The notes under the pieces: model-generated | What the model was told of the DNA's origin: nothing | What the model saw: only the letters and a program-made list of their open reading frames with translations | Database searches by the model: none | Position numbers and translations under genes: made by a program | DNA from: a virus | IMG/VR virus record: IMGVR_UViG_3300017917_002466 | Location: 1-64,000 of that record | Length of the DNA: 64,000 bases | Direction: 5' to 3' (one strand) | Shown: in pieces, positions 1 through 64,000 of the stretch | How the letters are laid out: each line of letters starts with the position of its first letter | How positions within the stretch are numbered: position 1 is the first letter of the stretch

Positions 1-204
1 ACTTGTACCCGCATTAATACTTGTACCCGCACTTATAGTAGTTGCACTTAAACTACTGGATTTAATACTTGTACTATCTATTATACTTGTACCCGCATTA
101 ATACTTGTACCCGCACTTATAGTAGTTGCACTTAAACTACTGGATTTAATACTTGTACCCGCATTAATACTTGTACCCGCACTTATAGTAGTTGCACTTA
201 AACT
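1..204. repeat. 66-base direct repeats inside fibre gene
   Basis: Two exact-looking 66-base copies lie at 1-66 and 85-150, separated by an 18-base variant segment. A third copy starts at 151 and diverges after about 203. The repeat is coding (22 codons), so it produces a repeated peptide rather than a regulatory array. Confidence 0.85.
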
Positions 205-474
205 ATTAGTATAACTAGTTGCATTAATATATAAATTATTAGAAGCACTTATATTACCAATTGCTGAAATACCAGTATTTAAAGCACTCAATTTAATACT
301 TTCATTTGTATAAGTTAATATACTATGATTATGATGTGTAACATCATTTATAATTTTTGATCCGCTAGTTGGCATTAATTGTGCAAAAGCTGAAAGTAAA
401 TTAAATTCTCTTTGTGACCAATCTACTGGTTCACCTGGTTGATTTAAACTATATTGATTAACTAATTGTGACAT
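1..474 (-). CDS. Tail fibre or structural protein with short repeats (5' part, runs off window)
   Basis: The reading frame starts with ATG at 472-474 behind a strong AGGAGG and a TATAAATA late promoter at 508-515, and is still open at base 1, so only the N-terminal 158 residues are visible. The first 60 residues are non-repetitive (start MSQLVNQYSL, then a His-rich stretch). After that comes low-complexity sequence built from words such as SLSATTISAG and TSINAGTSIK, encoded by 66-base direct repeats. Ser/Thr/Ala/Gly repeats of this kind are typical of phage fibre shafts or trimeric beta-structured tail proteins. It is the last visible gene of a run that begins with baseplate gene 6, which supports a distal tail role. 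No catalytic motif was seen and the receptor-binding end lies outside the window. Confidence 0.6.
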   Translation of the reverse strand, partial: MSQLVNQYSLNQPGEPVDWSQREFNLLSAFAQLMPTSGSKIINDVTHHNHSILTYTNESIKLSALNTGISAIGNISASNNLYINATSYTNSLSATTISAGTSINAGTSIKSSSLSATTISAGTSINAGTSIIDSTSIKSSSLSATTISAGTSINAGTS

Positions 475-507
475 ATTGAAAATCCTCCTATCTAAATATC
501 TAATTAA

Positions 508-515
508 TATTTATA
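508..515 (-). promoter_or_regulatory. T4-type late promoter TATAAATA
   Basis: Minus-strand TATAAATA lies 33 bases upstream of the ATG of the fibre gene at 474 and just past the stop of the preceding gene. This is the exact T4 late promoter -10 word, recognised in T4 by gp55-programmed RNA polymerase. Confidence 0.75.
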
Positions 516-517
516 CA

Positions 518-1402
518 TTACCATTCATTCGAACCAGTTATAGTGATATTTTTTCCTAAAATCATATAATTAAAATCTTGTTTATTAGCTGACCAAGAAG
601 GCCAATGAATAGGAACATTCCATTTATATTGTATATTAGAAGATGAAGTTATTATAACTGTTCCTGATAATTGACTAAGATTTATAGATGGTACTGTATT
701 CCAATTCCATATTGCTGAAATAGCTGAAACTGGAGTTTTTATAAAACCATTTATTCCATCCTGAAAGTTTTGTGATTGAATATAAATTATAGAATCTTTA
801 ATCTGTAATAATGTTGGTTCTCTAAAATCAACATCTAAAATTTTATTTGAACTATCATCTGAAATAATTGTTGAACCAAAAATTCCAAAATATCTTTGTA
901 CATCTCCACAATAATTATTTCTACAATATCCATATCCTACTATTAAAGGAGTTGCTGATGAACTTGGAAAAGACCTTAAAGAAATTCTTTCTGCTTTAAT
1001 AAAACTTGTTTCAATAGCTGAAGTATAAAGCATTATATTTGGAGTGATTTCTTGAACTTCGCTAGAATTTCTAGTATAGTCTGAAACTATAATTCCTCCA
1101 TTAATTTCAATTACTCCATTTAAAGCAATTCTATTTAAAGAATCATATATTGACCAAGGCCCATAAGCAGATAAATCCCAAGCTAAAAGTTTAATTTGAA
1201 AATCAGTATCTTCTTTAAAACTCTTGTTTCCACTAGGGGAACTTGTAATATTCTTTGATCCTCTCAAATATATGTTATCACCATTAGCTACTGTTCCACC
1301 GGAACCACTAACATCGGCGTAAAACTGTAACCAAGTCCAAGGACTTCCAATTGTTCCTGAACCATTTGAAGATGCGCTTAAATTTACATAATAGTTTGAC
1401 AT
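518..1402 (-). CDS. Beta-helix-type tail/adhesin protein
   Basis: This 294-residue protein begins with a segment (YYVNLSASSNGSGTIGSPW) that matches in pattern the start of the neighbouring 797-residue protein and an internal segment of it. It also shares the SAYGPW motif with that neighbour. The pattern of a short strand followed by Gly/Asn-rich turns and NPxxW is common at the start of right-handed parallel beta-helix tail proteins. The start codon follows the previous stop with only three bases between, so translation is probably coupled. No enzyme signature was seen. The likely role is a short tail fibre or baseplate-attached adhesin, inferred from location after gene 6 and paralogy with the upstream gene. 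Confidence 0.55.
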   Translation of the reverse strand: MSNYYVNLSASSNGSGTIGSPWTWLQFYADVSGSGGTVANGDNIYLRGSKNITSSPSGNKSFKEDTDFQIKLLAWDLSAYGPWSIYDSLNRIALNGVIEINGGIIVSDYTRNSSEVQEITPNIMLYTSAIETSFIKAERISLRSFPSSSATPLIVGYGYCRNNYCGDVQRYFGIFGSTIISDDSSNKILDVDFREPTLLQIKDSIIYIQSQNFQDGINGFIKTPVSAISAIWNWNTVPSINLSQLSGTVIITSSSNIQYKWNVPIHWPSWSANKQDFNYMILGKNITITGSNEW

Positions 1403-1405
1403 ATT

Positions 1406-3799
1406 TTATCCACTTGTAATGTACTGATTTCTGTAATATCCAAATAATCCTGTTTCGTAATTTAGGAAATTTGGTGCATTCTTACCTGGATTTGGTGGAA
1501 TTGTTATTTCATTAAAAGGACGAAGCTTTTTCTTATTAGTTCTAATATAGTTAATATCTTTATCATACAAATCATTATTTGGAGTGAATGGATAATCAGT
1601 AGGAGAATTCCATTCATATTGACAATTTTCATCAGCACAAGTTTTGAAATTAGCACTTATATCTACTGCTTTTCTATTAAATGTACTATTATATCTTGCA
1701 ACAGAGCAAGCACTAAAATCTGATGAGGTAATAGTTGTAAAATTAGTAATAACCGAATCAGTTATTTCCATAATATATGAAGATGCACTAACTGCCGAAA
1801 AAGTATTTGAATCAAAATTATCTTTCCAACCATTTCCACTACTAATATATAAAGTTGATCCTATTATACTTGAAGAAGCACTTGGTACAATTCCTCCAAG
1901 GTCTCCACAATAATGACTAAAATATGGATCAATAATAATTTTTGAATATTTTCCTTGATAAACTATAAAAGTATTATATAAATTACTTAATGTAATTTGA
2001 CCACCAGCACTAAGTGAGCTAAATATCTTATTATAAATAATTCCATTTTTAAGAGTACATCCTGCTGCTGAAAGTATTGTATTTCCATCAATATTAGTAA
2101 AATCTTTTATTTCTAATACCCAAGGTCCATATGCAGAAACATCCCAGTCTCTAATAGTAAAATTTTTTCTACGGTCAATATTTAAAACTTTTCTATTTGA
2201 ACTAGAAGCTGAAAGTACTCTTGAACCGCTTAACCTGAATGTATCTGCATACTCTCCACTAGTTTCAACCATCCCTTTAAATTCATTCCAGTTAAATGGA
2301 TTAGCTGATGTTCCAGAATTATTAGCACATACATCATATCCCGAAGTAATATTTACAAAATATTCAACTCCAGATAAATAAATTTTTAAAAATATATCAG
2401 TAGAAATATTAATTGATGAATCTACAGCTGCACTTGCTGTAATATATGGATTTTTAGTACCTGATGTTAAATAATATTCGGTTGGAGAAACTTCTGTTGA
2501 TGATGTACCATTATCAAAATACCAATAATAATTTCCAATTGCTAAACCATCAGAAGAAGCTGCAAATGTTAAATTAGTTAATACTTTTGTACTTCCAAAA
2601 TTTATAGAAATATTTTTACCATTTTGGTCAAAAATATATGGAGTTATATTAAAAGGACCAACAATTATATAAGTAGAAATATTTTTATTATACCATTCAT
2701 TAAATGAAATAATTGATACTGATACATTATATTTATTAGATGCAGAATATGTATGAGATTGTACAGTATTTGTACTAATAGCTGAAATAATTCCATCATT
2801 AAAATTATATGTTGCCGAAGAAGCACTAAAAATAATAAAAGGATTATTACCACTTAAAATAAAACTAACAGGATTTAAAGAAGGTTCATATGCTGTATTA
2901 GCTGATATAGATACTCCACTAATCTCTGGAAAATAAAGGGCGCCAATACCATCTCGTCGTCCACTCATCCAAGTATTAGTATAAAATTTATTTCCTGTTG
3001 CTGAAATAGTAGAAAAAGATGCACTAAGATAATTTAATTGAGAAGTAATATTAATTGCTGAGACTGCACTACTAAAAATTGATGGTCTTGTCCAAGAACT
3101 TTGAATATTAGACCAAGTAGTATTGGATTCTAAATAATTAGTAAAAGCCGATGTTGCACTCGTAAAAGTACAATTATCAATTATAATAGTACCCATATTA
3201 TCAGCTGTCGTTGCCTTAAAATCTGCAATATCAAAAATATTATTAACTAAACTCATTGTCATATTATCTGTTGGAAGAACTGGATCATCAAAAGAATATC
3301 CTTCTAATTTTCCATCCGAAATAACAATAGAGTTTCTTACCAATAAAGCCGTTAAACGACTAAATTTGGCAATACTATTGATCTTCAAATAACAGTTATC
3401 AATAGTTACTGTACCATAATTTCTTGTAAGAATTCTATGAGCACTATCTAAGAAAGCATTATTTGTGGCCGAGCATTTTGCTTGAATTAATAAATCTGTT
3501 ACATTAAATAATGGAGTTTCAAGTTCAAAATAAATACCTTCAGTTGAGTATATTATTGCTGGATTATTTTTATTCCAAGAATAAAAATTAATAGCATTAA
3601 TTGCCGAAAGCGTTATAAATGAGTCTGTATTAAGTGATCTAACTCCAGAAAGATAATAGTTATTTTCAGTAATAATTCCAATATTACTACCACCAGAAAG
3701 TTCAGTTAAAAATTGAGTCCAGTTTAATGGATTACTAGTTGAACCATCTCCATTTGATGAGTAACTATTACTTAGATAAACATATCTATTAGTTGCCAT
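1406..3799 (-). CDS. Large tail protein with two beta-helix modules and PKD-like domains
   Basis: In this 797-residue protein an N-terminal module (about 1-290) starts with YVYLSNSYSSNGDGSTSNPL. A middle part (about 300-480) contains two stretches resembling immunoglobulin-like PKD domains (YNFNDG..., YYWYFDNGT). A C-terminal module (about 485-797) restarts with the same strand-turn pattern and carries SAYGPW. The first and last modules are therefore internal paralogues of each other and of the downstream 294-residue protein. PKD-like domains are known as spacers in surface-binding phage proteins. The gene starts two bases after gene 6 ends, with AGAGGT ahead of the ATG, and belongs to the baseplate operon. 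The adhesin function is inferred. Confidence 0.55.
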   Translation of the reverse strand: MATNRYVYLSNSYSSNGDGSTSNPLNWTQFLTELSGGSNIGIITENNYYLSGVRSLNTDSFITLSAINAINFYSWNKNNPAIIYSTEGIYFELETPLFNVTDLLIQAKCSATNNAFLDSAHRILTRNYGTVTIDNCYLKINSIAKFSRLTALLVRNSIVISDGKLEGYSFDDPVLPTDNMTMSLVNNIFDIADFKATTADNMGTIIIDNCTFTSATSAFTNYLESNTTWSNIQSSWTRPSIFSSAVSAINITSQLNYLSASFSTISATGNKFYTNTWMSGRRDGIGALYFPEISGVSISANTAYEPSLNPVSFILSGNNPFIIFSASSATYNFNDGIISAISTNTVQSHTYSASNKYNVSVSIISFNEWYNKNISTYIIVGPFNITPYIFDQNGKNISINFGSTKVLTNLTFAASSDGLAIGNYYWYFDNGTSSTEVSPTEYYLTSGTKNPYITASAAVDSSINISTDIFLKIYLSGVEYFVNITSGYDVCANNSGTSANPFNWNEFKGMVETSGEYADTFRLSGSRVLSASSSNRKVLNIDRRKNFTIRDWDVSAYGPWVLEIKDFTNIDGNTILSAAGCTLKNGIIYNKIFSSLSAGGQITLSNLYNTFIVYQGKYSKIIIDPYFSHYCGDLGGIVPSASSSIIGSTLYISSGNGWKDNFDSNTFSAVSASSYIMEITDSVITNFTTITSSDFSACSVARYNSTFNRKAVDISANFKTCADENCQYEWNSPTDYPFTPNNDLYDKDINYIRTNKKKLRPFNEITIPPNPGKNAPNFLNYETGLFGYYRNQYITSG

Positions 3800-3801
3800 T
3801 C

Positions 3802-6486
3802 TTACCTCTTATATTCATAAGTCAGTTGTATATTAATTTTAACTATTTCATTACCAAGAGAATATCCTCCCTTGATAGGCTTCTGATCTGTACTAACTTG
3901 TTCGTCTTTAGCAATATTTCCAAGAGTATCAATTAGGTTATATCTTATAATTTCAAGATAATCTTTTCTAATATCACTTAAAAGATTAATAAAATCATCT
4001 GAATTTGCAAAAATATCTTGGTCATTTGTTATTAATGATAAATAAAGATTTTTTCCAAAAACTTCAAGAAAAGTTCTTTCCGTTATTTCTCTATTCCATT
4101 TAAATGAATATGACTGATTTGTTTTATTTCCATAAACTATTAATTTTTCTTGTGCTCCACTTGTGTCTTCTTGATTAGTACCACTAATATATGCGGAAAG
4201 AGTTTGATTAACAGTAGTATAAATTATACTTCTATTAGCACTATCTTGCTTTTCAATAGAGGGATGACTGATTCCATTATAAAATAATCCACCAGCTGGA
4301 TTAACTGGAACTTCAGGAACAAATTTAATATCAGCATAAAAAACTGATGGAAATTGTTCAATTAGTTCAATAACATTAGATGTATAAATCTCCTTATTAA
4401 AATCTGCATTATCTTCAAACCATTTATAAACCGCATCTTCAATATTTGTCTTTTCGACTTGCTTATCATATAAATCTTTTAAAAATACTTTTCCAATTAA
4501 ATTCATTGACTGAATAATTGGGCTTATATAAATATTTCTAATAGTTACTTGACTTCTTTTATCAAGTTCCTCAACAACATCAATTATCTTTTTACTTAAA
4601 CTTCTATCAGTAGTAACTTCAAAAGAAGCAGCTGAATTAAGTCCCATATCAGAAGCTCCAGTGCCTTCTATTGAATAAATATAAGCGGGAGTATCTAAAT
4701 CGTGAGTAACTATAAACTTTCCAACATCAGCACTATAAGAAACTACTATATTTGGAAAAGCATCACTATTATAATTTGCATTTTTAACTATACTAGTTCC
4801 TCTTAAATCTTTAATACTTTGTAATTTTAAAGTAACTAAAGATGCAAGAAGATTGAGTCCTTCATCATTATTAGTAGTATCATTGTATGCGCTCAATCCT
4901 CTTACATCAACAAAAACTTCAGTTGATGCACTAAGAAGTGGATTATTAGCTACAATACTTGAAGAATATTTAATAGTTAAAGGCATACTCTCACCAAAAG
5001 TTCCTGCAAAATATGGAGCAGTTTTTTCAACTTGATCTCCCATTATTTTCCAAATAAAAGTAGTAGTTGTATATTCTTTAAGTTGTTCAACTAAACTGCT
5101 TTGATCTGTTGCATATCCTTTAGTAAAAACATTAAAATAATTTCTTTGATTTAATTCATCGTCGTCGTATCCATAATCCAAAACAGCAGTATCTAATCCT
5201 GTTTCTTTTGTCTTTACAAAATATGGAGATTTAGTTAAATCATAAAGAGAACCTACAACACTAAAGAAAACTACGTTAAACATTCTCATTAATGCAGTCT
5301 TTCCTCTTTCTTTAAGCTCTTCTTGTTCTCCCCAAGCAATTGCGTTCTTTACATTAATTGGACTTGTTAAGGACTTCAAATAGTTTACATAGTCTCTCTT
5401 TGAAACAAGCCTATCAAGTGTATAATAAATGTTAGGAGCATTGACTCGAATAGATTCAATATCTTCCATATCCGAACCACCAGTAATATTACTTTCAAAA
5501 TAGAAAGTTATATTACTTGTAATATCTTTTCCATTACTATCAAATACTTTACCTGAAAACTGAATCTTTTTATCCTTAACTCCTACCTGATTAGCTTCGG
5601 AACCTTTTGTCGCAAAATATTGAACATAAACATTATCATTAGAAGTTGCTGGAGCTTGTCCTGATGTACTTGCTCCTAGTTGAGTAAATCTACCATCACC
5701 GAATAAAATTTCAACTCCTTCAGTAATAGCTGTTCTTACAACACAAACTTTTTCTGCTACTCCAATAGTAGCTGCATCAATAACTTCCCAGTCAATTAAA
5801 GACCTTCTATTAATACCATATTCTGTTTCATCATTTTTAACGTCACCGACCCATACTTTAGTAATCGGATAATCATAATCATCTTCTCCATATCTATTAC
5901 TAAATTCAGTATCTTCTATTCTATAAATCTGGAAAGTTGAACCTACTTGTGAGTTAGTGGCTCCATCAATAAATTTTTCCTTAATCTCTCCTTGAATAAG
6001 TTCAATTTTATCTCCATTATAATCCTTGGTGATAAAATCAGTTTCTGAATTTTCTGGTAGTGGAGGTAAATCATCGACATTAATTGTCAAAGAATTTTTT
6101 AAAACAAATTTAATTCCATTATATGAAAACACTGCGTGTGCAGGAATTTGAATTGTACCATTACTACTTAAATCTTGTAATGGTCCTTTTATCTTTAGCT
6201 TAATAGTAGCTTCAGCAGGGATTGGTCTTTGAATAACATATCCAAGAGAACGAGCAAGCAACATAACGGAACTGCGAAGACGTGCAGTATCAAAGAAAGA
6301 TTCTTCGGCTCTTCTTTCAAGATTGTAGTTAATAATATCAACTGTTCCTGCGAAAATTTCTACAAGAGTCTGTGCGATAGCCGATTCTCTAAAGTTAGCA
6401 AATCTTTCGTCTGAGTTTAGTTTATCTGTTACTTGACGTACAATTTCATCATACGTCAAACCAGAATACTTCAAGAAGTTTTTCAT
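3802..6486 (-). CDS. 6: Baseplate wedge protein, gp6-like
   Basis: This 894-residue protein is longer than T4 gp6 (660 residues). Its N-terminus has the features of the gp6/baseplate J family: an initial FLKYSGLTYDEI segment, a helix with AQTLVEIFAG, ERRAEESFFDTA and LARSLGY followed by a beta-rich domain. In T4 gp6 forms the inner ring of baseplate wedges that dimerises around the hub and transmits the sheath-contraction signal. The gene is followed by tail fibre-like genes and preceded, 10 bases away, by the gp25-like gene, the usual wedge pairing. The extra length lies mainly in the C-terminal half, which I cannot assign to a known domain. Confidence 0.85.
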   Translation of the reverse strand: MKNFLKYSGLTYDEIVRQVTDKLNSDERFANFRESAIAQTLVEIFAGTVDIINYNLERRAEESFFDTARLRSSVMLLARSLGYVIQRPIPAEATIKLKIKGPLQDLSSNGTIQIPAHAVFSYNGIKFVLKNSLTINVDDLPPLPENSETDFITKDYNGDKIELIQGEIKEKFIDGATNSQVGSTFQIYRIEDTEFSNRYGEDDYDYPITKVWVGDVKNDETEYGINRRSLIDWEVIDAATIGVAEKVCVVRTAITEGVEILFGDGRFTQLGASTSGQAPATSNDNVYVQYFATKGSEANQVGVKDKKIQFSGKVFDSNGKDITSNITFYFESNITGGSDMEDIESIRVNAPNIYYTLDRLVSKRDYVNYLKSLTSPINVKNAIAWGEQEELKERGKTALMRMFNVVFFSVVGSLYDLTKSPYFVKTKETGLDTAVLDYGYDDDELNQRNYFNVFTKGYATDQSSLVEQLKEYTTTTFIWKIMGDQVEKTAPYFAGTFGESMPLTIKYSSSIVANNPLLSASTEVFVDVRGLSAYNDTTNNDEGLNLLASLVTLKLQSIKDLRGTSIVKNANYNSDAFPNIVVSYSADVGKFIVTHDLDTPAYIYSIEGTGASDMGLNSAASFEVTTDRSLSKKIIDVVEELDKRSQVTIRNIYISPIIQSMNLIGKVFLKDLYDKQVEKTNIEDAVYKWFEDNADFNKEIYTSNVIELIEQFPSVFYADIKFVPEVPVNPAGGLFYNGISHPSIEKQDSANRSIIYTTVNQTLSAYISGTNQEDTSGAQEKLIVYGNKTNQSYSFKWNREITERTFLEVFGKNLYLSLITNDQDIFANSDDFINLLSDIRKDYLEIIRYNLIDTLGNIAKDEQVSTDQKPIKGGYSLGNEIVKINIQLTYEYKR

Positions 6487-6496
6487 CTAAATCCCC

Positions 6497-6892
6497 TTAT
6501 GTGTTGCTAATAATCTTCTTTTTAAAAGTACTTTTAATACCAGTTCTTTTAATAATATATGGAATAATAATTATAATATAATGAGCATCTATATTTGCAA
6601 CTATTCTCATTTGGCTTTCAACTAAAGTAACTCTATCTTCCCATTTCTTAATTGCATCTGCTACTTCATTAAGTATATCTTCAGCTTCTTCTGGTGAAGC
6701 AATATTAAAGATTCTATATTGAAGTCCATAACCAAAGGTATTATTGAAAATTCTTTCACCCGGTAATGTACCAAGAATCATTTCAATGCTTTGATTTATA
6801 CAATCTGCATCCCATATTTCACCAACATCAATAGGGTTCTTATCAATGTCATAAGCCCATCTTTCTGAAATATTTCTTATTATTTTAGCCAC
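6497..6892 (-). CDS. 25: Baseplate wedge protein, gp25-like
   Basis: At 131 residues this is nearly the same size as T4 gp25 (132). It contains the family hallmark LPGERIFNNTFGYGLQYRIF, equivalent to the PGER(V/I)FxPxFG motif of the GPW/gp25 family, followed by a helix and a beta hairpin. In T4 gp25 is the wedge component that starts sheath polymerisation and has a lysozyme-like fold without known enzymatic need. It sits directly upstream of gene 6 in the same operon, as expected of wedge proteins that form the gp6-gp25-gp53 complex. Confidence 0.9.
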   Translation of the reverse strand: MAKIIRNISERWAYDIDKNPIDVGEIWDADCINQSIEMILGTLPGERIFNNTFGYGLQYRIFNIASPEEAEDILNEVADAIKKWEDRVTLVESQMRIVANIDAHYIIIIIPYIIKRTGIKSTFKKKIISNT

Positions 6893-6921
6893 TTTAATAT
6901 TCCCTATAAGTCATTTACTTA

Positions 6922-6929
6922 TATTTATC
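6922..6929 (-). promoter_or_regulatory. Late promoter variant GATAAATA
   Basis: Minus-strand GATAAATA lies 30 bases upstream of the gp25-like start. It is one mismatch from the T4 late consensus and at the usual distance from a late gene, so it is a candidate only. Confidence 0.4.
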
Positions 6930-6931
6930 TT

Positions 6932-7669
6932 TTATTTAAAACTTACTGTTCCAGTTGATGCACCAACATAAGCTATTCCATTTGGAACCGTAGTTGTATC
7001 TGGTGTTCCAGCATCAACAGTGGATACAATATTTCCATTTAATCCTTGATAGATATATTTTCCAATAATATTCCAAACTTCTTTATATCCTTTTCCAGTT
7101 GGTTTTCCTTCACTGTCTACAAATTCTATTGCTGACGTTTCATTTAGACAAGACTCGGCTAAATTTACTGGAATAAAATTAGGAAAAGTTATTGTTCCTA
7201 CTCCTGTAACTGTCGAAAGATAAGATACTGGATTAACTGTTATATCTATTACTGGTCCTGTTACATTTGAAACTTTAGGTAACCATAACAAAATGTCATT
7301 AAAAAGAGTTGTCATATTTATTAAAGCATCTGTCACTGTAGAAGTTAAAGTATTACTAAATAATATTGATAAAATATTATAAGAAAAAACTGTTATATTT
7401 CCTTCTACAGCATAATTAGCAACTGGTAATGTTGCTCCTGGGGGTGGTGGAGAAAGAGTTATAGCTCCAGTAGTTTTAACATCAAATGTATATTCATTAG
7501 AAATATACTCATATAATCCTTCAGTAATTGCTTCCTGCCATCTAATTTTGAAGGTTGACATAAGAGATTGAGAAGGCGGATTATCCCCCATTTGATTTAT
7601 AAAATCATCAGTAACATCTTTAATCTTTTCTGTAATATATTTAGAAATTAAATCGCCTTTTTCTACCAT
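6932..7669 (-). CDS. Hypothetical baseplate-region virion protein
   Basis: I chose the ATG at 7667-7669 (MVEKGDLISKY) because AAGGA lies at good distance; a GTG eight codons earlier overlaps the previous gene. The 245-residue product has a helical N-terminal part (about 1-60), a proline run followed by ATLP near residue 80, and a Thr/Val/Gly-rich second half. No known family was recognised. It lies between the spike and gp25 genes in an uninterrupted late operon, so a minor baseplate or hub component is the reasonable inference. Nothing in the sequence indicates an enzyme. Confidence 0.55.
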   Translation of the reverse strand: MVEKGDLISKYITEKIKDVTDDFINQMGDNPPSQSLMSTFKIRWQEAITEGLYEYISNEYTFDVKTTGAITLSPPPPGATLPVANYAVEGNITVFSYNILSILFSNTLTSTVTDALINMTTLFNDILLWLPKVSNVTGPVIDITVNPVSYLSTVTGVGTITFPNFIPVNLAESCLNETSAIEFVDSEGKPTGKGYKEVWNIIGKYIYQGLNGNIVSTVDAGTPDTTTVPNGIAYVGASTGTVSFK

Positions 7670-7679
7670 TATGAAATCC

Positions 7680-8441
7680 TTATGGAGTTCCACCCGTTGC
7701 TTTATTAGTTTGATGAGGAGCGCCAGTTATAACACAACTTGGAAGTAAACACATTGGTCCGATTCCACCATTAGGTGATGGAGTCCCGTGAATTAATAAA
7801 GACGCTGTTCCTTTAATATCAACAGTATTAGATGCTTCAATATTAATATTAGCGCTTCCCTTTATTGTAATATCTTTAGTTACTGTTTCTTTAACTTCCC
7901 CTTCAATAGTTTCAGTCTTATCCTTTTTAATAGTAATTTCAACACTTCCATCTTTCTTTATAAGAACCTTAGTTCCTGAATTATGATTGAAAGTTGTTTC
8001 TTTAGTCTTTCTATTGATAGTAAAGTAATCTCCTTCATCCATTTCCCACATTACTACGTTGTCAGGATAGTCAGTATCTTTCTGTATTGGCTGCTTACTT
8101 TTTCTTACTGCTTTTGTTATATAGTGCGGAAGGTAAATATCTCCTTTATCAAAATAGACATTAACAATTGCATCAACTGGTGGAACAGTAAAATTACCTA
8201 CCAAGCTACCTACAAAAGAAAAGTCAGGCAATGCCCACGGTAAATCTGCATCTGGTATATCATCCCCATAAATGCTATAAACTCTTATTTGACACTTACC
8301 CTCCTTGTCTTTATCATTATTATTTACTACTATACCCGTGTAGATGTAATTTTCTTGATCTTCAATATCTTCATCTAAAAAATCTTTAATATTTTCATCC
8401 AAAGATTTACCCGATCTAATTCTTACTTCATTGTCTATCAT
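7680..8441 (-). CDS. 5: Central spike protein, gp5-like without lysozyme domain
   Basis: In this 253-residue protein residues about 30-110 form the oligonucleotide/oligosaccharide-binding (OB) fold seen in gp5 and gpV proteins (YTGIVVNNNDKDKEGKCQIRV, then GDDIPDADLPWA, which matches the family's LPWA). The middle third has a repeated strand pattern (TKETTFNHNSG, GSVEITIKKDK, GSANINIEASNTVDIKG) typical of the triple-stranded beta-helix needle. The C-terminus is Gly/Pro/Cys-rich, as in spike tips. T4 gp5 has a lysozyme domain between these two parts; here it is absent. A T4-lysozyme-like domain instead sits on the tape measure protein. The gene overlaps the gp27-like gene by four bases. Confidence 0.8.
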   Translation of the reverse strand: MIDNEVRIRSGKSLDENIKDFLDEDIEDQENYIYTGIVVNNNDKDKEGKCQIRVYSIYGDDIPDADLPWALPDFSFVGSLVGNFTVPPVDAIVNVYFDKGDIYLPHYITKAVRKSKQPIQKDTDYPDNVVMWEMDEGDYFTINRKTKETTFNHNSGTKVLIKKDGSVEITIKKDKTETIEGEVKETVTKDITIKGSANINIEASNTVDIKGTASLLIHGTPSPNGGIGPMCLLPSCVITGAPHQTNKATGGTP

Positions 8442-9640
8442 AGTGTTTCAACTCCATAGTTCTTAACATCAGGACTCTTCTCCATACCATTTCTTCCAAG
8501 AGCTAACTTCTTCTTATATATTCCACCATTAGAAACTTCGTGTTGGACTCCTGCTACTAAGTAGAATCCTGACATAGCTTCATTGGATTCTTCTTCTGCA
8601 AGCATAGATGGAATATCAACAAATATCTTATCCATTAAACTTACTTTACTAAGTGCATTAATATTCAAAACAAGAGAATTAGCAAAAAAGTTATTCTTCA
8701 AAAACTGATTTCTTAATTCTGATTCAAAATATTCTTCTCCATAAATATTGGCTTCAATCATATCAATATTAAATTGTCTTATGACTGGTTTACCTGCAAT
8801 TTCTTTGTTTCTAAAAGAAAGAGCCGTCATTTTTGGAATCTTACTATAAGTCTTTTGAATGCTTTCTTCAAGATTCCAATAGTTAAACTCAAAACCATAC
8901 CCAATTCTTTTATTAAAAAAACCTGAATTATTTACCATACTATATGAAGTAAACCAAATAGTATCGTCTTTATCTTCATCATCTTTAATGTTTCTTTCAT
9001 AGTTCTCTACACTAAATTTAGACTTCTTCGTATCTTTTCTTCCTATACTAGAATTTAAAGAATTAAGCACAAATTTATTATCAGTAGTTGCATAGAACAT
9101 TAACATATCATCTGGGACATATGATCTTCTAAGTACGTGTCTAATGAAATCAAAATTACTTTGGCTATTTTGAATCCACGTCATATTATCAGATGGAGTA
9201 ATATTAAATGGATTTGAAAACGGAATATTAGATTCATTCGCTATTGTAGATAAAACTAAAGAAGAATTTTGTTTTGAGAAGCTTCTTGTTCTCAATGTAA
9301 ACATATCGCTTGCTTTAAGAAATCCATTCAAATTAACAAAAGACCTTCTATTATCTCCTGCAATTGAAACTGTATAATCATTCAAAGAAAATGTAAGTCT
9401 TAATGGGTTTTCATCGTCTTCATTCTTGCCTAAAGTGACTTGAATATCCTCTCCATCTTCAAGAGGAAAGGTTTCCATAAGAAATCCATTATCTGCAAAC
9501 TGAATCTCTATGTACGGAAGTGGATTGAAAATCCATTCTCGGATAATCAAGTACGATATGTTAAGTGGATTGTACTTGTTTCCTTTGATAGTAAGTTCAA
9601 GATAAAATTGTTGGCCAGGTAGTTGTCCATATTCTGACAT
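8438..9640 (-). CDS. 27: Baseplate hub protein, gp27-like
   Basis: At 400 residues this is close to T4 gp27 (391). The N-terminal part has the tail-tube-like beta domains of hub proteins (LELTIKGNKYNPL, then EWIFNPLPYIEIQF). A central segment (SNFDFIRHVLRRSYVP) matches the helical motif conserved in gp27/gpD/VgrG hub proteins. In T4 a gp27 trimer carries the gp5 spike and joins it to the tube. Neighbours agree: the spike gene follows with a four-base overlap and the gp53-like gene precedes with a one-base overlap. Confidence 0.8.
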   Translation of the reverse strand: MSEYGQLPGQQFYLELTIKGNKYNPLNISYLIIREWIFNPLPYIEIQFADNGFLMETFPLEDGEDIQVTLGKNEDDENPLRLTFSLNDYTVSIAGDNRRSFVNLNGFLKASDMFTLRTRSFSKQNSSLVLSTIANESNIPFSNPFNITPSDNMTWIQNSQSNFDFIRHVLRRSYVPDDMLMFYATTDNKFVLNSLNSSIGRKDTKKSKFSVENYERNIKDDEDKDDTIWFTSYSMVNNSGFFNKRIGYGFEFNYWNLEESIQKTYSKIPKMTALSFRNKEIAGKPVIRQFNIDMIEANIYGEEYFESELRNQFLKNNFFANSLVLNINALSKVSLMDKIFVDIPSMLAEEESNEAMSGFYLVAGVQHEVSNGGIYKKKLALGRNGMEKSPDVKNYGVETL

Positions 9641-9975
9641 TAACTTGCTCTCCTTTTCCTGACTTCAGTATACCAATCTTCAATATCTCTAATATCTGGA
9701 ACTTCAATTACATCACCTACTACTAAATCGTTCCACCAATCCATAATAGTTGGATTGGCTTTAGCTAGAACCCACCAATAGTTTTCCTTACCATAAAGCT
9801 TTATTGAAAGTAAATCTGGTCTTTGAATATAAGAACGACCAACTGTAAAGAAGGTCATTGGTCTTTTGATTTCAAATAAATCCCAATCGTTATCAATCAA
9901 ATCCTTTTCTAGGATTCCATCAACAACAGCATCTTGTAAAAAGTTAGTTCTTCTATACTTATTTTGAAAAGACAT
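9640..9975 (-). CDS. 53: LysM-like baseplate protein, gp53-like
   Basis: This 111-residue protein contains a degenerate LysM-like module (about 50-100): RPDLLSIKLYG, YWWVLAKANP, and WNDLVVGDVIEVPD. That is the signature shared by T4 gp53 and the short baseplate LysM proteins of other myoviruses. In T4 gp53 bridges wedges to the hub. The protein is shorter than T4 gp53 (196 residues) and resembles only its LysM part. It lies in the hub gene cluster between the tube-junction gene and the gp27-like gene. A small LysM protein stabilising the hub is the alternative reading. Confidence 0.7.
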   Translation of the reverse strand: MSFQNKYRRTNFLQDAVVDGILEKDLIDNDWDLFEIKRPMTFFTVGRSYIQRPDLLSIKLYGKENYWWVLAKANPTIMDWWNDLVVGDVIEVPDIRDIEDWYTEVRKRRAS

Positions 9976-9984
9976 TTTATCACC

Positions 9985-10947
9985 TTATGTTAAGTTTCCT
10001 GCACCGACTAATTCAAGGTATCTTGTATTACTAATAGTTCCTAATCCAATATCTTGAATACTTCCAAGAATTTTTCTTGTTGATAAAGAGATATTAAACT
10101 TAACATATAATGGACCTGCTTGAGTCATTTCTTTTGAAAAAGTATATTCAAGATTTTCTATTACCATATCATCGTGCTTAAAGAAACGACCAATCTCAAC
10201 TTTAACAGGAACTGGAGAAGACCTCAATGTTATAATATCATCAGCATCACCAATAATATTATCTTTACTATATTCAGTATTTGTTTTATCTACTAGTTCG
10301 TCTATACCTTTTGAAGCAGCATCTTTTCCTTTTATTACAGCACCTTCAAAATAATTTGCTGTTCCCTGTAAAAAGTTAGTAATCATTTCACCAGTCGCTC
10401 CAGAATCTTTCATTTTTTGAACTTGTGAGTCAATAAAATCTTTGGCCGCTTTAGTAATATCTTGTGTTACATTTCCACTTGGAAGACAATACCAAGCTAG
10501 AAGTAATGCCGAAAAAATAGGTTGTCCCATTCCGTCCCAATCTACTACCATCATAGGAATTTTAAGATTCATATAATTACTCTTTTGATAAATCTTTTTT
10601 GAAGCATAAACATTAGCTTGAGCCGTTGCTCCTAAAAGATTTGCTACACCACCAACTCTTTGATATGCGTCAATAATACCACCACCAGCACCACCTGGAA
10701 GAACTGACTGAGCTACTCCACCTAATTCTGCCCAAGTAGAATCAATTGTAAAAGATAAATCTCCTTCAGCAGTATTATATACTCCTTTAATCGGTGGGTC
10801 TTTAGAATCATTACCAACACGAGCATATTTTGGAGTTATTTTTACAACAGCATATCCATTCTTATCGTCTTTACCAATAGCTGCCGCATATGACTCTTTA
10901 TTAAATAAAGACTTATTAAAAGAACCTCCAATTGAAAAATCCGCCAT
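9985..10947 (-). CDS. Baseplate-tail tube junction protein (gp48/gp54-like)
   Basis: The C-terminal third of this 320-residue protein has the tube-like pattern of T4 gp54/gp48-type proteins: PVPVKVEIGRFF, then DMVIENLEYTFSKEMTQAGP followed by LYVKFNISLSTRK. The N-terminus has Gly-rich sequence and a motif YARVGNDSKDP. T4 gp48 and gp54 sit on the hub and start tail tube polymerisation. The position right after the tape measure gene and before the hub genes fits this. The assignment to gp48 versus gp54 cannot be made from sequence reading alone. Confidence 0.55.
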   Translation of the reverse strand: MADFSIGGSFNKSLFNKESYAAAIGKDDKNGYAVVKITPKYARVGNDSKDPPIKGVYNTAEGDLSFTIDSTWAELGGVAQSVLPGGAGGGIIDAYQRVGGVANLLGATAQANVYASKKIYQKSNYMNLKIPMMVVDWDGMGQPIFSALLLAWYCLPSGNVTQDITKAAKDFIDSQVQKMKDSGATGEMITNFLQGTANYFEGAVIKGKDAASKGIDELVDKTNTEYSKDNIIGDADDIITLRSSPVPVKVEIGRFFKHDDMVIENLEYTFSKEMTQAGPLYVKFNISLSTRKILGSIQDIGLGTISNTRYLELVGAGNLT

Positions 10948-10951
10948 ATAA

Positions 10952-11041
10952 TTACTCCCAATTTAGTTTATCTCTTTTTGCTAAGTTATCTTTAGAAGTT
11001 AATATTTGAAGATTATTATATTGTTTACAAATTTTTTTCAT
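10952..11041 (-). pseudogene. Remnant of an HNH homing endonuclease C-terminus
   Basis: A 29-codon frame between the tape measure and tube-junction genes reads MKKICKQYNNLQILTSKDNL and ends KRDKLNWE. It matches the C-terminal end of the intact HNH gene at 35027-35755 (YTNLQLLTKEDNLIKHDKL) and of the remnant at 26966-27106. The rest of the nuclease, including the HNH centre, is missing. It looks like the scar of a former endonuclease insertion between two tail genes. Whether the short frame is translated is unknown. Confidence 0.7.
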
Positions 11042-11043
11042 TA

Positions 11044-13143
11044 TCAGCCCCGCATATTTGTATCTATGCTAACTCTTCCAGCTTTCTGAGTTGGCCAAGA
11101 ACCCTTGAAAGATGTTCCCATTGCTTGTGCCAATGCTTGAATAGTCGATTCAGATAAGTCTAACTTTGTATTAGAAGCTGGTGTTGAAGTTGCCGCTATT
11201 GCAGAAGATGGAAGATTGCCTGCTGATGCTTGTGCCATATTTCCGCTACTTGGACTTTCTGATGGCGCTTCTGGAGTTGATGTAGTTGTTGGAATAGCAA
11301 TTTCAGTTCCTTGTCCTGCAGCCTGCAAGAATGCTTGAGCATTAGCTTCGGCTCTTGGAGTTACTTGTTCATAATACAAAGAATTTCTAATTCCAGCAGC
11401 AGCCGCTGCATAGTCTCCCTTTCCAATTGCCTTAACAGTATTTTTAAATTTACTTATCCAACCTGGACCCATATTATAGGTCATATCAATCATAGCTGCT
11501 TGAACTGGGAATGGAGCCTTACCAAAATTAGGAATCTTACTTGCATTAGCTTGAGCTTTTGCAAAATCAGTTTCAAAAAATTGATCTGCTTGTTCTTTAG
11601 TAATCTTAGTTCCTAATCCACTTTTACCCGCACCAAGAAAATGACCATATCCTATTGACGTTCCAAAGGAGTCTGGATAAGCATCTAATTTTAATCCTTC
11701 TCTTTGTTTTATAGCCTCTTTTAAACTATTTAAATCAGTTATTTTAATATTCGAAGCCATACCAGATGGTGTTTGACCTCTCGATACAGTTCCTCCACTA
11801 GTCATTGAACCACCATAACCAGATTGAGAGCTTGCTAAAAATTCTTCTGACTTTGCTTTATATGATCTTGATACTTTTAACAAGGATTCTTTAGCTCTAT
11901 CAAACCAACCTTTCTTTTTTTCTTTTGGTATATCCGCACCTGCTACTACATCAACTGGTTTTTCTGGTTCTACTGTTGGTGGTTTATTATCTCCTTTTAT
12001 AAAATTTTCTGCAAAACTAAGAACTGGACTTAATAATAAATTTGCACCCGGTACTAAACTTCCCATTGCCAATGCAACTTCTTTCATTGCACCAATTTTA
12101 TCGGTCTTCCACAAACCAAAAGCTTCCTTGAAATGAATAAAAGTTCCAATAACTGGTAATGATTTAAGAACTTCTATTCCTACCTTCTTAAATCCACCTG
12201 CAATATCTGATCCTTTACCTTTACTTTCCCGAATAGGATTTTTAAAGTCTCTGAATAGAAGAAAAGCGTCAATAGCTATTCCAATTGCAGTTCCAACTCC
12301 TGGTATTACTGAAGAAATACCTGATGCAATTTCTAACATTCCACCAAGTATATCCCCCTTCTTAAATCTTTGTATTCCAAAGAAAAGTCCAATCAATCCA
12401 CCAACTACTGGAATCTTTTTAAGAACTGACATTCCTATTCCTTTTGCACCAGCTTTTGCTCCCTCTTTTGCCAATGCTCCACCGAAAAGTTTTCCAAGTG
12501 GTTCAAAAATATGACTAATTCCTTTAAATAATCCCATCACTGGCTTTACAATCTTTTCACCAACTCCCATAATTTGCTTCATTCCGGGAATCTTCATTAT
12601 CCATCCACCTATACCAGTGAATACTTTACCAATTCCTTCAAAAAGCTTCGGAGCCATCTTCTTAATTACATCATCTACAAATCCAAGTAAAAATTTCAAT
12701 GGAGAATATTTAGTAAGAGCCTTGACAACAGAAAAAAGCATTTCTTCTTTGCCAGTCAAAAGATAACCAAGAAGACCACCCAATCCCATCAAAGTACCAA
12801 CCCATCCAAGCAATCCCCTAGACTTCTTTTCTTTTTCCTTTTGAAGATTGATTGATTCTCTCATTAACTCTTCAAGATCATCAACAGCGAGATAAAGCTT
12901 CTTCATTGGATCATCACGACGAACAAAGTCCTTCTTCTTTTCAGTTGGTTTAGTAATCATCTTATTCAAATTTTGATTAAGAATAGCTAATTGTTTAGCT
13001 ACAACACCAAAAATACCAACATTCTTAGTAAGAGCATTAGTAAGTGGAACACCTTCTTTGTTTGCCATTGCTTGATTTTTAATAAAGCTTTGGGTTACAA
13101 AATTAGTTCCTTTACTTACTTCTGGATTATCTCTGTCTGCCAC
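11044..13143 (-). CDS. Tape measure protein with C-terminal T4-type lysozyme domain
   Basis: A GTG start at 13141-13143 is preferred because GGAGGAA lies five bases ahead; a TTG four codons earlier is possible. The product has about 699 residues. The first 120 residues are charged and helical. Residues about 115-390 hold repeated hydrophobic helices (LLGWVGTLMGLGGLLGYLL, VGGLIGLFFGI, VIPGVGTAIGIAIDAFLL), as in tape measure proteins that line the tube. Residues about 470-610 are a glycoside hydrolase family 24 lysozyme domain: REGLKLDAYPDS with the catalytic Glu and Asp, then IGYGH. The last 90 residues are low-complexity. The domain probably cuts peptidoglycan during DNA entry. Confidence 0.8.
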   Translation of the reverse strand: MADRDNPEVSKGTNFVTQSFIKNQAMANKEGVPLTNALTKNVGIFGVVAKQLAILNQNLNKMITKPTEKKKDFVRRDDPMKKLYLAVDDLEELMRESINLQKEKEKKSRGLLGWVGTLMGLGGLLGYLLTGKEEMLFSVVKALTKYSPLKFLLGFVDDVIKKMAPKLFEGIGKVFTGIGGWIMKIPGMKQIMGVGEKIVKPVMGLFKGISHIFEPLGKLFGGALAKEGAKAGAKGIGMSVLKKIPVVGGLIGLFFGIQRFKKGDILGGMLEIASGISSVIPGVGTAIGIAIDAFLLFRDFKNPIRESKGKGSDIAGGFKKVGIEVLKSLPVIGTFIHFKEAFGLWKTDKIGAMKEVALAMGSLVPGANLLLSPVLSFAENFIKGDNKPPTVEPEKPVDVVAGADIPKEKKKGWFDRAKESLLKVSRSYKAKSEEFLASSQSGYGGSMTSGGTVSRGQTPSGMASNIKITDLNSLKEAIKQREGLKLDAYPDSFGTSIGYGHFLGAGKSGLGTKITKEQADQFFETDFAKAQANASKIPNFGKAPFPVQAAMIDMTYNMGPGWISKFKNTVKAIGKGDYAAAAAGIRNSLYYEQVTPRAEANAQAFLQAAGQGTEIAIPTTTSTPEAPSESPSSGNMAQASAGNLPSSAIAATSTPASNTKLDLSESTIQALAQAMGTSFKGSWPTQKAGRVSIDTNMRG

Positions 13144-13333
13144 TTCTTCCTCCAAGTAAATCAGCTATAGACATATTACCTTGACTCTTCTTAGCTTCTT
13201 CATTTTCCTTATATCTCTGTTCTGCCATTCGTTCATACTTCCAAATTAATTCAAAAAATTCCCAATCATTAAACATTGGTATAATACCCATCGCATAACC
13301 GAGACTAAATTCAACTTCTAATATTTCATTCAA
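13127..13333 (-). CDS. Small protein ahead of tape measure, possible tail assembly chaperone
   Basis: This 68-residue frame overlaps the end of the preceding gene by eight bases and reaches into the tape measure start. Its only start at the overlap is TTG, with no convincing ribosome binding site, so it is probably made by translational coupling or by a +1 frameshift at the end of the upstream gene. The sequence is acidic and helical, with a Trp/Phe-rich stretch (FNDWEFFELIWKYERM). A small gene overlapping a larger one directly before the tape measure is the classic place of tail assembly chaperones. In T4 gp51/gp26 would be the functional counterparts. No homology was recognised. Confidence 0.5.
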   Translation of the reverse strand: MNEILEVEFSLGYAMGIIPMFNDWEFFELIWKYERMAEQRYKENEEAKKSQGNMSIADLLGGRSGRQR

Positions 13334-14264
13334 ACTTATATTCGGGAATAAAGAAACTTTCTTGAAAGGCTACCGGCACAAGGCCAGTACCTCCACAATC
13401 CTTGCACTCTACAGTGACAAGAGGCTTAATTCCCATTCCTTTCTTCTCAACATAAGTTTTTAGATAAGAAAAATCTCCCGGATTAAGGTCTATAATCCAA
13501 TGATACTTTTCTAACAAAGTTTTATTTTGTCCATTAATAGTTTTAATCATTTGAGCAATTGCTAGAAGTTCTTGGTCAATTTCTCCAACAGCTTCACGAT
13601 TAATCTCTCTGAATCTATTAATATACAACTCATCTTTGATTCTTAGATAGTCATACCTAATAACATCATTTCCAACCTTAATTTCAGCATCAGGACTAAA
13701 ATCATCCGAAAGAAGCTGAACTTCAAGATTGTTAATATCAAAATGGTATTCTGACTTCTTATTACATTTTGGACAAATGTAAGGAACGATGTATCCACTT
13801 TCTCTATATGTGTTGGCTCTCAACCAAAAGATGATAAACAACTTATCAGCAACATATAGATTATTAACATCAATTCCATTAACGGTCTTTCTAATAATAT
13901 CGTTAAGAATGAAATCTCCATTATCCTCTGTGATAGAAGAAATCTTCTTGACTTCTAATACTTTCATTGGTCTACCAAGAATTTCAGTTCCTTCTGGATA
14001 GAACTTTCCCTTGGAAGGAAGACCTTCTATCTTCCAAAAATTAACATTACTTAGTTGATTTTGAAACTCTAGGGCTTGCATCCTTGATTCCTCTGGTTCA
14101 ACTATCTTTGGTTGTTTAGGAGCAGCCGTTGTTTCTCCTTTCCTAATTTTTTCAACCATAGCAACCATCTGTTCATCTGAAATTTCATTACTAGCTTGAG
14201 ACGGTCTTTTAGCCATTCTTTCAAGTTGCTTCAATTCTTCCTCACTAACATCTTTCATTTGCAT
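13326..14264 (-). CDS. Baseplate hub/tail assembly protein with zinc ribbon (gp26-like)
   Basis: In this 312-residue protein the central part has LPSKGKFYPEGTEILGRPMK and the following EVKKISSITE, a pattern I associate with gp26-type baseplate hub assembly proteins of T4-like phages. Two cysteine pairs (CPKC at about 165, CKDC near 290) suggest zinc binding. The N-terminal 65 residues are charged and probably flexible. It is preceded by AGGAGG and followed by an overlapping small gene and the tape measure gene, the position of tail assembly chaperones in myoviruses. The functional label is inferred from this context. Confidence 0.5.
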   Translation of the reverse strand: MQMKDVSEEELKQLERMAKRPSQASNEISDEQMVAMVEKIRKGETTAAPKQPKIVEPEESRMQALEFQNQLSNVNFWKIEGLPSKGKFYPEGTEILGRPMKVLEVKKISSITEDNGDFILNDIIRKTVNGIDVNNLYVADKLFIIFWLRANTYRESGYIVPYICPKCNKKSEYHFDINNLEVQLLSDDFSPDAEIKVGNDVIRYDYLRIKDELYINRFREINREAVGEIDQELLAIAQMIKTINGQNKTLLEKYHWIIDLNPGDFSYLKTYVEKKGMGIKPLVTVECKDCGGTGLVPVAFQESFFIPEYKFE

Positions 14265-14281
14265 ATAAACCTCCTAGTTTA

Positions 14282-14911
14282 TTATGAACGATTTCCAAAT
14301 AATCCTGTCATTGCTCCAATTCCTGCGGCAACTGCATTTTGCTTTGTAAAGATTGTAGACATTCTATCACATCCGAAAGTAAGACTTCTCTTAATACTTT
14401 CATTACTTGTATATGAATAACTTGCTTCAGAAGCTTGCAAAAAGTAAATATCGTGAAACGTATAGTAAACAACTGGAATGCCCATCTTATCTTGAACTTC
14501 TACTACAAAGGCTTTAATTTTCGCCTTATTAGGTGCATTGTAATATCCACTACTATCTATAATATTTCTTTGATTCCAATTTATAAAGTATTCAACATTA
14601 CCCTTTTCATCTTCTTCTAAGGTAACATTAAAATTGAATCCTTCAAATTTTAATACTGGAAAACTTCTTGGAACCTGACCATACATCATTACGACTTTTT
14701 CAAACTCGTATGTCGGAATTGTAACGTCAAGAATATGGAATGGTTGTATGACAGGAGGCATTTCAATCTGTCTTCCAACAGTTACTCCCTGAAAAGGATT
14801 ATAGATAAACAATCCAAAGAACTGCCAGTTTCTTTGAATGGATTTGCCATAAGCACTTTCGGGCTGCCTAAAGTATCTTTGAAGCTCTAATCCGTTTACG
14901 CCTATTGGCAT
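14282..14911 (-). CDS. Tail-tube-like protein downstream of gp19
   Basis: The start at ATG 14909-14911 (MPIGVNGLELQ) is chosen over an upstream in-frame ATG because AAGGGAG lies just ahead. The product has 209 residues. It shows the beta-rich pattern of tail tube or tube-cap proteins (PPVIQPFHILDVTIPTYEFE, ILKFEGFN-like strand, GIPVVYYTFHDIYF, then SYTSNESIKRSLTFGC), comparable in arrangement to gp19-like proteins. The C-terminus has a Gly/Ala-rich helix. A GIY-YIG gene has been inserted just before it and overlaps its ribosome binding site and first codons. It could be a second tube protein, tube terminator or hub tube protein. Confidence 0.5.
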   Translation of the reverse strand: MPIGVNGLELQRYFRQPESAYGKSIQRNWQFFGLFIYNPFQGVTVGRQIEMPPVIQPFHILDVTIPTYEFEKVVMMYGQVPRSFPVLKFEGFNFNVTLEEDEKGNVEYFINWNQRNIIDSSGYYNAPNKAKIKAFVVEVQDKMGIPVVYYTFHDIYFLQASEASYSYTSNESIKRSLTFGCDRMSTIFTKQNAVAAGIGAMTGLFGNRS

Positions 14912-15582
14912 TTTATCGGCTCCCTTGTTACTTTCCATCCTTTATATACTTTGCCACTTCTAATATGTCTCAACAAAGTCGTTTCATTGAAATTCTTGAA
15001 GTGTTTGCAGATTTCATCAGCACTTATAAATCTAAGATATTGATTAAATCCTTCTAATATGTATTTATACTTTGCCTTAGATAGCTTTATCTTTTGGATA
15101 CTTTCTTTAGAATGTTTGATTCCCATTCTTGGACTATCTTTTCCTTTTTTACCAAACATTGAATTTTTACTTCCTAATTGTGCATTTGAAATTTTTAGCT
15201 TAGTTTCTTCTGAATGAGGCCCGTTTGATTTTCCTAAATGAGATTTACTCATCTTCTTTTTATCTTCTTTAGTAAAACGGTAACCTCTTATAGAATGACC
15301 ACCTTTAGTATCATTATAGCCATTATTATAGGTATCATAAAAGCTTATCCAATGTACTTCTCTTTCATCAAGAGTTTGAAGATTATTAATACCATCTTCA
15401 ACAATATTCCAAACGAATTTATCAAATCCGTATTGAACAATAGCTTTATGAAAACGGGTTTTTTGATATTTAAAAGCTTCGTTACGGTGTTTGTTTTTAC
15501 GATATTCTAAAGAATTAACTGTCTGACCAATATAAGATTTATCATTGATAATATTTGTGGCTTTATAAATAAGCATTAACAA
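14902..15582 (-). CDS. GIY-YIG homing endonuclease with NUMOD3 motifs
   Basis: In this 226-residue protein the nuclease domain is N-terminal: LIYKATNIINDKSYIGQT gives the degenerate GIY and YIG strands, followed by R26-like and E-containing helices (LDEREVHWISFYDT). Residues about 100-160 hold NUMOD3 DNA-binding repeats (KMSKSHLGKSNG, KISNAQLGSKNSMFG, SPRMGIKHSKES). A helix-turn-helix-like tail (SADEICKHFKNFNETTLLRH) follows. This is the layout of free-standing Seg-type enzymes of T4. It lies between the tube gene and the next tail gene, ending within the latter's ribosome binding region. It carries its own structured leader at 15583-15664. Confidence 0.9.
   Translation of the reverse strand: MLMLIYKATNIINDKSYIGQTVNSLEYRKNKHRNEAFKYQKTRFHKAIVQYGFDKFVWNIVEDGINNLQTLDEREVHWISFYDTYNNGYNDTKGGHSIRGYRFTKEDKKKMSKSHLGKSNGPHSEETKLKISNAQLGSKNSMFGKKGKDSPRMGIKHSKESIQKIKLSKAKYKYILEGFNQYLRFISADEICKHFKNFNETTLLRHIRSGKVYKGWKVTREPIKCQ
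15062..15069 (-). promoter_or_regulatory. Late promoter TATAAATA inside endonuclease gene
   Basis: Minus-strand TATAAATA lies about 150 bases upstream of the tube-like gene at 14911. It is within codons of the GIY-YIG gene, so it may be coincidental. If active it would restore late expression of the gene behind the insertion. Confidence 0.35.
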
Positions 15583-15664
15583 CCTCCTGATAGGTTAAAA
15601 AATAAAGTGGTAATCCTTACTTATCAGGTTTCAGGAAAAGGGTGGCCACCCTCTGTCCCACTTT
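15583..15664 (-). promoter_or_regulatory. Structured leader (copy C) with predicted pseudoknot over the Shine-Dalgarno
   Basis: RNA order on the minus strand: closing stem P1 (bases 15658-15664 with 15604-15610, AAAGTGG/CCACTTT), GACA at 15654-15657, hairpin P2 (GAGGGT GGCC ACCCTT), hairpin P3 with a large loop, ATTA at 15611-15614, P1 closing. The P3 loop bases CCTGATA (15622-15628) are complementary to TATCAGG (15586-15592), whose last two bases are the start of GGAGG. A weak late-promoter variant TATAATAA (15670-15677) would place +1 at the first base of P1. Same design as copies A, B, D and E. Confidence 0.65.
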
Positions 15665-15672
15665 TAGTTTTA

Positions 15673-16221
15673 TTATACTAACTCCCAAAAATCAAATTGC
15701 CAGGTTACGTCATACTTAACGGATTCGTTACCACCATAAGCCATAGTAACGTCACCTATGTTCTGGATAAAACAATTGTAGAAGCGAATCTTTTTCTCAA
15801 GTGGTGCACCATTATAAGCATACATAAGTAAGTAAACATCTTTTGCCACATCTCTCTTTTTTGGTCTAAGAGACTGACCACCAGTTGGGTCATTTGGGCT
15901 AATATTATAAATCAAATTCTGCCAGAATGTCAATGCTTTGTGAACAATCTGGTTTTCAGTTTCTTCAATATTAACCGCAAATGTGGAACCAAAAGTTGGT
16001 TTACCAGGAAAGTATTGCTTCATACCAATAAACTCACTAGTAATAGGTTCATTACCGCGAGAAGGTATGACTACTGACCTTGCACGAATAACCAAGTCTT
16101 CTACATCACCCATTATTCCACCCGTTACATCTGCAATGGACGGAATCAAAAGCTCCCACATCCAGTTACGCTGAATGTCAGGTAGTTGTTTTGCTCTGCC
16201 TTCTATTGTAAAATTTGGCAT
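15673..16221 (-). CDS. 19: Tail tube protein, gp19-like
   Basis: This 182-residue protein (T4 gp19 has 163) begins PNFTIEGRAKQLPDIQRNWM and contains IQRNWMWELLIPSI, the beta-strand KPTFGSTFAVNIEET and the C-terminal strand VKYDVTWQFDFWELV, all features of the gp19-like tube family. The tube is a stack of hexamers through which DNA passes. The gene follows the sheath gene 18 with a 17-base gap, the invariant 18-19 order of T4-like phages. Confidence 0.92.
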   Translation of the reverse strand: MPNFTIEGRAKQLPDIQRNWMWELLIPSIADVTGGIMGDVEDLVIRARSVVIPSRGNEPITSEFIGMKQYFPGKPTFGSTFAVNIEETENQIVHKALTFWQNLIYNISPNDPTGGQSLRPKKRDVAKDVYLLMYAYNGAPLEKKIRFYNCFIQNIGDVTMAYGGNESVKYDVTWQFDFWELV

Positions 16222-16238
16222 CTTACTCCTCCCTTATA

Positions 16239-18164
16239 TTATGCTGTAGCTATTCTTACTTCTTCAAAACTGATACCAGTACGGGTGATAACAGTTGTCA
16301 ACTGAATAAATTCAATTGTTCTTGCTGGCTGTACATAGATGTCAACATTCATTCTGTTTGAATCTATTACAGCAGGTGTGTTATTTGTTTCGTCAACAAC
16401 AACCTTGTATGCTGTCAATCCACCACCGGCCTGAACACCTGCCAAGAACTCGTCGACCAAGCTAAAGACTCTTAGTCTTGTCTTTGCAGTATTGTTCTCA
16501 AAGACGAATGGAAGTAATGATCTCTCAACATTATTCTCAATGAAAAGAAGATTTCTTCTAACATTGATTCTGTCAAGAGCAGATGCCTTCATTTGTGCAG
16601 TCTTCTGACCCCACATAACATATCCTGTTCCACGAATAAACTTAGGAACATTAATGTTTCTGTCATAAAGCTTTCCAATTTCATCATCTACAAAAACCTT
16701 TCTCTGGTCAAGAACTGAAAGGACTGCTCTATTAATACCTGCTGGAGCATCCCAAGGATTTGCGATATTGTCTACTCTTGCATAAAGAGCGGCTCCAAAA
16801 ATTGAATTTGGAAGGTAGACAAACTTATCATTATACTGGTCATAAGTCTTAGAGAAACCACCATAGATAGCAACATAAGATGGAGTTCTATATCCATACG
16901 CTTCTTTTGAAAGAACTTCTTCTGTTGAATCATCATCAAGAGTAGCTGCTTGAACTGTTGCAATAGCATCAGCTCTAGTAGCTGCAATTCTTCCCATTTC
17001 TTGTTTAATAGCAGTATTATTAGAAGTTCCAATAAGAATCTGAACGGATACATTTTCTCTATCTTCAAAGATTTTCCAAGCGGCAACATCATCATCACCA
17101 TTAGGATCAACTTTGGCTGGACTTGCCCCACCATCAAGAGGAATCAATCTATTATCTGTTGCTCCGCTTGTACCAGTTGTTTTATACTTAATGTATTCTT
17201 CTCCAGAAAGAGTTGCATACGGAAGAACCCCAGCATCAGCATCAGCTAATACTGGCCAGTTTAATGTTAGTGAGCTTCCTTTCTTTACATAGATATAAGT
17301 AGAATTTCCGTTTATAACATTCTCAATGAAAAGGTTATTTCCATTTCCATCCTTTAAATTCTCGTCTAAGGCTCCATAGAAAGTTTCAACAGGACTAATA
17401 TAAAGTCTTCCATTGGTTCTATCGTCTTGATTCCTGAAAAGATCATCCCACTCTTGAGTAGTTGTCTTAGTATAAACATTAATTTTAGCAACTTTACTTC
17501 CAATTGGATACCATGTCTGAATCTCACTAGTAGTCAAACCAGAAGTTGCACTTGCTGCTCTTGCACTAGTTGGGAATTCATCATAAGCAAATCTCCAATC
17601 AGCCGAAAGGCTGAATGGTTCAACAGTAACAGCAATACTATTACCATCTGTTCCAGGACCTAAAGCACCGACTAAAAAGTTAGATGCACCACCGGCAGCG
17701 GCATAACCGTCAAGAACACTAATATAAGTTTTAGTATCAAGTCTATCACCTTTTACCCAAGGAGTTCCAGTGATACCATCAGAAGATGTTGTAAACTGTA
17801 CGTCGCTTCCTTGTACGTTTATTTCATTATTAGCATACTTATCTGCTGTAGTTGTATATGATCTTACTACATAAAGTACTGAAGACTCTTTAAGGAATTC
17901 AAGTGAAGCATATGCTCCGTATCCATATTCTGGAACAAGATTCTGTGAGTTATTAGGAGCAGCGGAATTGTAACCAGATGTGAAAATTGGTTGTCCAAAA
18001 GTATCAATATACTCTTTATCGTTAGAAACAAGAACTGGTCTATTAACTGGACCTTTCTTTGCTCTAACTACAATTCCACCATTTGATATTCCAGTTGGAA
18101 CTAGAATTTCGGAAAGGTCGATTTCCCTTCTATATACACCGGGAGTTGAAAATACTCGTGCCAT
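16239..18164 (-). CDS. 18: Contractile tail sheath protein, gp18-like
   Basis: At 641 residues this is close to T4 gp18 (659). It starts MARVFSTPGVYRREIDLSE, the conserved sheath N-terminus (SPGVYxxExD) that forms the inter-subunit arm. The C-terminal quarter contains the conserved sheath fold: GTGYVMWGQKTAQ, LDRINVRRNLLFIE, then VQPARTIEFIQLTTVITRTG. In the virion the sheath surrounds the tube and contracts. The gene follows a small gene and a pair of late promoters and precedes the tube gene. Confidence 0.95.
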   Translation of the reverse strand: MARVFSTPGVYRREIDLSEILVPTGISNGGIVVRAKKGPVNRPVLVSNDKEYIDTFGQPIFTSGYNSAAPNNSQNLVPEYGYGAYASLEFLKESSVLYVVRSYTTTADKYANNEINVQGSDVQFTTSSDGITGTPWVKGDRLDTKTYISVLDGYAAAGGASNFLVGALGPGTDGNSIAVTVEPFSLSADWRFAYDEFPTSARAASATSGLTTSEIQTWYPIGSKVAKINVYTKTTTQEWDDLFRNQDDRTNGRLYISPVETFYGALDENLKDGNGNNLFIENVINGNSTYIYVKKGSSLTLNWPVLADADAGVLPYATLSGEEYIKYKTTGTSGATDNRLIPLDGGASPAKVDPNGDDDVAAWKIFEDRENVSVQILIGTSNNTAIKQEMGRIAATRADAIATVQAATLDDDSTEEVLSKEAYGYRTPSYVAIYGGFSKTYDQYNDKFVYLPNSIFGAALYARVDNIANPWDAPAGINRAVLSVLDQRKVFVDDEIGKLYDRNINVPKFIRGTGYVMWGQKTAQMKASALDRINVRRNLLFIENNVERSLLPFVFENNTAKTRLRVFSLVDEFLAGVQAGGGLTAYKVVVDETNNTPAVIDSNRMNVDIYVQPARTIEFIQLTTVITRTGISFEEVRIATA

Positions 18165-18179
18165 TATTTGCCTCCAAAT

Positions 18180-18332
18180 TTATTGGTTGTTCTTAGACTT
18201 TTTTAATCCTTCTTTCTTCGGCTGTATTTCAACGACTTCCGGTCTATTCAATTCTTCAGCCTTTACTACTTTTATCTCAACAGTAGTATTTATAGCTTTA
18301 CTCACTTTACCTGCATTTGGGTTTCTTCCCAT
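18180..18332 (-). CDS. Small hypothetical protein upstream of sheath gene
   Basis: This 50-residue frame starts at ATG 18330-18332 after AGAGGA and ends 15 bases before the sheath gene. Its sequence (start MGRNPNAGKVSKAINTTVEI) is basic at both ends with a central beta-like stretch TVEIKVVKAEEL, and no family was recognised. It is supported by its ribosome binding site and the two late promoters 30-57 bases upstream. The fit between the terminase and sheath genes, with little other space, also supports it. It is likely a small late protein that is co-transcribed with the sheath. Confidence 0.6.
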   Translation of the reverse strand: MGRNPNAGKVSKAINTTVEIKVVKAEELNRPEVVEIQPKKEGLKKSKNNQ

Positions 18333-18361
18333 AATTATTCCTCTGCTTAAAATTCACAAAG

Positions 18362-18369
18362 TATTTATA
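18362..18369 (-). promoter_or_regulatory. T4-type late promoter TATAAATA
   Basis: Exact minus-strand TATAAATA 30 bases upstream of the small gene at 18332, driving it and the sheath and tube genes. Confidence 0.75.
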
Positions 18370-18381
18370 TTTCTTCACTTG

Positions 18382-18389
18382 TATTTATA
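18382..18389 (-). promoter_or_regulatory. T4-type late promoter TATAAATA (second copy)
   Basis: Second exact TATAAATA, 20 bases upstream of the first and just past the stop of the terminase C-part. Tandem late promoters fit the high expression needed for sheath and tube. Confidence 0.7.
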
Positions 18390-18393
18390 CTTT

Positions 18394-19533
18394 TTACACC
18401 AAATCTTCATCCATAATAGCTGAAGGCTGCCAACTAGGATCACCTAAATCTTCCTGAGCATTAATTGCCTGAACTTCGTCTTCTTCTTTTCCTTCTTCCC
18501 ACTTACCTACTTGTACATTATACTCATCTTCTACATTCTTGGTTTCATAACTTTTTCCATTATAATCTTCTGTAGAAACAAAATATAAAGCCCAAAGTAA
18601 TGCTGTTACACAGTCATCGTGTTCGTGCCTTCCTGCCGCAAAAACATTTGGCTTAATTTCTTCAAATCTACTAAGTTCATAGATTGTTGGTTCGTCACAT
18701 ACTCTAATTCTATCTTTTTCAAGATATTCTTTAAGTAACATATTAGCTTTGAGTTTAGACTTTCTTGTACTTCTAACTCCTAAAGCATTTGGGTCTAAAT
18801 TAATCAAGTCCTCATATTCAAACTCGTGCCAAATTGTATCTGCTACAGTTCCACCAATATCATTGTTTTCAACCATCATATGGGCATTATTATAGAACTT
18901 GGCGACTGATACACATATCTGTGCAAAGTCTCTTGGATTAATCATATTGTTTCTGTAAATTGCTACTTGTTCAATATCATATTCATTTTTAATCCAAAGG
19001 ACTTGAATAACTGAATAATCTTTTCCTATTCCTTTACCAGTATCAACACCAAGCACATATTCTCCGCCGTGAACTGGTTGTCTATAAATTGACAAAAGTC
19101 CATTCCATTTGGTTGCGATTGGGTCTTTAAACTGAATTCTTTCAAGAACGTCCGAATCAATAAGAGTTGATTGACTTCCAAGAAATTTACAATTTTTACT
19201 TATAATATTATTTGTATAATAAGAATTATCAGAAGAATTAACTTGAAGTAATGTATAAACTTTTTCTTTCTTTTTATTCAATTCTATTTTAACTATTTCT
19301 TTTAAACCATTTTTTGTTTCAAGTAAATCGCCTTCAAGAAGATATTTTGATTGTTCTTCATTACCATTTATAATAAAAGTATGGTCAGTAGATACTTCAA
19401 TAATATTCTCATCTTCTAAAGTAAATTTTAAAATTTGAACTTTTTCTAAAACCTCACCGATACCAGCAAAAGTTTTAAAACCTTCAGGTGTTTCAACTTC
19501 AAAGTTTGATATAAATTTAGTTTTGGTTTTCAT
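18394..19533 (-). CDS. 17: Terminase large subunit, C-part: split-intein C-half plus nuclease domain
   Basis: Residues 1-114 of 379 are an intein C-half. They contain TPEGFKTFAGI, the block-B motif STDH, two beta stretches and the C-terminal ...NNIISKN. The next residue is Cys115, the +1 extein nucleophile, followed by KFLGSQSTLI, which matches the terminase sequence after the ATPase domain. The penultimate intein residue is Lys, not the usual His. Residues 115-379 are the RNase H-like nuclease: GVDTGKGIGKDYS (first Asp), MVENNDIGG, and HEHDDCVTALLWAL (last Asp). It should be joined in trans to the product of 20605-21510. The frame overlaps the endonuclease gene by 17 bases. Confidence 0.85.
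   Translation of the reverse strand: MKTKTKFISNFEVETPEGFKTFAGIGEVLEKVQILKFTLEDENIIEVSTDHTFIINGNEEQSKYLLEGDLLETKNGLKEIVKIELNKKKEKVYTLLQVNSSDNSYYTNNIISKNCKFLGSQSTLIDSDVLERIQFKDPIATKWNGLLSIYRQPVHGGEYVLGVDTGKGIGKDYSVIQVLWIKNEYDIEQVAIYRNNMINPRDFAQICVSVAKFYNNAHMMVENNDIGGTVADTIWHEFEYEDLINLDPNALGVRSTRKSKLKANMLLKEYLEKDRIRVCDEPTIYELSRFEEIKPNVFAAGRHEHDDCVTALLWALYFVSTEDYNGKSYETKNVEDEYNVQVGKWEEGKEEDEVQAINAQEDLGDPSWQPSAIMDEDLV
19192..19533 (-). other. Intein C-half (114 residues) of the terminase
   Basis: Coding segment for residues 1-114 of the C-part. It aligns in layout with the C-half of the AceL-TerL split intein as I remember it: a short leader, a TP(E/N)GF strand, a T/S-x-x-H motif, then the terminal Asn before Cys. 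Most of the intein's N-terminal domain is on this C-half, which makes the split atypical. Confidence 0.8.
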
Positions 19534-20518
19534 TCAATTTTTCCATAAATTGTTTTTCAGTTAAATAGTTTTTAGCCGAATTTATTTTACGAGAACAAAT
19601 ACATAAGTTTTTAAAAGAACCTATTTCTCTCGGATCAATCTTATTTACAAATCCATAATAAACAGAAATTTTATGGTCAATAGTTGGTTGCATAGAATTA
19701 GTATTAAAATGTCTATGATCTATTTTTTCATATTCTAAATTTCCAACTAATTTTTCTCCAGTATAATAATCATATCCATCAAATATTCTATAAACTCTAA
19801 TCCTATGTTTTAAAGTTTCATTTCTAACTAAAGACCAATATTTTTCATATTCAGTTTTAATTTTTCCAATCAACCATTTACCATTTTCTTCGTTACTTTT
19901 TCTTATTTTATCATAAACCCAATCTAATTGAGTATTCCACTCTACACCATATTTTTCTAAACAAGTTTGTTTTCTTTTATTTAAAATTATATTCAATTCT
20001 TCTTCAGTTAAATTTCTCCAAAATTTTTTTCTCTTTTCATTAATTTCTTTTTTATTTTCATTCAAAACTTTCCATCTAGCTTTAATACAAGACTTCATTA
20101 AAAAATTATGACTAACTCCATATTTTTCCTGAATAGTATTACTTTGTTTATTTTTGACATTTTCAACTTCCATAACATTATCGGCACCATATTTTTCTAA
20201 ACAAGTTTGTTTTCTTTTATTTGCTTCTTTTTTAACATCTCTTATTTCAAAAGATTTTTTAATTTTATCTCTAACATATTCTGATTTTTGTTGATGTTTT
20301 AAGCAACAAAATTTAGCATAACCTTTATTGTATCCATAAAATTTAGTTTCTTTTCCACAATATAAACATTTTCCTTCGTCTTCTTTTTTAATATGTTTAT
20401 CATAATATTCTTGTAAACTTATATTATGTTTTATTTTAAGATGATATTGACTAAAACTAATAATAGTTAAATTAGTTTGAATATTACATTCTTTACAAAA
20501 GAATTTTTCTTTTTCCAT
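19517..20518 (-). CDS. HNH-like homing endonuclease inside the terminase locus
   Basis: The N-terminus of this 333-residue protein is a C2H2-like finger (FFCKECNIQT...HLKIKH) followed by a second cysteine cluster (CLYCG...CCLKH). The middle has two KRKQTCLEKYG repeats and a related TIQEKYGVSHN, a pattern of DNA-binding modules. The C-terminus has PTIDHKISVYYGF and FKNLCICSRKINSAKNYLT, an HNH-like centre with DH and an N-containing helix. It sits exactly between the two halves of the split intein, so it is the endonuclease that would normally be embedded in an intein. A degraded relative lies at 23002-23167. Confidence 0.75.
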   Translation of the reverse strand: MEKEKFFCKECNIQTNLTIISFSQYHLKIKHNISLQEYYDKHIKKEDEGKCLYCGKETKFYGYNKGYAKFCCLKHQQKSEYVRDKIKKSFEIRDVKKEANKRKQTCLEKYGADNVMEVENVKNKQSNTIQEKYGVSHNFLMKSCIKARWKVLNENKKEINEKRKKFWRNLTEEELNIILNKRKQTCLEKYGVEWNTQLDWVYDKIRKSNEENGKWLIGKIKTEYEKYWSLVRNETLKHRIRVYRIFDGYDYYTGEKLVGNLEYEKIDHRHFNTNSMQPTIDHKISVYYGFVNKIDPREIGSFKNLCICSRKINSAKNYLTEKQFMEKLNENQN

Positions 20519-20530
20519 TTTTGACTCCTT

Positions 20531-20538
20531 TATAAATA
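20531..20538 (+). promoter_or_regulatory. Plus-strand TATAAATA of the inverted leader (copy E)
   Basis: Exact plus-strand TATAAATA facing into the terminase N-part. Its predicted +1 coincides with the first base of stem P1 of leader copy E. No gene follows on this strand. Confidence 0.45.
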
Positions 20539-20543
20539 AAATT

Positions 20544-20604
20544 TAGAGGGACATATAGGAGATTTGACTCGCCTATCGCAGAACGCCAATTCTGCTTACC
20601 TCTA
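20544..20604 (+). promoter_or_regulatory. Inverted orphan copy E of the structured leader
   Basis: Read on the plus strand: stem P1 (TAGAGG 20544-20549 with CCTCTA 20599-20604), GACA at 20550-20553, P2 (ATAGG 20555-20559 with CCTAT 20572-20576, extended inward by GAG/CTC), P3 (GCAGAA 20578-20583 with TTCTGC 20590-20595, loop CGCCAA), TTA at 20596-20598. This is the same order as in copies A-D. The adjacent endonuclease gene, however, lies on the other strand, and no complement to the P3 loop next to a Shine-Dalgarno is present. On the minus strand the same palindromic arms would still fold as a three-way junction. Confidence 0.5.
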
Positions 20605-21510
20605 TTATTTATATTTTTTACTTTTAAAAAATTCCCCAATTTCAATATTTTTTTCTACTTTCATCTTTATATCTCTAATATTTATAATAGTTTGTGAATT
20701 AGCGCATTGAAATTCTTGTGCGAATCTGATTGGGTTAGTATCAGCAATGGTTTGCTTTTTCCATTTTTCATCTCTACCAGGAACTTCCCACCAGCCAACA
20801 CTTATAGGAAAGAAGTTATTAGTATTTTCTGTTCTGATAGCCTTAGCCCAAAATTCATAAAAGTGGTTCAAACCCTTTGGGGTTGAAACCATAATAATCT
20901 TGTTGCCTTCATAGCTTGAAATAACTGGATAGGTTGATGTAATGAATTCTTCGGCAACGTGAGAAGGAACCTTGGCAAACTCATCCAAGAAAAGAAGGTT
21001 AACGGTTAAAGAGGTCAAAGCTTCCGCAGAGGTAGCAGATGCTAGTATCCTTGAACCATTCTCAAATTCAACAGACTTTTTATTCCAACCACTTTCTGTT
21101 AATCCTTGTTGTAGCCAAATAGGAAGCATTGTTATAGCTGTTTTAACTCTTTTTAAAATATCTACAGCGGCTTCTTGTTTATGAGCCACGATTGCAACAG
21201 TCTTATCCTTATTGAATAATGCATACCAAAGTAAAAAAATGGTTGAAACAGTAGTCTTTCCACTCTGTCTGGCTATCTTTACGATACAATGTCTCTTGTT
21301 ATTTGGGGTTTCTACGAAGGCTTTTAATACTTTCTTTTGCCATTCATAAAGAACAATCTTTGACTTTCCTTTTTTACCAGTAATAATATAAAAGTAATTC
21401 TCAGCAAAGTAAACAATATCCGTTTTACACTTGATGATTTCATCAATCATCTTTTGAGTATATTCAATCTTTTCACCAACTTTTCTTAAATTAGGATTTC
21501 CAAAAAACAT
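20605..21510 (-). CDS. 17: Terminase large subunit, N-part: ATPase domain plus split-intein N-half
   Basis: Residues 1-268 of 301 are the packaging ATPase: Walker A ARQSGKTT near residue 85, Walker B LLFLDEFA near 175, and the coupling motif VSTPKG near 210. The extein ends FAQEFQ. Cys269 begins an intein N-half of 33 residues (CANSQTIINIRD...IEIGEFF) and the frame stops at 20605-20607 inside a late promoter. Together with the C-part the exteins give about 533 residues, comparable to T4 gp17 (610). The two parts should ligate by protein trans-splicing to restore FAQEFQ-CKFLGS. Confidence 0.9.
   Translation of the reverse strand: MFFGNPNLRKVGEKIEYTQKMIDEIIKCKTDIVYFAENYFYIITGKKGKSKIVLYEWQKKVLKAFVETPNNKRHCIVKIARQSGKTTVSTIFLLWYALFNKDKTVAIVAHKQEAAVDILKRVKTAITMLPIWLQQGLTESGWNKKSVEFENGSRILASATSAEALTSLTVNLLFLDEFAKVPSHVAEEFITSTYPVISSYEGNKIIMVSTPKGLNHFYEFWAKAIRTENTNNFFPISVGWWEVPGRDEKWKKQTIADTNPIRFAQEFQCANSQTIINIRDIKMKVEKNIEIGEFFKSKKYK
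20606..20613 (-). promoter_or_regulatory. T4-type late promoter for the terminase-locus endonuclease
   Basis: Exact minus-strand TATAAATA that overlaps the stop codon of the terminase N-part and lies 88 bases upstream of the endonuclease ATG. Transcripts would start near 20600, at the arm CCTCTA of leader element E. Confidence 0.7.
20608..20706 (-). other. Intein N-half (33 residues) of the terminase
   Basis: Coding segment for Cys269-Lys301 of the N-part. It has the block-A order C-x4-T-x-I and a terminal IEIGEFF strand. Its length is close to the 25-residue N-half of AceL-TerL and far shorter than canonical split N-inteins (about 90-120 residues). Confidence 0.8.
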
Positions 21511-22046
21511 TATTCAATATCCTTTTCTTTTTTGAACCTGGCCGATGGTAAATGCTCATCTTCAATTGTAAAAGTGGCTTCAATTTTATTCATTTCACTT
21601 GTTGCACTGGCTTTATTTATCATATCAAGAAGCTGTTCCGAACTTAAGGATATTTTATTATTAGCTCCAATATTTTTAATATCAACTGCTCCAACTTGAA
21701 CTTGAGCATCAAAAATATTCTTATTCAATTCAATAAGAGAATTATATTGCTTACCAATAGCTTCTATAAGCTTTGCGTATACTTCTATCTTACGATTGTC
21801 AGTTCCTATCTTAATGTCTTGCTCAACCTTATACATGACTGTTCTCGCAGACATAATAAGGGAACGAAGTTCTGTTCTGATAAAGTCTTGATCTTGTAGT
21901 AATGTGGTAGGAGATTTTACTTTAAGTTCAATCTCAGTCTTTTTATTTTCAATCAAATTCATATCACGATCAACTTCTTTAATTATCTTTTTAAACTCTT
22001 CATCATTGATATTAAACGCACTGGTCAACCCTTCAAACCCTTCCAT
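21510..22046 (-). CDS. 16: Terminase small subunit, gp16-like
   Basis: At 178 residues this is close to T4 gp16 (164). It is highly helical: the central part (FIRTELRSLIMSARTVMYKV, then GTDNRKIEVYAKLIEAIGKQ) corresponds in character to the coiled-coil core of gp16-type small terminases, which form rings that recognise DNA ends and stimulate gp17. The acidic N-terminus and basic C-terminal tail flank it. It overlaps the large subunit by one base and has AAAGGAGAG ahead of its start. The 16-17-18-19 order is that of T4. Confidence 0.8.
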   Translation of the reverse strand: MEGFEGLTSAFNINDEEFKKIIKEVDRDMNLIENKKTEIELKVKSPTTLLQDQDFIRTELRSLIMSARTVMYKVEQDIKIGTDNRKIEVYAKLIEAIGKQYNSLIELNKNIFDAQVQVGAVDIKNIGANNKISLSSEQLLDMINKASATSEMNKIEATFTIEDEHLPSARFKKEKDIE

Positions 22047-22059
22047 AATAAACTCTCCT

Positions 22060-23001
22060 TTACGTTATATTTGTAGCACTAGTAAAGTATGCAAAATCTT
22101 TTACATCATCTTTAAAATCTCCACTAAAAGTATAAGTTCCAATTGCTGGGACTGCGCTGGATGGTAATTCTCCCGCTGATGTGTATTTAACCCCTGAAGT
22201 TTCAAAATAATCTGCTGAAATAACTAATCCATTAAAGTCTGATGCAGAAGTATATTGTGCTGACATAACAGCAACAGCCTGTGAAGAATCAACAACAAAA
22301 TATTTACTATTAATAACTTTAATGATCTTACTATATTCAAATGGACGATACATCCAAGATTCAACAGTTAAATCTAAAGTTGCATTAATATATCTTCTTT
22401 CATCATCTGAAATTTCTGATGAAACAAATTCAGGAACTACTCCCGGCATCGTAACTTTCAAATCCCTCTCAACATTCAAAAAGGAAAATTCTTTGACTCT
22501 TAAAAACAAAGCTGGATTAAAATAAGGAAGAATGTTTTCCATTATCTGTGAAAAATAATCCATTGAGTCAACCATAATATGAAGAGTATAATTAATATCC
22601 CAAGGGGTTGGTTGATAATCACGAAGAACTTCATCAACATTGGTTCCATCAACTAATGTTTCTGCAAACCATTCTCTCCACTCATTGACTCCGTATGCTC
22701 TATCTGCATTATAAGCTATTCCATTCATCACCAAGGCCATTCTTGGTGTTGAAATCCAGTATCTCTGGCCATAAGGTTCTACTTGTTTATATCCATTAAT
22801 ATCATTAGCGCTTGCAATATACTCGTGATCTTCAATACGTTGCATATGTTCCTTTTCCATTGGACCAAAAGAAATAGGAACATTATATACATCAGCTGAA
22901 GTACCAGATGATGTATACTTATATACTATAATATCATTGAACATATCCATTAAAGCAACAGTCACATTACGAATTGTGCGTGGATAATAAAAAGTTTTCA
23001 T
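22060..23001 (-). CDS. 15: Tail sheath stabiliser/terminator, gp15-like
   Basis: This 313-residue protein (T4 gp15 has 272) starts TFYYPRTIRNVTVALMDMFN with VPISFGPMEKEHMQR. Further on come YQPTPWDINYTLHIMVDS, MENILPYFNP and TLDLTVESWMYRPF. These correspond to the T4 gp15 segments YNPSPIKMIYELSI, VEQILPYFQPH and LTFEVNGWMYPPV. In T4 a gp15 hexamer caps the tail and connects it to the head neck. The last 80 residues are Ala/Ser/Gly-rich. The gene lies directly upstream of the terminase pair. An endonuclease remnant abuts its start codon. Confidence 0.88.
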   Translation of the reverse strand: MKTFYYPRTIRNVTVALMDMFNDIIVYKYTSSGTSADVYNVPISFGPMEKEHMQRIEDHEYIASANDINGYKQVEPYGQRYWISTPRMALVMNGIAYNADRAYGVNEWREWFAETLVDGTNVDEVLRDYQPTPWDINYTLHIMVDSMDYFSQIMENILPYFNPALFLRVKEFSFLNVERDLKVTMPGVVPEFVSSEISDDERRYINATLDLTVESWMYRPFEYSKIIKVINSKYFVVDSSQAVAVMSAQYTSASDFNGLVISADYFETSGVKYTSAGELPSSAVPAIGTYTFSGDFKDDVKDFAYFTSATNIT

Positions 23002-23167
23002 TTAATTTTTTCCAATTTTATTTTTAAATTCTTCTTCTGTCATATAATTTTTTACACTATTAGTACTTCTACTACAAATACATAAATTATTTATGAGTTT
23101 GATTAATATGAGACATTAAACCTTGTAAACTTTTACATTCTTTTCTGCAAATCTTACAAATTTCCAT
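23002..23167 (-). pseudogene. Internally deleted homing endonuclease remnant
   Basis: A 26-codon frame at 23087-23167 encodes a zinc-finger-like N-terminus (EICKICRKECKSLQGLMSHI). It is followed, out of frame, by coding for INNLCICSRSTNSVKNYMTE up to the stop at 23002-23004. The second piece matches the C-terminal part of the endonuclease at 19517-20518 (FKNLCICSRKINSAKNYLTE). Most of the central part, including the catalytic DH segment, is deleted. The cassette keeps its leader (copy A) and late promoter. Confidence 0.75.
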
Positions 23168-23173
23168 AATTTA

Positions 23174-23248
23174 CCTCCAACTAGGTTAAAAATTGGGATA
23201 ATCTTTTGAGTTGGCAAAAGAAACGCCCGTCGGCGCTGTCTCCCTCTA
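23174..23248 (-). promoter_or_regulatory. Structured leader (copy A) with predicted pseudoknot over the Shine-Dalgarno
   Basis: Minus-strand RNA: GGGA (23241-23244), GACA, hairpin P2 (CGCC GACG GGCG), hairpin P3 at 23203-23220 (CTTTTG, loop CCAACT, CAAAAG), ATTA, TCCC. The loop CCAACT is complementary to AGTTGG at 23177-23182, which runs into GGAGG (23174-23178). P1 is weak here (4 bp), P2 and P3 are strong. It precedes a dead endonuclease remnant. Confidence 0.65.
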
Positions 23249-23256
23249 TATTTATC
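23249..23256 (-). promoter_or_regulatory. Late promoter variant GATAAATA of the endonuclease remnant cassette
   Basis: It overlaps the stop codon of the cupin gene and places +1 near the first bases of leader copy A. One mismatch from TATAAATA. Confidence 0.45.
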
Positions 23257-24001
23257 TTCCCATTCCCGGTATAACCATTGGGTTTGAAGCCTTTTTCTTA
23301 AAATTCATTTTCTTATCCATTAACATTTGAACAAAAGGTTGAAGACCTGCTTCTCCATTATCTGTTGAAATGATTTCTTGTATCATTGACTTGAAATGTT
23401 TCCAATCATCAAAGTTTCCTGATTTACTCTGATCTGCAATCTCAAGTTGCTCTAATGCCTTTTTTAAATAGTCAAGAGCAGCTTTTCCTGCAAATATTTC
23501 ACTTATATTTGAGTCTTGACCAAGAACTGATTCCTTAACAGGTTTTTCTGTTGAAGTTTCTTCTTTGCTTTCATCTTCTGGTTTATCAGTTGTATCAGCC
23601 TGAGCTTCTTCCTTTGTCTTATGAATAACACCGGCCTTATGGTTTGGTGGTGCATAGATAGTATAGACTTTAAGTCCCTTATCGTCTGCAATAACATTAT
23701 GCTTTGAACCGGCGGGAACAACAAAAGCAGAACCGTCTTTAATTTCTGTTTCTTTTCCGTTAATAACTACCTTTCCAGAACCACCATCAACTCTAAAAAA
23801 CTGATCTACCTTTTCGTGTGTTTCTTCCCCAATATCTTCATTTGGATTTAAAGACATTAACACAAGCTGAAGATGTTCTCCAGTAAAAATATCTTTACGA
23901 AAGTTGGTATTATCAGTAGTATCCTTCTCAATATCAACTACAATTCCCTTTGGTTGTTCTTCTGCTGCTTCTGCTTCTTTAACAAAATCTTTGAATGACA
24001 T
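23252..24001 (-). CDS. Cupin-domain protein with capsid-targeting-like N-terminus
   Basis: This 249-residue protein begins MSFKDFVKEAEAAEE, resembling the T4 internal-protein targeting peptide (MKTYQEFIAEA), with a possible gp21-type cleavage site after FVKE. Residues about 40-130 are a complete cupin: GEETHEKVDQFFRVDGGSG (metal-binding HxxxxxxxxxG variant of motif 1) and VVPAGSKHNVI (motif 2 with His), followed by YTIYAPPNHKAGVIHKT, typical of small bacterial cupins. A Glu/Thr-rich linker and a helical domain (about 165-249) follow. It is the last of a set of four neighbouring genes with this N-terminus. The substrate is unknown. Confidence 0.7.
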   Translation of the reverse strand: MSFKDFVKEAEAAEEQPKGIVVDIEKDTTDNTNFRKDIFTGEHLQLVLMSLNPNEDIGEETHEKVDQFFRVDGGSGKVVINGKETEIKDGSAFVVPAGSKHNVIADDKGLKVYTIYAPPNHKAGVIHKTKEEAQADTTDKPEDESKEETSTEKPVKESVLGQDSNISEIFAGKAALDYLKKALEQLEIADQSKSGNFDDWKHFKSMIQEIISTDNGEAGLQPFVQMLMDKKMNFKKKASNPMVIPGMGR

Positions 24002-24003
24002 AG

Positions 24004-24231
24004 TTATACTCCTAAAGTTTGTTTAATTTTATCTATAATTGAAAGTTCTTCGCCTTCTTTTGGTTCATTAAGATATTCACTACCAAATTTTCTTGTAAGC
24101 CGAATTTGTACTTCTTCCCAACGAGCACCTTGGTCTAACATCTTCTTAGCTGTATCAATAATGAAATTAATTTCATCATCTGCGCCTTCTTCATCGTCAA
24201 TAAATTGATCTAGTTCTTGTAGAATATCCAT
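24004..24231 (-). CDS. Small acidic helical protein
   Basis: This 75-residue protein starts MDILQELDQFIDDEEGADDE and continues in a helical, acidic sequence (MLDQGARWEEVQIRLTRKFG). It lies within the cluster of small genes between gp13 and gp15 and touches its neighbours (one-base overlap upstream, three-base gap downstream). The TRKFGSEYL segment and the acidic beginning give no family that I recognise. Co-location suggests a head or neck accessory role. No signal peptide, membrane segment or metal motif is present. Confidence 0.6.
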   Translation of the reverse strand: MDILQELDQFIDDEEGADDEINFIIDTAKKMLDQGARWEEVQIRLTRKFGSEYLNEPKEGEELSIIDKIKQTLGV

Positions 24232-24614
24232 TATGACTCTCCTCCAATTTTAGTATAAAAATTTTTTTTATAAGCTATGTTATCAAGAGCAAGCTTTCTT
24301 GCGATTGCTTCTGAATTAGTATGTATATCTAATTCAAATTTAATACCTTTTTTAAGTTCTTCTTCATCTGGCTCAATTGGATTCTCTTTAAATTTTCCCG
24401 CATTAAATAAATCAGAAAGAAGAGAATAAATTTTATCTTCAAATTCGTGAATAGTCTTTCCCTTATCTCCCTCTACATAACCAAAAGATTTGGCTATTTT
24501 ATGTATATCTTCATCTTCTGGATGATCGTGAGTAGAAAAGTATTCAATTATAGCACCCATCTCTTTATCTTCAGTCTCTTCTTTCTTTTCTCTAATGAAT
24601 TCTTTGAATGACAT
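24231..24614 (-). CDS. Hypothetical protein with capsid-targeting-like N-terminus
   Basis: This 127-residue protein starts MSFKEFIREKKEETEDKEM. The first ten residues follow the pattern MS(F/Y)Kx(F/Y)(hydrophobic)(R/K)E shared by three neighbours. The rest is charged and helical with a His/Asp-rich piece (YFSTHDHPEDEDIHKIAKSFG) that may resemble a small alpha-helical fold seen in other phage proteins. AGGAGT precedes the start. It may be an internal head protein, inferred from the N-terminus only. The residue after the putative cleavage site is Lys, which is less favourable than Ala/Gly/Ser for a gp21-type protease. Confidence 0.5.
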   Translation of the reverse strand: MSFKEFIREKKEETEDKEMGAIIEYFSTHDHPEDEDIHKIAKSFGYVEGDKGKTIHEFEDKIYSLLSDLFNAGKFKENPIEPDEEELKKGIKFELDIHTNSEAIARKLALDNIAYKKNFYTKIGGES

Positions 24615-24616
24615 AT

Positions 24617-24892
24617 TTAACTCCTATGTACTCTAAGTTCGCCTCTTTTAATCATTTCAGCAAATTGATCGTATCCAAATTCTACTTTTTTATCAAGATA
24701 TATAGTTCTATTATTAAATTCTACTGTAACTCCAAAATCTCCAATATATGTAATATGTCCAAATCCTCTTCCATAACTTTCAACAACATCTCCAACTTTA
24801 ACTTGTTTTATATTAGTCTTATATGCCATTTCATTACTTACATCTAATAATTCATTGAACAATGTCTCTCTTAAATAGTATTTAAATGACAT
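24617..24892 (-). CDS. Small protein with capsid-targeting-like N-terminus and KOW-like beta domain
   Basis: The start is placed at ATG 24890-24892 because AAAGGAGC precedes it; the longer frame from further upstream overlaps the previous gene and lacks a site. The 91-residue product begins MSFKYYLRETLFNELLDV. A short beta-rich domain follows (VKVGDVVESYGRGFGHITYI, GVTVEFNNRTIYLDKKVEFG), reminiscent of small SH3/KOW-like barrels. It is one of four adjacent genes with this N-terminal pattern. The function is unknown; incorporation into the head is inferred. Confidence 0.5.
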   Translation of the reverse strand: MSFKYYLRETLFNELLDVSNEMAYKTNIKQVKVGDVVESYGRGFGHITYIGDFGVTVEFNNRTIYLDKKVEFGYDQFAEMIKRGELRVHRS

Positions 24893-24893
24893 T

Positions 24894-25097
24894 TTAAGCT
24901 CCTTTGATTTCCAAATTTCTAAAAATAGTTTTAAGAACTTTGTCATAGATTTGGTTAGCTATATTATCCTCAAGCCCAAACTCTAAGTCTTGTGATGTCA
25001 TTTCTTCAATAATTTTCGCGATTCGATCTACTATATCTTCACGAAAACTTGGGTCTACACGACTACTAAATTCTTTCAAATATTTCTTATAAGACAT
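24894..25097 (-). CDS. Small helical protein with capsid-targeting-like N-terminus
   Basis: This 67-residue protein starts MSYKKYLKEFSSRVDPSFRE, and the remainder is a predicted pair of helices (DIVDRIAKIIEEM, ANQIYDKVLKTIFRNLE). It ends one base before the next gene's start, with the ribosome binding site of that gene inside its last codons. It belongs to the same N-terminal family as the genes at 23252, 24231 and 24617. No known domain was seen. It lies directly after the neck gene gp13, so it is late and probably head-related. Confidence 0.5.
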   Translation of the reverse strand: MSYKKYLKEFSSRVDPSFREDIVDRIAKIIEEMTSQDLEFGLEDNIANQIYDKVLKTIFRNLEIKGA

Positions 25098-25109
25098 ATT
25101 GACTCCTCC

Positions 25110-25889
25110 TTATGCTACAATAAAATCTGGTGGGTGTGATTCATCAAAGAATCTATCAAACCACTTTTCTTCCATCTCTTTATATTCGCTGATAATATCA
25201 GCCGCATTAATTGTCAATCCGTCTGGTAATGTTCCACCATACTTAGAAAGGTTTCGTCCCCAACGTATACCGGCTCTTGCAACAGCTACCTTCTTAACCA
25301 ACGGATTATTATAAAGGTTCTCTGCATATTCCCTTCTCCAAAAGATAAGGACTCCTACTAAGGCTTCGCTTGGAGTTGGTGTGATTCTTATGACCTCTCG
25401 CCCCGGTAAATAGTCTACTTGATACATCTTACCAAACATTTCGTTAATCATATCCAAGTAAACCATTGCGGTAGAATAATTGGTCAAGGTTAGTCCAGTT
25501 CCTCCTACAGAACCCGGACCTCCCGGATAACCACCTTGGTTAACATACTGATCATAAAGAAGAATATGTGTTGGACTGAATAGAGTATTAATTCCATCAG
25601 CACCAAAAGCAATGGATAATTCCCAAGCGTGCTGGACATTTTCTAGTGTTGCACTTGTTCCATATTCCCTACACGAAGAAATAGGGTAGTCCATTTGACC
25701 AGCTGATGTTTGAAAAAGAAAGTAATCTCTGAAAGAGCCTTCGTCGTAGTTATATCGCTGAAAATCTTGACAAACATCATATATTGCTTGTTCAAGTTGG
25801 GTATCAGAGATTTCGATGTTTATTACTGGATAACCTAATTGAGTTAAAATATAATTTTTCATTTCTGTAAGATTAGTAATTTTTGCCAT
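25110..25889 (-). CDS. 13: Neck protein, gp13-like
   Basis: This 259-residue protein has an N-terminus with LGYPVINIEISDTQLEQAIY, the conserved beginning of gp13-type head-completion proteins, in which a DEQL helix precedes a core with long loops. Later segments include GREVIRITPTPSEALVGVLI and IRWGRNLSKYGG. T4 gp13 (309 residues) forms the upper neck ring with gp14 after packaging. The gene lies upstream of gp15 and the terminase genes. An HNH gene has been inserted immediately before it. A generic head-tail adaptor is the fallback annotation. Confidence 0.7.
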   Translation of the reverse strand: MAKITNLTEMKNYILTQLGYPVINIEISDTQLEQAIYDVCQDFQRYNYDEGSFRDYFLFQTSAGQMDYPISSCREYGTSATLENVQHAWELSIAFGADGINTLFSPTHILLYDQYVNQGGYPGGPGSVGGTGLTLTNYSTAMVYLDMINEMFGKMYQVDYLPGREVIRITPTPSEALVGVLIFWRREYAENLYNNPLVKKVAVARAGIRWGRNLSKYGGTLPDGLTINAADIISEYKEMEEKWFDRFFDESHPPDFIVA

Positions 25890-25890
25890 A

Positions 25891-26583
25891 TTATTCTCCT
25901 AAAAATTCATTAAGTTGAATTTGATTATTTCTTTTCTTACCATAAATTTTATGAAATTGTTTATGGCAATGATTACATAAACAAATTCCATTATCAAAAT
26001 CAACTCTTTTATCTTTATTTGAAACAAAATTCTCAATATGATAAGCTATTAAAGTTCCATCATATCTTTCACCAATATACCCACATTTTTGACAAGTAAA
26101 ATTATAATTTTGTAATATTGTTCTTTTCCAACGGTCATATCCATTAATTGATCGACCTTTAATTCTTTCTTTATAACTCAATTTTATTTTTCTTTTTATA
26201 GATTTTTCTATTGCTGAACAATCCAAACATCTTACTGAATTATAAGTAATCTTTTTTCCACAATCTTTACAATAATGTTGTTTAATAGAAACTCCATTTC
26301 TCCATTGTCTATTTCTCTCACCAGAAGTTGCACACTTAACACAAATATTTCTATATTGATAAAATTCTAATTCTGAAATTTCACCACATACATCACATTT
26401 TCTTAAAACTTTAGCTTTAGATTTTGGAAGTAAATCTTTTATACTAACTAAAATAATAGTTCCGTTTTTAATATACCATCTATAACTACTATCTTTATAT
26501 CTTGGAATTTCATAACCAAGACCTTCATAGTGTCTATAATTGCGGCCATTAATACTTACTTCAACTCTATCAGATAGTATCAT
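25891..26583 (-). CDS. HNH homing endonuclease
   Basis: The first third of this 230-residue protein is a DNA-binding-like region with GLGYEIPRYKDSSYRW. The middle has three cysteine pairs (CDVCG...CVKC; CKDCG...CLDC) likely to bind zinc. The C-terminus is an HNH centre: CQKCG, then AYHIENF, DFDNGICLCNHCHKQFHKIYG, where the paired cysteines and the two histidines fit the HNH consensus. The gene overlaps the previous gene by 14 bases and ends two bases before the gp13 start. This tight insertion between head genes is typical of free-standing homing endonucleases. Confidence 0.85.
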   Translation of the reverse strand: MILSDRVEVSINGRNYRHYEGLGYEIPRYKDSSYRWYIKNGTIILVSIKDLLPKSKAKVLRKCDVCGEISELEFYQYRNICVKCATSGERNRQWRNGVSIKQHYCKDCGKKITYNSVRCLDCSAIEKSIKRKIKLSYKERIKGRSINGYDRWKRTILQNYNFTCQKCGYIGERYDGTLIAYHIENFVSNKDKRVDFDNGICLCNHCHKQFHKIYGKKRNNQIQLNEFLGE

Positions 26584-26938
26584 TTGCTTCCTCTGTTACT
26601 AGAGTTTTATTATCAGATGGTCTTGTCTTTTTCTTTTCAGACCTTACTTTCTTATCAAGACGAACACCTTTCAATGGCTTATTCTTCTTTTCTTCAATCT
26701 TTTCAATAATGATTTCTTTTATAGAAGGCTCATTTATATCATATTTTGGACTATCAATTGTTTTAAGAATCTGCTTCACAGGTTGAGGCGGGACTATTAC
26801 TCTTAGTAATCCAGTAAAATTATCTTCAAAAAAACAAATATCTGGAATTATATGAAGAAGACCATCACAAGGAACTTTATAAGTTTGTCCATTCTTATCA
26901 AATTTTATGTCAAATCCTGCTACATTTATTACTTTCAT
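26570..26938 (-). CDS. Hypothetical head-region protein
   Basis: The start is placed at ATG 26936-26938 (MKVINVAGFDIK) because AAGGAGGAC lies seven bases ahead. The 122-residue product has a beta-rich first half (YKVPCDGLLHIIPDI, FTGLLRVIVPPQPVKQI) and a Lys/Glu-rich second half with a likely disordered tail. No family was recognised. It lies between an endonuclease scar behind the major capsid gene and an HNH gene, so it is a late protein of the head-neck region. A head decoration or neck accessory role is a guess. Confidence 0.55.
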   Translation of the reverse strand: MKVINVAGFDIKFDKNGQTYKVPCDGLLHIIPDICFFEDNFTGLLRVIVPPQPVKQILKTIDSPKYDINEPSIKEIIIEKIEEKKNKPLKGVRLDKKVRSEKKKTRPSDNKTLVTEEANDTI

Positions 26939-26965
26939 CTTAGTCCTCCTTTTCAAATTTTCAAT

Positions 26966-27106
26966 TTAATACATTTTGGTATGTTTAACTAAATTATCTT
27001 CTTTAGTTAATAACTGAAGATTTGTATAATGACACAATTTATTAACCTCTTCTTCAGTTTTAGCAGTCACTAAAGGAATGATATGGTCTATATGATACCT
27101 ATTATT
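26966..27106 (-). pseudogene. N-terminally deleted HNH endonuclease remnant
   Basis: An open stretch without start encodes YHIDHIIPLVTAKTEEEVNK and then LCHYTNLQLLTKEDNLVKH. This is nearly identical to the C-terminal part of the intact HNH enzyme at 35027-35755 (YHIDHIVPLSTAKTEEDV). The whole N-terminal part is missing, and the piece is joined directly to leader copy B and its late promoter. It is therefore a deletion derivative of an endonuclease cassette between the major capsid gene and the next head gene. Confidence 0.8.
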
Positions 27107-27110
27107 TTAA

Positions 27111-27167
27111 AGTAGAGATAATCTTTGTGTTGGCAAAGAAAAGTTAATTACTCCCTGTCTCTCTACT
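27111..27167 (-). promoter_or_regulatory. Structured leader (copy B), endonuclease deleted
   Basis: Minus-strand RNA: perfect 8-bp closing stem P1 (AGTAGAGA 27160-27167 with TCTCTACT 27111-27118), GACA 27156-27159, P2 (GGGAGT/ACTTTT with G-U pairs), P3 at 27123-27138 (CTTTG, loop CCAACA, CAAAG), ATTA 27119-27122. The Shine-Dalgarno and partner strand are lost with the deletion of the gene start. Confidence 0.65.
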
Positions 27168-27171
27168 TATG

Positions 27172-27179
27172 TATTTATA
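27172..27179 (-). promoter_or_regulatory. T4-type late promoter ahead of leader copy B
   Basis: Exact minus-strand TATAAATA. The expected transcription start falls at the first base of leader stem P1. Confidence 0.65.
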
Positions 27180-27204
27180 CTTGAATGACTTCTGAACGCA
27201 AAAT

Positions 27205-27230
27205 GGGGTTGGTGATTTCTCACCAACCCC
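27205..27230 (-). terminator. Rho-independent terminator after the major capsid gene
   Basis: An 11-bp perfect stem (GGGGTTGGTGA with its complement) with a four-base loop. On the minus strand it is followed by ATTTTG; on the plus strand by TATTTTTA, so it may work both ways. It lies 30 bases past the gp23 stop, where many T4-like phages end the capsid transcript. Confidence 0.8.
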
Positions 27231-27260
27231 TATTTTTACCGAGTATCTTTACTCAGTTAA

Positions 27261-28640
27261 TTACCATCCACGAACAGCAGTAGAAATTCCAGAAGGAAGA
27301 TTACTGGTTGTTGCACCCGGGATAAGCTTATTAACATTGTAGAACGGAATCAATCTGTAATAACGTCCACTACCAAGCAATGTATCGGTGATAGCATATC
27401 TGCTCATAACACCAATTCTTGGTGTGAAGTCAGCAGGGTGAATTGCCCTATTGGTAAGACCCATAATATAAGGACTGAAGATAATACCACAGTCACTGAT
27501 ACCATTGCCTTTGTAACCAATCAATGCATACTCTGTACGAGCATATTGATCACGATATACGTCCATTGTTCCATTCAACTTACCAATTGCGGCCATAACC
27601 TGAGTTGGGTTAACATTCTGGTTATAGTTGACAAAGGTATGTCCAGCAGCTTGAAGTGCAGTTGCAATCGCAGGAGATACGATAACAAAGTTACCTGGAC
27701 CTCTACGAGTTGTAACAGCAATCTTATTGGACTGATAGACAATTGCGCTAATGATGTTCATGTACTTTTCACCAGACCATCTTCCGTCGATACCAGTGGA
27801 GTTTACACCACCAGTAAGGTCAACGGCACCGATAACCTCTCCACCATTATTGGTGTTGACGGCTGCGGCCTTCATTCTGGCAATAAGCTCTCTGTCAAGC
27901 TCAGCAGTAACCTCGTACTGAAGGAACTGAACCATTTCCCTCTCAATGTCAATACCGTGCATAGCCTTTACGTCCTGAGCCGCTTCAAGGCTGAAGCTAG
28001 CTGCAAGCTTTCTGGTCTTAGCAGTAATTGCAAGCTGGTCAATTCTCATTCTAAGTTGAGGCCAGTCACCACAACCATTAGCAGACTCAGCAGTATCACA
28101 AGTGTTTGCGATAGTCCACGTTTCACCGGCGGATGTTGCAACACCTGTACCAGATGTATCATATACTCCAGTATCAGCAGAACTATTGTTCCAAGAACCT
28201 TGCAATATGCCAGATGTTCCAACCTGATTACCAGTGTATCCACCGTATTCAGGAACCTTATCCCAAGCAGCTTCATTTCCATTACCATCATCGTAAACAA
28301 CTCGCATAGCATAAGCAAGTCCAACTGGTGTTGACATTGCCTGCACGCCTACGACCTTGTTTGCGAAAAGGTCAGGGAAAGTACGTCTGACAAGGGCAAG
28401 GGCGATTGGTCTGAAAATCCAAGAGTCAGAAGCTGCGGCACCATCGGTGAATCCACCCATATTACCATAGTTCATATTACCCTGAGAAGTTTCAGTTAAA
28501 ACTTCCTGTCCGTTAAAGTCCTTTCTCTCTTGATTCTCCAAAAGAGTTGCAAGGTTTTCCTTAACGTATCTGTCCTTAATGTCCTTAATAGACATCTTAC
28601 CTTCGGCAGATTCCCATTTCTTAATTAGTGAAAGACTCAT
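27261..28640 (-). CDS. 23: Major capsid protein, gp23-like
   Basis: This 459-residue protein (T4 gp23 has 521) has an N-terminal propeptide of about 50 residues (LIKKWESAEGKMSIKDIKDR ... LLENQERKDF). It ends at EVLTE, where cleavage by the gp21-type protease is expected before TSQGN, as in T4. The mature part has the HK97-like landmarks of the family, including SWIFRPIALALVRRTFPDLFA, VGVQAMSTPVGLAYAMR and IGVMSRYAITDTLLG. The gene has GGGAGG ahead of its start, follows scaffold and protease genes, and is followed by a strong terminator. Codon use is visibly less AT-rich than its neighbours, as expected of the most highly expressed gene. Confidence 0.95.
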   Translation of the reverse strand: MSLSLIKKWESAEGKMSIKDIKDRYVKENLATLLENQERKDFNGQEVLTETSQGNMNYGNMGGFTDGAAASDSWIFRPIALALVRRTFPDLFANKVVGVQAMSTPVGLAYAMRVVYDDGNGNEAAWDKVPEYGGYTGNQVGTSGILQGSWNNSSADTGVYDTSGTGVATSAGETWTIANTCDTAESANGCGDWPQLRMRIDQLAITAKTRKLAASFSLEAAQDVKAMHGIDIEREMVQFLQYEVTAELDRELIARMKAAAVNTNNGGEVIGAVDLTGGVNSTGIDGRWSGEKYMNIISAIVYQSNKIAVTTRRGPGNFVIVSPAIATALQAAGHTFVNYNQNVNPTQVMAAIGKLNGTMDVYRDQYARTEYALIGYKGNGISDCGIIFSPYIMGLTNRAIHPADFTPRIGVMSRYAITDTLLGSGRYYRLIPFYNVNKLIPGATTSNLPSGISTAVRGW

Positions 28641-28682
28641 AATTTTTCCTCCCTTTCCTATCTTAATTGTTAAAAGACCTAT

Positions 28683-29480
28683 TTACTCATCCAAATATCT
28701 GTTTGCCTTCTCGGCATATGTGAATTCTTCTTTTTCCTCATTGATAGATGGCTTAGATTCCTCAATATGGTCGTCCTCAGTGATGATTTCTTCCATAGTT
28801 CCCTTACTCTCATTCTTTGGAGCAGGAGTATTGGATTCCTTTACCATTCCGATAAACTCGTCAATTGCATCCTTGACTTCGTCGAACTTCTTGTTCTTGA
28901 ACATCTTGGTTACTCTCTGAATCTGAGACTCAGTAAGTCCCTTTGTCTTCTCAGAGATAAGCAAGAATGTTGCAGACTTCTCAAGTCTATCCTCAGCTTC
29001 CATAAGCTTTGCGTGTGCATCGGAAAGCTCACTCTCAAGCTTTGCAGCCTTCTGCTGTTCCTGCTTAAGCAATGCGGAACCATCGGAATCAAGCTCAATA
29101 TAGTTCTGTCCAAAAACTTTCTTAATCTGCTCTACAACGGGCATTGCAATTTCGTTAATTGCAAGTTTGGTGATTGTATCGTCAGAAATTTGCTCAACAA
29201 TTACGTGGTCAAGAAAAGAACCAAGCTTGGTAACAACTTTCTGCTCAATATTCTTGAGCTTAGCATCGTATTCCTCAATGAGAGTAGCCTTGGACTTTTC
29301 AGTTTCCTCGGTTACTTTCTTTGCGACATACTCTTCTGCCAATGCATCGTACTTACTCTTAAGCTCTTCTTCCTTCAAACCAACTCTTGTTGCAACCATT
29401 TTCTCAATGGCTGCTTCAAAGACTTTAAGGTCTTCTGGAGTCAACATTTCTTTAATCTTATCAGTAATTTTCTTGCTCAT
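28683..29480 (-). CDS. 22: Prohead core scaffold protein, gp22-like
   Basis: At 265 residues this is nearly the size of T4 gp22 (269). It is almost entirely helical and Glu/Lys-rich (for example SKYDALAEEYVAKKVTEETE), with an acidic C-terminal tail, as in the prohead core that is degraded by gp21. Internal heptad patterns suggest coiled coil. It lies between the protease and major capsid genes, the conserved 21-22-23 order. A GGAGGAG site precedes it. Confidence 0.88.
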   Translation of the reverse strand: MSKKITDKIKEMLTPEDLKVFEAAIEKMVATRVGLKEEELKSKYDALAEEYVAKKVTEETEKSKATLIEEYDAKLKNIEQKVVTKLGSFLDHVIVEQISDDTITKLAINEIAMPVVEQIKKVFGQNYIELDSDGSALLKQEQQKAAKLESELSDAHAKLMEAEDRLEKSATFLLISEKTKGLTESQIQRVTKMFKNKKFDEVKDAIDEFIGMVKESNTPAPKNESKGTMEEIITEDDHIEESKPSINEEKEEFTYAEKANRYLDE

Positions 29481-29511
29481 AAAAAACTCCTCCTATTACT
29501 TACTCGTTAAT

Positions 29512-29519
29512 TATTTATG
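29512..29519 (-). promoter_or_regulatory. Late promoter variant CATAAATA for scaffold and capsid genes
   Basis: Minus-strand CATAAATA 31 bases upstream of the scaffold start, behind a terminator. One mismatch from the T4 consensus; position supports it. Confidence 0.5.
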
Positions 29520-29530
29520 CTTTCTATACT

Positions 29531-29564
29531 TAAAAAAGCAGAAAATTTTATAATTTTTTCTGCT
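29531..29564 (-). terminator. Rho-independent terminator between protease and scaffold genes
   Basis: A 9-bp stem (AGCAGAAAA with TTTTCTGCT, 29537-29545 and 29556-29564) followed on the minus strand by six T residues. The protease stop codon lies in the loop. Together with the promoter just downstream this lets scaffold and capsid be expressed at a different level from portal and protease. Confidence 0.75.
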
Positions 29565-30201
29565 GAATTTCTTCCAAGAACCTCATCATATAACTTAAAA
29601 CGTGATTTGACATAGACTTAGGATCATATTTTTTGTCAACAGATTTCTGTAAATTCTGAACTGCAACTTCAACAATCCTATCTCCATCCATAATGTACTC
29701 TTTATTTTCCAACACTCCTTCTACAAAGCAGTTAGGTGCTGAAGGGTCTGCAACAATGTCAACGGTAATGAGTTTATAGTCTTCCTTAACGGTCTTACCG
29801 TCAAGGGTTCCAACACCACGAGTTGACATTCCTACGATGATACCTTCATCAACAAGAGTCTTTGCAATCCTTCCCATCGGAGTATCAAGAAGCTTTGCAC
29901 AACCATATCCCACATTATCCTTCATTTCCAAGCTCTCAATAACGTGAGAGACTCTTTCAAGGTTAATCTGTGGATTTTCTGGATGGTCAAGCTCGCCCAT
30001 TGAACGGTTCTTCTTAATCTTGTTCTCAAAGAAATCTTTGACTTCACGAACAAGAATATCTTTGGAATAGACTCTTCCGTTCTTATTCTCAATCTCAGCT
30101 TCTAAGAAAGGGCCTTTCAAACGGAAAATCTTCTTTCCTTCCACTTCTTCTTTGATAACTTCAAGTTTATCAAAGGCAACTATTTCGGTTAAAAGTTTCA
30201 T
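29548..30201 (-). CDS. 21: Prohead protease, gp21-like
   Basis: This 217-residue protein (T4 gp21 has 212) contains the serine-protease centre of the family: MGELDHPENP with the catalytic His around residue 76 and GMSTRGVG with the catalytic Ser near residue 126. The start LKGPFLEAEIENKNGRVYSK is also typical. The enzyme cleaves scaffold and capsid proteins at hydrophobic-x-Glu sites during head maturation. The N-terminus MKLLTE could itself be a cleavage site. It precedes the scaffold gene with a terminator and late promoter between them. Confidence 0.92.
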   Translation of the reverse strand: MKLLTEIVAFDKLEVIKEEVEGKKIFRLKGPFLEAEIENKNGRVYSKDILVREVKDFFENKIKKNRSMGELDHPENPQINLERVSHVIESLEMKDNVGYGCAKLLDTPMGRIAKTLVDEGIIVGMSTRGVGTLDGKTVKEDYKLITVDIVADPSAPNCFVEGVLENKEYIMDGDRIVEVAVQNLQKSVDKKYDPKSMSNHVLSYMMRFLEEIQQKKL

Positions 30202-30215
30202 TTAATTTCCCCTTA

Positions 30216-30398
30216 TTACTTAGATGCTAATGCCATTACTTCCTTCTGTTTCTCAATATTGATGCCGTTGAGCTTTGCCAAAACATCAAACTTCTTCTCG
30301 TCAACCTTTGACTTAACCTTATCAGCAGCCATCTTCTCTATATCCTGCTGGAGACTTGCCCAGTCACCATCAAGAACTCTTTTAATAACACTCTTCAT
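30216..30398 (-). CDS. Small prohead core protein (gp67/gp68 position)
   Basis: This 60-residue protein (start KSVIKRVLDGDWASLQQDIE) is helical and rich in Lys, Asp and Ala. It occupies the place of T4 gp67/gp68, between portal and protease. Short proteins with this opening are common at this site in T4-like phages. In T4 gp67 and gp68 are prohead core components cut by gp21. It has AGGAGG ahead of the start and a late promoter 40 bases upstream. Homology to gp67 or gp68 itself is not demonstrated. Confidence 0.6.
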   Translation of the reverse strand: MKSVIKRVLDGDWASLQQDIEKMAADKVKSKVDEKKFDVLAKLNGINIEKQKEVMALASK

Positions 30399-30438
30399 AA
30401 TTTCCTCCTAACAATTTGAGTTTATACCAATTCCTAAT

Positions 30439-30446
30439 TATTTATA
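30439..30446 (-). promoter_or_regulatory. T4-type late promoter TATAAATA
   Basis: Exact minus-strand word 41 bases upstream of the small core gene, overlapping no coding sequence; expected to drive core protein and protease. Confidence 0.7.
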
Positions 30447-30456
30447 AGAATTACAC

Positions 30457-32343
30457 TTATTTTTGTGGTTTGAACTTCTTTCTCAAGCTTGAATCCTTGT
30501 ATTTGTCCTTAATCGAATTATCTAGAGTCTTCCACTCATTAAGTAAGGTAGAGTCACTCTGAGTCACTGGAAAGCTAACTGATTCTGGAGTTTCTGGTGG
30601 TGTAGCTTCAGCTCCACCTCCTGCTTCTGCTCCAGCCGGTACTGCGCCTGCTTCAGCCCCTGTCTCAGGAGCCATACCCGCTTCGGCTCCACCTGCTCCA
30701 AATCCTTCACCACCACCACCCGCTTCGGCTCCGAATCCACCGGCTCCACCACCTGCGGCGGCAATAGCGGCTTGTTCTTCCTTGGAAGGCTTAATAGCAT
30801 CCAATAGTTTCTTATTCCAGTTCCACTCTTCTTCAGTCATTAAAAACATTCTTCTAAGAGCAAACTCTGGTGCAAAGAATCCAGTTGGGTTCTCTGTCGG
30901 ATTGTAAATAAACTCAGATGTTGATGCAAGAACCGCAAGTCTTGACTCCATCAACTCCATCTCTTTATATTCTTTGAATAGGCTAGACTTTGTAAAGCTT
31001 ACATTAAAAATATCCTGTCCAACGTATCTTTCGTCAATTCCACGAAGTCTTAGCAATGTAATGAATGGGTCAAGAACAATGTATTTGAATCTTCTCTGAA
31101 GTCTTTCAACAAATCTTGAAAACTTAATTTCTTCTCTCTGAATTTCACCAGACTTACCAGATGAATACATTGAAGTTGCTGGGTCTTCCCATCTTGAACG
31201 AGGAAGCATAAGAGACTTATAAAGATTTTGCTGAAAGTACTTTACGTCTTCCATATCACTAAAGTTATTCTCTCCACCAATAGAATCGACTGTTGTTCCA
31301 TTTCCATTAATATCTCTTGTGAACCAATAGTCTTCTGTAAGAGACTGTACGTTCTGTGCAGAGTTCATTGCACCAGTCGAAGAATCATAAATAAGCTTCT
31401 TCTTGTATCTATTTGCCAATTGCTTGACAAACTCATCAGCTTTACCCTTTGGCATACGTCCCGTATAGATGTTCCAAATTCTTCTTTGTGGAGCCCTTAC
31501 AATCTTATTAACAACAATAGCATCTTCCATATTGTTAAGCATATTAAAAGGTCTAATTGCCGCTTCTAAGAATCCTCTAACATCAAGGAAAGTTTCACCA
31601 TAATCTCCATAGTTTGCGTAGGCAACTTGGTCTTTATCAAAGATAACGCTTTGAGTATCTTCTGAAAAAGTTGCAGTTCTAGCATAGTCAACATTACCTT
31701 GAACTGCACCTTCTGAACCAGTTCCTTTTAATGGAATATTTGCATTTGTCTGCATATAGGCTTTGATCTTACCTTCTTCATAAACTGGCATCATAGTATG
31801 TGCAGGAAGAACCTTTATTCCGATAATATCACTACCTTTATCATTCAAAACTATTTCAACATATAGCTCGGCCTCAATAAGCCACTTACGAAATAAATCC
31901 CATCCTCTTTCATTAAACTTAAAGACTTTGTAAATAAGGTCTTTCCAAATTTTTCTTATCTCGTCTTCAATATGTTCCGGGATTTCTTCTAGAATTTCAA
32001 GATTAAGAATATCTCCTTCTGGGTTATCAACTACTGCATCATCACAGATTTGGTTCAAAGCATCATTGATAATCGGATACCTTGCCATCTGACGATACTT
32101 TTGAATTCTTCCTCTCTTACTTCCAAAATATTGCTCAAACTGAATTCCAACGAATGTTATTGAAGACCCCGGATTTGCCAAATAATCATAATTGATAAAG
32201 TTTGCTGCTTCAATTTGTTCTTGAGAAATACCTTGGCTATTTTCCATTTCTTGTTTTTCGCGTTTTTCTTCTTCTGGTCTTGATTCACGAAAGAACTTAG
32301 AAAACGGATTAAAAAGAAAAATCTTGCTTAAATCAAAATTCAT
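30457..32343 (-). CDS. 20: Portal protein, gp20-like
   Basis: This 628-residue protein (T4 gp20 has 524) contains the core of the family: YRQMARYPIINDALNQICDD, then IWNIYTGRMPKGKADEF, IGGENNFSDMEDVKYFQQNL and YKSLMLPRSRWED. These give the wing, stem and crown order. Twelve subunits form the ring through which DNA is packaged. The extra length is a C-terminal Gly/Ala-rich low-complexity stretch (about 530-600) followed by a short charged end. Its ribosome binding site lies within the stop region of an inserted endonuclease gene. Confidence 0.93.
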   Translation of the reverse strand: MNFDLSKIFLFNPFSKFFRESRPEEEKREKQEMENSQGISQEQIEAANFINYDYLANPGSSITFVGIQFEQYFGSKRGRIQKYRQMARYPIINDALNQICDDAVVDNPEGDILNLEILEEIPEHIEDEIRKIWKDLIYKVFKFNERGWDLFRKWLIEAELYVEIVLNDKGSDIIGIKVLPAHTMMPVYEEGKIKAYMQTNANIPLKGTGSEGAVQGNVDYARTATFSEDTQSVIFDKDQVAYANYGDYGETFLDVRGFLEAAIRPFNMLNNMEDAIVVNKIVRAPQRRIWNIYTGRMPKGKADEFVKQLANRYKKKLIYDSSTGAMNSAQNVQSLTEDYWFTRDINGNGTTVDSIGGENNFSDMEDVKYFQQNLYKSLMLPRSRWEDPATSMYSSGKSGEIQREEIKFSRFVERLQRRFKYIVLDPFITLLRLRGIDERYVGQDIFNVSFTKSSLFKEYKEMELMESRLAVLASTSEFIYNPTENPTGFFAPEFALRRMFLMTEEEWNWNKKLLDAIKPSKEEQAAIAAAGGGAGGFGAEAGGGGEGFGAGGAEAGMAPETGAEAGAVPAGAEAGGGAEATPPETPESVSFPVTQSDSTLLNEWKTLDNSIKDKYKDSSLRKKFKPQK

Positions 32344-32344
32344 A

Positions 32345-33349
32345 TTAAACTCCTAATAATTTTTCACTTAAAATTTTATCAATATTTTTAAAATTTTTAT
32401 AACTTATTCTAATTAAATCTATATCATTATTTATGCAATATTCATTCTTGATATTATCATTCTTTTTCGTTATTTCAAAATTTTTAATAGCTTCTTCATA
32501 TTTAATACCACCAAATTGAACTGGTCTAAAGTGATGTTCCCCATCTAACTCAATACAAGTATTTTCTTTAATCAAATAAAAATCAAAAGGTAAACAATTT
32601 TTTAAACCTCTACAATTATCAAACTTTTTTTGTTCTTCATACAATAAATTATTATCTATTATCCATTTTTTAGCTTTTAATTCAGCTAATGAATTAATAT
32701 TACATTCCGGGCAATAAGTTCCTTTTCTTAATAAATCTAAATTTCTATAAAAAATCCCATGTTTTTTACAAATAATAGGTAATTTAATTTTAGTATTCTT
32801 ATAAGTTTCTTCATTAATTAAAGAGAAATCAAAAGGTTCATTTTTATATAATTCTTTTAATTCTTTAATAACTTCTATAAAAGAATTTCTTCTAGCATTT
32901 TCTATTCTTTCTCTAGCACATTTAGGACATGAATGATTTGATTTATGATTATTGGCCATTTGATGAAATAATCCATGTTCTATTCCTTTTTTATCTTTTT
33001 TATGACAAATAATTGGAATAATACTATAATTATTTTCATAATTAAATTCATTTATTAAACTATAATCATATTTTTCGATTCCATAAATTTGTTCAAATTC
33101 TTTAATTAAATCTTTAACTTTAGTTTTAAATTCTGCTTTTAATATATCAATTTTACATTTTGGACACCTATTACCACTCATATGATTATTAATTATTTGA
33201 TAAAAAATTCCGTGTTTTTTACATATAATTGGTATTTTAGATTTACTATTAACACAGTTATCTTCGTTTAATAAAGAATAATCAAATTCATTCCCATGAA
33301 CTTTTTGAAAACTTTCAATATATTCTTTATAACTTTTAGGTTTACTCAT
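32345..33349 (-). CDS. DUF723-repeat homing endonuclease with Vsr-like nuclease domain
   Basis: In this 334-residue protein three N-terminal repeats of about 65-70 residues (pattern F-x-x-VHGNEFDYSL..., IPIICKKHGIFYQ..., NRCPKC) match the DUF723 type. Each ends with a zinc-binding Cys pair. The C-terminal domain (about 215-334) carries LPFDFYLIKENTCIELDGEH followed by HFRPVQFGG, the Asp/Glu/His set of Vsr-like nucleases (EDxHD family), and a final DLIRISYKNF strand. Its ATG overlaps the preceding stop (TAATG) and its end abuts the portal gene. No structured leader is present. Confidence 0.8.
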   Translation of the reverse strand: MSKPKSYKEYIESFQKVHGNEFDYSLLNEDNCVNSKSKIPIICKKHGIFYQIINNHMSGNRCPKCKIDILKAEFKTKVKDLIKEFEQIYGIEKYDYSLINEFNYENNYSIIPIICHKKDKKGIEHGLFHQMANNHKSNHSCPKCARERIENARRNSFIEVIKELKELYKNEPFDFSLINEETYKNTKIKLPIICKKHGIFYRNLDLLRKGTYCPECNINSLAELKAKKWIIDNNLLYEEQKKFDNCRGLKNCLPFDFYLIKENTCIELDGEHHFRPVQFGGIKYEEAIKNFEITKKNDNIKNEYCINNDIDLIRISYKNFKNIDKILSEKLLGV

Positions 33350-33516
33350 TAACTTTTCTTTGCAAAATAATGTTCAACAAAGGATTCATTTTTACTTTTC
33401 CACATATTTAAACACTGGGCAACACCTTGTTTATGAGGCTTGCCTTCCTTCTTGGTTGTATGCATACAAGCCTTCATAAATTTCTTTTGGCTTTTATACT
33501 TCTTTGGATTTGGCAT
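33349..33516 (-). CDS. Small basic protein upstream of portal locus
   Basis: This 55-residue frame, ATG at 33514-33516, runs to a stop that overlaps the endonuclease start. The sequence (MPNPKKYKSQKKFMKACMHT, later GVAQCLNMWKSKNESF) is Lys/Met/Cys-rich with two Cys-His pieces and looks like a genuine small gene, not an antisense shadow. It has no clear Shine-Dalgarno other than GGAA. The pattern KxxFMKxCMHTTKKEGKPHK is familiar from hypothetical proteins near portal genes of T4-like phages, but I cannot name it. Confidence 0.55.
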   Translation of the reverse strand: MPNPKKYKSQKKFMKACMHTTKKEGKPHKQGVAQCLNMWKSKNESFVEHYFAKKS

Positions 33517-33517
33517 T

Positions 33518-33982
33518 TTATTCCTTATTGAAATAATATTCTGTAAATTCTCTGACCTTTTTCTTTCTTTTCTTAGAAGGAATATCGCCTTTTCTACTTA
33601 GCATAGAACCAACCTTTGGAGCAAAAATTGCAGAACTTCCAAAACGAGCAGGTTCGCCTGTTGCCATAGTCGGAGAGCCAATACTGCCTGTGGTAATTCC
33701 ACCTTGGGCATCCTCATATTGCGTAGATTCTAAACCAGCAATTTTCATTATTTCTGGATCAGTTGGATTCATTCCAGCCTGCTGTAATTTTTGAGCGACT
33801 GCTTTAGCAAGTTTAGCTTTTTCTTTAGCCGCTTTTCTGGCCGGGGTAAGAATACCAGTAGATGATTTAGCTGCTTTTGCAGCCGCTTTAATGGCCGCAT
33901 CTCTCTGAAATTTAACCACATTTTTAGCTTGTGGAGCAAGGTCTTGAAGAATATCGGCTTCATTTACTTTTTTATTTTCCAT
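33518..33982 (-). CDS. Basic Ala/Lys-rich virion protein candidate
   Basis: The first half of this 154-residue protein is Lys/Ala-rich and helical (AAIKAAAKAAKSSTGILTPA). The second half is Gly/Ser-rich with a basic cluster (KKRKKKVREF) and an aromatic end (TEYYFNKE). Strong basicity suggests DNA contact or an internal head protein. It lies in the late head operon between two small genes and the portal. No domain was recognised. Confidence 0.55.
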   Translation of the reverse strand: MENKKVNEADILQDLAPQAKNVVKFQRDAAIKAAAKAAKSSTGILTPARKAAKEKAKLAKAVAQKLQQAGMNPTDPEIMKIAGLESTQYEDAQGGITTGSIGSPTMATGEPARFGSSAIFAPKVGSMLSRKGDIPSKKRKKKVREFTEYYFNKE

Positions 33983-33991
33983 ATTTTCCTC

Positions 33992-34414
33992 TTAGAAATC
34001 GTTCTCCAACTCTTCTTTGATTAGTGAACAAATTAGTTCTTCGGTGTCTATATTATATTTCTCTTGGATGCCTTTTACGTCTTTGGCAATCCTTAAAATT
34101 TCTGCTCTTTGTTTAATAGTTCCCCTTACCACTAACTTGTTATAGAAGTCATTATTAATGGTTTGGAGATAGAGGAAATTATTGAGATTGAGAATCTTAT
34201 TACCAAGCAATCTTTTCAACTTAAATACTATTCTATCGAGAAGAGTTAGAGCTTCATTTTCCTTATCCGTCTGCGGTTCCTTAATTACTTTGCCGGCAGA
34301 ATTGACAAGATTAAGCTTATAGGCTTCTGTCCTGACAATTGGTGTAACCAATTTCTTGATAAAGATAAAAGACATTATAGCATCAACATTGCTCTTGTGG
34401 TCTTCTTTAGACAT
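33992..34414 (-). CDS. Conserved helical late protein
   Basis: In this 140-residue protein the first part (DAIMSFIFIKKLVTPIVRTE) followed by KVIKEPQTDKENEALTLLDR and IVFKLKRLLGNKIL is a pattern I have seen in hypothetical proteins of T4-like phages, without a known role. Helical throughout. One-base overlap with the upstream gene and 10-base gap to the downstream gene show that it belongs to the same operon. A virion or assembly role is likely by position only. Confidence 0.55.
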   Translation of the reverse strand: MSKEDHKSNVDAIMSFIFIKKLVTPIVRTEAYKLNLVNSAGKVIKEPQTDKENEALTLLDRIVFKLKRLLGNKILNLNNFLYLQTINNDFYNKLVVRGTIKQRAEILRIAKDVKGIQEKYNIDTEELICSLIKEELENDF

Positions 34415-34767
34415 TATCTAATCCTCACTAAGATTTCTTCAACAACCTTTCTTGCATCTAATCCCTTCTCTTTAGCCTTATCACTAATAGCTTTAGCAAA
34501 ATACTTTGCCATTAAAGTCTCAGGAGACTTACTACCAAACATATCTTCATTTATAAGAATCTCTCCTTTATCATCAACCGAAATAACCTCAACAAGCTTA
34601 GTTAGCTTTCCAATAAAGTCAATTTCTTCCTTCTTCTCAAAGGTTTCAATCTTTGAATTGGCTTCAGCAAGCTGAGCTTTAAGACTACTATTCTCTTGAA
34701 GAACCTTATCCTTTTGCTCGCTTATAGAAGTCAATTTTTCGTAAAGTAATTCCTTATTTTCTTTCAT
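34414..34767 (-). CDS. Coiled-coil small late protein
   Basis: In this 117-residue protein residues about 1-50 are a strong coiled coil (LTSISEQKDKVLQENSSLKA), and the rest is a globular helical part with IDFIGKLTKLVEVISVDDKG and a basic C-terminus. AAAGAGGAAAGG precedes the start and a CATAAATA late promoter lies just upstream. It could be a scaffold-like or core protein, or a fibre chaperone. No family was recognised. Confidence 0.55.
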   Translation of the reverse strand: MKENKELLYEKLTSISEQKDKVLQENSSLKAQLAEANSKIETFEKKEEIDFIGKLTKLVEVISVDDKGEILINEDMFGSKSPETLMAKYFAKAISDKAKEKGLDARKVVEEILVRIR

Positions 34768-34783
34768 AAGCCTTTCCTCTTTG

Positions 34784-34791
34784 TATTTATG
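34784..34791 (-). promoter_or_regulatory. Late promoter variant CATAAATA
   Basis: Minus-strand CATAAATA 17 bases upstream of the gene starting at 34767; one mismatch from consensus and rather close to the start codon. Confidence 0.35.
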
Positions 34792-34795
34792 TCAC

Positions 34796-35011
34796 TTACG
34801 AAATCGTGCATCCAGACATTACTGGAACTGGAACGTGTGCAGAAAGAGCATCACTCCAATTATAGACACAACTTAGTGAACCAGCTTTAAGTTGTCCGCC
34901 TTCATAATAAACTACAGAAACTTGAGAACCTTCAAGTTGTACGTCAACGGCTGTTACCGTTTTTCCAAAGTCTAAATTAGGAATTAATAATGTTCCTACT
35001 ATTGTTGCCAT
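34796..35011 (-). CDS. Small beta-rich late protein
   Basis: This 71-residue protein has alternating hydrophobic strands (ATIVGTLLIPNLDFG, VTAVDVQLEGSQVSVVYYEG) and an end with CVYNWSDALSAHVPVPVMSG. It is preceded by AAAAGGAG and has ordinary late-gene composition. Its size and beta pattern would suit a decoration or head accessory protein, but nothing in the sequence proves this. An HNH gene separates it from the gp14-like neck gene, so it was probably adjacent to that gene before the insertion. Confidence 0.5.
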   Translation of the reverse strand: MATIVGTLLIPNLDFGKTVTAVDVQLEGSQVSVVYYEGGQLKAGSLSCVYNWSDALSAHVPVPVMSGCTIS

Positions 35012-35026
35012 ATTTTATTTCTCCTT

Positions 35027-35755
35027 TTATTTTAAAATTAATTTGTCATGTTTAATTAAATTATCTTCTTTAGTTAATAACTGAAGATTTGTATAATGAC
35101 ATAATCTAATAACATCTTCTTCAGTTTTAGCAGTTGATAAAGGTACTATATGATCTATATGATATTTATTCTTTTCAAGAAATTCTTTTGGCTCAAAATT
35201 AGTATATTTAAGTTTGATATTTTTAAAAAGATATTTTTGAAGTTCTTCAAAAGAGCAACCAAGAATTTGATAAGTTTTAGATTTTTTTGAAAAACCTTGT
35301 CTTGTAAATGAAATCCTTATTAAACTTCTAATATTAGTTATTATTTTATATAAAATATCTTTTTTTCTTCTATTAACTTCATATAAACTTCTATATTCTG
35401 GATTTTTTTCTCTCCACTCTTTATTTTTTTTATTAATTTCTTCTTTATTTGTTTGATATTTTATTTTTCTTTTTTCTCTTATTATTTCTTTATTTTTTTC
35501 ATACCATTCTTTTTTCCATTGTTTATTTTCATTTTTATATTTTAAATTATAATTTTTTTTATAATCTTTATAATGTTCATTATTTTTATTTTTCCAATTT
35601 TCAAATTCATTTTTGATTTTATTCTTATTTTCTAAACGATATATTTTTCTACAAGATTTACAAATAGATTGTATTCCGTTTTTTGATCTATTATCTTTAT
35701 CAAATTTATCTAAAGATTTTTTAATTTTACATTTATTACAAACTTTAGTTTTCAT
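35027..35755 (-). CDS. HNH homing endonuclease
   Basis: The N-terminus of this 242-residue protein is a zinc finger-like segment (KVCNKCKIKKSLDKF...CKSCRK), followed by a very basic Lys/Asn/Tyr-rich linker of about 80 residues. The C-terminus (about 185-242) has the HNH centre: KYHIDHIVPLSTAKT, then LCHYTNLQLLTKEDNL with the Asn and closing basic residues. The base composition is extremely AT-rich, more than the neighbouring structural genes, which points to a foreign element. Fragments of close relatives remain at 10952-11041 and 26966-27106. It starts 20 bases after the gp14 stop and has no structured leader. Confidence 0.88.
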   Translation of the reverse strand: MKTKVCNKCKIKKSLDKFDKDNRSKNGIQSICKSCRKIYRLENKNKIKNEFENWKNKNNEHYKDYKKNYNLKYKNENKQWKKEWYEKNKEIIREKRKIKYQTNKEEINKKNKEWREKNPEYRSLYEVNRRKKDILYKIITNIRSLIRISFTRQGFSKKSKTYQILGCSFEELQKYLFKNIKLKYTNFEPKEFLEKNKYHIDHIVPLSTAKTEEDVIRLCHYTNLQLLTKEDNLIKHDKLILK

Positions 35756-35775
35756 AATTTTTCGTCGCCGTCAAT

Positions 35776-36564
35776 TTACCAATTTGCCCACGGATCACGA
35801 CTTTCACACTCATTCGGTTTTGGTTGATAATTTACTGATGTCTTCTTATCATCTATAGTTTGCTTTATATCAAACTTATCAGTCTTTTTATTCGTAAAAT
35901 CAGCAATAGGAGCCGCCGAAGTAATAGAAGTTGTCGCGATTTTCTCATCTTTAAATGGTTTCACCAAAAACTCCCATACGTGTTGTTTAGATAAAAGATT
36001 CATCATAATTTCATCTTTGACTTCTACTATCTCATAACAGTATTTATTATATTTTGCAAAAATATAATCCCCTGCCTTTGGTATATATGGAGCAAAAGCT
36101 TTTGGATTAGTTTGAATATCGTTATACTGAGAAGATTCCCAAAAATGTCGCTTAGATACATAGATGCTAAAAGAATCCATACCTTCAATTCCAAACTTTG
36201 ACCAAAGTTTTTCTTCCCTTGGAAGATTAAAGAAAGCCATAATCTGGAATCTTCTTTCATATCTTCTGTTATTATCTTCTCCCCAAATCTTATCATAGGA
36301 CTTATCATAACTCGTAACATAGTAGTCCATACATACACCGTGTTTATTATAAGCTTCAGTAACTAACACATCAAAAAGTTCTCTTTCGTTGTTATAATTT
36401 CCGACTGAACCGGCATAACTACTATTTACACACTTAGTTATATACTCATTTGGAATATCCGAGTATTGTAAATAAGTACCAGAAATATTGGAAGCCGATG
36501 ATTCGATTTCTATAATTTCTTCATCAAACCATCCAAGAGTATCTACTGATACAAAGTCTGCCAT
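35776..36564 (-). CDS. 14: Neck protein, gp14-like
   Basis: In this 262-residue protein the core segments ERELFDVLVTEAYNKHGVCM, YDKIWGEDNNRRYERRFQIM and LWSKFGIEGMDSFSIYVSKR match the pattern of gp14 head-completion proteins of T4-like phages. There a first helix is followed by YxxxxxxxDxIFGED and SKFGI. In T4 gp13 and gp14 close the portal after packaging and bind the tail. The C-terminal 50 residues are hydrophilic. Here gp14 is separated from gp13 by some 10 kb and lies next to the giant fibre gene. Confidence 0.72.
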   Translation of the reverse strand: MADFVSVDTLGWFDEEIIEIESSASNISGTYLQYSDIPNEYITKCVNSSYAGSVGNYNNERELFDVLVTEAYNKHGVCMDYYVTSYDKSYDKIWGEDNNRRYERRFQIMAFFNLPREEKLWSKFGIEGMDSFSIYVSKRHFWESSQYNDIQTNPKAFAPYIPKAGDYIFAKYNKYCYEIVEVKDEIMMNLLSKQHVWEFLVKPFKDEKIATTSITSAAPIADFTNKKTDKFDIKQTIDDKKTSVNYQPKPNECESRDPWANW

Positions 36565-39500
36565 TATAACCTTGTCCTTTCGCTACGTTCACTCTCCAAG
36601 GTATACAATGCTGTTGTATTATCTTGCTTATAATAAGTGAATTTATTGTTAATTCTCGTAATTCTACCAGTTGCCATTGCGAGCAATATCTCCATCAATT
36701 CTTCAAAAGTTTTTCCATCAACAGTAGTTGATAATAATGCGGCAATAATAGTATTTGGATCAGCAGAAACAACACCACCAGAAACAAATGAATTAACAAT
36801 ACCAGGTGAATTAAAAGTAAACTGATCTTGTATTGCAATTATACAACTAGCTGAAATTTCATCAATAGTGGAACTTAACGACCAATTTGTATCTCCGTGT
36901 TCTATAATTCCAGCTGATGTTGCGGATAAATCTGATAATGATGCAACTATACCATAATCAACTGAGCTTATATTTACACTTGGAAAGTTCTTATATGCAA
37001 TAGTAGAATTCCAAACTGCTGATGCATCATATTCTGATGTATGAATATGATTTGGAAGAATTACATATCCAGTTGTAGTATCTGGAATTTCTTTCCAAAT
37101 ATGATTAATATAAGCTGTATGAGTTGATCCATCATAAGCTGTTACTAATCCAACCTGATCCTGTCCATAACCTGATCTCAAAAATATTAACTGACCAATA
37201 TAAACATCATCAAAGTCACTTGCCCACTGATTAAGAGATATAGAAGATAATGTTCCAGCTGTTACTCTTCCTTCATTAACGTGTTCTCTACCTGGATGAG
37301 CATAAATGATAAAATCCGATGAAGAATCTGGTATTATCTTCCAATCTCTATCAACAAGGGCAATATGATTAGAACCGTTATACTCAAGAATTAATCTACT
37401 CTGACCTGCTCCTATTCCTCCAACTATTGCAATAAGTGATGGATCATATGCTCCACTATAAGATGCAGCACTTGAGTCTAAAGTTATTGAATTAGAGGTT
37501 GCACTTATTACAACACCACTATAAATAGTTGTTCCCCCAACTGCAACTGATAATTCTCTTAATTTTTTACCAGAAGAATTATTAATATTATGTTTAGCAA
37601 TTGTTAACTCTTCATCCCATACTCCATTAACCATATCAATTTTGGTAGCAGAGGTAAAAGCAGAAACTATAACTTCTGGAAAGTTTTGATATGCACTTAC
37701 ACTTCCATAAACACCATTATTAATACCCGAAATCTGTACTTGTGGAAAGTTTTGATAACCAGAAACTATAACTGGGTTTGTAATAGAATTAACGGTTCCT
37801 GCTGATACTTGGACTTGTGGAAAGTTTTGATAAGCACTAACAATTGTTGGATTAATAACATTATTTATTGTTCCACCTGATACTTGAACTGTTCCACTTA
37901 TATTAATGCTTGGAAAATTCTGGTAAGCAGAAACGACTACTGCATTTGTTACATTATTTACAGTTCCACTTATTACCGTATAGTTCATCTTATCAAGATT
38001 TGCACTTACTGTAACTTGAGGCATATTTTGATATGCACTTACACTTCCATAAACACCAGTATTGATTCCGGATACTTGAACTTGTGGAAAGTTCTGGTAC
38101 GCAGAAACTATTACAGCACCAGGAAGAATAATTTCATTAACTGAATAAGCTTCAACAGCTGAACCATTAAAAACAAATGATTCTTCAATAGCTGATATTG
38201 AAGCATTTTTTATTGCAACATAATCTATTATAGTTGTTGCAGAAATTTCAATACCACTATTAATTCCAGATACTTGAACTTGTGGAAAGTTCTGATAAGC
38301 GGATACTGTTATAGGATTAATTACGTTATTAATAGTTCCACTAGAAACTGTATAATTTGTTTTATCTAAATTAGCTGATACTGAAACTTGAGGAAAGTTA
38401 GTATAAGCTGATGTTCCAATGTATAGTCCTCCATTAACACCTGATACTTGAACTCTTGGAAAATTTTGATAAGCTGATACTATAACTGGATTAGTTATAT
38501 TATTAATAGTTCCGCTTGAAACTGTATAATTTATTTTATCTAAATTAGCGGATACTGTGACTTGAGGAAAATTCTGATAACCAGAAACTATAACTGGGTT
38601 TGTAATAGAATTAACGGTTCCTGCTGATACTTGGACTTGTGGAAAGTTCTGGTACGCAGATGTTCCAACAAATAAACCTCCATTTATAGCTGATACTGTA
38701 ACTTGTGGGAAGTTCGTATATGCACTAACTGTAACTGAATTTGCCAAAGAATATCCTGTCTTATCGTTATTAGTTCCAACGGTGACTGGGTTTGTAACAG
38801 TAGAAACTGTTCCACTAGAAACAGTATAGTTTATCTTATCCAAGTTAGCTGATACAGTTACCTGTGGGAAGTTAGAATATGCTGAAACAGTCTTTTCTTC
38901 TCTAGATACATTTTCAATTGTCTTTTCAACTGAATTAGTTCCAATTGAAATAGTTGAAGCATCAAATTCTCTAACTGCTCTTGCAATAACGTCTTTATTA
39001 ATATTAGTATTTGCAAGTTCCATTGTACCTGGAGCTTGAGCATAAACTGTAATTACTCTACCATAATGAAGTTCCTTGGTATTTTCTTTAAGAGCAAAAT
39101 CAATAACTATTTCGTCTGGAAGAACAAAAGCCGATGTTGCAAACTTATAATAAGTTTGCCAAACACCTACTCCTGCGCTTGTCATTGCATAATAATCGCC
39201 GCTAAATGTTGGTGAAATTGATGCGTGAACTGATCCAGAAATATCATTATAAAATTCTGTAAGTGCTATAATTTGTCTTACTGAATTTGCTTCAATAGCA
39301 ATTTCACCATCAGGATTCTCCATTGTACCACTCATATTATAAAAATAAACTTTGATTTCATAAATCTGTGAACCAGAGATTGGTACAATAACTTCCGTAG
39401 GAACTGCGGCTACAAATCTTGTATTTTGAATAATAGAAGCAACATCTGTTTGGCTTGCAATTTGACCAACTGGAAGTTTGCTCTGAATTTCATTTGTATC

Positions 39501-42176
39501 AGTAAGGATTGCTCCAGTATCTGCTGAAATCTGATTTACAGTTGTCTGTACATCAGATGTAGCAAGTCCAAGCTGTACTCTGGTCCAATAGTTTGCTCCA
39601 AATTCAGCACTTGTTAATGCTCCATCAGTAACTGCGTTAGATGTAATTACGTTATTTGCCATATTACCAACGCTAACACTTAATCTTCCACCCACAACCT
39701 GAGTAGCTGTTAATGCAGTTCCTCCTGCTTGTCTTAAATCTGCTGAAAGAGGAACTGTAGTTGAAGAAACTTGAACTTGTGGAAAGTTTTGATAAGCAGA
39801 TACAATAACAGGATTTGTAACCGTGTTTATTATTCCGCTAGAAACTGTATAGTTAGTCTTATCTCCATTAGCAGAAACATATACTTGTGGAAAGTTTTGA
39901 TAAGCTGATACTGTTATAGGATTAATTACGTTATTAATATTACCACCAGAAACATAGACTTGTGGGAAGTTCTGATAAGCTGAGACTGTAACTGGAATTG
40001 TATTATCATATCTTGCACTACTAGTGATAATAACTCCTGTTCCATTGTTAGTAACTTGCCAGAATCCTCTTAATGTTAAGTCTCCACCGGAACAACTTGA
40101 AGCAATAACTACTCTTCCAGCACCATCTAGCTTAATGGAGTTAGAAGATATCATATTATTAAATTGAATTCCTCCACGATAATCTCTAAATGCCATTGTT
40201 GCACTTGGTGTACAAACAAATGTTGGTGAAGCCAATCCCGCTGGATTTGCGTCAATACATCTTTTAAAAACATATACTCCATTTGCACAAGTAGTAAATG
40301 TTCCATTAAATTCGCTATTGTGAATACTTCCAGAATCTAGTGTAACATCTCCAATAGCACAATCATCCATTACATAGTCTTGACCAACTGATGTTCCAGA
40401 AATCCATTCTACATTTTCAAAAGATGCATCAGCAATACTTTGACCATTTAATCCAATAATTGCTCTTCCAATAAATCTCCACGCATCATAAGCAGAAACA
40501 AGAACTATACTAGAGTCTGGCTTCAAATAGAATCTCTTTAAATTAATTTGTTGTGCTAAATTTAATGCATTTGCTAGATTATTAGAAGGATATGTAGAAA
40601 TACCATTGACTCCAAGGGTAGTTCCTGAGAATCCATTAATGGTATCAATCCATATTCCATTATCATAAACTACCATTCCCATCTTGTTATAAACTGCATT
40701 AGCAATATCGGTAACGGATGTACCAGCTGCTACTGCATTCATAATTACATAATCTAAATTTAATATATCATTTGTATTAGTTCTTCCTGCTACAAATAAT
40801 ATTTGGGAATTTCCAGTTGAATTAACATGAGTTGTTGAATTTAACACATAGGAATATGTTGAATTAGAAGTTCCATTAAGAATTGCAGTACTAGCATTAC
40901 TAATTAATTCATATGCTGATGTTATATAATTGTATGCGTGGACATTAACTATACCCGCATTAGTTGGTGTACCAGCTTGTAAATATCCATAAATTGAAAT
41001 AGTAGATGGAACCCTTGTGCCTAAATTAAAAGTTAAACTTGCAGATAGTGGGACTGTTCCACTTGTTTGAATTTTCCATAAACTTCCATCATTAGCAGAG
41101 GTATTTAAATAAGAACCGGACAAATTTGTTCCGCCAATTACTGATCCTCCATTTGCTGTTAATGATGATGCATTATTAGAAACAATTTGATTATAAATTC
41201 CTTTTAATGAATTAGCAGAAATAAAAGTACTTCCAGTACTTCCATCAGCTATTTGTTGTAACATTCCTGCAATAGTAGATGTTCCACCATTCAAAGAAAC
41301 TGGAGTTCCTATTCCAATTTTATTCCAATAGTCTATTGCATAATCAGCTGAAGTAATTGATCCATCTGTAACAGAAGATACATTTACTGATGGAAAATTT
41401 GTATAGGCGGATGTTCCAACAAATAAACCTCCATTTATAGCTGATACTGTAACTTGTGGAAAGTTTGTATAAGCGGATACTGCAACAATTGGATGATTAG
41501 TTTGAGCGGATACAGAAACAGAATTAACAACTCCGTTAACTGTTCCTGCAACATTTCCAGTAACTGAACCAACTGATCCGGTTACGTTTCCAGCAACTGC
41601 TGTTATAGAACCGCTTGAAACTGTATAATTTGTTTTGTCTAAATTAGCTGATACCGTAACTTGTGGATGGTTTAAATATGCTGATGTTCCAACAAATAAA
41701 CCTCCATTTATAGCTGATACCGTAACTTGTGGATGGTTTAAATATGCTGATGTTCCAACAAATAAACCTCCATTTATAGCTGATACCGTAACTTGTGGGA
41801 AGTTCTGATATGCTGAAATAGTTAATGGACTACTTACTGTATCAATAGAAGCATCATAATTAGTTATTCTTATTAAAATAGTTTGTTCAAGAACTTGATC
41901 TGATTTTAACTTAATTGACATATAATCAGACGATGCAGAAATTTCAGAAGCTGAAATAACCAAATACCATTTTCCAGTCGAACCAAGTTGAATTGGATTT
42001 GCTGCAATTGTTGATGAAGTAGGCGCACTGGCATCGTCTGACCATAAATAAACTGATTTACTTGCATTAGTCATTGATGTCCAAGCGCTTGTCGTATAGT
42101 ACTGTGTTGCGCTTGCGGCATTTATTAAAGGAAAGACAACTTTTGTGGCTTGAGACCTTTTTCTGCTAACTTCCAT
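36564..42176 (-). CDS. Giant repeat-containing fibre protein
   Basis: In this 1870-residue protein residues 1-115 form a separate N-terminal domain (start MEVSRKRSQATKVVFPLINA) with strands such as KWYLVISASEISASSDY. The rest is dominated by more than 20 repeats of the word SAYQNFPQVTVS, alternating with LDKTNYTVSSG and INGGLFVGTSAY. A non-repeat part (about 500-740) resembles a beta-helix (FRDYRGGIQFNNMI, GAGRVVIASSCSGG). A second insert lies at about 890-1030. The C-terminal 100 residues end in TYYKQDNTTALYTLESERSE. It is probably a long fibre or head/neck whisker. It overlaps gp14 by one base. Confidence 0.65.
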   Translation of the reverse strand: MEVSRKRSQATKVVFPLINAASATQYYTTSAWTSMTNASKSVYLWSDDASAPTSSTIAANPIQLGSTGKWYLVISASEISASSDYMSIKLKSDQVLEQTILIRITNYDASIDTVSSPLTISAYQNFPQVTVSAINGGLFVGTSAYLNHPQVTVSAINGGLFVGTSAYLNHPQVTVSANLDKTNYTVSSGSITAVAGNVTGSVGSVTGNVAGTVNGVVNSVSVSAQTNHPIVAVSAYTNFPQVTVSAINGGLFVGTSAYTNFPSVNVSSVTDGSITSADYAIDYWNKIGIGTPVSLNGGTSTIAGMLQQIADGSTGSTFISANSLKGIYNQIVSNNASSLTANGGSVIGGTNLSGSYLNTSANDGSLWKIQTSGTVPLSASLTFNLGTRVPSTISIYGYLQAGTPTNAGIVNVHAYNYITSAYELISNASTAILNGTSNSTYSYVLNSTTHVNSTGNSQILFVAGRTNTNDILNLDYVIMNAVAAGTSVTDIANAVYNKMGMVVYDNGIWIDTINGFSGTTLGVNGISTYPSNNLANALNLAQQINLKRFYLKPDSSIVLVSAYDAWRFIGRAIIGLNGQSIADASFENVEWISGTSVGQDYVMDDCAIGDVTLDSGSIHNSEFNGTFTTCANGVYVFKRCIDANPAGLASPTFVCTPSATMAFRDYRGGIQFNNMISSNSIKLDGAGRVVIASSCSGGDLTLRGFWQVTNNGTGVIITSSARYDNTIPVTVSAYQNFPQVYVSGGNINNVINPITVSAYQNFPQVYVSANGDKTNYTVSSGIINTVTNPVIVSAYQNFPQVQVSSTTVPLSADLRQAGGTALTATQVVGGRLSVSVGNMANNVITSNAVTDGALTSAEFGANYWTRVQLGLATSDVQTTVNQISADTGAILTDTNEIQSKLPVGQIASQTDVASIIQNTRFVAAVPTEVIVPISGSQIYEIKVYFYNMSGTMENPDGEIAIEANSVRQIIALTEFYNDISGSVHASISPTFSGDYYAMTSAGVGVWQTYYKFATSAFVLPDEIVIDFALKENTKELHYGRVITVYAQAPGTMELANTNINKDVIARAVREFDASTISIGTNSVEKTIENVSREEKTVSAYSNFPQVTVSANLDKINYTVSSGTVSTVTNPVTVGTNNDKTGYSLANSVTVSAYTNFPQVTVSAINGGLFVGTSAYQNFPQVQVSAGTVNSITNPVIVSGYQNFPQVTVSANLDKINYTVSSGTINNITNPVIVSAYQNFPRVQVSGVNGGLYIGTSAYTNFPQVSVSANLDKTNYTVSSGTINNVINPITVSAYQNFPQVQVSGINSGIEISATTIIDYVAIKNASISAIEESFVFNGSAVEAYSVNEIILPGAVIVSAYQNFPQVQVSGINTGVYGSVSAYQNMPQVTVSANLDKMNYTVISGTVNNVTNAVVVSAYQNFPSINISGTVQVSGGTINNVINPTIVSAYQNFPQVQVSAGTVNSITNPVIVSGYQNFPQVQISGINNGVYGSVSAYQNFPEVIVSAFTSATKIDMVNGVWDEELTIAKHNINNSSGKKLRELSVAVGGTTIYSGVVISATSNSITLDSSAASYSGAYDPSLIAIVGGIGAGQSRLILEYNGSNHIALVDRDWKIIPDSSSDFIIYAHPGREHVNEGRVTAGTLSSISLNQWASDFDDVYIGQLIFLRSGYGQDQVGLVTAYDGSTHTAYINHIWKEIPDTTTGYVILPNHIHTSEYDASAVWNSTIAYKNFPSVNISSVDYGIVASLSDLSATSAGIIEHGDTNWSLSSTIDEISASCIIAIQDQFTFNSPGIVNSFVSGGVVSADPNTIIAALLSTTVDGKTFEELMEILLAMATGRITRINNKFTYYKQDNTTALYTLESERSERTRL
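37674..38880. repeat. Coding repeat array of the giant fibre gene (3' part)
   Basis: Repeated short words on the plus strand such as acttgtggaaagtt and gataagc(a/t)gaaac recur every 60-90 bases. Similar copies continue at about 39770-39990 and 41380-41830. Near-identical blocks (for example around 41660-41720 and 41720-41790) suggest recent duplication or gene conversion. Confidence 0.8.
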
Positions 42177-42210
42177 TTATTTCCCCTATAATTTGTTGAG
42201 TACTCAAGTA

Positions 42211-42218
42211 TATTTATA
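42211..42218 (-). promoter_or_regulatory. T4-type late promoter TATAAATA
   Basis: Exact minus-strand word in the 50-base gap upstream of the giant fibre gene. Confidence 0.7.
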
Positions 42219-42225
42219 GTAAATA

Positions 42226-43404
42226 TTATCCTATTCCTACCCAAACTCCACGACCAACTCCTTCCCAAATTCCACGAAAATAAAAATTAATTGATTCTAC
42301 CTCTATTGTTTCAACTGTTCCAACTGTCCAAAAGTTTGTATTATTATTTTCATAATTATAAATTGTTTTAATCCAGTTTGCATTAACTAATCCTTTTCTA
42401 ATTCTTATTTCATCAATAGTTGCTCCAAATCCTCCGTCTTGTTCACCTACACCAGTTGTAGTATGTCTTCCAATTGCTTCATTAACATTAGTTAATGGTT
42501 CAGTAATAACATTAAGTCCAGCTGCACTATTAACAAAATTTCCATTAATGTACCATAATCCATTTTTTAGTCCAGTTCTATTATCTAAAACAAAATCCAT
42601 TTTATACCAAGTATTAATATTCCATGATGCACAAGTACATGCTATTACGTTCAAATCTTCTCCATTATAATATTGAAATTTTGGCGCACCATCTTCATCA
42701 AAATAAATCCAAAAATGTTCATTAGTAGTACTCCCTTTACTAATTACATTTTTAAGTTTACCAACTAATGTTGTTGAATTCCAAGCTGCATGTGGTTTTA
42801 TCCACCATTGCCAAGATGATACATTTCCACTTGTAATTAAATTACCTGCTTTTAATTGAGTATTTGCACTTAATCCTAAACCAGTATCATTATCACCACT
42901 AAAAGCACTACCAATAAATCCAGAAGTAAATTTTGAAGCTGCCGTATTTAATATTCTAGCATTATGTCCATAAACTGATTCAACAACATTCATTGTATTT
43001 GAGCTTGTACCAGATTGAAGATGCCATACTCTTAAATAGGTTGGATTCCAAACTAAAGAATATCCGTATGTATTTCCGCTTGATGGTTGAGTACTACTAG
43101 GGTCTCCCCAATATAGATAAAAGTCATTAGTAGCAGAAGAACCAGAAACATTTAATGAACCAGATGTAGTAAAATAAACTTGTCCTGTTTTTGCTGTAGT
43201 ATTGATATACACTATTTCAAGTGGACATCTTACTAATCCACTTGGAGAATTCCAATATACTAAAAGATCATCACCATTTGATTTTATATTACTCCAAAAT
43301 TGATTTGCTGAAATATTAGAAAGTTCAAATTCTAATGGTAAATTAGCTGAATTAGAAAGAACAAGATTATTATTAGTTGTAATCTTAACTCTATTAATTG
43401 GCAT
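42226..43404 (-). CDS. Adhesin-like protein: DUF2341 plus LamG/concanavalin-like lectin domain
   Basis: In this 392-residue protein residues about 1-130 have the pattern of DUF2341 (LPLEFELS, DDLLVYWNSPSGLV, TNDFYLYWGDPSS). Residues about 130-365 look like a concanavalin A/LamG-type jelly roll (RVWHLQSG, SAFSGDNDTGLGLSAN, NVSSWQWWIKPHAAW, WYKMDFVLDNRTG, GLWYINGNFVN, GATIDEIRIRKG). The C-terminus is aromatic and Gly-rich (FRGIWEGVGRGVW). Proteins with this pair bind sugars in many surface proteins, so a role in host receptor binding is likely. It has GGAGA ahead of the start and is followed by the giant fibre gene. Confidence 0.7.
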   Translation of the reverse strand: MPINRVKITTNNNLVLSNSANLPLEFELSNISANQFWSNIKSNGDDLLVYWNSPSGLVRCPLEIVYINTTAKTGQVYFTTSGSLNVSGSSATNDFYLYWGDPSSTQPSSGNTYGYSLVWNPTYLRVWHLQSGTSSNTMNVVESVYGHNARILNTAASKFTSGFIGSAFSGDNDTGLGLSANTQLKAGNLITSGNVSSWQWWIKPHAAWNSTTLVGKLKNVISKGSTTNEHFWIYFDEDGAPKFQYYNGEDLNVIACTCASWNINTWYKMDFVLDNRTGLKNGLWYINGNFVNSAAGLNVITEPLTNVNEAIGRHTTTGVGEQDGGFGATIDEIRIRKGLVNANWIKTIYNYENNNTNFWTVGTVETIEVESINFYFRGIWEGVGRGVWVGIG

Positions 43405-43426
43405 CTTTTCTCCAAATTTTCAAACA

Positions 43427-43852
43427 TTAAATAATATTCATTATTCCATTAGAATTCCATTGAATTGTAATACTTCCATTAACTGTAATTATTGGACTAT
43501 TCGTAAATTCAACAAATCCTACAACTATTCCATCACTTACTCTATAAATTGTATATCCATATGAATTTAATGTAACACCGCTCCATACAATATTATCTCC
43601 ATCCCACGAAATAACACTTTCGTTAATTAAACTAATTGTAGGTGAAGTTAAACTTACTGAATTATATCCAACCGCAGTTACTTCATAAGCTGAAACTTCT
43701 GACCAATTAATTATAGATTGTAATATACTAGTATCTGTTATACTGATATATTCTCCCATTAAAGCAATAGCAAATGTATCGTTAATTAAATCAATTTGCT
43801 TTTTTGCCATCAATTCTCTAAAATAATTAGTTGTTACGACTTTATTAGCCAT
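43427..43852 (-). CDS. Small beta-rich structural protein
   Basis: This 141-residue protein starts ANKVVTTNYFRELMAKKQID and continues in strands (YEVTAVGYNSVSLTSPTISL, YGYTIYRVSDGIVVGFVEF). This general form (a short helix with LINDTFAIALM and then beta sandwich) is common in phage proteins encoded beside fibre and adhesin genes. AAGGAG precedes the start. No family can be named. A structural role in fibre or decoration is inferred from position next to the lectin-like gene. Confidence 0.55.
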   Translation of the reverse strand: MANKVVTTNYFRELMAKKQIDLINDTFAIALMGEYISITDTSILQSIINWSEVSAYEVTAVGYNSVSLTSPTISLINESVISWDGDNIVWSGVTLNSYGYTIYRVSDGIVVGFVEFTNSPIITVNGSITIQWNSNGIMNII

Positions 43853-43864
43853 TTGAAATACTCC

Positions 43865-44317
43865 TTACAAAAGTGCTGATGCATGACCAGCAACTGTCTC
43901 GTTTTTAATTATCTGAGGTTTATTTTGTAGGCTACTTGTATTTATGTTAGATTTAATTATTTCCTCAGTAATAATATTATCATCAGGAAGGCCGTTCAAA
44001 ATATCTACTGCATGAGACTTAGCTTCTTTAATTGGTGATTGAACGATCTTCTTTGGTAAAATCTGATATTTGTGATCAACTGAAGTGGTTTCTTTAAGCT
44101 CAAAATGTTCTTTGGATTCTTGTTTTGAAATCCATTCTTGAAGTTTATCAATAACCTTTTGGGCTCCTTCAACTGTACGAATTTCAACATTCATACAAAG
44201 AACTTTCGGTTTACTAATGTCTTGCTCCTCAACTTTTTTAACCGCTGGTTTTGGTTGAGAAACAACCTTCTGTTGCTTTTTATTGAAATCATCTAGATAG
44301 TCTAAAAATCCGTCCAT
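43865..44317 (-). CDS. Hypothetical late protein
   Basis: This 150-residue protein starts MDGFLDYLDDFNKKQQKVVS, followed by a probable linker and a small alpha/beta piece (VLCMNVEIRTVEGAQKVIDK, LQEWISKQESKEHFEL). The rest is hydrophilic and likely disordered. GAGGAT precedes the start codon. It lies between the fibre group and uvsW in the minus-strand operon. I could not recognise a family and there is no clue to function beyond late or middle expression. Confidence 0.5.
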   Translation of the reverse strand: MDGFLDYLDDFNKKQQKVVSQPKPAVKKVEEQDISKPKVLCMNVEIRTVEGAQKVIDKLQEWISKQESKEHFELKETTSVDHKYQILPKKIVQSPIKEAKSHAVDILNGLPDDNIITEEIIKSNINTSSLQNKPQIIKNETVAGHASALL

Positions 44318-44331
44318 ATGAATATCCTCAC

Positions 44332-44706
44332 TTATTCGTATAGAATATTAGCAGCAACTTTACTCATAAAACTGCTTGCTGACTCTTCTGTGGTTGATTG
44401 TTTTGGTTCTTCTTCGGATACATCTTCTGGCTCTTCAGTTTCTATTTCTCCTTCAACTGGCTCTAATATTTCAACTGGAATTTCTTCTATATCACTATCA
44501 GGTGCCATCAAAGAATATTCAGAAGCAAGTTTTTTACCTGCTTCAAAAAATGCTTTAAGAAACTGACGAACATTAGTTTCATCTTCATAAATAATCTTCT
44601 TAAATTGTCTAATAAGTTCTTCTTTATCTTCTTTTTGATAGTAATTCTTCTCAATATCAAAATTGACAAATTTTTTTACAATATCATTAATTTCTGTGTT
44701 TACCAT
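44332..44706 (-). CDS. Hypothetical protein with acidic tail
   Basis: The start is placed at ATG 44704-44706 because TAGGAGAT precedes it; the longer frame overlaps the upstream gene. The 124-residue product has a helical N-terminal half (DIVKKFVNFDIEKNYYQKED, then EELIRQFKKIIYED) and a Glu/Pro-rich acidic segment (EIPVEILEPVEGEIETEEPE) before a short hydrophobic end. No known domain was seen. Such acidic linkers occur in scaffold-like or inhibitor proteins, but nothing decides this. Confidence 0.5.
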   Translation of the reverse strand: MVNTEINDIVKKFVNFDIEKNYYQKEDKEELIRQFKKIIYEDETNVRQFLKAFFEAGKKLASEYSLMAPDSDIEEIPVEILEPVEGEIETEEPEDVSEEEPKQSTTEESASSFMSKVAANILYE

Positions 44707-44716
44707 TAGAAATCTC

Positions 44717-45457
44717 CTATTTAATTTTCTTATTCTCGTTAATCTTATCACTATAAAACGAAATTAGACTTGAATGCATTTCAGTAAGTTTCTGTTCTGC
44801 AAAATTCATTTGAGATTTTAAAGTTTTTAAAAACTTAGATTTTTTATTTTCTGTAATTAATTTTTTTCCAAACATAACTGTTACACAACTACCACAATCT
44901 TTATCATTTTTATTATTAGTAAATTCATTAATTTCTTGTTCAAATTTCTTATCAATTTCTTCAATTGATTCATCATCTTGCTTCTTAAACTTTTTAGCTT
45001 CCATATAAATTTCTAAAATAACTGATTCAAATTTAGATTCATCTTTATCTATTTGAACCAATATTTCTTCCATTGAAACTAACATTCCCCTATTATCAGG
45101 AGGATAAAGATTAATAACGTGATTTCTTAAATATGAAATCAAACTTTTACTTTGATTCTTTACATACTGTAAAAAATCTTTTTCGTCTAAATCATGAAAC
45201 CCATTTTCTTTAAACGATCTTCTTATTTCGTCTTTCATCTTCATATTAATTGCATCATTAGAAAGCCCCCAAAACATTCTATAATAAAGTGTTTCTGATT
45301 TTTCTCCAAATAATTTAACTCCTATAAATGATAAAACATTTCTCCAAAATTTACCAACAATCAATAAAAAAGTCATAGTCAAAAGAATAATAAGTCCTTG
45401 CCACCATTCAAAGGCTGATACATATTGTATTAGTTCTTTAAAAAAATCCAATAACAT
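44717..45457 (-). CDS. Single-pass membrane protein of unknown function
   Basis: This 246-residue protein carries a clear transmembrane helix near residues 18-37 (WWQGLIILLTMTFLLIVGKF), followed by a charged, helical soluble part of 200 residues with CGSCV at about 190. The order (short N-terminus, one membrane helix, large soluble domain) resembles T4 holin gp t in layout only; no sequence similarity was seen. It could be a holin, a superinfection protein or a membrane anchor. CAAGGAGAG precedes the start. It lies between uvsW-linked genes and small late genes. Confidence 0.5.
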   Translation of the reverse strand: MLLDFFKELIQYVSAFEWWQGLIILLTMTFLLIVGKFWRNVLSFIGVKLFGEKSETLYYRMFWGLSNDAINMKMKDEIRRSFKENGFHDLDEKDFLQYVKNQSKSLISYLRNHVINLYPPDNRGMLVSMEEILVQIDKDESKFESVILEIYMEAKKFKKQDDESIEEIDKKFEQEINEFTNNKNDKDCGSCVTVMFGKKLITENKKSKFLKTLKSQMNFAEQKLTEMHSSLISFYSDKINENKKIK

Positions 45458-45471
45458 TTTACTCTCCTTGT

Positions 45472-46029
45472 TTAAATTCTTGTAATAGAAGAGTCTTTTT
45501 GATTAAGGTTAATATTTGGACTACTAATCTGAACCAACTCAGTTCTCTTTCTAATATTATTATTTCTCATTAATATAAGCTTAAGAATTTTATGATTTTC
45601 CTCGTCTACAGAAATCTTTGAATCAATATCGTAAATATCCCCCAATCTTCTTATCAAATTAAGAATAAGATGTTGCTGTATTCCTTGAAGAAAAAAGTCA
45701 TTTGTGTCTTCAGAATCCATCTTTGTAACAACAAATGTAAATATAATTTCCTTTTCTAAAAGGTCTACTCTCCACGTCATATTTCTAAGAAATAGATGTT
45801 TGTCTGTCAAATCCTTTATTGCCTTGATGGCTTCATAATACTCTGAATGATTGTCTGTAACAAAACCATTTCCTCTTGAGTAGAAAGACTGCATATCCGA
45901 ATTGGAATACATATGGTCTTCTGCTCCGTGAATTGGATCAGAAGCATCTGGGACCTTTTGAACAACCTTTGGGTTATCATAGAATTCCATTTCTTTTTCA
46001 GTAAGATATTCTAATATATTTTTATTCAT
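45472..46029 (-). CDS. Hypothetical protein next to the PD-(D/E)XK nuclease gene
   Basis: In this 185-residue protein the N-terminus (MNKNILEYLTEKEMEFYDNP) has hydrophobic-x-Glu sites and is vaguely like a capsid-targeting peptide. The middle holds a small alpha/beta domain (LRNMTWRVDLLEKEIIFTFV), and the C-terminus is basic and Asn-rich. It overlaps the upstream nuclease gene by eight bases, so the two are probably translated together. No family was recognised. Confidence 0.5.
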   Translation of the reverse strand: MNKNILEYLTEKEMEFYDNPKVVQKVPDASDPIHGAEDHMYSNSDMQSFYSRGNGFVTDNHSEYYEAIKAIKDLTDKHLFLRNMTWRVDLLEKEIIFTFVVTKMDSEDTNDFFLQGIQQHLILNLIRRLGDIYDIDSKISVDEENHKILKLILMRNNNIRKRTELVQISSPNINLNQKDSSITRI

Positions 46030-46879
46030 TTTGAAAAATAGTTATAAATGATTCTAATTGGTTGTTATTTTCTAAATTAAAATTGCTATTATTTAACTTT
46101 AACTTAATAGCAAACGTAATACTAAAATTTGAAAAATCTGTTCGACTTCCAGTATGATATTTTAGTCGCAATCTAACACTTGCGCTTGTTATTTCGTTAT
46201 CTAAAGATGGTATCTTTAACTCTTTACTTTCTTTATTATTTTTTTTATTTAGACTAAACAAACCAATTCTTTTAATTTGAATAAAGTCATATTTTGAGTA
46301 GTATTCGGATATTATATGTTTATCAACTTTTATAACTGTTTCCCTGTTTCCTTCAAACAATATTTCTTGTAACTTGTTTTTAATAGTCCCACCAACTATT
46401 GAATCGCCTTTTTCATTCTTTACATTTCTCAAATTAACTGATGAAATTAAGTTATTTTTGATTTTTACATTTATATCTTTTTTGTTTTCTTCAATAAAAT
46501 TTCTAAACAATTCTATTTTTGGGTCTAGAAATTTCTTAATATAATCCTCAAAAATTATAAGCATTACTAAGTTTTTATCACTATCTAAATTTTTACTGGT
46601 TCCACCAATAATCCATTGGTTTTTAGATACATCAAAAGCGATTCGGCCTTGACCAAAATCTAAACGGTCAATGTCCGTATTATCTTCCAAATTTTTGGCT
46701 TCAATAAAAATATTACCTTTTGTAAATTTACATACTATATCAGCACCGGGACCAGTACAACCAGTATTTGGAACATCTACCCCTTTTTGACGAAAAAGGT
46801 CTGCAATAAATGTTTCATATTCACATCCTTTTTCCACACTAATATTTCTCTCTAAGAAGTAAAATTCATTAAAATTCAT
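46022..46879 (-). CDS. PD-(D/E)XK-type nuclease candidate
   Basis: The start is placed at ATG 46877-46879 (MNFNEFYFLERNIS) because CGGAGAAC precedes it. The 285-residue product has an N-terminal nuclease-like core: GCEYETFIADLFRQKGVDVP, then GADIVCKFTKGNIFIEAKN, in which Asp and the Glu-Ala-Lys strand make the PD-(D/E)XK set of restriction-enzyme and Holliday-resolvase-like folds. The remaining two thirds are rich in Asn/Lys with strands and resemble no known domain. The first residues recall capsid-targeting peptides. A GATAAATA late-like promoter lies upstream within uvsW. Confidence 0.55.
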   Translation of the reverse strand: MNFNEFYFLERNISVEKGCEYETFIADLFRQKGVDVPNTGCTGPGADIVCKFTKGNIFIEAKNLEDNTDIDRLDFGQGRIAFDVSKNQWIIGGTSKNLDSDKNLVMLIIFEDYIKKFLDPKIELFRNFIEENKKDINVKIKNNLISSVNLRNVKNEKGDSIVGGTIKNKLQEILFEGNRETVIKVDKHIISEYYSKYDFIQIKRIGLFSLNKKNNKESKELKIPSLDNEITSASVRLRLKYHTGSRTDFSNFSITFAIKLKLNNSNFNLENNNQLESFITIFQNE

Positions 46880-46907
46880 TAAAGTTCTCCGATAAAATAA
46901 ATTTCTA

Positions 46908-48452
46908 CTAAATATTGATCTCACTTATATTTATCTTTTTAGCGATATTCTCAAAGCCTTGCTTCTTATAATACTGTAATCTTTCGTGCCAATGCTTAAA
47001 TACATGATTTGTATGGAGAACTTCTTTATCTCCCCATTGATGAATCCAAGTGAGGTCGTCTACTATGTCCCATACAATTAATCGTTCTTTGCTTTCATGG
47101 ACTCTCAATCCTCGTCCAATGCTTTGAAGAACCTTAATCTTTGAACGGTAACTGGAAGCAAAAATAATATGGTGTAGTCTTTTTATATTTATCCCAGTAC
47201 TCATTGTTGCATAAGTACCAAGAATAATTGTGCTACCTTGGATATTAGTAAGTTGTCTAATTCTTTCTCTTTCTTCGGCTTCAGTTTTTCCGTAAATCTC
47301 AAAGATTTTATGTTCCTTGAAATTTTCTTCAAGGTACTTCTTGATGTCTTTAAGATGAGCTATCTTGTGACAAAGAATAAGAATGTTTTGGGTTTTATCG
47401 AGTCTGTTTATGATATACTTGAAAATCTTATTTCGGTCGGTATTGCCATAAATAATGTCCAATTCTTCTTGATATTCCTTCTGCTGAATATCTCCTTCAT
47501 CATCATGCCAATAGCTATAAACCTGTTCCTTTGGATATTTCAGAAGAAGATTGGCTATCTTGATTTTTGATAGAATTCCTTTGTCAATCAACTCTGAACT
47601 GGTTGATTCAAAAATCTTCGGGCCAAGATAACCGTAAATCGTATACTGATTGCAAAGCTCTTCTGGCATTGTTCCGGTCATACCGATACGATACTCTGCG
47701 TTGACACACTTTTTCATACATGATTGAATTGATTCGGCTTTGGCTCCATGTGTTTCATCAACAATGACAGCCTGAAACTTGTCAAAGAAATCAATTCCTT
47801 TTTTGTAAATAGACTGCCAAGTTGAAATAATAATGGGACATTCCCAGTTAATTCTTTTACTTTTGTGAAAAACTAAAGCACAATTGGATTCACAGTATTT
47901 CCAACCATAGTCTTTGAAATCATTGAACATTTGGTTGACGAGACTTACATTAGGCACGATAAGCAATATCTTGCCTTGAGCAATACCTAAGATGAACCTG
48001 ATGATAGAATAGATAACCAAAGACTTTCCTGAACCAGTCGGAGACTCTATGACTCCTCTTTTCATTCTCAAAGCCTTTTTGATGCATTCGTCTTGGTAGT
48101 CTCTTGGGGAGTAAGAAGAGTCAGTAAAAATGGCTTCATAGAAAGTTTCAAACTTTTCGTCTGAAATTTCGTTGACAACATCGCTACGATTAAAATTAAC
48201 TTTATACTGATAGTTAAACCGATGACAGAATTTAACAAATTGAGGAAAAAGGCCAATGGGAATTGTTTGGCTTTTCCAATCATAAAAAGAAATTCTTCCA
48301 TCCCACTGCTTTGATCTGAACAAAGGATGAAAAAAATAGTTCTCAATATAACAAGAAAAATGTTCTCTTATTTCCATCGCTGAACTTCTTTCTAAATTCC
48401 TAATTTGTAAATAAACTTCGTTAACTTTATCTACTTCAAGTATTTCTGACAT
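46908..48452 (-). CDS. uvsW: UvsW-like DNA/RNA helicase
   Basis: This 514-residue protein (T4 UvsW is about 500) is a superfamily 2 helicase with all motifs in order: Q-like YSPRDYQDECI, motif I SPTGSGKS, Ia IVPNVSLVNQM, II VDETHGAK, III MTGTMPE, IV ILILCHKIAHL, V LGTYATMSTGINI and VI QSIGRGLR. The N-terminal 100 residues form the small DNA-binding part (HPLFRSKQWDGRISFYDWK), which is typical of UvsW. In T4 UvsW unwinds R-loops and branched DNA and switches replication from origins to recombination. It is next to the uvsY gene. Confidence 0.93.
   Translation of the reverse strand: MSEILEVDKVNEVYLQIRNLERSSAMEIREHFSCYIENYFFHPLFRSKQWDGRISFYDWKSQTIPIGLFPQFVKFCHRFNYQYKVNFNRSDVVNEISDEKFETFYEAIFTDSSYSPRDYQDECIKKALRMKRGVIESPTGSGKSLVIYSIIRFILGIAQGKILLIVPNVSLVNQMFNDFKDYGWKYCESNCALVFHKSKRINWECPIIISTWQSIYKKGIDFFDKFQAVIVDETHGAKAESIQSCMKKCVNAEYRIGMTGTMPEELCNQYTIYGYLGPKIFESTSSELIDKGILSKIKIANLLLKYPKEQVYSYWHDDEGDIQQKEYQEELDIIYGNTDRNKIFKYIINRLDKTQNILILCHKIAHLKDIKKYLEENFKEHKIFEIYGKTEAEERERIRQLTNIQGSTIILGTYATMSTGINIKRLHHIIFASSYRSKIKVLQSIGRGLRVHESKERLIVWDIVDDLTWIHQWGDKEVLHTNHVFKHWHERLQYYKKQGFENIAKKINISEINI
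46928..46935 (-). promoter_or_regulatory. Late promoter variant GATAAATA upstream of nuclease gene
   Basis: Minus-strand GATAAATA inside the last codons of uvsW, 49 bases upstream of the nuclease start; one mismatch from consensus. Confidence 0.35.
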
Positions 48453-48478
48453 AAAAATTCCTTAATTTGAAAAAATTA

Positions 48479-48895
48479 TTATAAAAGGCCCAGCTTCATT
48501 TTTTTGAGGTCTACGAAGTTCTTGATTCTAAATCCAAGATTATCTATATGAGTCAAAGTTTTCTCTAAAAAGTTAACTTGAGTTTCAATTTGAGAAAATT
48601 CTAGTTTGAGTTGATAATATTGGTTGTCATTGAAAATATAAATTTCAGCTTCTTTTATTGATTCTACTGACCTACCATTGTAGCCTTCGTTTTTATACTT
48701 AGCATAATTAATCCCAAAACACCTATCAATTTCAAGCTTTTTTTCTTTAAGAGATTTTAACTCTTTTGAGTAAATTTTTAAAACCATTGAGTACAGGTTA
48801 GAAAGTTGAATAGATTTTTCCATTACATTGTCTTCAGTAACTTTCAGTTCAATTTCAATTCGGTCTTTCAATTTCTGAAAATCTTCAGTCTTCAT
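48479..48895 (-). CDS. uvsY: Recombination mediator UvsY-like
   Basis: The start is placed at ATG 48893-48895 (MKTEDFQKLKDRIEIEL) after AAGGAG. The product of 138 residues equals T4 UvsY (137). It has the same helical layout and a C-terminal segment LTHIDNLGFRIKNFVDLKKM. That corresponds to the T4 end ALDAIKSRGFAIKHIQDMRA. UvsY loads UvsX onto gp32-covered single-stranded DNA. The gene is the first of the minus-strand transcript, next to uvsW. Confidence 0.8.
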   Translation of the reverse strand: MKTEDFQKLKDRIEIELKVTEDNVMEKSIQLSNLYSMVLKIYSKELKSLKEKKLEIDRCFGINYAKYKNEGYNGRSVESIKEAEIYIFNDNQYYQLKLEFSQIETQVNFLEKTLTHIDNLGFRIKNFVDLKKMKLGLL

Positions 48896-49028
48896 AAACA
48901 AACTCCTTATGGAAAAGTAGGAAAGCGGCCGAAGGCCGCACTTTCTAGGTTATTTAGGTCTTTAGGAAACTTAAGGTCTAGGTACCAGTTTCCGGGTTCT
49001 AGAACCAAGATACCTAGAAAACTCTAGA

Positions 49029-49036
49029 TATTTATA
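49029..49036 (-). promoter_or_regulatory. T4-type late promoter TATAAATA toward uvsY/uvsW
   Basis: Exact minus-strand word between two CTAG repeats, about 135 bases upstream of uvsY. It would allow late expression of uvsY and uvsW. Confidence 0.6.
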
Positions 49037-49073
49037 CCTAGGTTCTTTCTAGGTTCTTTATTTTTATATATTC

Positions 49074-49101
49074 ATTATAGGCGATTTTAGAACCCTGAAA
49101 A
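49074..49101 (-). promoter_or_regulatory. Possible sigma70-like promoter toward uvsY
   Basis: Minus-strand TTTTCA, 16-base spacer, then perfect TATAAT. The -35 matches four of six positions. It would add early transcription to uvsY/uvsW. Confidence 0.4.
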
Positions 49102-49151
49102 AGAAAAACCCAACAGATTGTGGAAAAAATTTCAATAAACACAATTAAACA

Positions 49152-49180
49152 TTGACAACTCAGAAAGAAAATGTTATCAT
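49152..49180 (+). promoter_or_regulatory. Early sigma70-like promoter of the gp46 operon
   Basis: Perfect -35 TTGACA (49152-49157), a 17-base spacer and -10 TATCAT (49175-49180) with an extended TGT just before. It lies 37 bases upstream of the gp46 start. Two more promoters in the window share the same spacing and the ATGTTAT word. Confidence 0.8.
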
Positions 49181-49216
49181 ATGATTAGTGCTTAATCCAT
49201 TTGAAACGGAGAAACT

Positions 49217-50992
49217 ATGGTAGTAACATTTAAAAAGCTTGTATTTCAGAACATTTTGTCATTCGGAGCAAAGCCGATAACAATAGATTTTCAACACGGA
49301 GTCAATCTGATTTCAGGAAAAAATGGATCAGGAAAGTCAGCAATACTCGATGCTTTATCTTTCTGCTTATTTGGTCAACCCTACCGCAAAATCAAAATTA
49401 AAGAATTAATAAATCGTCGAAATAAGCGTAATTTAAGCGTTACTTGTGAGTTCGTTATTGACGAAAAAGATACTTTTACGATCACAAGAACAATGAATCC
49501 AGACACAATAGAAATTTTGAAAAATAGGGAGGAGCTTGAGCTTCTTTCATCTAAGCGCTTAAATCAAGAGGAAATTGACAAGATAATCGGCATCAACTAC
49601 CAGATGTTCAAACAAGTCATTTCGTTGGCTGTCAACTATAACAGGCCATTTTTATCTCTACAGCTTTGGGAAAAGAGAGAAATTATTGAACAAATTTTCA
49701 ATATTGTAGTTTTTGGACAGATGCTTAAGTATCTCAAAAAGAACAATGTTGAAATCAAAACCAAGAATGAAGTGAATGAAAGAACTATTAAAATCCTTGA
49801 AGAAAATCTAAAATCTTTACGAAGAAGAGTTACTGAACTAACAGAAGCCCAAAGTAATTTCAAAACCAACAAGGAAAAAGACCTATCGGATATTGATGGT
49901 CGTATTAAACAATATTTAGCTGAAAGAATACAAATAGATGAAGAAATTGAATCATTAACTGACTGTATTGATAAAAGTAGCTATGATGAAGAAAAAATTA
50001 AACAACTTAAAACAGAAAGAGATACGGTAATTAAAAGTATCAATGAAAATGAATATGCGACCAAAACCTCAATTGAACAAATATCATTGATAGATCGCAA
50101 TACCGTTTGTCCGTGGTGCAAGAATGAAATAACTGCTGAACACAAAGATACAGAAATTAAAAGATTATCTGGGGAGAACAGAGACAGAGTCACCGCGGTT
50201 AAAGGACTTAAAAGTCATAGGATAGAAATTGAAAAGGAAATATCTAGACAGGAAACTTGGCTACAAGAACTTAACGATTTTAAATCTAAAAAAGAGGCTT
50301 TACAAGATAAAATAAATATAATAGATCGAGAAATAACTAGTGCTGAAGAAAGAAGAAACGAAATTCTCAACAGAGAAATTGAGTTTAATCTTGATAATTT
50401 AATTCAAGAATTTGAAGACAAAAAAAATGAGTACAAAGTAATTTGGAATGAAACTAAAGGTATCAAAAAGAAGCTTAAAAATAATGATATTATCCAAAGT
50501 ATTCTTTCAGAAAGTGGTATTAAGGCTTATTTCTTTAAGAAACTTATCCCTATTCTTAACAGTAAAATTAACGAGTATATCAAACTTTTTGAACTTCCAG
50601 TTATCATTCAATTTGATGAATTGATGAATGAGAAGATAACCAACCTTGAAAATCTAAGGGGTGAAATTTCGTACTATGCATATTCGGAAGGAGAAAAGAA
50701 GCGAATTGATATGTCCATTCTCCTTTCATTTATCAGTATTACAAAAATTATTTCAAATTGGAACTGTAACCTTTTGATTATTGATGAACTTTTAGATAGT
50801 GCTATTGATGAAAGTGGTCTTGAAAAGTTAGTTGGTAGTTTAAAAAATATGTCATTTGACTCAAAAGAACTATGCATATACATAATATCACATAGATTAC
50901 AACAAGAATATAGTACACATTTTAAAAACTGTATAACTATTCAAAAGAATAACAACAGTTTTTCAGATGTTATCTTCTCTAAGGAGGCGTAA
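49217..50992 (+). CDS. 46: Recombination endonuclease subunit gp46 (SbcC/Rad50-like)
   Basis: This 591-residue protein (T4 gp46 has 560) has a Walker A motif SGKNGSGKSAILDAL near residue 35. Long coiled coils flank a zinc hook CPWCKNEI near residue 295, and the C-terminal signature YAYSEGEKKRIDMS and Walker B NLLIIDELLDSAI follow. With gp47 it forms the Mre11/Rad50-type complex that resects DNA ends for recombination-dependent replication. It is the first gene of the early plus-strand operon behind a sigma70-like promoter. gp55 follows with one base between. Confidence 0.95.
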   Translation: MVVTFKKLVFQNILSFGAKPITIDFQHGVNLISGKNGSGKSAILDALSFCLFGQPYRKIKIKELINRRNKRNLSVTCEFVIDEKDTFTITRTMNPDTIEILKNREELELLSSKRLNQEEIDKIIGINYQMFKQVISLAVNYNRPFLSLQLWEKREIIEQIFNIVVFGQMLKYLKKNNVEIKTKNEVNERTIKILEENLKSLRRRVTELTEAQSNFKTNKEKDLSDIDGRIKQYLAERIQIDEEIESLTDCIDKSSYDEEKIKQLKTERDTVIKSINENEYATKTSIEQISLIDRNTVCPWCKNEITAEHKDTEIKRLSGENRDRVTAVKGLKSHRIEIEKEISRQETWLQELNDFKSKKEALQDKINIIDREITSAEERRNEILNREIEFNLDNLIQEFEDKKNEYKVIWNETKGIKKKLKNNDIIQSILSESGIKAYFFKKLIPILNSKINEYIKLFELPVIIQFDELMNEKITNLENLRGEISYYAYSEGEKKRIDMSILLSFISITKIISNWNCNLLIIDELLDSAIDESGLEKLVGSLKNMSFDSKELCIYIISHRLQQEYSTHFKNCITIQKNNNSFSDVIFSKEA

Positions 50993-50993
50993 G

Positions 50994-51359
50994 ATGGCAG
51001 AATATATTAACAACAAGGAATTTCACGGTCTGTTGAAAGACTACAGACAAACAAGGTCTAAGAAAATATTTGAACAAATTGGTAAAAGTTTTTTGTTAAT
51101 AGCCAAAAATCTTCTTAACAAATCTAACTTTATTAATTACACTCAAGATAGAAAAGATGAAATGATTTCTGATGCTGTTTATTATATGTGTAGATATGTT
51201 GATAAGTTTGATGTTGAAAGAAAGAATCCATTCGCGTATTTCACAATGATAGCTAGAAATGCCTTTCTCCAGAATATTAATGATTATTCCAAACGTGACT
51301 TAATGTTTACAAGTATTGAGTATATAGATAATTGTGAAGTTGCGGATAATATTTTATAA
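50994..51359 (+). CDS. 55: Late-transcription sigma factor, gp55-like
   Basis: The start is placed at ATG 50994-50996 after AAGGAGG. The 121-residue product contains AEYINNKEFHGLLKDYRQTR, LLIAKNLLNKSNFINYTQDR, KDEMISDAVYYMCRYVDKFD and NPFAYFTMIARNAFLQNIND. These line up with T4 gp55 ([48 protein letters not shown]), equivalent to sigma region 2. T4 gp55 has 185 residues and ends in a clamp-binding DFLYEANDL. Here the frame stops at a TAA that is part of a TATAAATA element at an endonuclease insertion. In-frame codons beyond it read IIRQNMNDFL then stop, so the C-terminus may have been cut off. Confidence 0.8.
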   Translation: MAEYINNKEFHGLLKDYRQTRSKKIFEQIGKSFLLIAKNLLNKSNFINYTQDRKDEMISDAVYYMCRYVDKFDVERKNPFAYFTMIARNAFLQNINDYSKRDLMFTSIEYIDNCEVADNIL

Positions 51360-51362
51360 ATA
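51355..51362 (+). promoter_or_regulatory. T4-type late promoter at the gp55 stop codon
   Basis: Exact plus-strand TATAAATA that supplies the stop codon of gp55. It is the first of two late promoters ahead of the endonuclease gene at 51419. Confidence 0.6.
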
Positions 51363-51387
51363 ATTAGACAAAATATGAATGATTTTT

Positions 51388-51395
51388 TATAAATA
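51388..51395 (+). promoter_or_regulatory. T4-type late promoter of the endonuclease gene
   Basis: Exact plus-strand TATAAATA 24 bases upstream of the endonuclease ATG. Its predicted start lies in the loop of the hairpin described next. Confidence 0.75.
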
Positions 51396-51413
51396 CTTCT
51401 AAAGGAGAGAAGT
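51395..51413 (+). promoter_or_regulatory. Ribosome-binding-site hairpin overlapping a late promoter
   Basis: Stem ACTTCT (51395-51400) with AGAAGT (51408-51413), loop AAAGGAG holding the Shine-Dalgarno. RNA that starts upstream contains the full hairpin, whereas RNA from the late promoter starts within the loop and lacks the 5' arm. This is the arrangement known for intron endonuclease genes of T4. Confidence 0.6.
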
Positions 51414-51418
51414 TAGTT

Positions 51419-52318
51419 ATGAAAAATCTTATAAAACAATTTCAAAAAGTTCATGGAAATAAGTATAATTATGATAAAGTAGTTTATAATAATTGTAGAA
51501 CTAAAATTTGTATTATTTGTCAAGAACATGGAGAATTTTGGCAACTTCCACTCAATCATAGAAATGGTCAAGGATGTCCAGATTGTGGTAAAAAAGACCA
51601 AGTTAGGCAAGTTCAAAATGAAGAATTTATTCGACGATTAGTAGATAAGTATGGAAATCAATATAATTTTGATAAAACTATTTTTAGAGGTACTAAAAAA
51701 AGAATAATTGTTACTTGTAAACAACATGGAGATTTTGAAGTTTTTCCGTTTAATTTCCTTAAAGGAAAAGGTTGTCCAAAATGTGTAAATGAAAGAGTTA
51801 GTAATGAAAGAAGGAATGATTTTGATAAAATAGTTCAAAAATTTAATAAAGTTCATAATTTTAAGTACGATTATTCAAATTCAGTCTATCAAAATTATTG
51901 TAAGAAAATTGAAATTATTTGTTCAAAACATGGTTCTTTTTGGCAATCAGTCTCAGACCATATAAAAGGAAGAGGTTGTCCAATTTGTAAAAGCTCTAAA
52001 GGAGAAATTATTGTTAGTAATATTTTGCTTAAAAAACAAATTGAATTTATTCCACAAAAAAGATTTGAAGAATGTAAATTATTTAAACCATTGGCGTTTG
52101 ATTTCTTTTTACCAAAAAATAATACTTGTATAGAATATAACGGCATTCAACATTATGAATCTTTAGATTATTTTGGTGGAAAACAAGAATTAGAAGAAAT
52201 TCAAAAAAGAGATGCTATTAAAATTAAATTTTGTAAAGACAATAATATTAAGTTAATAATAATACCATATTGGAAATTGGATGAAATTGAAAATATTTTA
52301 AAAGGATTTTTATTATGA
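51419..52318 (+). CDS. DUF723-repeat homing endonuclease with Vsr-like nuclease domain
   Basis: Three DUF723-type repeats make up about residues 1-200 of this 299-residue protein (QKVHGNKYNYDKVVYNN..., then EHGEFWQ...GCPDC, and two more), each ending in a Cys pair. The C-terminal domain has PLAFDFFLPKNNTCIEYNGI followed by QHYES, the catalytic Asp, Glu, Gln-His set, then KLIIIPYWKL. It lies between gp55 and gp47, overlapping the gp47 start by four bases, with its own late promoters and hairpin. Composition is more AT-rich than that of its neighbours. Confidence 0.82.
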   Translation: MKNLIKQFQKVHGNKYNYDKVVYNNCRTKICIICQEHGEFWQLPLNHRNGQGCPDCGKKDQVRQVQNEEFIRRLVDKYGNQYNFDKTIFRGTKKRIIVTCKQHGDFEVFPFNFLKGKGCPKCVNERVSNERRNDFDKIVQKFNKVHNFKYDYSNSVYQNYCKKIEIICSKHGSFWQSVSDHIKGRGCPICKSSKGEIIVSNILLKKQIEFIPQKRFEECKLFKPLAFDFFLPKNNTCIEYNGIQHYESLDYFGGKQELEEIQKRDAIKIKFCKDNNIKLIIIPYWKLDEIENILKGFLL

Positions 52319-53364
52319 TGATTTGTTTGGTTAGCGACCTTCACTTCGGCGTTAGGAAAAATTCTGAAATCTTCTTAGAAAGCCAAGTAAGGTTTGTTGA
52401 AGAACAATTTATCCCTTATCTCAAAGAGCATAACATCAAAGAAGTCTTCATCCTTGGAGATTTGTTTGATAATCGCAACAGCACGAATACAAAAGTGATG
52501 AATACGGTATTTGACTTATTTGATAAAAAGCTCACCGATTTTAATGTTCATATGCTCATTGGAAACCACGACTGTTACTTTAACAGTTCAGTTGAAATTA
52601 ATTCACTAAAGTTTCTTGAAAAATTCTCCAATGTCAATCTTGTTGAAAAAATTACCGTTGTTGAGGTTGGTAGAAAAAAGATAGTTATGGTTCCTTGGGT
52701 TACCGATACCCTTTCGTTTGTCAGAGATTTTAGCCAAATAGAATCCTGTGATCTTTGCTTTGGACATTTCAATATATACGGATTCAATTTCAACAAAGTT
52801 AAAAGAAGCGATGATGGAATACAAGGAAAGCTTTTTGCTAAGTTCAAGAAAGTTTTCACAGGTCATTTCCATATCCGAAATTCACAGAATGTTCAAGGAA
52901 GTGATATCATTTATATCGGTTCACCTTTTCAATTAACAAGAAACGATATAGATGAGAATAGAGGATTTGTTATTTTGGATACTGATACTTTAGAGTATCA
53001 GCATATAGATAACAATGTCTCACTTAAATATATAAAGATAAAATACCCCGAAAAGTTTACATCAAGCAGAATCAAGAATAATATCATAGACGTTTATGTG
53101 GATTATGATGAAAATTATAATGAAGAAAAAGTTAATAAATACGTTAAAAAGATAGAAGAATTTGGACCAGCCTCAACACCTAATATCTTCGTTGAGAATA
53201 ATAACGCATTGAACAGTGATATTGATTTAGAAAATTATAAATTTGGTTCAATGCTTGATCTTATGAGAGAATATGTAGACAGTCTTGATGTCGGAAATAA
53301 AGAAGAAATTAACCAACTTCTCATTGAATTGTACAATGAGTCCACTAAAGGTGAAAGTATTTAA
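52315..53364 (+). CDS. 47: Recombination endonuclease subunit gp47 (Mre11/SbcD-like)
   Basis: This 349-residue protein (T4 gp47 has 339) shows calcineurin-like phosphoesterase motifs in order: SDLHFGVR, GDLFDNRN, IGNHDCYF and TGHFHIRN, which bind two metal ions. The C-terminal cap (about 235-349) binds gp46. Together they process double-strand ends. The gene overlaps the inserted endonuclease by four bases; the first ATG at 52315 and the next codon ATG are both possible starts behind AAAGGA. Confidence 0.95.
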   Translation: MMICLVSDLHFGVRKNSEIFLESQVRFVEEQFIPYLKEHNIKEVFILGDLFDNRNSTNTKVMNTVFDLFDKKLTDFNVHMLIGNHDCYFNSSVEINSLKFLEKFSNVNLVEKITVVEVGRKKIVMVPWVTDTLSFVRDFSQIESCDLCFGHFNIYGFNFNKVKRSDDGIQGKLFAKFKKVFTGHFHIRNSQNVQGSDIIYIGSPFQLTRNDIDENRGFVILDTDTLEYQHIDNNVSLKYIKIKYPEKFTSSRIKNNIIDVYVDYDENYNEEKVNKYVKKIEEFGPASTPNIFVENNNALNSDIDLENYKFGSMLDLMREYVDSLDVGNKEEINQLLIELYNESTKGESI

Positions 53365-53375
53365 GGAGAAGAAAG

Positions 53376-54575
53376 ATGGAAAATCAGCAGCAAATTCCTA
53401 CCAGTAATTACGAAGTGTTTAGACAACATTTGTTGAATCCAAACACAGCTTTTGAACTTTCTGTCCAAGAAGGACAGATAATGAAAATTCAAAAAAATTT
53501 GGTAATATCTTACGTTTCGGATTCGACGGGATGTGGCCACATTAGAAACATTTTTCCAATGACATATCTGAATTCTATTTTTGGAAAAACCGGAAGATTC
53601 AATATCATCATATCACCAGTTATGCTTTTCCAACACGATGTTCTTTTGAGAACAAGAAGTATTTTCTTCCAAAGAACTATGGCACCTGGACATATTCAAG
53701 CTGTCAAAATGTACAAGGATGCACAGAAGAAATACGGATTCAAAATGGTCTACGACATTGACGACTTCATTTGGGATGGTCCGGATGAAGGAGAAACTAT
53801 TCCTCCGTATAACTTTGGAAAAGATGGAATCACACCAGAAGTTCAAAAATCTTCACTTGAAATTATGAACGAAATGGACGTTGTATGTGTCTCGACAGAT
53901 TTTCTTGGACAGTATATTAGAAATCACGGAGTAACAAATCCCAAGATAATTACAGTCTATAATGCTGTTCCTCAATACTTCTGGGGGCCTCAGAGAAAGA
54001 AGCCTATTAAAGAAAAATTGAAGAAGCCAAGAGTTATTTACACTGGAAGTCCCACTCATTATCATCAAATGAAAAAATTAAAAGGAGACTGGGAAAATGC
54101 TTGGTGTGAATGGGTTATCAAAAACGTGGAAAATGGTAAGATTGAGTTTTGTTGTATGGGTGGTCTTCCTTTCTTCTTTGAAGGAATCAAAAATAAAATC
54201 AAAATAGTTGACTGGGTCAACTCATATCAGTATCATCTTCCAATCAAGGATTTCCGTGCAGATATTGGAGTTGCGCCGCTTGTACCAAACTATTTCAACT
54301 ATAGTAAGTCCGATATTAAACATATAGAGTATTGCGCTCTTGGAATCCTAAGTATAGGAACTGTATTTACAAATGGAAGGCCAAGCCCTTATGACAATAA
54401 CCTTCTAAAAGTCCCGAACAACTGCTCTGTACAAGATATAGACAGACTTGTAGACGAATATACAGAACCAGAAAATTACAATAGAATCATTAAACAGCAA
54501 TATGAAATATTGGATAAAACCGGGAGGTGGCTTGAAAGCCCCGAATATGTCAAGATGATTACAGAAATTTTATAA
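53376..54575 (+). CDS. Glycosyltransferase, GT4/GT1-like (GT-B fold)
   Basis: In this 399-residue protein residues about 30-60 have the nucleotide-sugar fold start (NLVISYVSDSTGCGHIRNIF). The middle contains KMVYDIDDFIWDGPDEGETI and VVCVSTDFLGQYI. The second half has RVIYTGSPTHYHQM and then ADIGVAPLVPNYFN...KSDIKHIEYCALG, which resembles the acceptor/donor-binding region of retaining GT4 enzymes. A YDIDDDLW-type motif is common in phage and bacterial members of this group. The target may be modified phage DNA or a cell-surface sugar. It lies in the gp46-gp47 early operon with AAGGAG ahead of it. Confidence 0.75.
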   Translation: MENQQQIPTSNYEVFRQHLLNPNTAFELSVQEGQIMKIQKNLVISYVSDSTGCGHIRNIFPMTYLNSIFGKTGRFNIIISPVMLFQHDVLLRTRSIFFQRTMAPGHIQAVKMYKDAQKKYGFKMVYDIDDFIWDGPDEGETIPPYNFGKDGITPEVQKSSLEIMNEMDVVCVSTDFLGQYIRNHGVTNPKIITVYNAVPQYFWGPQRKKPIKEKLKKPRVIYTGSPTHYHQMKKLKGDWENAWCEWVIKNVENGKIEFCCMGGLPFFFEGIKNKIKIVDWVNSYQYHLPIKDFRADIGVAPLVPNYFNYSKSDIKHIEYCALGILSIGTVFTNGRPSPYDNNLLKVPNNCSVQDIDRLVDEYTEPENYNRIIKQQYEILDKTGRWLESPEYVKMITEIL

Positions 54576-54578
54576 ATA
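54571..54578 (+). promoter_or_regulatory. T4-type late promoter of the broken GIY-YIG cassette
   Basis: Exact plus-strand TATAAATA that contains the stop codon of the glycosyltransferase. Its predicted +1 is at the start of leader D. Confidence 0.7.
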
Positions 54579-54585
54579 ATTTTAG

Positions 54586-54668
54586 AGTATGTTAGGACAG
54601 GGAGGCATCCTTTTCTGACACGAACAGAATTACTGACATACTTCTTTCAAATACCTTATTCGTGGAGG
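54586..54668 (+). promoter_or_regulatory. Structured leader (copy D) with predicted pseudoknot over the Shine-Dalgarno
   Basis: P1 is AGTATGTTAG (54586-54595) with CTGACATACT (54633-54642), ten pairs including one G-U. GACA is at 54596-54599. P2 is GGGAGG CAT CCTTTT. P3 is TTCTG (54613-54617), loop ACACGAA, CAGAA (54625-54629). ATTA is at 54629-54632. The loop bases CACGAA (54619-54624) are complementary to TTCGTG (54659-54664), which leads into GGAGG at 54664-54668. Confidence 0.7.
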
Positions 54669-54673
54669 TTCCT

Positions 54674-55232
54674 ATGAGTTGCTTTATTATCTACAAAACT
54701 ACGTGTCTTGTTAACCAAAAAATCTATGTTGGTCAGCATAATACTTCAGCTAATGATGGTTATTTAGGCACTGGAAAAATAATCAAGTTAGCCATTAGAA
54801 AGTATGGCAGAAAAACTTTAAAAGAGAAACAATAGAGTTCTGTACTTCTGCTAACGTAAACGAAAGAGAAGTTTACTGGGTTGGTAAGTTAGATTCTACG
54901 AACCCTCAAATCGGTTATAACATCACTAGAGGGGGAGATGGTGTAATAATTGTTGGTAGAAATAATCCTATGCTTGGAAAAAACAAAGTCAAAATTCAAG
55001 AAATTTGATGAGTTTAAATCATCAAGATTTTAATGGAAAGTTAAATCCAAGATACGGAAAAGGAAAATACCTTTATATTTTTTCATCCAAAGAAAAAAAT
55101 ATTAAAACTAAAAGTCTCACTGAATTTTGTAAAAATCAAAATCTTAATTTGAATACACTTAATTGGTGTTTTAGAGTTGGTCGAAAATTTCATAAAGGGT
55201 GGGAAATTAAAAGAATCTTGTTAACTTCTTGA
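54674..55232 (+). pseudogene. Frameshifted GIY-YIG homing endonuclease
   Basis: ATG at 54674 opens a frame of 53 codons that starts SCFIIYKTTCLVNQKIYVGQ (degenerate GIY and YIG) and stops at 54833-54835. A second frame continues with TIEFCTSANVNEREVYWVGK and NPQIGYNITRGGDG and ends at about 55005. The third piece (DFNGKLNPRYGKGKYLY..., EFCKNQNLNLNTLNWCFRVG) reaches 55232. At least two frameshifts separate one ancestral gene of about 180 codons. The last piece has a helix-turn-helix-like end similar to the intact gene at 14902-15582. Sequencing error is unlikely to explain two events. Confidence 0.75.
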
Positions 55233-55257
55233 CATCAAACAATGAATATGTTATAAT
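55229..55257 (+). promoter_or_regulatory. Consensus sigma70 promoter ahead of the DHH gene
   Basis: Perfect TTGACA (55229-55234), 17-base spacer, perfect TATAAT (55252-55257) with extended TGT. It lies 24 bases upstream of the DHH gene start and overlaps the tail of the broken endonuclease. Confidence 0.85.
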
Positions 55258-55280
55258 AATAGAAAGGAGTTAATATTGAT

Positions 55281-56180
55281 ATGAAAATTATTCCAAAAAC
55301 AAGTAAGATTTTATCCATTTCCCACAACGATTGGGACGGAGTTTTCAGCCAAATTATTTTAGGAAACGTGTTTCCAAATATTAGTTATCTTAATGCTTCT
55401 TTTTATAAAATAGACTCTATTATGGAATCTATTGAGTATAATAGATATGATTTTGTTTTTCTTACAGATATAAACCTAACTGATATTAAACTTCTTGATT
55501 TATCGGACAACATTATTCTTCTTGACCACCACGAATCGGCTATTGAAGCTAATAATCCATCTAAAATGCATTACGTTATACCGGGACAATGTGCAGCTAA
55601 ATTAACACTTAAATTTGTTGAAAAATACTATAAAATTAAACTTAATCATCTTTATGACCACTGCGAAATGGTTAACGATTATGATTTATGGATTTTGAAA
55701 AATCCAGATAGTAAAAAATTAAACGATTTGATGTTCTACCACTACAAGCCAAGAAAGTTTAGAGAAATTTTCTTTGATGGTCGCACAACTTTTACTGATG
55801 AAGAAAAAGAATGGCTTGAAATGAGAGCAAAGGAATTTGAAGCAAGATATAATGCTATTACCGTATTTGATTGTGAAAAAATCAATGGTTGTGTTGTTCA
55901 ATCAGAAGAGTTTATAAATGAAATTTGCGATAGGTTGATGAAGGAAGAAGGGTATGATATTGTGTTTTGTCGAAATCCTGTTCATGGAAGAGTCAGTATA
56001 AGACATAAAATTGAAGGATTGGATATGGGAAATATGTTAAAAGAAAAAGGTTGGGGGGGAGGGCACCGGGATTCGTGTGGAATGTTTTGTTCAGATATTT
56101 CAGATTTTCAAATAAAAATTAAAATACTTGACGATGAAATTGCCAAAATTAATCCAAGAGGAGAAATTGATTATGAGTAA
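55281..56180 (+). CDS. DHH-family phosphoesterase
   Basis: This 299-residue protein has the DHH superfamily motifs: SHNDWDGVFSQI (SHxDxDG), FLTDINL (metal Asp), LLDHHES (the DHH), then VNDYDLW, and near the end GWGGGHRDSCGM, the GGGH of the DHHA1 domain. Family members cleave short oligonucleotides or cyclic dinucleotides (NrnA, RecJ and GdpP types). A phage enzyme of this type could recycle nucleotides or destroy cyclic-nucleotide immune signals. The sequence does not decide between them. It is preceded by a consensus early promoter and AAAGGAG. Confidence 0.82.
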   Translation: MKIIPKTSKILSISHNDWDGVFSQIILGNVFPNISYLNASFYKIDSIMESIEYNRYDFVFLTDINLTDIKLLDLSDNIILLDHHESAIEANNPSKMHYVIPGQCAAKLTLKFVEKYYKIKLNHLYDHCEMVNDYDLWILKNPDSKKLNDLMFYHYKPRKFREIFFDGRTTFTDEEKEWLEMRAKEFEARYNAITVFDCEKINGCVVQSEEFINEICDRLMKEEGYDIVFCRNPVHGRVSIRHKIEGLDMGNMLKEKGWGGGHRDSCGMFCSDISDFQIKIKILDDEIAKINPRGEIDYE

Positions 56181-56550
56181 AAAGAAAGTTAATTTACAAA
56201 AAATTATTAAAGATATTACACCTATTTTTGAAAAATATACAGATTTGACAGCTTTTCCGATTTATGCGTGGGGAAGATATTATAAGTATGAATTACGCGG
56301 CGAACCATTTGATTCTAGTGGATATGCTTGGTCAGAAGGAATTAGCTATGGTGTTAAAGATGTTAAGATTGATTGGAAACTAATTTCAAAAATTGAAAAA
56401 GAACAAGACTTTAATATTCATATTCCAGATAGAAAAGAATGGGCATACGAATACGGTGATGATGAACGAGGCGGTCAAATGGCGGTTGCTATCAAAGATA
56501 AAAAAGGAAAAATAAAAATTGAATTTTATGATTGTGATTCACCAGAATAA
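56173..56550 (+). CDS. Hypothetical early protein
   Basis: The start is placed at ATG 56173-56175 (MSKKKVNLQKII), overlapping the DHH stop by eight bases, with AGAGGAGAA upstream. The 125-residue product has a conserved-looking middle with AFPIYAWGRYYKYELRGEPF and GYAWSEGISYGVKDV, and ends with strands (QMAVAIKDKKGKIKIEFYDC). No family is known to me. It is probably an early nucleotide- or host-takeover protein by position, translated together with the DHH enzyme. Confidence 0.55.
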   Translation: MSKKKVNLQKIIKDITPIFEKYTDLTAFPIYAWGRYYKYELRGEPFDSSGYAWSEGISYGVKDVKIDWKLISKIEKEQDFNIHIPDRKEWAYEYGDDERGGQMAVAIKDKKGKIKIEFYDCDSPE

Positions 56551-56568
56551 TATGAAAGGAGTTAAAAT

Positions 56569-57048
56569 ATGTATTGTTATCTCGCTGGACTAATTCAGGG
56601 CAGTGTCATTGACAAATGTATTGCGTGGAGAAGAAAAATAGTTGAACATTACTCTGACTGGAAAGGATCGGGAATTCCGTATGAAAACTTATATTTTTTA
56701 GACCCGTGTAATGGAGAAAAGGATATTTCTGCGGATGGAATGAAATCTAATATTCCAACTAAAGTTATCCTTGATAAAGACTATAATGCTATAAAGAAGT
56801 GTGATCTTTTCGTGGCTAATATGGATAAATTTGGTGTAGAAAGAGCCCCCATTGGTACTATTATGGAAGTTGCTTTTGCATACGACTTTCATAAACCAAT
56901 TATAATGATAACAACAGAAGAAGTTTATAAAAAACACCCGTTTGTTTCAAATATGGTTTCTTGGTATTTTGAAACAGTGGATGAAATGTTAGAAGCTAAA
57001 GCTATCAATCAGTTTTATAAATCTATTAATTCGGTCCAATATGTTTAA
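56569..57048 (+). CDS. Nucleoside 2-deoxyribosyltransferase-like protein
   Basis: This 159-residue protein starts YCYLAGLIQGSVIDKCIAWR (the family's YLAGP start and substrate loop). KCDLFVANMDKFGVERAPIG follows and then TIMEVAFAYDFHKPIIMIT, in which the Glu of GTIMEVA corresponds to the catalytic Glu of nucleoside 2-deoxyribosyltransferases. These enzymes exchange bases on deoxyribosides. In phages related proteins occur beside nucleotide metabolism or DNA-modification genes; some relatives act as nucleotide hydrolases. AAAGGAG precedes the start. Confidence 0.72.
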   Translation: MYCYLAGLIQGSVIDKCIAWRRKIVEHYSDWKGSGIPYENLYFLDPCNGEKDISADGMKSNIPTKVILDKDYNAIKKCDLFVANMDKFGVERAPIGTIMEVAFAYDFHKPIIMITTEEVYKKHPFVSNMVSWYFETVDEMLEAKAINQFYKSINSVQYV

Positions 57049-57523
57049 AACAACAGCAATTTACGAAAATAGAATTCGTGACAAAAAAGAGTTGTTTGCA
57101 GAGATACCCCTTACCGAAGAAGGTGACGCACAGACTCTTTTTTTGACCAACAAAGACAATTTGCTCTGTACTGGTTATGAAAGAATAGTTTTCGGAGATC
57201 ACGGGCCTTACATAGAATTTAGCATTTATCAAGTCAATTTTGATAATTGGTTTAGTGAAAGAATTGGAGTAGGATACTATGATAAATTCTACCCAAGGGA
57301 TGAAACCAGAATTTTGATGTATGCTCAAAGAAGAACAGTGGAAAAACTTCCCAATCCACCCAAAGGAAAAAGAAGTTTTTTTGGAAAAAGAATGGAAGGA
57401 TACGCAGACTACAAAGTAGGAATGTTTTATATTTGCCCTTGGGAAAAACAGTTGAAGATTGTGAAAAGTGGAGTTGTTATAAACAATCAGAAGAGTTTTC
57501 TTTCTGATATATTAGGAGGATGA
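57041..57523 (+). CDS. Conserved hypothetical early protein
   Basis: This 160-residue protein contains LFLTNKDNLLCTGYERIVFG and DHGPYIEFSIYQVNFDNWFS, a pattern I have met in uncharacterised proteins of phages and bacteria but cannot name. The rest includes YDKFYPRDETRILMYAQRRT and ADYKVGMFYICPWEKQLKIV. It overlaps the previous gene by eight bases and has no clear Shine-Dalgarno, so translation is likely coupled to the deoxyribosyltransferase-like gene. That suggests a partner function. Confidence 0.6.
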   Translation: MFKTTAIYENRIRDKKELFAEIPLTEEGDAQTLFLTNKDNLLCTGYERIVFGDHGPYIEFSIYQVNFDNWFSERIGVGYYDKFYPRDETRILMYAQRRTVEKLPNPPKGKRSFFGKRMEGYADYKVGMFYICPWEKQLKIVKSGVVINNQKSFLSDILGG

Positions 57524-57526
57524 AGT

Positions 57527-57814
57527 ATGATTAATGTAGAAAACCTTTTCAAAACTTATGATTGGGATAAAAAACCAGAAGAATTAAATGTTAATGAAAT
57601 TTTAAAAGATTATAAAAATGTTCATATAGTAGACGCTCCACAAATAGAATATAACGATAAAAAAATTCTATTAGTTTCCAGAAAGTTTACAAATTTAGAA
57701 ACATTTCTTAAATGGTTACAATATTTCGCATTAATATTTATTTGGAAAATTATTAAAATTGAAAATAGTGAATCTATTGTTGTAAGATGTGCTATTCCAG
57801 ATATTGGAGGTTGA
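57527..57814 (+). CDS. Small hypothetical early protein
   Basis: This 95-residue protein starts MINVENLFKTYDWDKKPEEL, then VHIVDAPQIEYNDKKILLVS and a hydrophobic helix (FLKWLQYFALIFIWKIIKI) that could be membrane-associated. It has TAGGAGG at good spacing and lies four bases after the previous stop. No family is recognised. Short early genes in this place of T4-like genomes often act on the host, but that is speculation here. Confidence 0.5.
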   Translation: MINVENLFKTYDWDKKPEELNVNEILKDYKNVHIVDAPQIEYNDKKILLVSRKFTNLETFLKWLQYFALIFIWKIIKIENSESIVVRCAIPDIGG

Positions 57815-57817
57815 AAT

Positions 57818-57898
57818 ATGCCATACATTAAAGCAGAAGAAATCTTGATAAAAGAGAAGATGAAGCAATGTTTCAGAATGGAGATATTAGATGAATGA
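57818..57898 (+). CDS. Very short reading frame after the small early gene
   Basis: A 26-codon frame (start MPYIKAEEILIKEKMKQCFR) follows GGAGG and overlaps the next frame by eight bases. Its helical, charged sequence and tight spacing make it plausible as a gene, but its length gives little support. Confidence 0.35.
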   Translation: MPYIKAEEILIKEKMKQCFRMEILDE

Positions 57899-58052
57899 AT
57901 TTTTAGTTATTACATTAATAGTCATAGTTGGAATTCTTTTTTCCAAGATACTTCTTTACATTTATAACAGAATATGTTATATTTTTTTAGAATTGTGTAT
58001 CAGATTCGGAAATGATTGGGTTCAAAATAAAATTAATAAATTACTTTTATGA
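57891..58052 (+). CDS. Small membrane protein
   Basis: This 53-residue frame has an N-terminal hydrophobic helix (FLVITLIVIVGILFSKILLY) and a short charged tail. It overlaps both its neighbours by a few bases (ATG at 57891; its stop overlaps the next start), which is typical of real short phage genes translated by coupling. The ribosome binding site would be GGAG at 57880. Function unknown; an inner-membrane location is likely. Confidence 0.45.
   Translation: MNEFLVITLIVIVGILFSKILLYIYNRICYIFLELCIRFGNDWVQNKINKLLL
57955..57983 (+). promoter_or_regulatory. Possible early promoter inside the small membrane gene
   Basis: TTTACA (57955-57960), 17-base spacer, TATATT (57978-57983) with an extended TGT and the same ATGTTAT word as three other early promoters. 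It would drive the region leading to DNA polymerase. Confidence 0.45.
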
Positions 58053-58350
58053 AAAAATGGCGTTTAGAAAAATCACAACTTTTATTAATTGAAAATAACA
58101 ATAATAAAGAAAAACTTCTTTTTATTAGAAATTTAAGTAATTTAAATACAAAAGAGTTTAAAAAATCTTTGAAACTATTAATTTAATTTCTTCTTCTAAT
58201 AAAGATGCTATTCTTAATTTTAAACATTCAAACGATATTATTAAAGAAATAGCTCAATTTAAAATTATAGAAGCACCAAATGAAAATATTGAAGTTTCTG
58301 CATTAAATATTGAAGAAGCTTATATTAAAGTAGCAAATTTATTTATGTAA
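58049..58350 (+). pseudogene. Hypothetical gene with an apparent frameshift
   Basis: ATG at 58049 opens 45 codons (start MKKWRLEKSQLLLIE) ending at 58184-58186. Slipping back one base in the A run before that point gives an open frame that reads ETINLISSSNKDAILNFKHS and continues to 58350 (IEEAYIKVANLFM). Together they would make a protein of about 100 residues of uniform composition. It may be a mutation, a sequencing indel or a programmed -1 frameshift on the six-A run. Confidence 0.45.
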
Positions 58351-58395
58351 TAAAAAATATAACATAAATATAAATCAAATTTATAAGGAGAATTA

Positions 58396-59751
58396 ATGTT
58401 TACAAGAATTTTTTATGATCCATACAAGAATCACCTATATTGTGTTGAAACAGTTAATGGAAAAAGAACAAAGATAGATTTCCACCCAAAGTTTGAGTAT
58501 TACGTTCCAGACAATACAGGCAATTCTCCATATAAAGATATTTATGGCAATCCTGTCATGCTCCAAGAAAGTGAGACAAGACAGGATATGAAAACTGTTG
58601 CCGAATCTGTAAAGACCTGTGAGACAGATATTTCAGAAGATATAAAGTTTCTTCAAAAGAGATATAGAGGTCAGAATCTTAAAGCCGATCTAAACAATTT
58701 TCAGATTTGTACAGTGGACATTGAGGTTGAATCAGAAAAAGAATTTCCCAAGGCGGACGAAGCAAAATATCCAATCAACCTTATTACCGCTCACTATTCC
58801 AAAGACAATCAGACATATACTTGGGGATTGAGGCCATACACTGGCAATGACCCGAGTGTTAAGAACTATACCTACTGCGCTGACGAACCCACCCTTATAA
58901 GAAGCTTCATTGCACATTTCCGAAAGAAGTCCGTGGATATTCTTACAGGCTGGAATATTATGGGATTTGATGTTCCATATATGGTCAACCGATGTAAGAT
59001 ACTTAAAATTGAAGAATCATTATCGCCTCTCAATATGTACAAGGAAAGAAAACACGGAGGATATCATATTGACGGTGGTGGTTATATCATTGCCGGTATT
59101 TCAATTCTTGATGGATTGGAACTTTATAAGAACTTTGTTTATGTTAAGAGAGAAAGATATTCGCTTCAGTTTATTGGAAAGCTTGAAGTTGGAGAAGGAA
59201 AGAAAGACCTTGAAGGAACTGTTAATACAGCTTGGAAGCAATGGAATGAGTTCGTTGAATATAACGTACAAGACGTTAACCTTTGTCGCAAGATAGAAGA
59301 AAAGAAAAAGCTTATTAAGCTCACCATTGAATTCTGTTATCAAGCCCTCATTCCTTTTGATAGAATCTTTTCATCAATCACTCTCGTAACTGGATATATG
59401 TTGCGAAGACTTCACGACAAAAATATTGTCTTCCCTGATAGAGTATCTACTGAAAAGAATCAAAAATTCCCCGGTGCATATGTTATGGCAAAACCCGGTT
59501 ACTATAACTGGGTTGTGTCGTTTGATGTCGCTTCTATGTACCCACACGAAATTTTAACTTATAATATTAGTCCAGAAACTTTATGTTTTAAAGAATATAC
59601 ACTAATTTATAAAGATAAAGAATATTTTTTTGATGGAAACGATGAAATTTTAGTTGAAAGTAAAGATGAATATATTAAAAAATTTGTTAAAGACTTACAA
59701 GAAAATGATGTTATTTATATAAATACTTCTAAAGAGAATACATCGTTATAA
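58396..59751 (+). CDS. 43: DNA polymerase family B, N-part (exonuclease and palm motif A)
   Basis: This 451-residue protein contains the T4-type 3'-5' exonuclease with Exo I VDIEVES, Exo II GWNIMGFDVPYM and Exo III YNVQDVNL. Polymerase motif A follows as FDVASMYP, continuing HEILTYNISPET. After Leu-Cys the sequence becomes very AT-rich and departs from family sequence (EYTLIYKDKEYFFDGNDEI, then FVKDLQENDVI). It stops inside the late promoter region of an inserted endonuclease. The rest of the palm, fingers and thumb is encoded by 60684-62081. T4 gp43 is a single chain of 898 residues. AAGGAG precedes the start. Confidence 0.9.
   Translation: MFTRIFYDPYKNHLYCVETVNGKRTKIDFHPKFEYYVPDNTGNSPYKDIYGNPVMLQESETRQDMKTVAESVKTCETDISEDIKFLQKRYRGQNLKADLNNFQICTVDIEVESEKEFPKADEAKYPINLITAHYSKDNQTYTWGLRPYTGNDPSVKNYTYCADEPTLIRSFIAHFRKKSVDILTGWNIMGFDVPYMVNRCKILKIEESLSPLNMYKERKHGGYHIDGGGYIIAGISILDGLELYKNFVYVKRERYSLQFIGKLEVGEGKKDLEGTVNTAWKQWNEFVEYNVQDVNLCRKIEEKKKLIKLTIEFCYQALIPFDRIFSSITLVTGYMLRRLHDKNIVFPDRVSTEKNQKFPGAYVMAKPGYYNWVVSFDVASMYPHEILTYNISPETLCFKEYTLIYKDKEYFFDGNDEILVESKDEYIKKFVKDLQENDVIYINTSKENTSL
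59718..59725 (+). promoter_or_regulatory. T4-type late promoter at the polymerase break
   Basis: Exact TATAAATA followed by CTTCTAAAG, the same word that precedes the endonuclease at 51419. Downstream CTAAAGA (59729-59735) can pair with TCTTTGG next to GGGAG at about 59753-59762, so a Shine-Dalgarno hairpin is possible here too. Confidence 0.65.
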
Positions 59752-59769
59752 CATCTTTGGGAGAAATTT

Positions 59770-60711
59770 ATGAAATGGAATAAAGAAATTTTTATTAAAG
59801 AATCTAAAAAAGTTCACGGTGATAAGTATAATTATAGCAAAGTAGAATATATTAATAGTAGAACTAAAATTCAAATTAAATGTTTAGAACATGGTTTTTT
59901 TGAACAACTTCCTTCCAATCATATTAGAGGATATGGTTGTCCTCGGTGTGCTATTAATAATAGAACTACAAAACAAAAAATTTTTATTAAAGAAGCTAAA
60001 AAAGTTCACGGTGATAAGTATGATTATAGCAAAGTAGAATATGTTAATAATCATGTTAAGGTTGCTATAATTTGTCAAAAACATGGAATTTTCTTACAAG
60101 AACCACAAAATCATTTAAGAAATCATGGTTGTCCTAATTGTATGGTTAATAATCATGTCTTAAAAAATTCTTTTAATAAAGAAATTTTTATTAAAGAAGC
60201 TAAAAAAGTTCACGGTGATAAGTATGATTATAGCAAAGTAGAGTATGTTCAAAGTACAATTAAAGTTTGTATTATTTGTTCAAAACATGGTAAATTTTGG
60301 CAAACTTATAATTCACATATTCATCAAAAAAGTGGTTGTCCAAGTTGTAAACAGTCTAAAAATGAAATTTTAATTGAAAATTGGCTTAAAAGTAAAAATA
60401 TTAAATTTATTCCTCAAATGAAGTTTAATAAATGTCGTGGTAAGAAAAGGCCATTACCATTTGACTTTTATCTTCCTGATTATAATACTTGTATTGAATA
60501 TGATGGAGAACAACATTTTTATCCGATTGATTTGAGTTTTGGACAATTAACAAAAAAAGAAATTAAAGAAAAATTTCAACAAACTAAATTAAGAGATCAA
60601 ATTAAAAATATTTTTTGTAAAAACAATAATATTGAATTAATAAGAATTTCTTATAAACAAAATACTAAAAAGGAACTTGAAAAATGGTTGAAGGAAAAAA
60701 CTTTAAATTAA
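59770..60711 (+). CDS. DUF723-repeat homing endonuclease with Vsr-like nuclease domain, inside DNA polymerase
   Basis: This 313-residue protein carries three repeats of the type FIKEAKKVHGDKYDYSKVEY followed by KxxIxCxxHGxF and GCPxC. They are more alike than in the other two copies, suggesting recent internal duplication. The C-terminal domain has LPFDFYLPDYNTCIEYDGEQ followed by HFYPIDLSF, with the Asp-Glu-Gln-His set of Vsr-like nucleases, then ELIRISYKQN. It splits the DNA polymerase between motifs A and B and overlaps the start of the second part by 28 bases. GGGAG precedes the start. Confidence 0.85.
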   Translation: MKWNKEIFIKESKKVHGDKYNYSKVEYINSRTKIQIKCLEHGFFEQLPSNHIRGYGCPRCAINNRTTKQKIFIKEAKKVHGDKYDYSKVEYVNNHVKVAIICQKHGIFLQEPQNHLRNHGCPNCMVNNHVLKNSFNKEIFIKEAKKVHGDKYDYSKVEYVQSTIKVCIICSKHGKFWQTYNSHIHQKSGCPSCKQSKNEILIENWLKSKNIKFIPQMKFNKCRGKKRPLPFDFYLPDYNTCIEYDGEQHFYPIDLSFGQLTKKEIKEKFQQTKLRDQIKNIFCKNNNIELIRISYKQNTKKELEKWLKEKTLN

Positions 60712-62081
60712 GCAAAAATTATAGTTGTCCATTATCCAAGCAAAGAACTTGGGAAACTATTGAAGGCCCATTTGAGTGCGGCGGAATTTATTATCGCTCA
60801 GATAAAAAAGGTGTTCTTCCATCAATTGTCGGCGACATATACAATGAAAGAAAAATACTAAAGAAGAAGGGATTTATTGCCGATGCTATTGCCAAGGGTA
60901 GACCGATTGAAGGATACCCAGCCAATCTTATTGAAGCAGTACATTCGGAAGGAGAAACTGCCGAATACTACGATTCTCAACAGCAGATTCGTAAAATCCT
61001 TATCAATTCTGTATATGGAGTTCTTGGTAATCCATATTTTAACTTCTATAATATCAACAACGCAATAGCTGTAACATTGGGTGGTCAAGACCTTATTCGT
61101 TACCTATCTAATACATTGAATGATTATATGAAAAAGAATTGGCATACTCTTGGGCCAAGACTTTATCCAGAGTTCAAGGGAGAATGGAAACCTTTGACTC
61201 AAGACGTAGTAATCCTTCTTGATACAGACTCTAACTACGTTTGTTTACAAGAAATTGTCAAGAATATGGGATTGGATTTCAAGACTAATCAGGAATTTCT
61301 TGACTGGGTAAACGACCTTGATAAGAGGTTCTTTAAACCTTTCTTTGACAAGATTTTGAAAATCTATGCAGACCGATATGGTGTGCCACAAATGATTGAG
61401 TTTAAGAGAGAAAAGGTTATCACTCAGAAATTCATCCTTGCCAAGAAGAAGTATGCTGATGAAGTTATTGCTGATGAAGACAAAATATATGTTGACCATC
61501 CGAAGATTTCAACTACTGGAATTGAAGTTGTCAGAACAGATACTCCTAAATTCAGCCGAGAAAGAATTATGGGAGTTCTTCAAAAGATATTTGAAGTTCG
61601 TGGAAAAGATAGACACGTTGTAATGCAAAGACTTCGTCAAATTCACGATGAGTTTTTGAAGGCAACTCCAACTGACATTGCCAATCCAAAGGGAATCAAA
61701 GACTACCAGAAGTATGCTGAGCCAGTTGAAACCTATCTTGCTAAGAATGTAGCTTCATATCCTAAGCATTTACCAATTCACGTAAGAGCCGCAATCAACT
61801 ATAACTTTACTATTGCCAAGTATAAGCTTCCTCTTATGGAAATCAACAATGGAACCAAGATGAAGTTCATATATGTTGCACCCCAAAAGAATGAGCTTAA
61901 ACAAAATATTATTGGCTTCATTAATGAGTGGCCAAAAGAATTTGAAGCAATGTTTAAAGTAGATGTTGAAGAACAGTGGCAAAAAGTCTTCCAAGACGTT
62001 ATTCAAAGATTTTTTAATGTACTTGGATGGGGAAATATTGAAATTGAAGAAAATACTTTGTCAGACTTTATTCAGTTTTAG
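60684..62081 (+). CDS. 43: DNA polymerase family B, C-part (motifs B and C, thumb)
   Basis: The first 30 residues of this 465-residue protein (VEGKNFKLSKNYSCPLSKQR) have no family match. From GGIYYRSDKKGVLPSIVGDI on it follows T4 gp43 (MMYYKDRDGVVPTEITKVFN). Motif B is KILINSVYGVLGN and motif C is LLDTDSNYV. The K-K-Y element is ILAKKKYADE. The end includes a thumb and a possible clamp-binding tail (NTLSDFIQF). It starts inside the endonuclease gene with AAAAAGGA ahead. No intein C-half is visible. The two parts must associate non-covalently to make an active enzyme, as reported for split gene 43 in some Aeromonas phages. Confidence 0.9.
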   Translation: MVEGKNFKLSKNYSCPLSKQRTWETIEGPFECGGIYYRSDKKGVLPSIVGDIYNERKILKKKGFIADAIAKGRPIEGYPANLIEAVHSEGETAEYYDSQQQIRKILINSVYGVLGNPYFNFYNINNAIAVTLGGQDLIRYLSNTLNDYMKKNWHTLGPRLYPEFKGEWKPLTQDVVILLDTDSNYVCLQEIVKNMGLDFKTNQEFLDWVNDLDKRFFKPFFDKILKIYADRYGVPQMIEFKREKVITQKFILAKKKYADEVIADEDKIYVDHPKISTTGIEVVRTDTPKFSRERIMGVLQKIFEVRGKDRHVVMQRLRQIHDEFLKATPTDIANPKGIKDYQKYAEPVETYLAKNVASYPKHLPIHVRAAINYNFTIAKYKLPLMEINNGTKMKFIYVAPQKNELKQNIIGFINEWPKEFEAMFKVDVEEQWQKVFQDVIQRFFNVLGWGNIEIEENTLSDFIQF

Positions 62082-62092
62082 CTGAAAACCCC

Positions 62093-62121
62093 TTGACAAA
62101 ATCTAATGAAAATGTTATCTT
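62093..62121 (+). promoter_or_regulatory. Early sigma70-like promoter of uvsX
   Basis: TTGACA (62093-62098), 17-base spacer, TATCTT (62116-62121) with extended TGT. It lies 31 bases upstream of the uvsX start and shares the AATGTTAT word with the other early promoters. Confidence 0.75.
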
Positions 62122-62152
62122 TAAAGAAATACATTACCATCAAGGAGGTATT

Positions 62153-63301
62153 ATGCGATCATTATATGATATAATAATTAAAGATAAGGAAACCAAAGAC
62201 AGTCCACCACTTTCTTCTTATTTGTTTACAGAAGATGAAAAGATTGAGTTTCTTTCAACTAACGTAATTTCGCTTAATCTTCTTTTTAGTGGAAGAGTTG
62301 ACGGTGGAATCCCTAAGGGAAGGATTTCAATGATTTCAGCCCCGTCAATGCTTGGTAAGTCTTTCATTGCATATGGACTTGTTAAGAACGCACAAAAGAA
62401 GGGGATGCAGGTTTGTATCATTGATACTGAGAGAGCCTTTAGCTTCCAGTTCGCACAAGCTATCGGAATTGATATTAGTCCAGATAAACTTGTTGTTCTT
62501 CAAGAAAATGGAATCGAAGAAGTGTCTGGTATGATTATGACAATCTGTAACGAAATTCCAAAGAATGAAAGAAAAGATGTTCTTTTCATTATTGATAGCT
62601 GGGGTTCTTTGGTCACTTCCAAAACACTTAATAATGCACTTGTCGGAAACGATGCCGCAGACTTTACAATTCCAAAGAAGAAAAACAATCTTGCCAATAT
62701 CATTCTTAATACCAAAGCAACCTATTTCATTGCCAACCATGTTTATGATAACGTCGGTGGAATGGGAGATACTTTGAGTGTGCCTGGTGGAAGAAAAATC
62801 GTATTTAATAGCGAATGTGTTATCTTAGGAAGAAGCCGAGCAAAGGAAAAGAAGTCTGCATCAGACCCAACAATTGTCGGTCATATTATTACAGCTGAAA
62901 CATACAAGTCAAGATGGTCTAAGGAAAAGTCTAAGCTTCAGTTTAGAATTAAGGTAGATGGTGGTTTAGATATTTTCTATGGTATACTTGATGATGCACT
63001 TGAAGCAGGAGTTGTAGATTCCCCAGCCGCTGGTTCGTTCCGTAGACCAATTATTAATAAGAACGAAAAGATTAAAGAAGCAAATATTTACAATTCAGAA
63101 TTTTGGCTTCCAATTTTTAAGGAAACCGATTTCAAGAAGTGGCTTGAAGCAAAGTATACATTTAGCAGTCCTTTGGATATTTCCAAAGAATCGGATATTT
63201 TGAACATGCTAAATGGAGAACCAATAGTAGAAAATCTATTAGAAGAAAAGAAGGAAGAAAATACAGAAGAAAAGAAAACTTCATCCAAAAAGAAAAAATA
63301 A
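62153..63301 (+). CDS. uvsX: Recombinase UvsX (RecA-like)
   Basis: The start is placed at ATG 62153-62155 after AAGGAGG; a longer frame begins inside the promoter and is rejected. The 382-residue product (T4 UvsX has 391) has Walker A SAPSMLGKSFIAYG, a Walker B-like stretch VLFIIDSWGSL, RecA-type VCIIDTERAFSFQFAQAIGI and the L2 region ending in KIVFNSECVILGRS. The C-terminal part is charged and ends in Lys repeats. UvsX drives strand exchange with UvsY and UvsW. The gene is followed directly by the helicase gene with no gap. Confidence 0.94.
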   Translation: MRSLYDIIIKDKETKDSPPLSSYLFTEDEKIEFLSTNVISLNLLFSGRVDGGIPKGRISMISAPSMLGKSFIAYGLVKNAQKKGMQVCIIDTERAFSFQFAQAIGIDISPDKLVVLQENGIEEVSGMIMTICNEIPKNERKDVLFIIDSWGSLVTSKTLNNALVGNDAADFTIPKKKNNLANIILNTKATYFIANHVYDNVGGMGDTLSVPGGRKIVFNSECVILGRSRAKEKKSASDPTIVGHIITAETYKSRWSKEKSKLQFRIKVDGGLDIFYGILDDALEAGVVDSPAAGSFRRPIINKNEKIKEANIYNSEFWLPIFKETDFKKWLEAKYTFSSPLDISKESDILNMLNGEPIVENLLEEKKEENTEEKKTSSKKKK

Positions 63302-64000
63302 ATGGATATTATATTTTTTGAAAAAGTTCTAATTAAGTTCTTGTTTATTGATGAAAAGATTAGGGACAAGGTAATTCCATTCCTTGTCCCTGAAATCTTT
63401 GAAGATCACAAGAACATCCAATTGATTAAGTCAATACTTTCTATTCTTGAAAGGTTTGAGCATTTTCCTTCTATTTCAGAAATGAAGCTTGAACTCAATA
63501 ATGAGGAAGTATTCAATCGTCTTATTGAAATAAAGGAAATGGATATTAATGAGTACAAAAAGGAATTCCTTTTAGAACAGATTGAAGAATTTATCAGAAA
63601 TAAGATGGTTCACAATGTCAATGTTGAGATTGTTATGAGTCTTAATAGTGAAGATAATGAATCTCTTAAACAGGCACCAGATAAACTAAGAGAAGCAATT
63701 GCTTTTAGTTTTGACACAAAAGTTGGACTTGACCTTTTTGATGAAGAAGAAAGATTGTATAATCATCTTCATAATAAAGATAGAGTAATTCCAACAAGTA
63801 TCACACAGTTCAATAGACTTATTGAAGGTGGTTTCCACGAGAAATCTTTGACTTTGTTTATGGCAGAAACCAACCTTGGTAAGTCTCTCATTATGACTTC
63901 TCTTGGAGTAGACTGTATTTTAAGGAACAAAAATGTTCTTTATGTCTCTTGTGAAATGTCAGAAGAAAAGATTTCTGAGCGTGTAATGTCAAATATGTTT
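63302..64000 (+). CDS. 41: Replicative DNA helicase gp41-like (DnaB family), 5' part
   Basis: 233 residues are visible before the window end. The N-terminal domain is helical (start MDIIFFEKVLIKFLFI, later FEHFPSISEMKLELNNEEVF), matching the primase-interacting part of gp41/DnaB. The beginning of the ATPase domain follows: TSITQFNRLIEGGFHEKSLT, then Walker A MAETNLGKSLIMTSL and NVLYVSCEMSEEKISERVM. The gene begins directly after the uvsX stop without a clear Shine-Dalgarno, so coupling is likely. In T4 gp41 unwinds DNA ahead of the polymerase with gp59 and gp61. Confidence 0.88.
   Translation, partial: MDIIFFEKVLIKFLFIDEKIRDKVIPFLVPEIFEDHKNIQLIKSILSILERFEHFPSISEMKLELNNEEVFNRLIEIKEMDINEYKKEFLLEQIEEFIRNKMVHNVNVEIVMSLNSEDNESLKQAPDKLREAIAFSFDTKVGLDLFDEEERLYNHLHNKDRVIPTSITQFNRLIEGGFHEKSLTLFMAETNLGKSLIMTSLGVDCILRNKNVLYVSCEMSEEKISERVMSNMF

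Follow-up and report, generated by a model that had tools for sequence, protein, structure and literature searches.

A structured RNA leader family tied to homing endonuclease genes in T4-like phages, with a predicted kissing-loop clamp over the Shine-Dalgarno sequence

The stretch of DNA analysed here, referred to as the window, comprises bases 1-64,000 of G000, an IMG/VR virus record of 253,664 b. Pfam matches in the window to gp23, a gp15-type tail sheath stabiliser, a T4-type terminase and a baseplate protein together indicate that G000 is a T4-like phage. The large terminase gene (18394-21510) is interrupted after codon 301 by a DUF7487 zinc-finger endonuclease-like gene on the minus strand (19517-20518); in the relatives G023, G029, G031 and G036 the terminase frame runs uninterrupted for more than 500 aa.

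An earlier note on this DNA had pointed to five places with a shared RNA anatomy in front of homing endonuclease genes. Four of these (copies 1, 3, 4 and 5) stand as members of one family, whose fold runs in the order P1, GACA, P2, U, P3, UUA, P1', a linker and a P4 hairpin. Copy 1 (15583-15666, minus strand, anatomy read directly) has its three-way-junction core, P1-GACA-P2-P3-UUA-P1', at 15602-15666 (cmsearch 47.9 bits, E 4.9e-12). Its P3 loop is of the type II subtype described below, with GAAA...AGUA, and presents the strand CCTGATA (15622-15628), which makes 7 Watson-Crick pairs with its kissing partner at 15586-15592 in the P4 hairpin AACC-TATCAGGA-GGTT (15581-15596); the SD AGGAGG lies inside this hairpin at 15583-15588. 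The gene 3' of copy 1 (14905-15576, minus strand) encodes a GIY-YIG homing endonuclease with NUMOD3, as judged from its translation and from Pfam (NUMOD3 1.2e-12, GIY-YIG 1.4e-4). Copy 3 (23174-23249, minus strand, likewise read directly) has a core at 23190-23249 (48.5 bits, E 3.1e-12), a loop-3 strand CCAACT (23209-23214) with 6 pairs to 23177-23182, and the P4 hairpin ACCT-AGTTGG-AGGT (23173-23186), in which the SD GGAGG occupies 23174-23178. Behind it lies a zinc-finger homing endonuclease remnant of 26 codons (MEICKICRKECKSLQGLMSHINQTHK; 23087-23167, minus strand), a reading frame taken from the sequence.

Copy 4 retains the best-scoring core in the window (27110-27168, minus strand; 75.5 bits, E 4.6e-21) and has lost P4 and the SD, the sequence downstream of it containing neither a start codon nor an SD. 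Its SD partner is missing through loss of the 5' portion of its HNH gene, of which a C-terminal remnant is left (RYHIDHIIPLVTAKTEEEVNKLCHYTNLQLLTKEDNLVKHTKMY; 26966-27100, minus strand), recognised as HNH by motif reading. Copy 5 (54587-54668, plus strand, also read directly) has a core at 54587-54641 (49.4 bits, E 1.6e-12), a loop-3 strand CACGAA (54619-54624) with 6 pairs to 54659-54664, and a P4 hairpin ACCT...AGGT (54653-54669) with the SD GGAGG at 54664-54668; behind it lies a GIY-YIG homing endonuclease pseudogene (54674-55232, plus strand) whose frame is broken after 53 codons. The three complementarities between loop and SD region in the earlier note, CCAACT/AGTTGG, CCTGATA/TATCAGG and CACGAA/TTCGTG, are exactly as it gave them. 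Its late-promoter-like word before each copy is present as a TATAAATA box at copy 4 (27172-27179, minus strand) and copy 5 (54571-54578, plus strand), but copy 1 has no TATAAATA box.

A descriptor scan for P1, GACA, P2, P3, TTA and P1' gave 4 matches in the window (copies 1, 2, 4 and 5), against 0-1 per shuffled 64 kb; copy 3 was missed because its P1 of 4 bp falls under the P1 threshold of the descriptor. Under the covariance model described below, the four window members score 47.9-75.5 bits, with E values of 1e-12 to 1e-21. The remaining place of the earlier note, copy 2 (20544-20604, plus strand), is a descriptor match alone and is excluded from the family: it is absent from the covariance-model list to E<=5, its neighbour genes lie on the minus strand so that it is antisense to them, its P2 lacks the G-U/UUU signature and it has no SD partner.

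Copy 2 belongs with a set of three-way-junction-like folds that lie between convergent TATAAATA boxes on both strands, found at window 20531-20613, L236:9686-9754, G000 99716-99805 and L095:1550-1623. These 'Class B' junctions (20550, 99733, L095 and L236:9686) score 15-24 bits where scored and were excluded because they are without an SD partner. A homologue of the fold at 20.5 kb occurs in a related record and shows a compensatory change in P2 (19.8 bits).

MAFFT achieved no alignment of the five raw copies alone. The covariance model, R1, was based on an alignment (A3) of 17 copies found in G000, nearly all of which have a loop complementary to the downstream SD. On G000, R1 returns these 17 copies at 48-76 bits and everything else at 16 bits or less; the high scores are expected, since the same copies built the model, and R1 also picks up independent members in other contigs. 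Members in other records were collected by pattern scans of viral contigs together with R1, and by searches of whole records, giving about 68 distinct members in some 40 IMG/VR records. After removal of duplicates, alignment A4 holds 59 rows, that is 58 members and the weak outlier L095, which was set aside; about 10 further members lie beyond A4. The earlier note had proposed such a model and search, naming a lack of further covarying examples as the outcome that would count against it; instead, about 60 further covarying members were found.

The member-bearing records, where this could be tested, carry T4-type gp23 or gp17, and in the large ones where gp23 was found it is 57-87% identical to that of G000. 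A whole-record search of G040 (169 kb, gp23 62% identical to that of G000) found no member. A pattern scan of bacterial and archaeal genomes gave two weak matches, of which one scores 18 bits under R1 and the other is not on its list. BLASTN of two leaders against annotated phages returned nothing, or short partial matches at 33-34% coverage. With R1, the best E value in 12 whole annotated phage records (nearly all isolates, with related endonucleases, capsids or terminase) was 0.11, and thus no member was found in a cultured phage. The earlier note knew of no described RNA family with this consensus, and this agrees with Rfam 15, in which none of 4,227 families matched the window at the gathering cut-off and even short pieces at permissive thresholds gave best chance matches far under it. 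A literature search, with subscription journals largely outside its reach, found no account of such a leader. We conclude that the leaders form a real family of structured RNAs that covaries strongly and is associated with homing endonuclease genes, and that neither Rfam nor the papers searched describe it.

All readable downstream genes look like homing endonucleases, and they come from unrelated families. Pfam matches and reading of translations give NUMOD3, GIY-YIG, DUF723/DUF4379 repeats, HNH and zinc-finger types, the PD-(D/E)XK/EDxHD-like C-terminus of the DUF723/DUF4379-repeat proteins being a label by reading, without a Pfam match. The statement in the earlier note that the element travels with unrelated GIY-YIG and HNH-like cassettes is therefore borne out, and extends to DUF723/EDxHD-like and zinc-finger types. 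Leaders of different nuclease families can be up to 90% identical, as with L006:15811, whose downstream gene is of DUF723 type, and L007:8555, which precedes an HNH-type fragment; this argues that the leader has been shared or exchanged between cassettes. Elsewhere in G000, at 68828-68965 (L002), a gp23 piece of 46 aa and 70% identity lies about 0.6 kb upstream of a leader and a GIY-YIG gene, a possible relic of homing or duplication. L002:8926-12429 is a ribonucleotide reductase frame with an intein-like insertion, soon after three leader/GIY-YIG cassettes.

The family members share P1-GACA-P2(G-U)-U-P3-UUA-P1' with covarying helices. In the 17 copies of A3, 90% of cells are paired against 67% when shuffled, 17 of 19 pairs have changed on both sides and the covariation is 0.69 against 0.25. 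For P1-P3 in A4 the corresponding values are 91% against 65%, 18 of 19 pairs with double changes and 0.666 against 0.216, and pairing falls to 46-54% in slid versions of the alignment. The similar values of A3 come from a MAFFT alignment that was not fitted to the structure, and RNAalifold, unaided, recovers P1 and P3. Amid this variation all 58 members keep GACA, the UU after P2 and AUUA unchanged (100%), and the junction bases are 95-100% conserved overall, while the rest of the fold covaries. The closing pair of P2 is G-U in 56 of 58 members; a conserved G-U has no counterpart on the opposite strand, which makes the sense RNA the functional molecule. In a type II subtype, to which copy 1 and over a dozen other members belong, GAAA...AGUA flanks a kissing strand of 7-8 nt; judged by its sequence, this P3 loop looks like a bulged-G (sarcin-ricin type) motif.

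The second layer of structure joins loop 3 to the SD region, and 52 of 58 members have at least 6 Watson-Crick pairs here. On average 6.31 pairs form, compared with 3.97 +- 0.12 when the partners are permuted (maximum 4.41 in 5,000 permutations), and 36 different 6-mers occur among the pairings; the earlier note had inferred covariation of the partners from three copies, and it holds across the family. Four members have no pairing partner (27110 in the window, L006:16852, L079 and L217), and these have no readable start downstream. In two members pairing is poorer despite a start codon, namely L214 (4 pairs, a bulge and a broken gene) and L215 (5 pairs). Among copies of one genome, only 4 of 210 off-diagonal pairs attain 6 Watson-Crick pairs, and thus there is no sign of a designed trans network.

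The pseudoknot anatomy of the earlier note was right in P1-P3 and in the pairing of loop and SD, but it overlooked P4. Loop 3 is complementary to the loop of this hairpin and the SD is divided between the P4 loop and its 3' strand; since the SD lies inside P4, the contact is a kissing loop. The P4 stem score is 3.64, against 3.26 +- 0.11 when shuffled, with 1 of 2,000 shuffles equally high, and the stem covaries, ACCT/AGGT being swapped for ACTC/GAGT, TTCTC/GAGAA, GCCT/AGGC, AATCT/AGATT and AATTC/GAATT. The linker ahead of the SD strand is usually 12-20 nt. In isolation P4 is weak, with a mean MFE of -3.1 kcal/mol and only 2-5 bp in several members, and the loop-loop duplex contributes about -6.3; closure is therefore expected to rely on the three-way junction.

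A late-promoter box, [TCG]ATAAATA, is found in 49 of 59 distinct hits (the weak L095 included) and lies 8-18 nt upstream of GACA in 48 of 59. The transcription starts predicted from T4 late-promoter geometry fall at the foot of P1 in most members. The box is mostly 11-18 nt upstream of GACA, so the predicted late RNA retains P2, P3 and P4 in full and the greater part of P1; in three members it is just 8-9 nt upstream (23240 in the window, L213 and L216). Loop 3 is always 3' of the predicted start. Some type II members lack a late box, and some members have other promoter-like sequences. At L177:1501-1614 a perfect sigma-70-type promoter, TTGACA-N17-TATAAT, replaces the late box, with the start again expected at the P1 foot.

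The apical regions of P2 have a property of their own. Palindromes of 6 nt occur in 19 of 38 distinct P2 apical regions, a count inflated by related members, compared with a shuffled mean of 4.5 and a maximum of 13 in 5,000; window 15638-15653 is an example. Of 20 apical regions of even length, 11 have a palindrome at their four central bases, against an expectation of 1/16, and neither P3 loops (0 of 59) nor linkers (3 of 53) are enriched. Similar P2 stems carry differing palindromes, such as TTCGAA, TTGCAA, GTCGAC, GTCATGAC and TAGCTA. These loops suggest loop-loop dimers of the mRNA, which we regard as a lead and not a result.

From the computed fold, covariation, kissing, P4 and gene association, together with the predicted start, we infer with a probability of roughly three in four that the leader represses translation in cis, acting as an RNA clamp with a riboswitch-like layout. 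Transcription from the late-promoter box would begin at about the foot of P1, and the 5' leader would adopt a three-way-junction fold whose invariant core consists of GACA, the G-U pair at the P2 base, U and A-UUA. The junction would then present the P3 loop, which would kiss the loop of the weak downstream P4 hairpin. As the SD lies within the loop and 3' strand of P4, the clamp would occlude the endonuclease SD and so would be expected to lower translation of the nuclease. Because the predicted start site is outside the fold, late transcripts would carry the clamp, and expression would thus be low or conditional, in contrast to I-TevI, which is switched on by promoter position. The core inference of the earlier note, a translational control element, is supported by a covarying leader predicted to cover the SD.

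The nearest precedent offers a different reading, namely the classical timing of I-TevI, segB and mobE, in which early or middle read-through transcripts alone fold into the structure and have their RBS blocked, while late transcripts, starting inside it, escape. The gene type is the same, the late box is similar, the RBS is sequestered, and P1 could be truncated in 23240, L213 and L216, where the box is closest to GACA. We nevertheless consider this unlikely, as the box distances in most members keep P2, P3, P4 and most of P1 in the late RNA and the inhibitory strand, loop 3, is never excluded from it. Somewhat less probable again is that the leader mainly stabilises mRNA, with P1 at the 5' end shielding against 5'-end-dependent decay and the SD pairing secondary; the predicted start at the P1 foot would suit this, but the 36 different complementary loop-3/SD pairings and the covariation of P4 would be left unexplained. 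That the element acts as DNA, as an operator, cruciform or endonuclease site, seems very improbable. The palindromic P2 loops and the upstream operator used by I-TevI (PMC2988022) speak for it, but the conserved G-U pair works on one strand only, and the P1-P4 pairing keeps a fixed orientation to gene and SD and is common to unrelated nucleases.

A further reading makes the leader a ligand- or protein-responsive switch (riboswitch or protein operator), with a putative binder at the invariant junction opening or closing the clamp. This is possible, at clearly less than even odds. The 95-100% conservation of the junction amid covariation is consistent with it, as is the layout of an aptamer and a kissing RBS hairpin, known from corrinoid riboswitches (PMC10653944). 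The same leader also serves unrelated nucleases, which argues against autoregulation by the nuclease itself. On the other hand, a competing alternative fold was not found and the invariant bases may serve folding only; together, the invariant junction bases and the use by unrelated nucleases suggest either a common factor or merely a required fold. More speculative still is a new RNA-switch class, in which endonuclease mRNAs might sense a shared signal via the invariant junction, or their own concentration via palindromic P2 dimers, and close the SD by the cis kissing loop so that the nuclease limits itself.

With translational repression by the clamp as the preferred reading, pairing of the loop with the ribosome-landing site probably keeps nuclease production low or conditional. 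Selfish nucleases with unrelated mechanisms would then have one RNA control module in common within a group of T4-like phages, one genome of which has 17 copies, and the module would offer 36 different natural kissing-loop/SD codes on a single scaffold. It makes testable the long-standing question of how phages and homing endonucleases keep the nuclease tolerable once the late promoter is on. Should a ligand or protein bind the junction, the leader would represent a new class of switch, and mRNA dimerisation through the palindromic P2 loops would become a candidate means of controlling dosage.

Several known RNAs resemble parts of this design. The HIV-1 DIS is a palindromic kissing hairpin that dimerises, and its likeness here is in the 6-nt self-complementary loops on P2, some of them purine-flanked; the difference is that P2 dimerisation is deduced from loop statistics alone. 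A flavivirus-xrRNA-like fold, which has a similar topology, was considered and rejected, given the long linker before the SD strand and a different junction. The T4 gene 32 leader, by which gp32 autoregulates, is also a case of phage translational control by a pseudoknotted leader (PMC3014915), but it has another fold without a three-way junction, no SD pairing of its own, and serves one gene only.

Corrinoid (cobalamin) riboswitches resemble the clamp in layout and in nothing else, having an aptamer loop that kisses a hairpin (L5-L13) and so promotes the RBS hairpin (PMC10653944). They share with the clamp a multi-helix domain, a loop kissing a downstream hairpin and stabilised RBS occlusion; the clamp, by contrast, is a three-way junction of about 60 nt with 36 kissing codes rather than one that is conserved, and has no Rfam match and thus no conserved B12 aptamer core. 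In the T4-type endonuclease genes I-TevI, I-TevII, I-TevIII, segB and Aeh1 mobE, RNA likewise covers the RBS next to a late promoter, the RBS being hidden only on read-through transcripts because the late promoter lies inside the hairpin (PMC2988022, PMC3014915). Those hairpins are simple, gene-specific and escaped by internal late starts. The clamp family also pairs with the RBS of homing endonuclease genes, but does so through one conserved multi-helix fold with an invariant junction and a kissing loop, common to unrelated nucleases and predicted on the late transcript. By the predicted starts, late transcripts retain the inhibitory loop 3 together with P4, and the I-TevI type of escape would therefore be unavailable to the clamp.

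What the first reader, a model, noticed from the sequence alone, without database searches (positions are those of the whole stretch)
18394..21510. Fractured terminase: atypically split intein with an endonuclease gene between the halves
Seen: the ATPase part ends FAQEFQ followed by a 33-residue segment starting with Cys. The nuclease part starts with 114 residues ending in Asn before Cys-KFLGSQ. The two exteins join to the sequence expected of a T4-type terminase. A zinc-finger/HNH-like endonuclease gene lies between. Known: AceL-TerL is an atypically split terminase intein with a very short N-half, and fractured genes with split inteins plus free-standing endonucleases have been described from metagenomes. 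Inference: this is a new member with a 33-residue N-half and a different (HNH-like rather than Vsr-like) endonuclease in the gap.
Basis: partly seen in the sequence, partly recalled or inferred. Interest (0 to 1): 0.88.

Follow-up and report, generated by a model that had tools for sequence, protein, structure and literature searches.

The report
Phage packaging gene rejoined by split intein
A large phage has its essential DNA-packaging gene cut in two by a selfish DNA-cutting gene, and the two protein halves carry the pieces of a self-splicing tag that should stitch them back together; the gap also holds a folded RNA element that, in this and other phages, sits in front of many unrelated selfish cutting genes and is not in the Rfam database.

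Summary
terL is split at T4-gp17-equivalent residue ~353. The first half ends in a 33-aa IntN (Cys1); the second begins with a 114-aa IntC ending ...Asn|Cys+1. The exteins join gap-free, and empty-site relatives carry the same junction and the same Cys. IntC's best intein match by sequence and by fold is the Cat consensus atypically split intein, so this is a new member of the AceL/GOS/Cat-TerL family at the same site. All 80 Cat-like loci fetched sit there; 63 of 70 resolvable ones carry a GIY-YIG-type ORF in the gap. Here the gap gene is HNH-type. An Ace Lake relative carries EDxHD/Vsr-like genes, one sharing its N-terminal 124 aa with the window's HNH enzyme (69%) but with a different nuclease domain: module swapping at one homing site.

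Unexpected: the gap holds a ~62-nt covarying three-way-junction RNA. It belongs to a family absent from Rfam 15 (P1-GACAG-P3-TTTC-P2-GATTA-P1'). In this 253-kb genome, 11 of 11 standard-orientation copies lie directly upstream of homing-endonuclease genes or remnants of three nuclease types; the terL copy is inverted. Splicing, homing and the RNA's role are inferred, not shown.

The parts
20707..21510 (-). TerL N-extein (268 aa): ATPase domain, ends FAQEFQ
20608..20706 (-). IntN, 33 aa, starts with Cys1 (CANSQTIINIRD...KYK), followed by the stop codon at 20605-20607
   Evidence: homologous IntN at the same site in L015, L017, L020, L022, L130, L132
20543..20605 (-). Structured three-way-junction element in the leader of the endonuclease gene (R1 orientation; relative to the general family it lies on the + strand, i.e. 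inverted with respect to the endonuclease gene)
   Evidence: 16 of 16 pairs kept in 6 distinct viruses, 8 pairs with double changes, 0/500 shuffles
19517..20518 (-). Free-standing homing endonuclease gene, 333 aa: zinc-finger-like N-terminus, DUF7487 / KYGV repeats, HNH-type C-terminus (TIDHKIS...NLCICSRKINSAKN)
   Evidence: NG86 dN/dS 0.22 against L015
19192..19533 (-). IntC, 114 aa, all-beta Hint part, ends SKN | Cys+1
18397..19191 (-). TerL C-extein (265 aa): RNase H-like nuclease domain, starts CKFLGSQ
20606..20613 (-). TATAAATA, identical to the T4-type late-promoter -10 box, at the terN stop, 5' of the endonuclease leader; a second copy on the + strand at 20531-20538 makes the element symmetrical. 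Weak evidence as promoter
   Evidence: 21 boxes in window, 12.7 expected
15604..15664 (-). Second copy of the three-way-junction family, standard orientation, between a structural gene (15673-16221) and a GIY-YIG type gene (14902-15582)
27108..27168 (-). Third copy, standard orientation, between the capsid gene (27261-28640) and an HNH endonuclease remnant
54587..54641 (+). Fourth copy, standard orientation, before a short GIY-YIG reading frame

Best explanation
A T4-type large terminase gene has been invaded at the codon pair ...QEFQ|C... by an atypically split intein plus a free-standing HNH homing endonuclease. Shown: gene structure, gap-free exteins, intein identity, same-site empty and occupied alleles, purifying selection on IntC. 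Inferred: the two polypeptides associate through IntN (33 aa) and IntC (114 aa), trans-splice (Cys1 attack, transfer to Cys+1, Asn114 cyclisation) and restore a full-length ATPase-nuclease motor, as packaging in T4-type phages needs both domains in one chain (established knowledge). Inferred: the HNH enzyme cuts empty terL alleles of co-infecting relatives near the junction, and repair copies intein halves, endonuclease and leader together. The N-terminal part of the endonuclease probably supplies target recognition, because it is conserved with the Ace Lake protein at the same site while the nuclease module differs. The ~62-nt three-way-junction element ahead of the endonuclease is most likely an RNA leader controlling its expression. 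It belongs to a family that accompanies endonuclease genes of several nuclease classes.
For: Gap-free join to gp17 and profile continuity 452/452. Empty alleles L005, L007, L008/L014, L016. CatC E 6e-8; Cat 6dsl the best intein fold hit, prob 1.00. Same site in 80 of 80 Cat-like loci and in Vibrio phage Va1. IntC NG86 dN/dS 0.10-0.16; endonuclease 0.22. HNH motif and fold. Domain swap with Ace Lake HEG1: residues 1-124 69% identical, then 68% identical to its neighbour HEG2. Element: covariation; 8 descriptor hits in 253 kb against 0-2 in six shuffles; all standard-orientation copies before endonuclease genes or remnants.
Against: No proteomic or biochemical evidence of splicing. The penultimate intein residue is Lys rather than the usual His (shared by L001, L015, L020; other site-c relatives have His), which could slow C-terminal cleavage. 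IntN is poorly conserved (42-50%). Pfam intein models alone do not reach their cut-offs. The HNH assignment rests on motif and a weak Foldseek E-value. The leader element is inverted in terL relative to its other copies, which a purely sense-RNA role does not explain.
Confidence: 0.85

Rival explanations
1. Dead intein: the halves are remnants, and the ATPase and nuclease polypeptides work as two separate subunits without splicing (as in the genes-in-pieces NrdA of phage Aeh1).
For: The break lies at the ATPase/nuclease domain boundary. The penultimate residue is Lys.
Against: IntC is under strong purifying selection (0.10-0.16). Cys1, the block B S-x-x-H, terminal Asn and Cys+1 are all present. 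Several viruses keep the halves after losing the endonuclease (L017, L167, L169).
Confidence: 0.08
2. RNA-level joining: the gap is a trans- or cis-splicing intron and the folded element is part of it (the IBB_35 terminase was described as intein plus intron, PMC3322345).
For: There is a structured RNA in the gap.
Against: No Rfam intron match. Exteins are contiguous only after removal of intein-like protein sequence on both sides. The same element occurs between intact genes and endonuclease genes. Related halves exist with a 6-bp gap (L106).
Confidence: 0.03
3. The leader element is not a dedicated regulator but a transcript-processing or stability element, or a DNA-level feature of the mobile unit that travels with endonuclease genes in either orientation.
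For: Found inverted in terL gaps. Flanked by inverted TATAAATA boxes. Some copies have no endonuclease downstream (L016/G007).
Against: G-U pairs at 6-10% in P1/P2/P3 fit RNA rather than DNA pairing. Copies sit about 16-37 nt before the endonuclease start.
Confidence: 0.35
4. The gap endonuclease is domesticated or inactive cargo rather than an active homing enzyme.
For: Degenerate copies are common nearby (23005-23166, 26966-27090).
Against: The frame is intact, conserved at 48-63% in five other viruses with the HNH motif kept, dN/dS 0.22.
Confidence: 0.15

Closest known systems
AceL-TerL / GOS-TerL / Cat atypically split terminase inteins
   Same: Same gene and, by the Cat-like loci, same insertion site (NCEFLGS); split near the N-terminus with short IntN and long IntC; Cys+1; IntC homologous to CatC
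   Different: IntN 33 aa (25, 37 and 30 aa in the named ones, PMC11766414); IntC only distantly similar to CatC (30% over the Foldseek alignment); penultimate Lys; HNH instead of GIY-YIG gene in the gap
Fractured genes with split inteins and free-standing endonucleases (Dassa et al. 2009)
   Same: Host gene in two pieces, split intein halves at the break, endonuclease gene between
   Different: This one is HNH-type with a shared recognition part
Vibrio phage Va1 terminase (MK387337)
   Same: Split intein at the identical junction (NFEC...HNCNFLGS)
   Different: Endonuclease-like domain (DUF559/MTES_1575 hits) fused in frame in front of IntC; annotated only as terminase
Campylobacter phages CP21 / IBB_35 terminase
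   Same: terL broken by a split intein with an endonuclease gene in the gap
   Different: Different insertion site; GIY-YIG/T5orf172 gene in CP21; further contiguous inteins; reported for IBB_35 as intein plus intron (PMC3322345)
T4-type endonuclease leaders (I-TevI, segB, mobE hairpins; seg43(25))
   Same: Structured RNA directly ahead of a phage homing endonuclease; the seg43(25) hairpin lies upstream of a free RBS
   Different: Those are individual simple hairpins, mostly sequestering the RBS (PMC2988022). This is a recurring three-way junction with conserved junction bases in many phages

Membership tests
Atypically split TerL intein (AceL/GOS/Cat) | Intein (Hint) homology | tested here: met
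   CatC E 6e-8; Foldseek Cat 6dsl prob 1.00, gp41-1, VidaL
Atypically split TerL intein (AceL/GOS/Cat) | Natural split leaving a short IntN (15-37 aa) | tested here: met
   33 aa; range from PMC13014065
Atypically split TerL intein (AceL/GOS/Cat) | Insertion at ...EF-|C(E/K)FLGS of terL | tested here: met
Atypically split TerL intein (AceL/GOS/Cat) | Nucleophile at 1, terminal Asn, Cys+1 | tested here: met
Atypically split TerL intein (AceL/GOS/Cat) | Penultimate His (usual, not strictly required in all inteins; own knowledge) | tested here: not met
   Lys in window, L001, L015, L020; His in L009, L017, L022, L041
Atypically split TerL intein (AceL/GOS/Cat) | Trans-splicing activity | not testable with these tools
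   needs co-expression or proteomics
HNH homing endonuclease | Homing-endonuclease family similarity | tested here: met
   phrog_3339 E 1.5e-14, phrog_12131
HNH homing endonuclease | HNH beta-beta-alpha metal fold and motif | tested here: inconclusive
   motif DHKIS...NLC.C.R..N..K kept in six proteins; Foldseek HNH nickase prob 0.97 but E 0.11; no Pfam HNH hit
HNH homing endonuclease | Cleavage of the empty allele | not testable with these tools
   biochemistry needed
Known RNA family (Rfam 15) | Covariance-model match to the gap element or its relatives | tested here: not met
   no gathering-score match in the window or at element positions in 18 loci; low-threshold hits in the gap all below cut-off

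The most novel reading that the evidence does not exclude
The gap element is one copy of an undescribed, widespread phage RNA family: a three-way-junction leader (P1-GACAG-P3-TTTC-P2-GATTA-P1') that marks and probably regulates free-standing homing endonuclease genes regardless of nuclease class (GIY-YIG, HNH, Vsr-like). It thus behaves as a shared regulatory part of otherwise unrelated selfish genes, and is also carried, inverted, in intein-fractured terminase genes.
Probability: 0.6. Interest if true: 0.82.

Novelty: new variant of a known kind. Interest (0 to 1): 0.7.

Why it matters
The terminase is a clear natural case where at least three unrelated nuclease types occupy the gap of one split intein at one exact codon. 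Endonuclease-free, near-fused and fully contiguous versions exist in relatives. This makes the open question of how split inteins arise and persist (split first, endonuclease later, or the reverse; can they re-fuse?) directly testable by comparison. The shared N-terminal part with swapped nuclease domains gives a handle on which module sets homing specificity. The leader RNA, if confirmed, is a common control part for selfish genes of unrelated origin and a simple marker for finding them, including dead ones.

Tried and rejected
tRNA or tRNA-like reading of the gap element: ARAGORN 0 hits. Known RNA family: none. Late-promoter TATAAATA boxes as strong evidence: only 21 against 12.7 expected. 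DNA-level (cruciform) reading of the element: weakened because G-U pairs are present at RNA-like levels. Palindromic P3 loops: 43 of 53 against 29.7 expected, too weak to build on. The raw number of pattern hits is not evidence by itself, as many are expected by chance; only the arm-matching test (57 of 106 against 7.8) was used. A match in jumbo coliphages turned out to lie in a short coding region and was dropped. The alignment of P3 across subtypes was unsatisfactory, so P3 is not in model R2.
Full report
WHAT IS THERE. On the minus strand the window holds three consecutive genes: terN (20605-21510), a 333-aa ORF (19517-20518) and terC (18394-19533). terN is the ATPase part of a T4-type large terminase and terC the RNase H-like nuclease part. 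terN carries 33 extra residues after FAQEFQ, beginning with Cys; terC carries 114 extra residues ending in Asn before CKFLGSQ. Removing them joins the exteins without gap to T4 gp17 and at the same position of the phrog_2 profile (452/452). Residue 268 corresponds to about gp17 353, from the 2o0h alignment (query 2-273 to chain 112-383) and my assumption of a 25-residue tag, i.e. the end of the ATPase domain. Five loci from intact relatives (L005, L007, L008/L014, L016; L008 and L014 are one contig) read straight through the junction, and the Cys used as +1 nucleophile is already present in them.

THE INTEIN. The best PDB match of IntC is CatC, chain B of the consensus atypically split intein 6dsl (E 6e-8). 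The AlphaFold model of terC gives an all-beta N-terminal part whose best intein match is again Cat (prob 1.00, E 7e-4), followed by gp41-1; VidaL is also listed. Cat was designed from GOS-TerL and AceL-TerL (PMC11766414). The CatC sequence retrieved 80 IMG/VR loci with 78-86% identical IntC; every one continues N|CEFLGS and lies at the same terL codon. So the window intein is a distant ortholog at the AceL/GOS/Cat site; I infer this for AceL and GOS themselves, whose original records I did not locate. IntC evolves under constraint (NG86 dN/dS 0.10-0.16 against four relatives; endonuclease 0.22 against L015; IntN 0.41-0.74 on only 33 codons). One usual residue departs: Lys instead of His before the terminal Asn, shared with L001, L015 and L020.

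THE ENDONUCLEASE AND MODULE SWAPPING. In 63 of the 70 Cat-like loci where both halves could be read, the gap holds a 189-aa ORF; one representative is GIY-YIG by Pfam. The remaining seven are: a 44-bp gap without endonuclease (L091), a broken endonuclease (L097), a 6-bp gap (L106, L109, L121), overlapping halves (L116), and a contiguous intein in an uninterrupted terminase ORF (L101). The window gene is different: PHROG homing endonuclease (phrog_3339), DUF7487 repeats, and a C-terminus with TIDHKIS...NLCICSRKINSAKN. AlphaFold/Foldseek put HNH domains in the first three places (4h9d twice, Cas9 HNH), with a best E of only 0.11. Five further viruses (L015, L022, L130, L132, L134) have the same gene at the same site, 48-63% identical. 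The Ace Lake virus (L020) has two Vsr/EDxHD-like genes there instead (class judged from motifs; the lake assignment is from my knowledge of the IMG sample number). Residues 1-124 of the first are 69% identical to the window protein, while its residues 149-492 are 68% identical to the second gene. A recognition part has therefore been recombined with another nuclease part at one homing site. Vibrio phage Va1 has the same split site with an endonuclease-like domain (DUF559/MTES_1575) fused in front of IntC.

MULTIPLE BREAKS. Relatives show that this terL is an intein hotspot. L015 and L017 have a second split intein in the Walker A motif (GK|T). L020 has that, plus a LAGLIDADG intein near residue 227, the site-c split intein and a further intein at HDD|C: four inteins, three gene pieces. 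Campylobacter phages CP21/IBB_35 have several at other sites; IBB_35 was described as intein plus intron (PMC3322345).

THE LEADER ELEMENT. Between the terN stop and the endonuclease start (20543-20605) lies a sequence that folds as a three-way junction (z -3.6 for the region). It recurs in L020, L022, L130, L132 and L134 with all 16 pairs kept, 8 of them with double changes (0/500 shuffles; slid controls 39-49% paired). L167 and L169 keep it although only the tail of the endonuclease remains, and L017 keeps a copy. L015 lacks it. Weak covariance hits led to a broader family read on the opposite strand: P1-GACAG-P3-TTT(C)-P2-GATTA-P1'.

A descriptor search of the whole 253,664-bp genome found 8 copies against 1, 0, 0, 2, 1, 1 in six dinucleotide shuffles. 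Model R2, built from 15 mostly external copies (one from this genome), added 110148, 112533, 159853 and 189318 (159853 is marginal, E 0.096). Each of the 11 standard-orientation copies stands directly before an endonuclease gene or a remnant: GIY-YIG (15604, 54587, 69602, 71491, 110148), HNH type (112533, 189318; remnants at 27110 and 159853), Vsr/DUF723 type (136179, 187568). These classes were assigned from sequence motifs, not by a separate profile scan of each gene. A decayed twelfth copy at about 23180-23249 precedes another remnant. The terL copy is the only inverted one.

In IMG/VR a sequence pattern for the family gave 106 distinct hits. In 57 the flanking arms extend P1 by three or more pairs, against 7.8 expected when arms are exchanged between hits, and 53 of those 57 contain two hairpins. 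Their downstream ORFs match mostly HNH, homing endonuclease and endonuclease VII PHROGs, while upstream ORFs are tail sheath, tail tube, major tail and portal genes. P1 covariation in 15 copies: 98.9% paired. G-U pairs are 6-10%, as expected of RNA. No Rfam 15 family matches, and two literature searches found no description. Not found at E <= 0.1 in T4 or Lak-A1; one marginal hit (E 0.025) in LIMEstone1.

HOW IT PROBABLY WORKS. Shown: gene order, split intein, shared site, empty alleles, selection on the intein, covarying element. Inferred: trans-splicing restores TerL; the HNH enzyme homes into empty terL; the leader controls endonuclease synthesis, by analogy with T4 (I-TevI, segB and mobE hairpins; seg43(25) with a hairpin upstream of a free RBS, PMC2988022). 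The analogy is of function only; the structure is different. The inverted position in terL is unexplained and is the main reason for caution.

NOVELTY. Split intein: new member of a known family. HNH gene in the gap and nuclease-module swapping: a new variant, as far as the literature held here shows (Dassa 2009, Bachmann and Mootz 2015 and Stevens 2018 were not held; Thiel 2014 was not looked up). The leader RNA family may be new in kind; probability 0.6 given no access to unpublished or subscription work and incomplete modelling of P3.

Noticed in passing
window 23005-23185 (-): Internally deleted endonuclease remnant: zinc-finger start MEICKICRKECKSLQGLMSHINQTHK* then NNLCICSRSTNSVKNYMTEEEF (57% identical to the HNH tail of the terL endonuclease), with a decayed leader element in front
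   Followed up: partly
window 26966-27090 (-): HNH endonuclease C-terminal remnant (HIDHIIPLVTAKTEEEVNKLCHYTNLQLLTKEDN) after the major capsid gene, with an intact leader element; a further HNH-like ORF lies at 25891-26583
   Followed up: partly
G000 72726-76229 (L129 1727-5230): Ribonucleotide reductase-like gene (1167 aa) with a contiguous LAGLIDADG-type intein, preceded by a GIY-YIG gene with leader element
   Followed up: partly
L020 (IMGVR 3300005976_000005): terL in three pieces with four inteins: split at Walker A, LAGLIDADG at about residue 227, split at 268 with two endonuclease genes, and one at HDD|C
   Followed up: partly
L101, L106, L109, L116, L121: Series from a contiguous intein to halves separated by 6 bp or overlapping, at the site where relatives have an endonuclease gene; possible endonuclease loss or re-fusion
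   Followed up: no
L041 2846-5131: Vibrio phage Va1: endonuclease-like domain fused in frame to IntC and the TerL nuclease half, annotated only as putative terminase
   Followed up: partly
L043 2541-6827, L040: Campylobacter phages CP21/IBB_35: terminase with a contiguous intein near Walker A, a split intein with an endonuclease gene in the gap (GIY-YIG/T5orf172 in CP21) and another intein; partly unannotated
   Followed up: partly
L042 3965-4858: Salicola phage SCTP-2: IntC at the Walker A site and an apparent second intein start at LLYC in one short terminase ORF, so this terminase is probably fractured as well
   Followed up: no
L044, L045: Salmonella Ackermannviridae terminases carry an apparent contiguous mini-intein in Walker A, annotated only as terminase large subunit
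   Followed up: no
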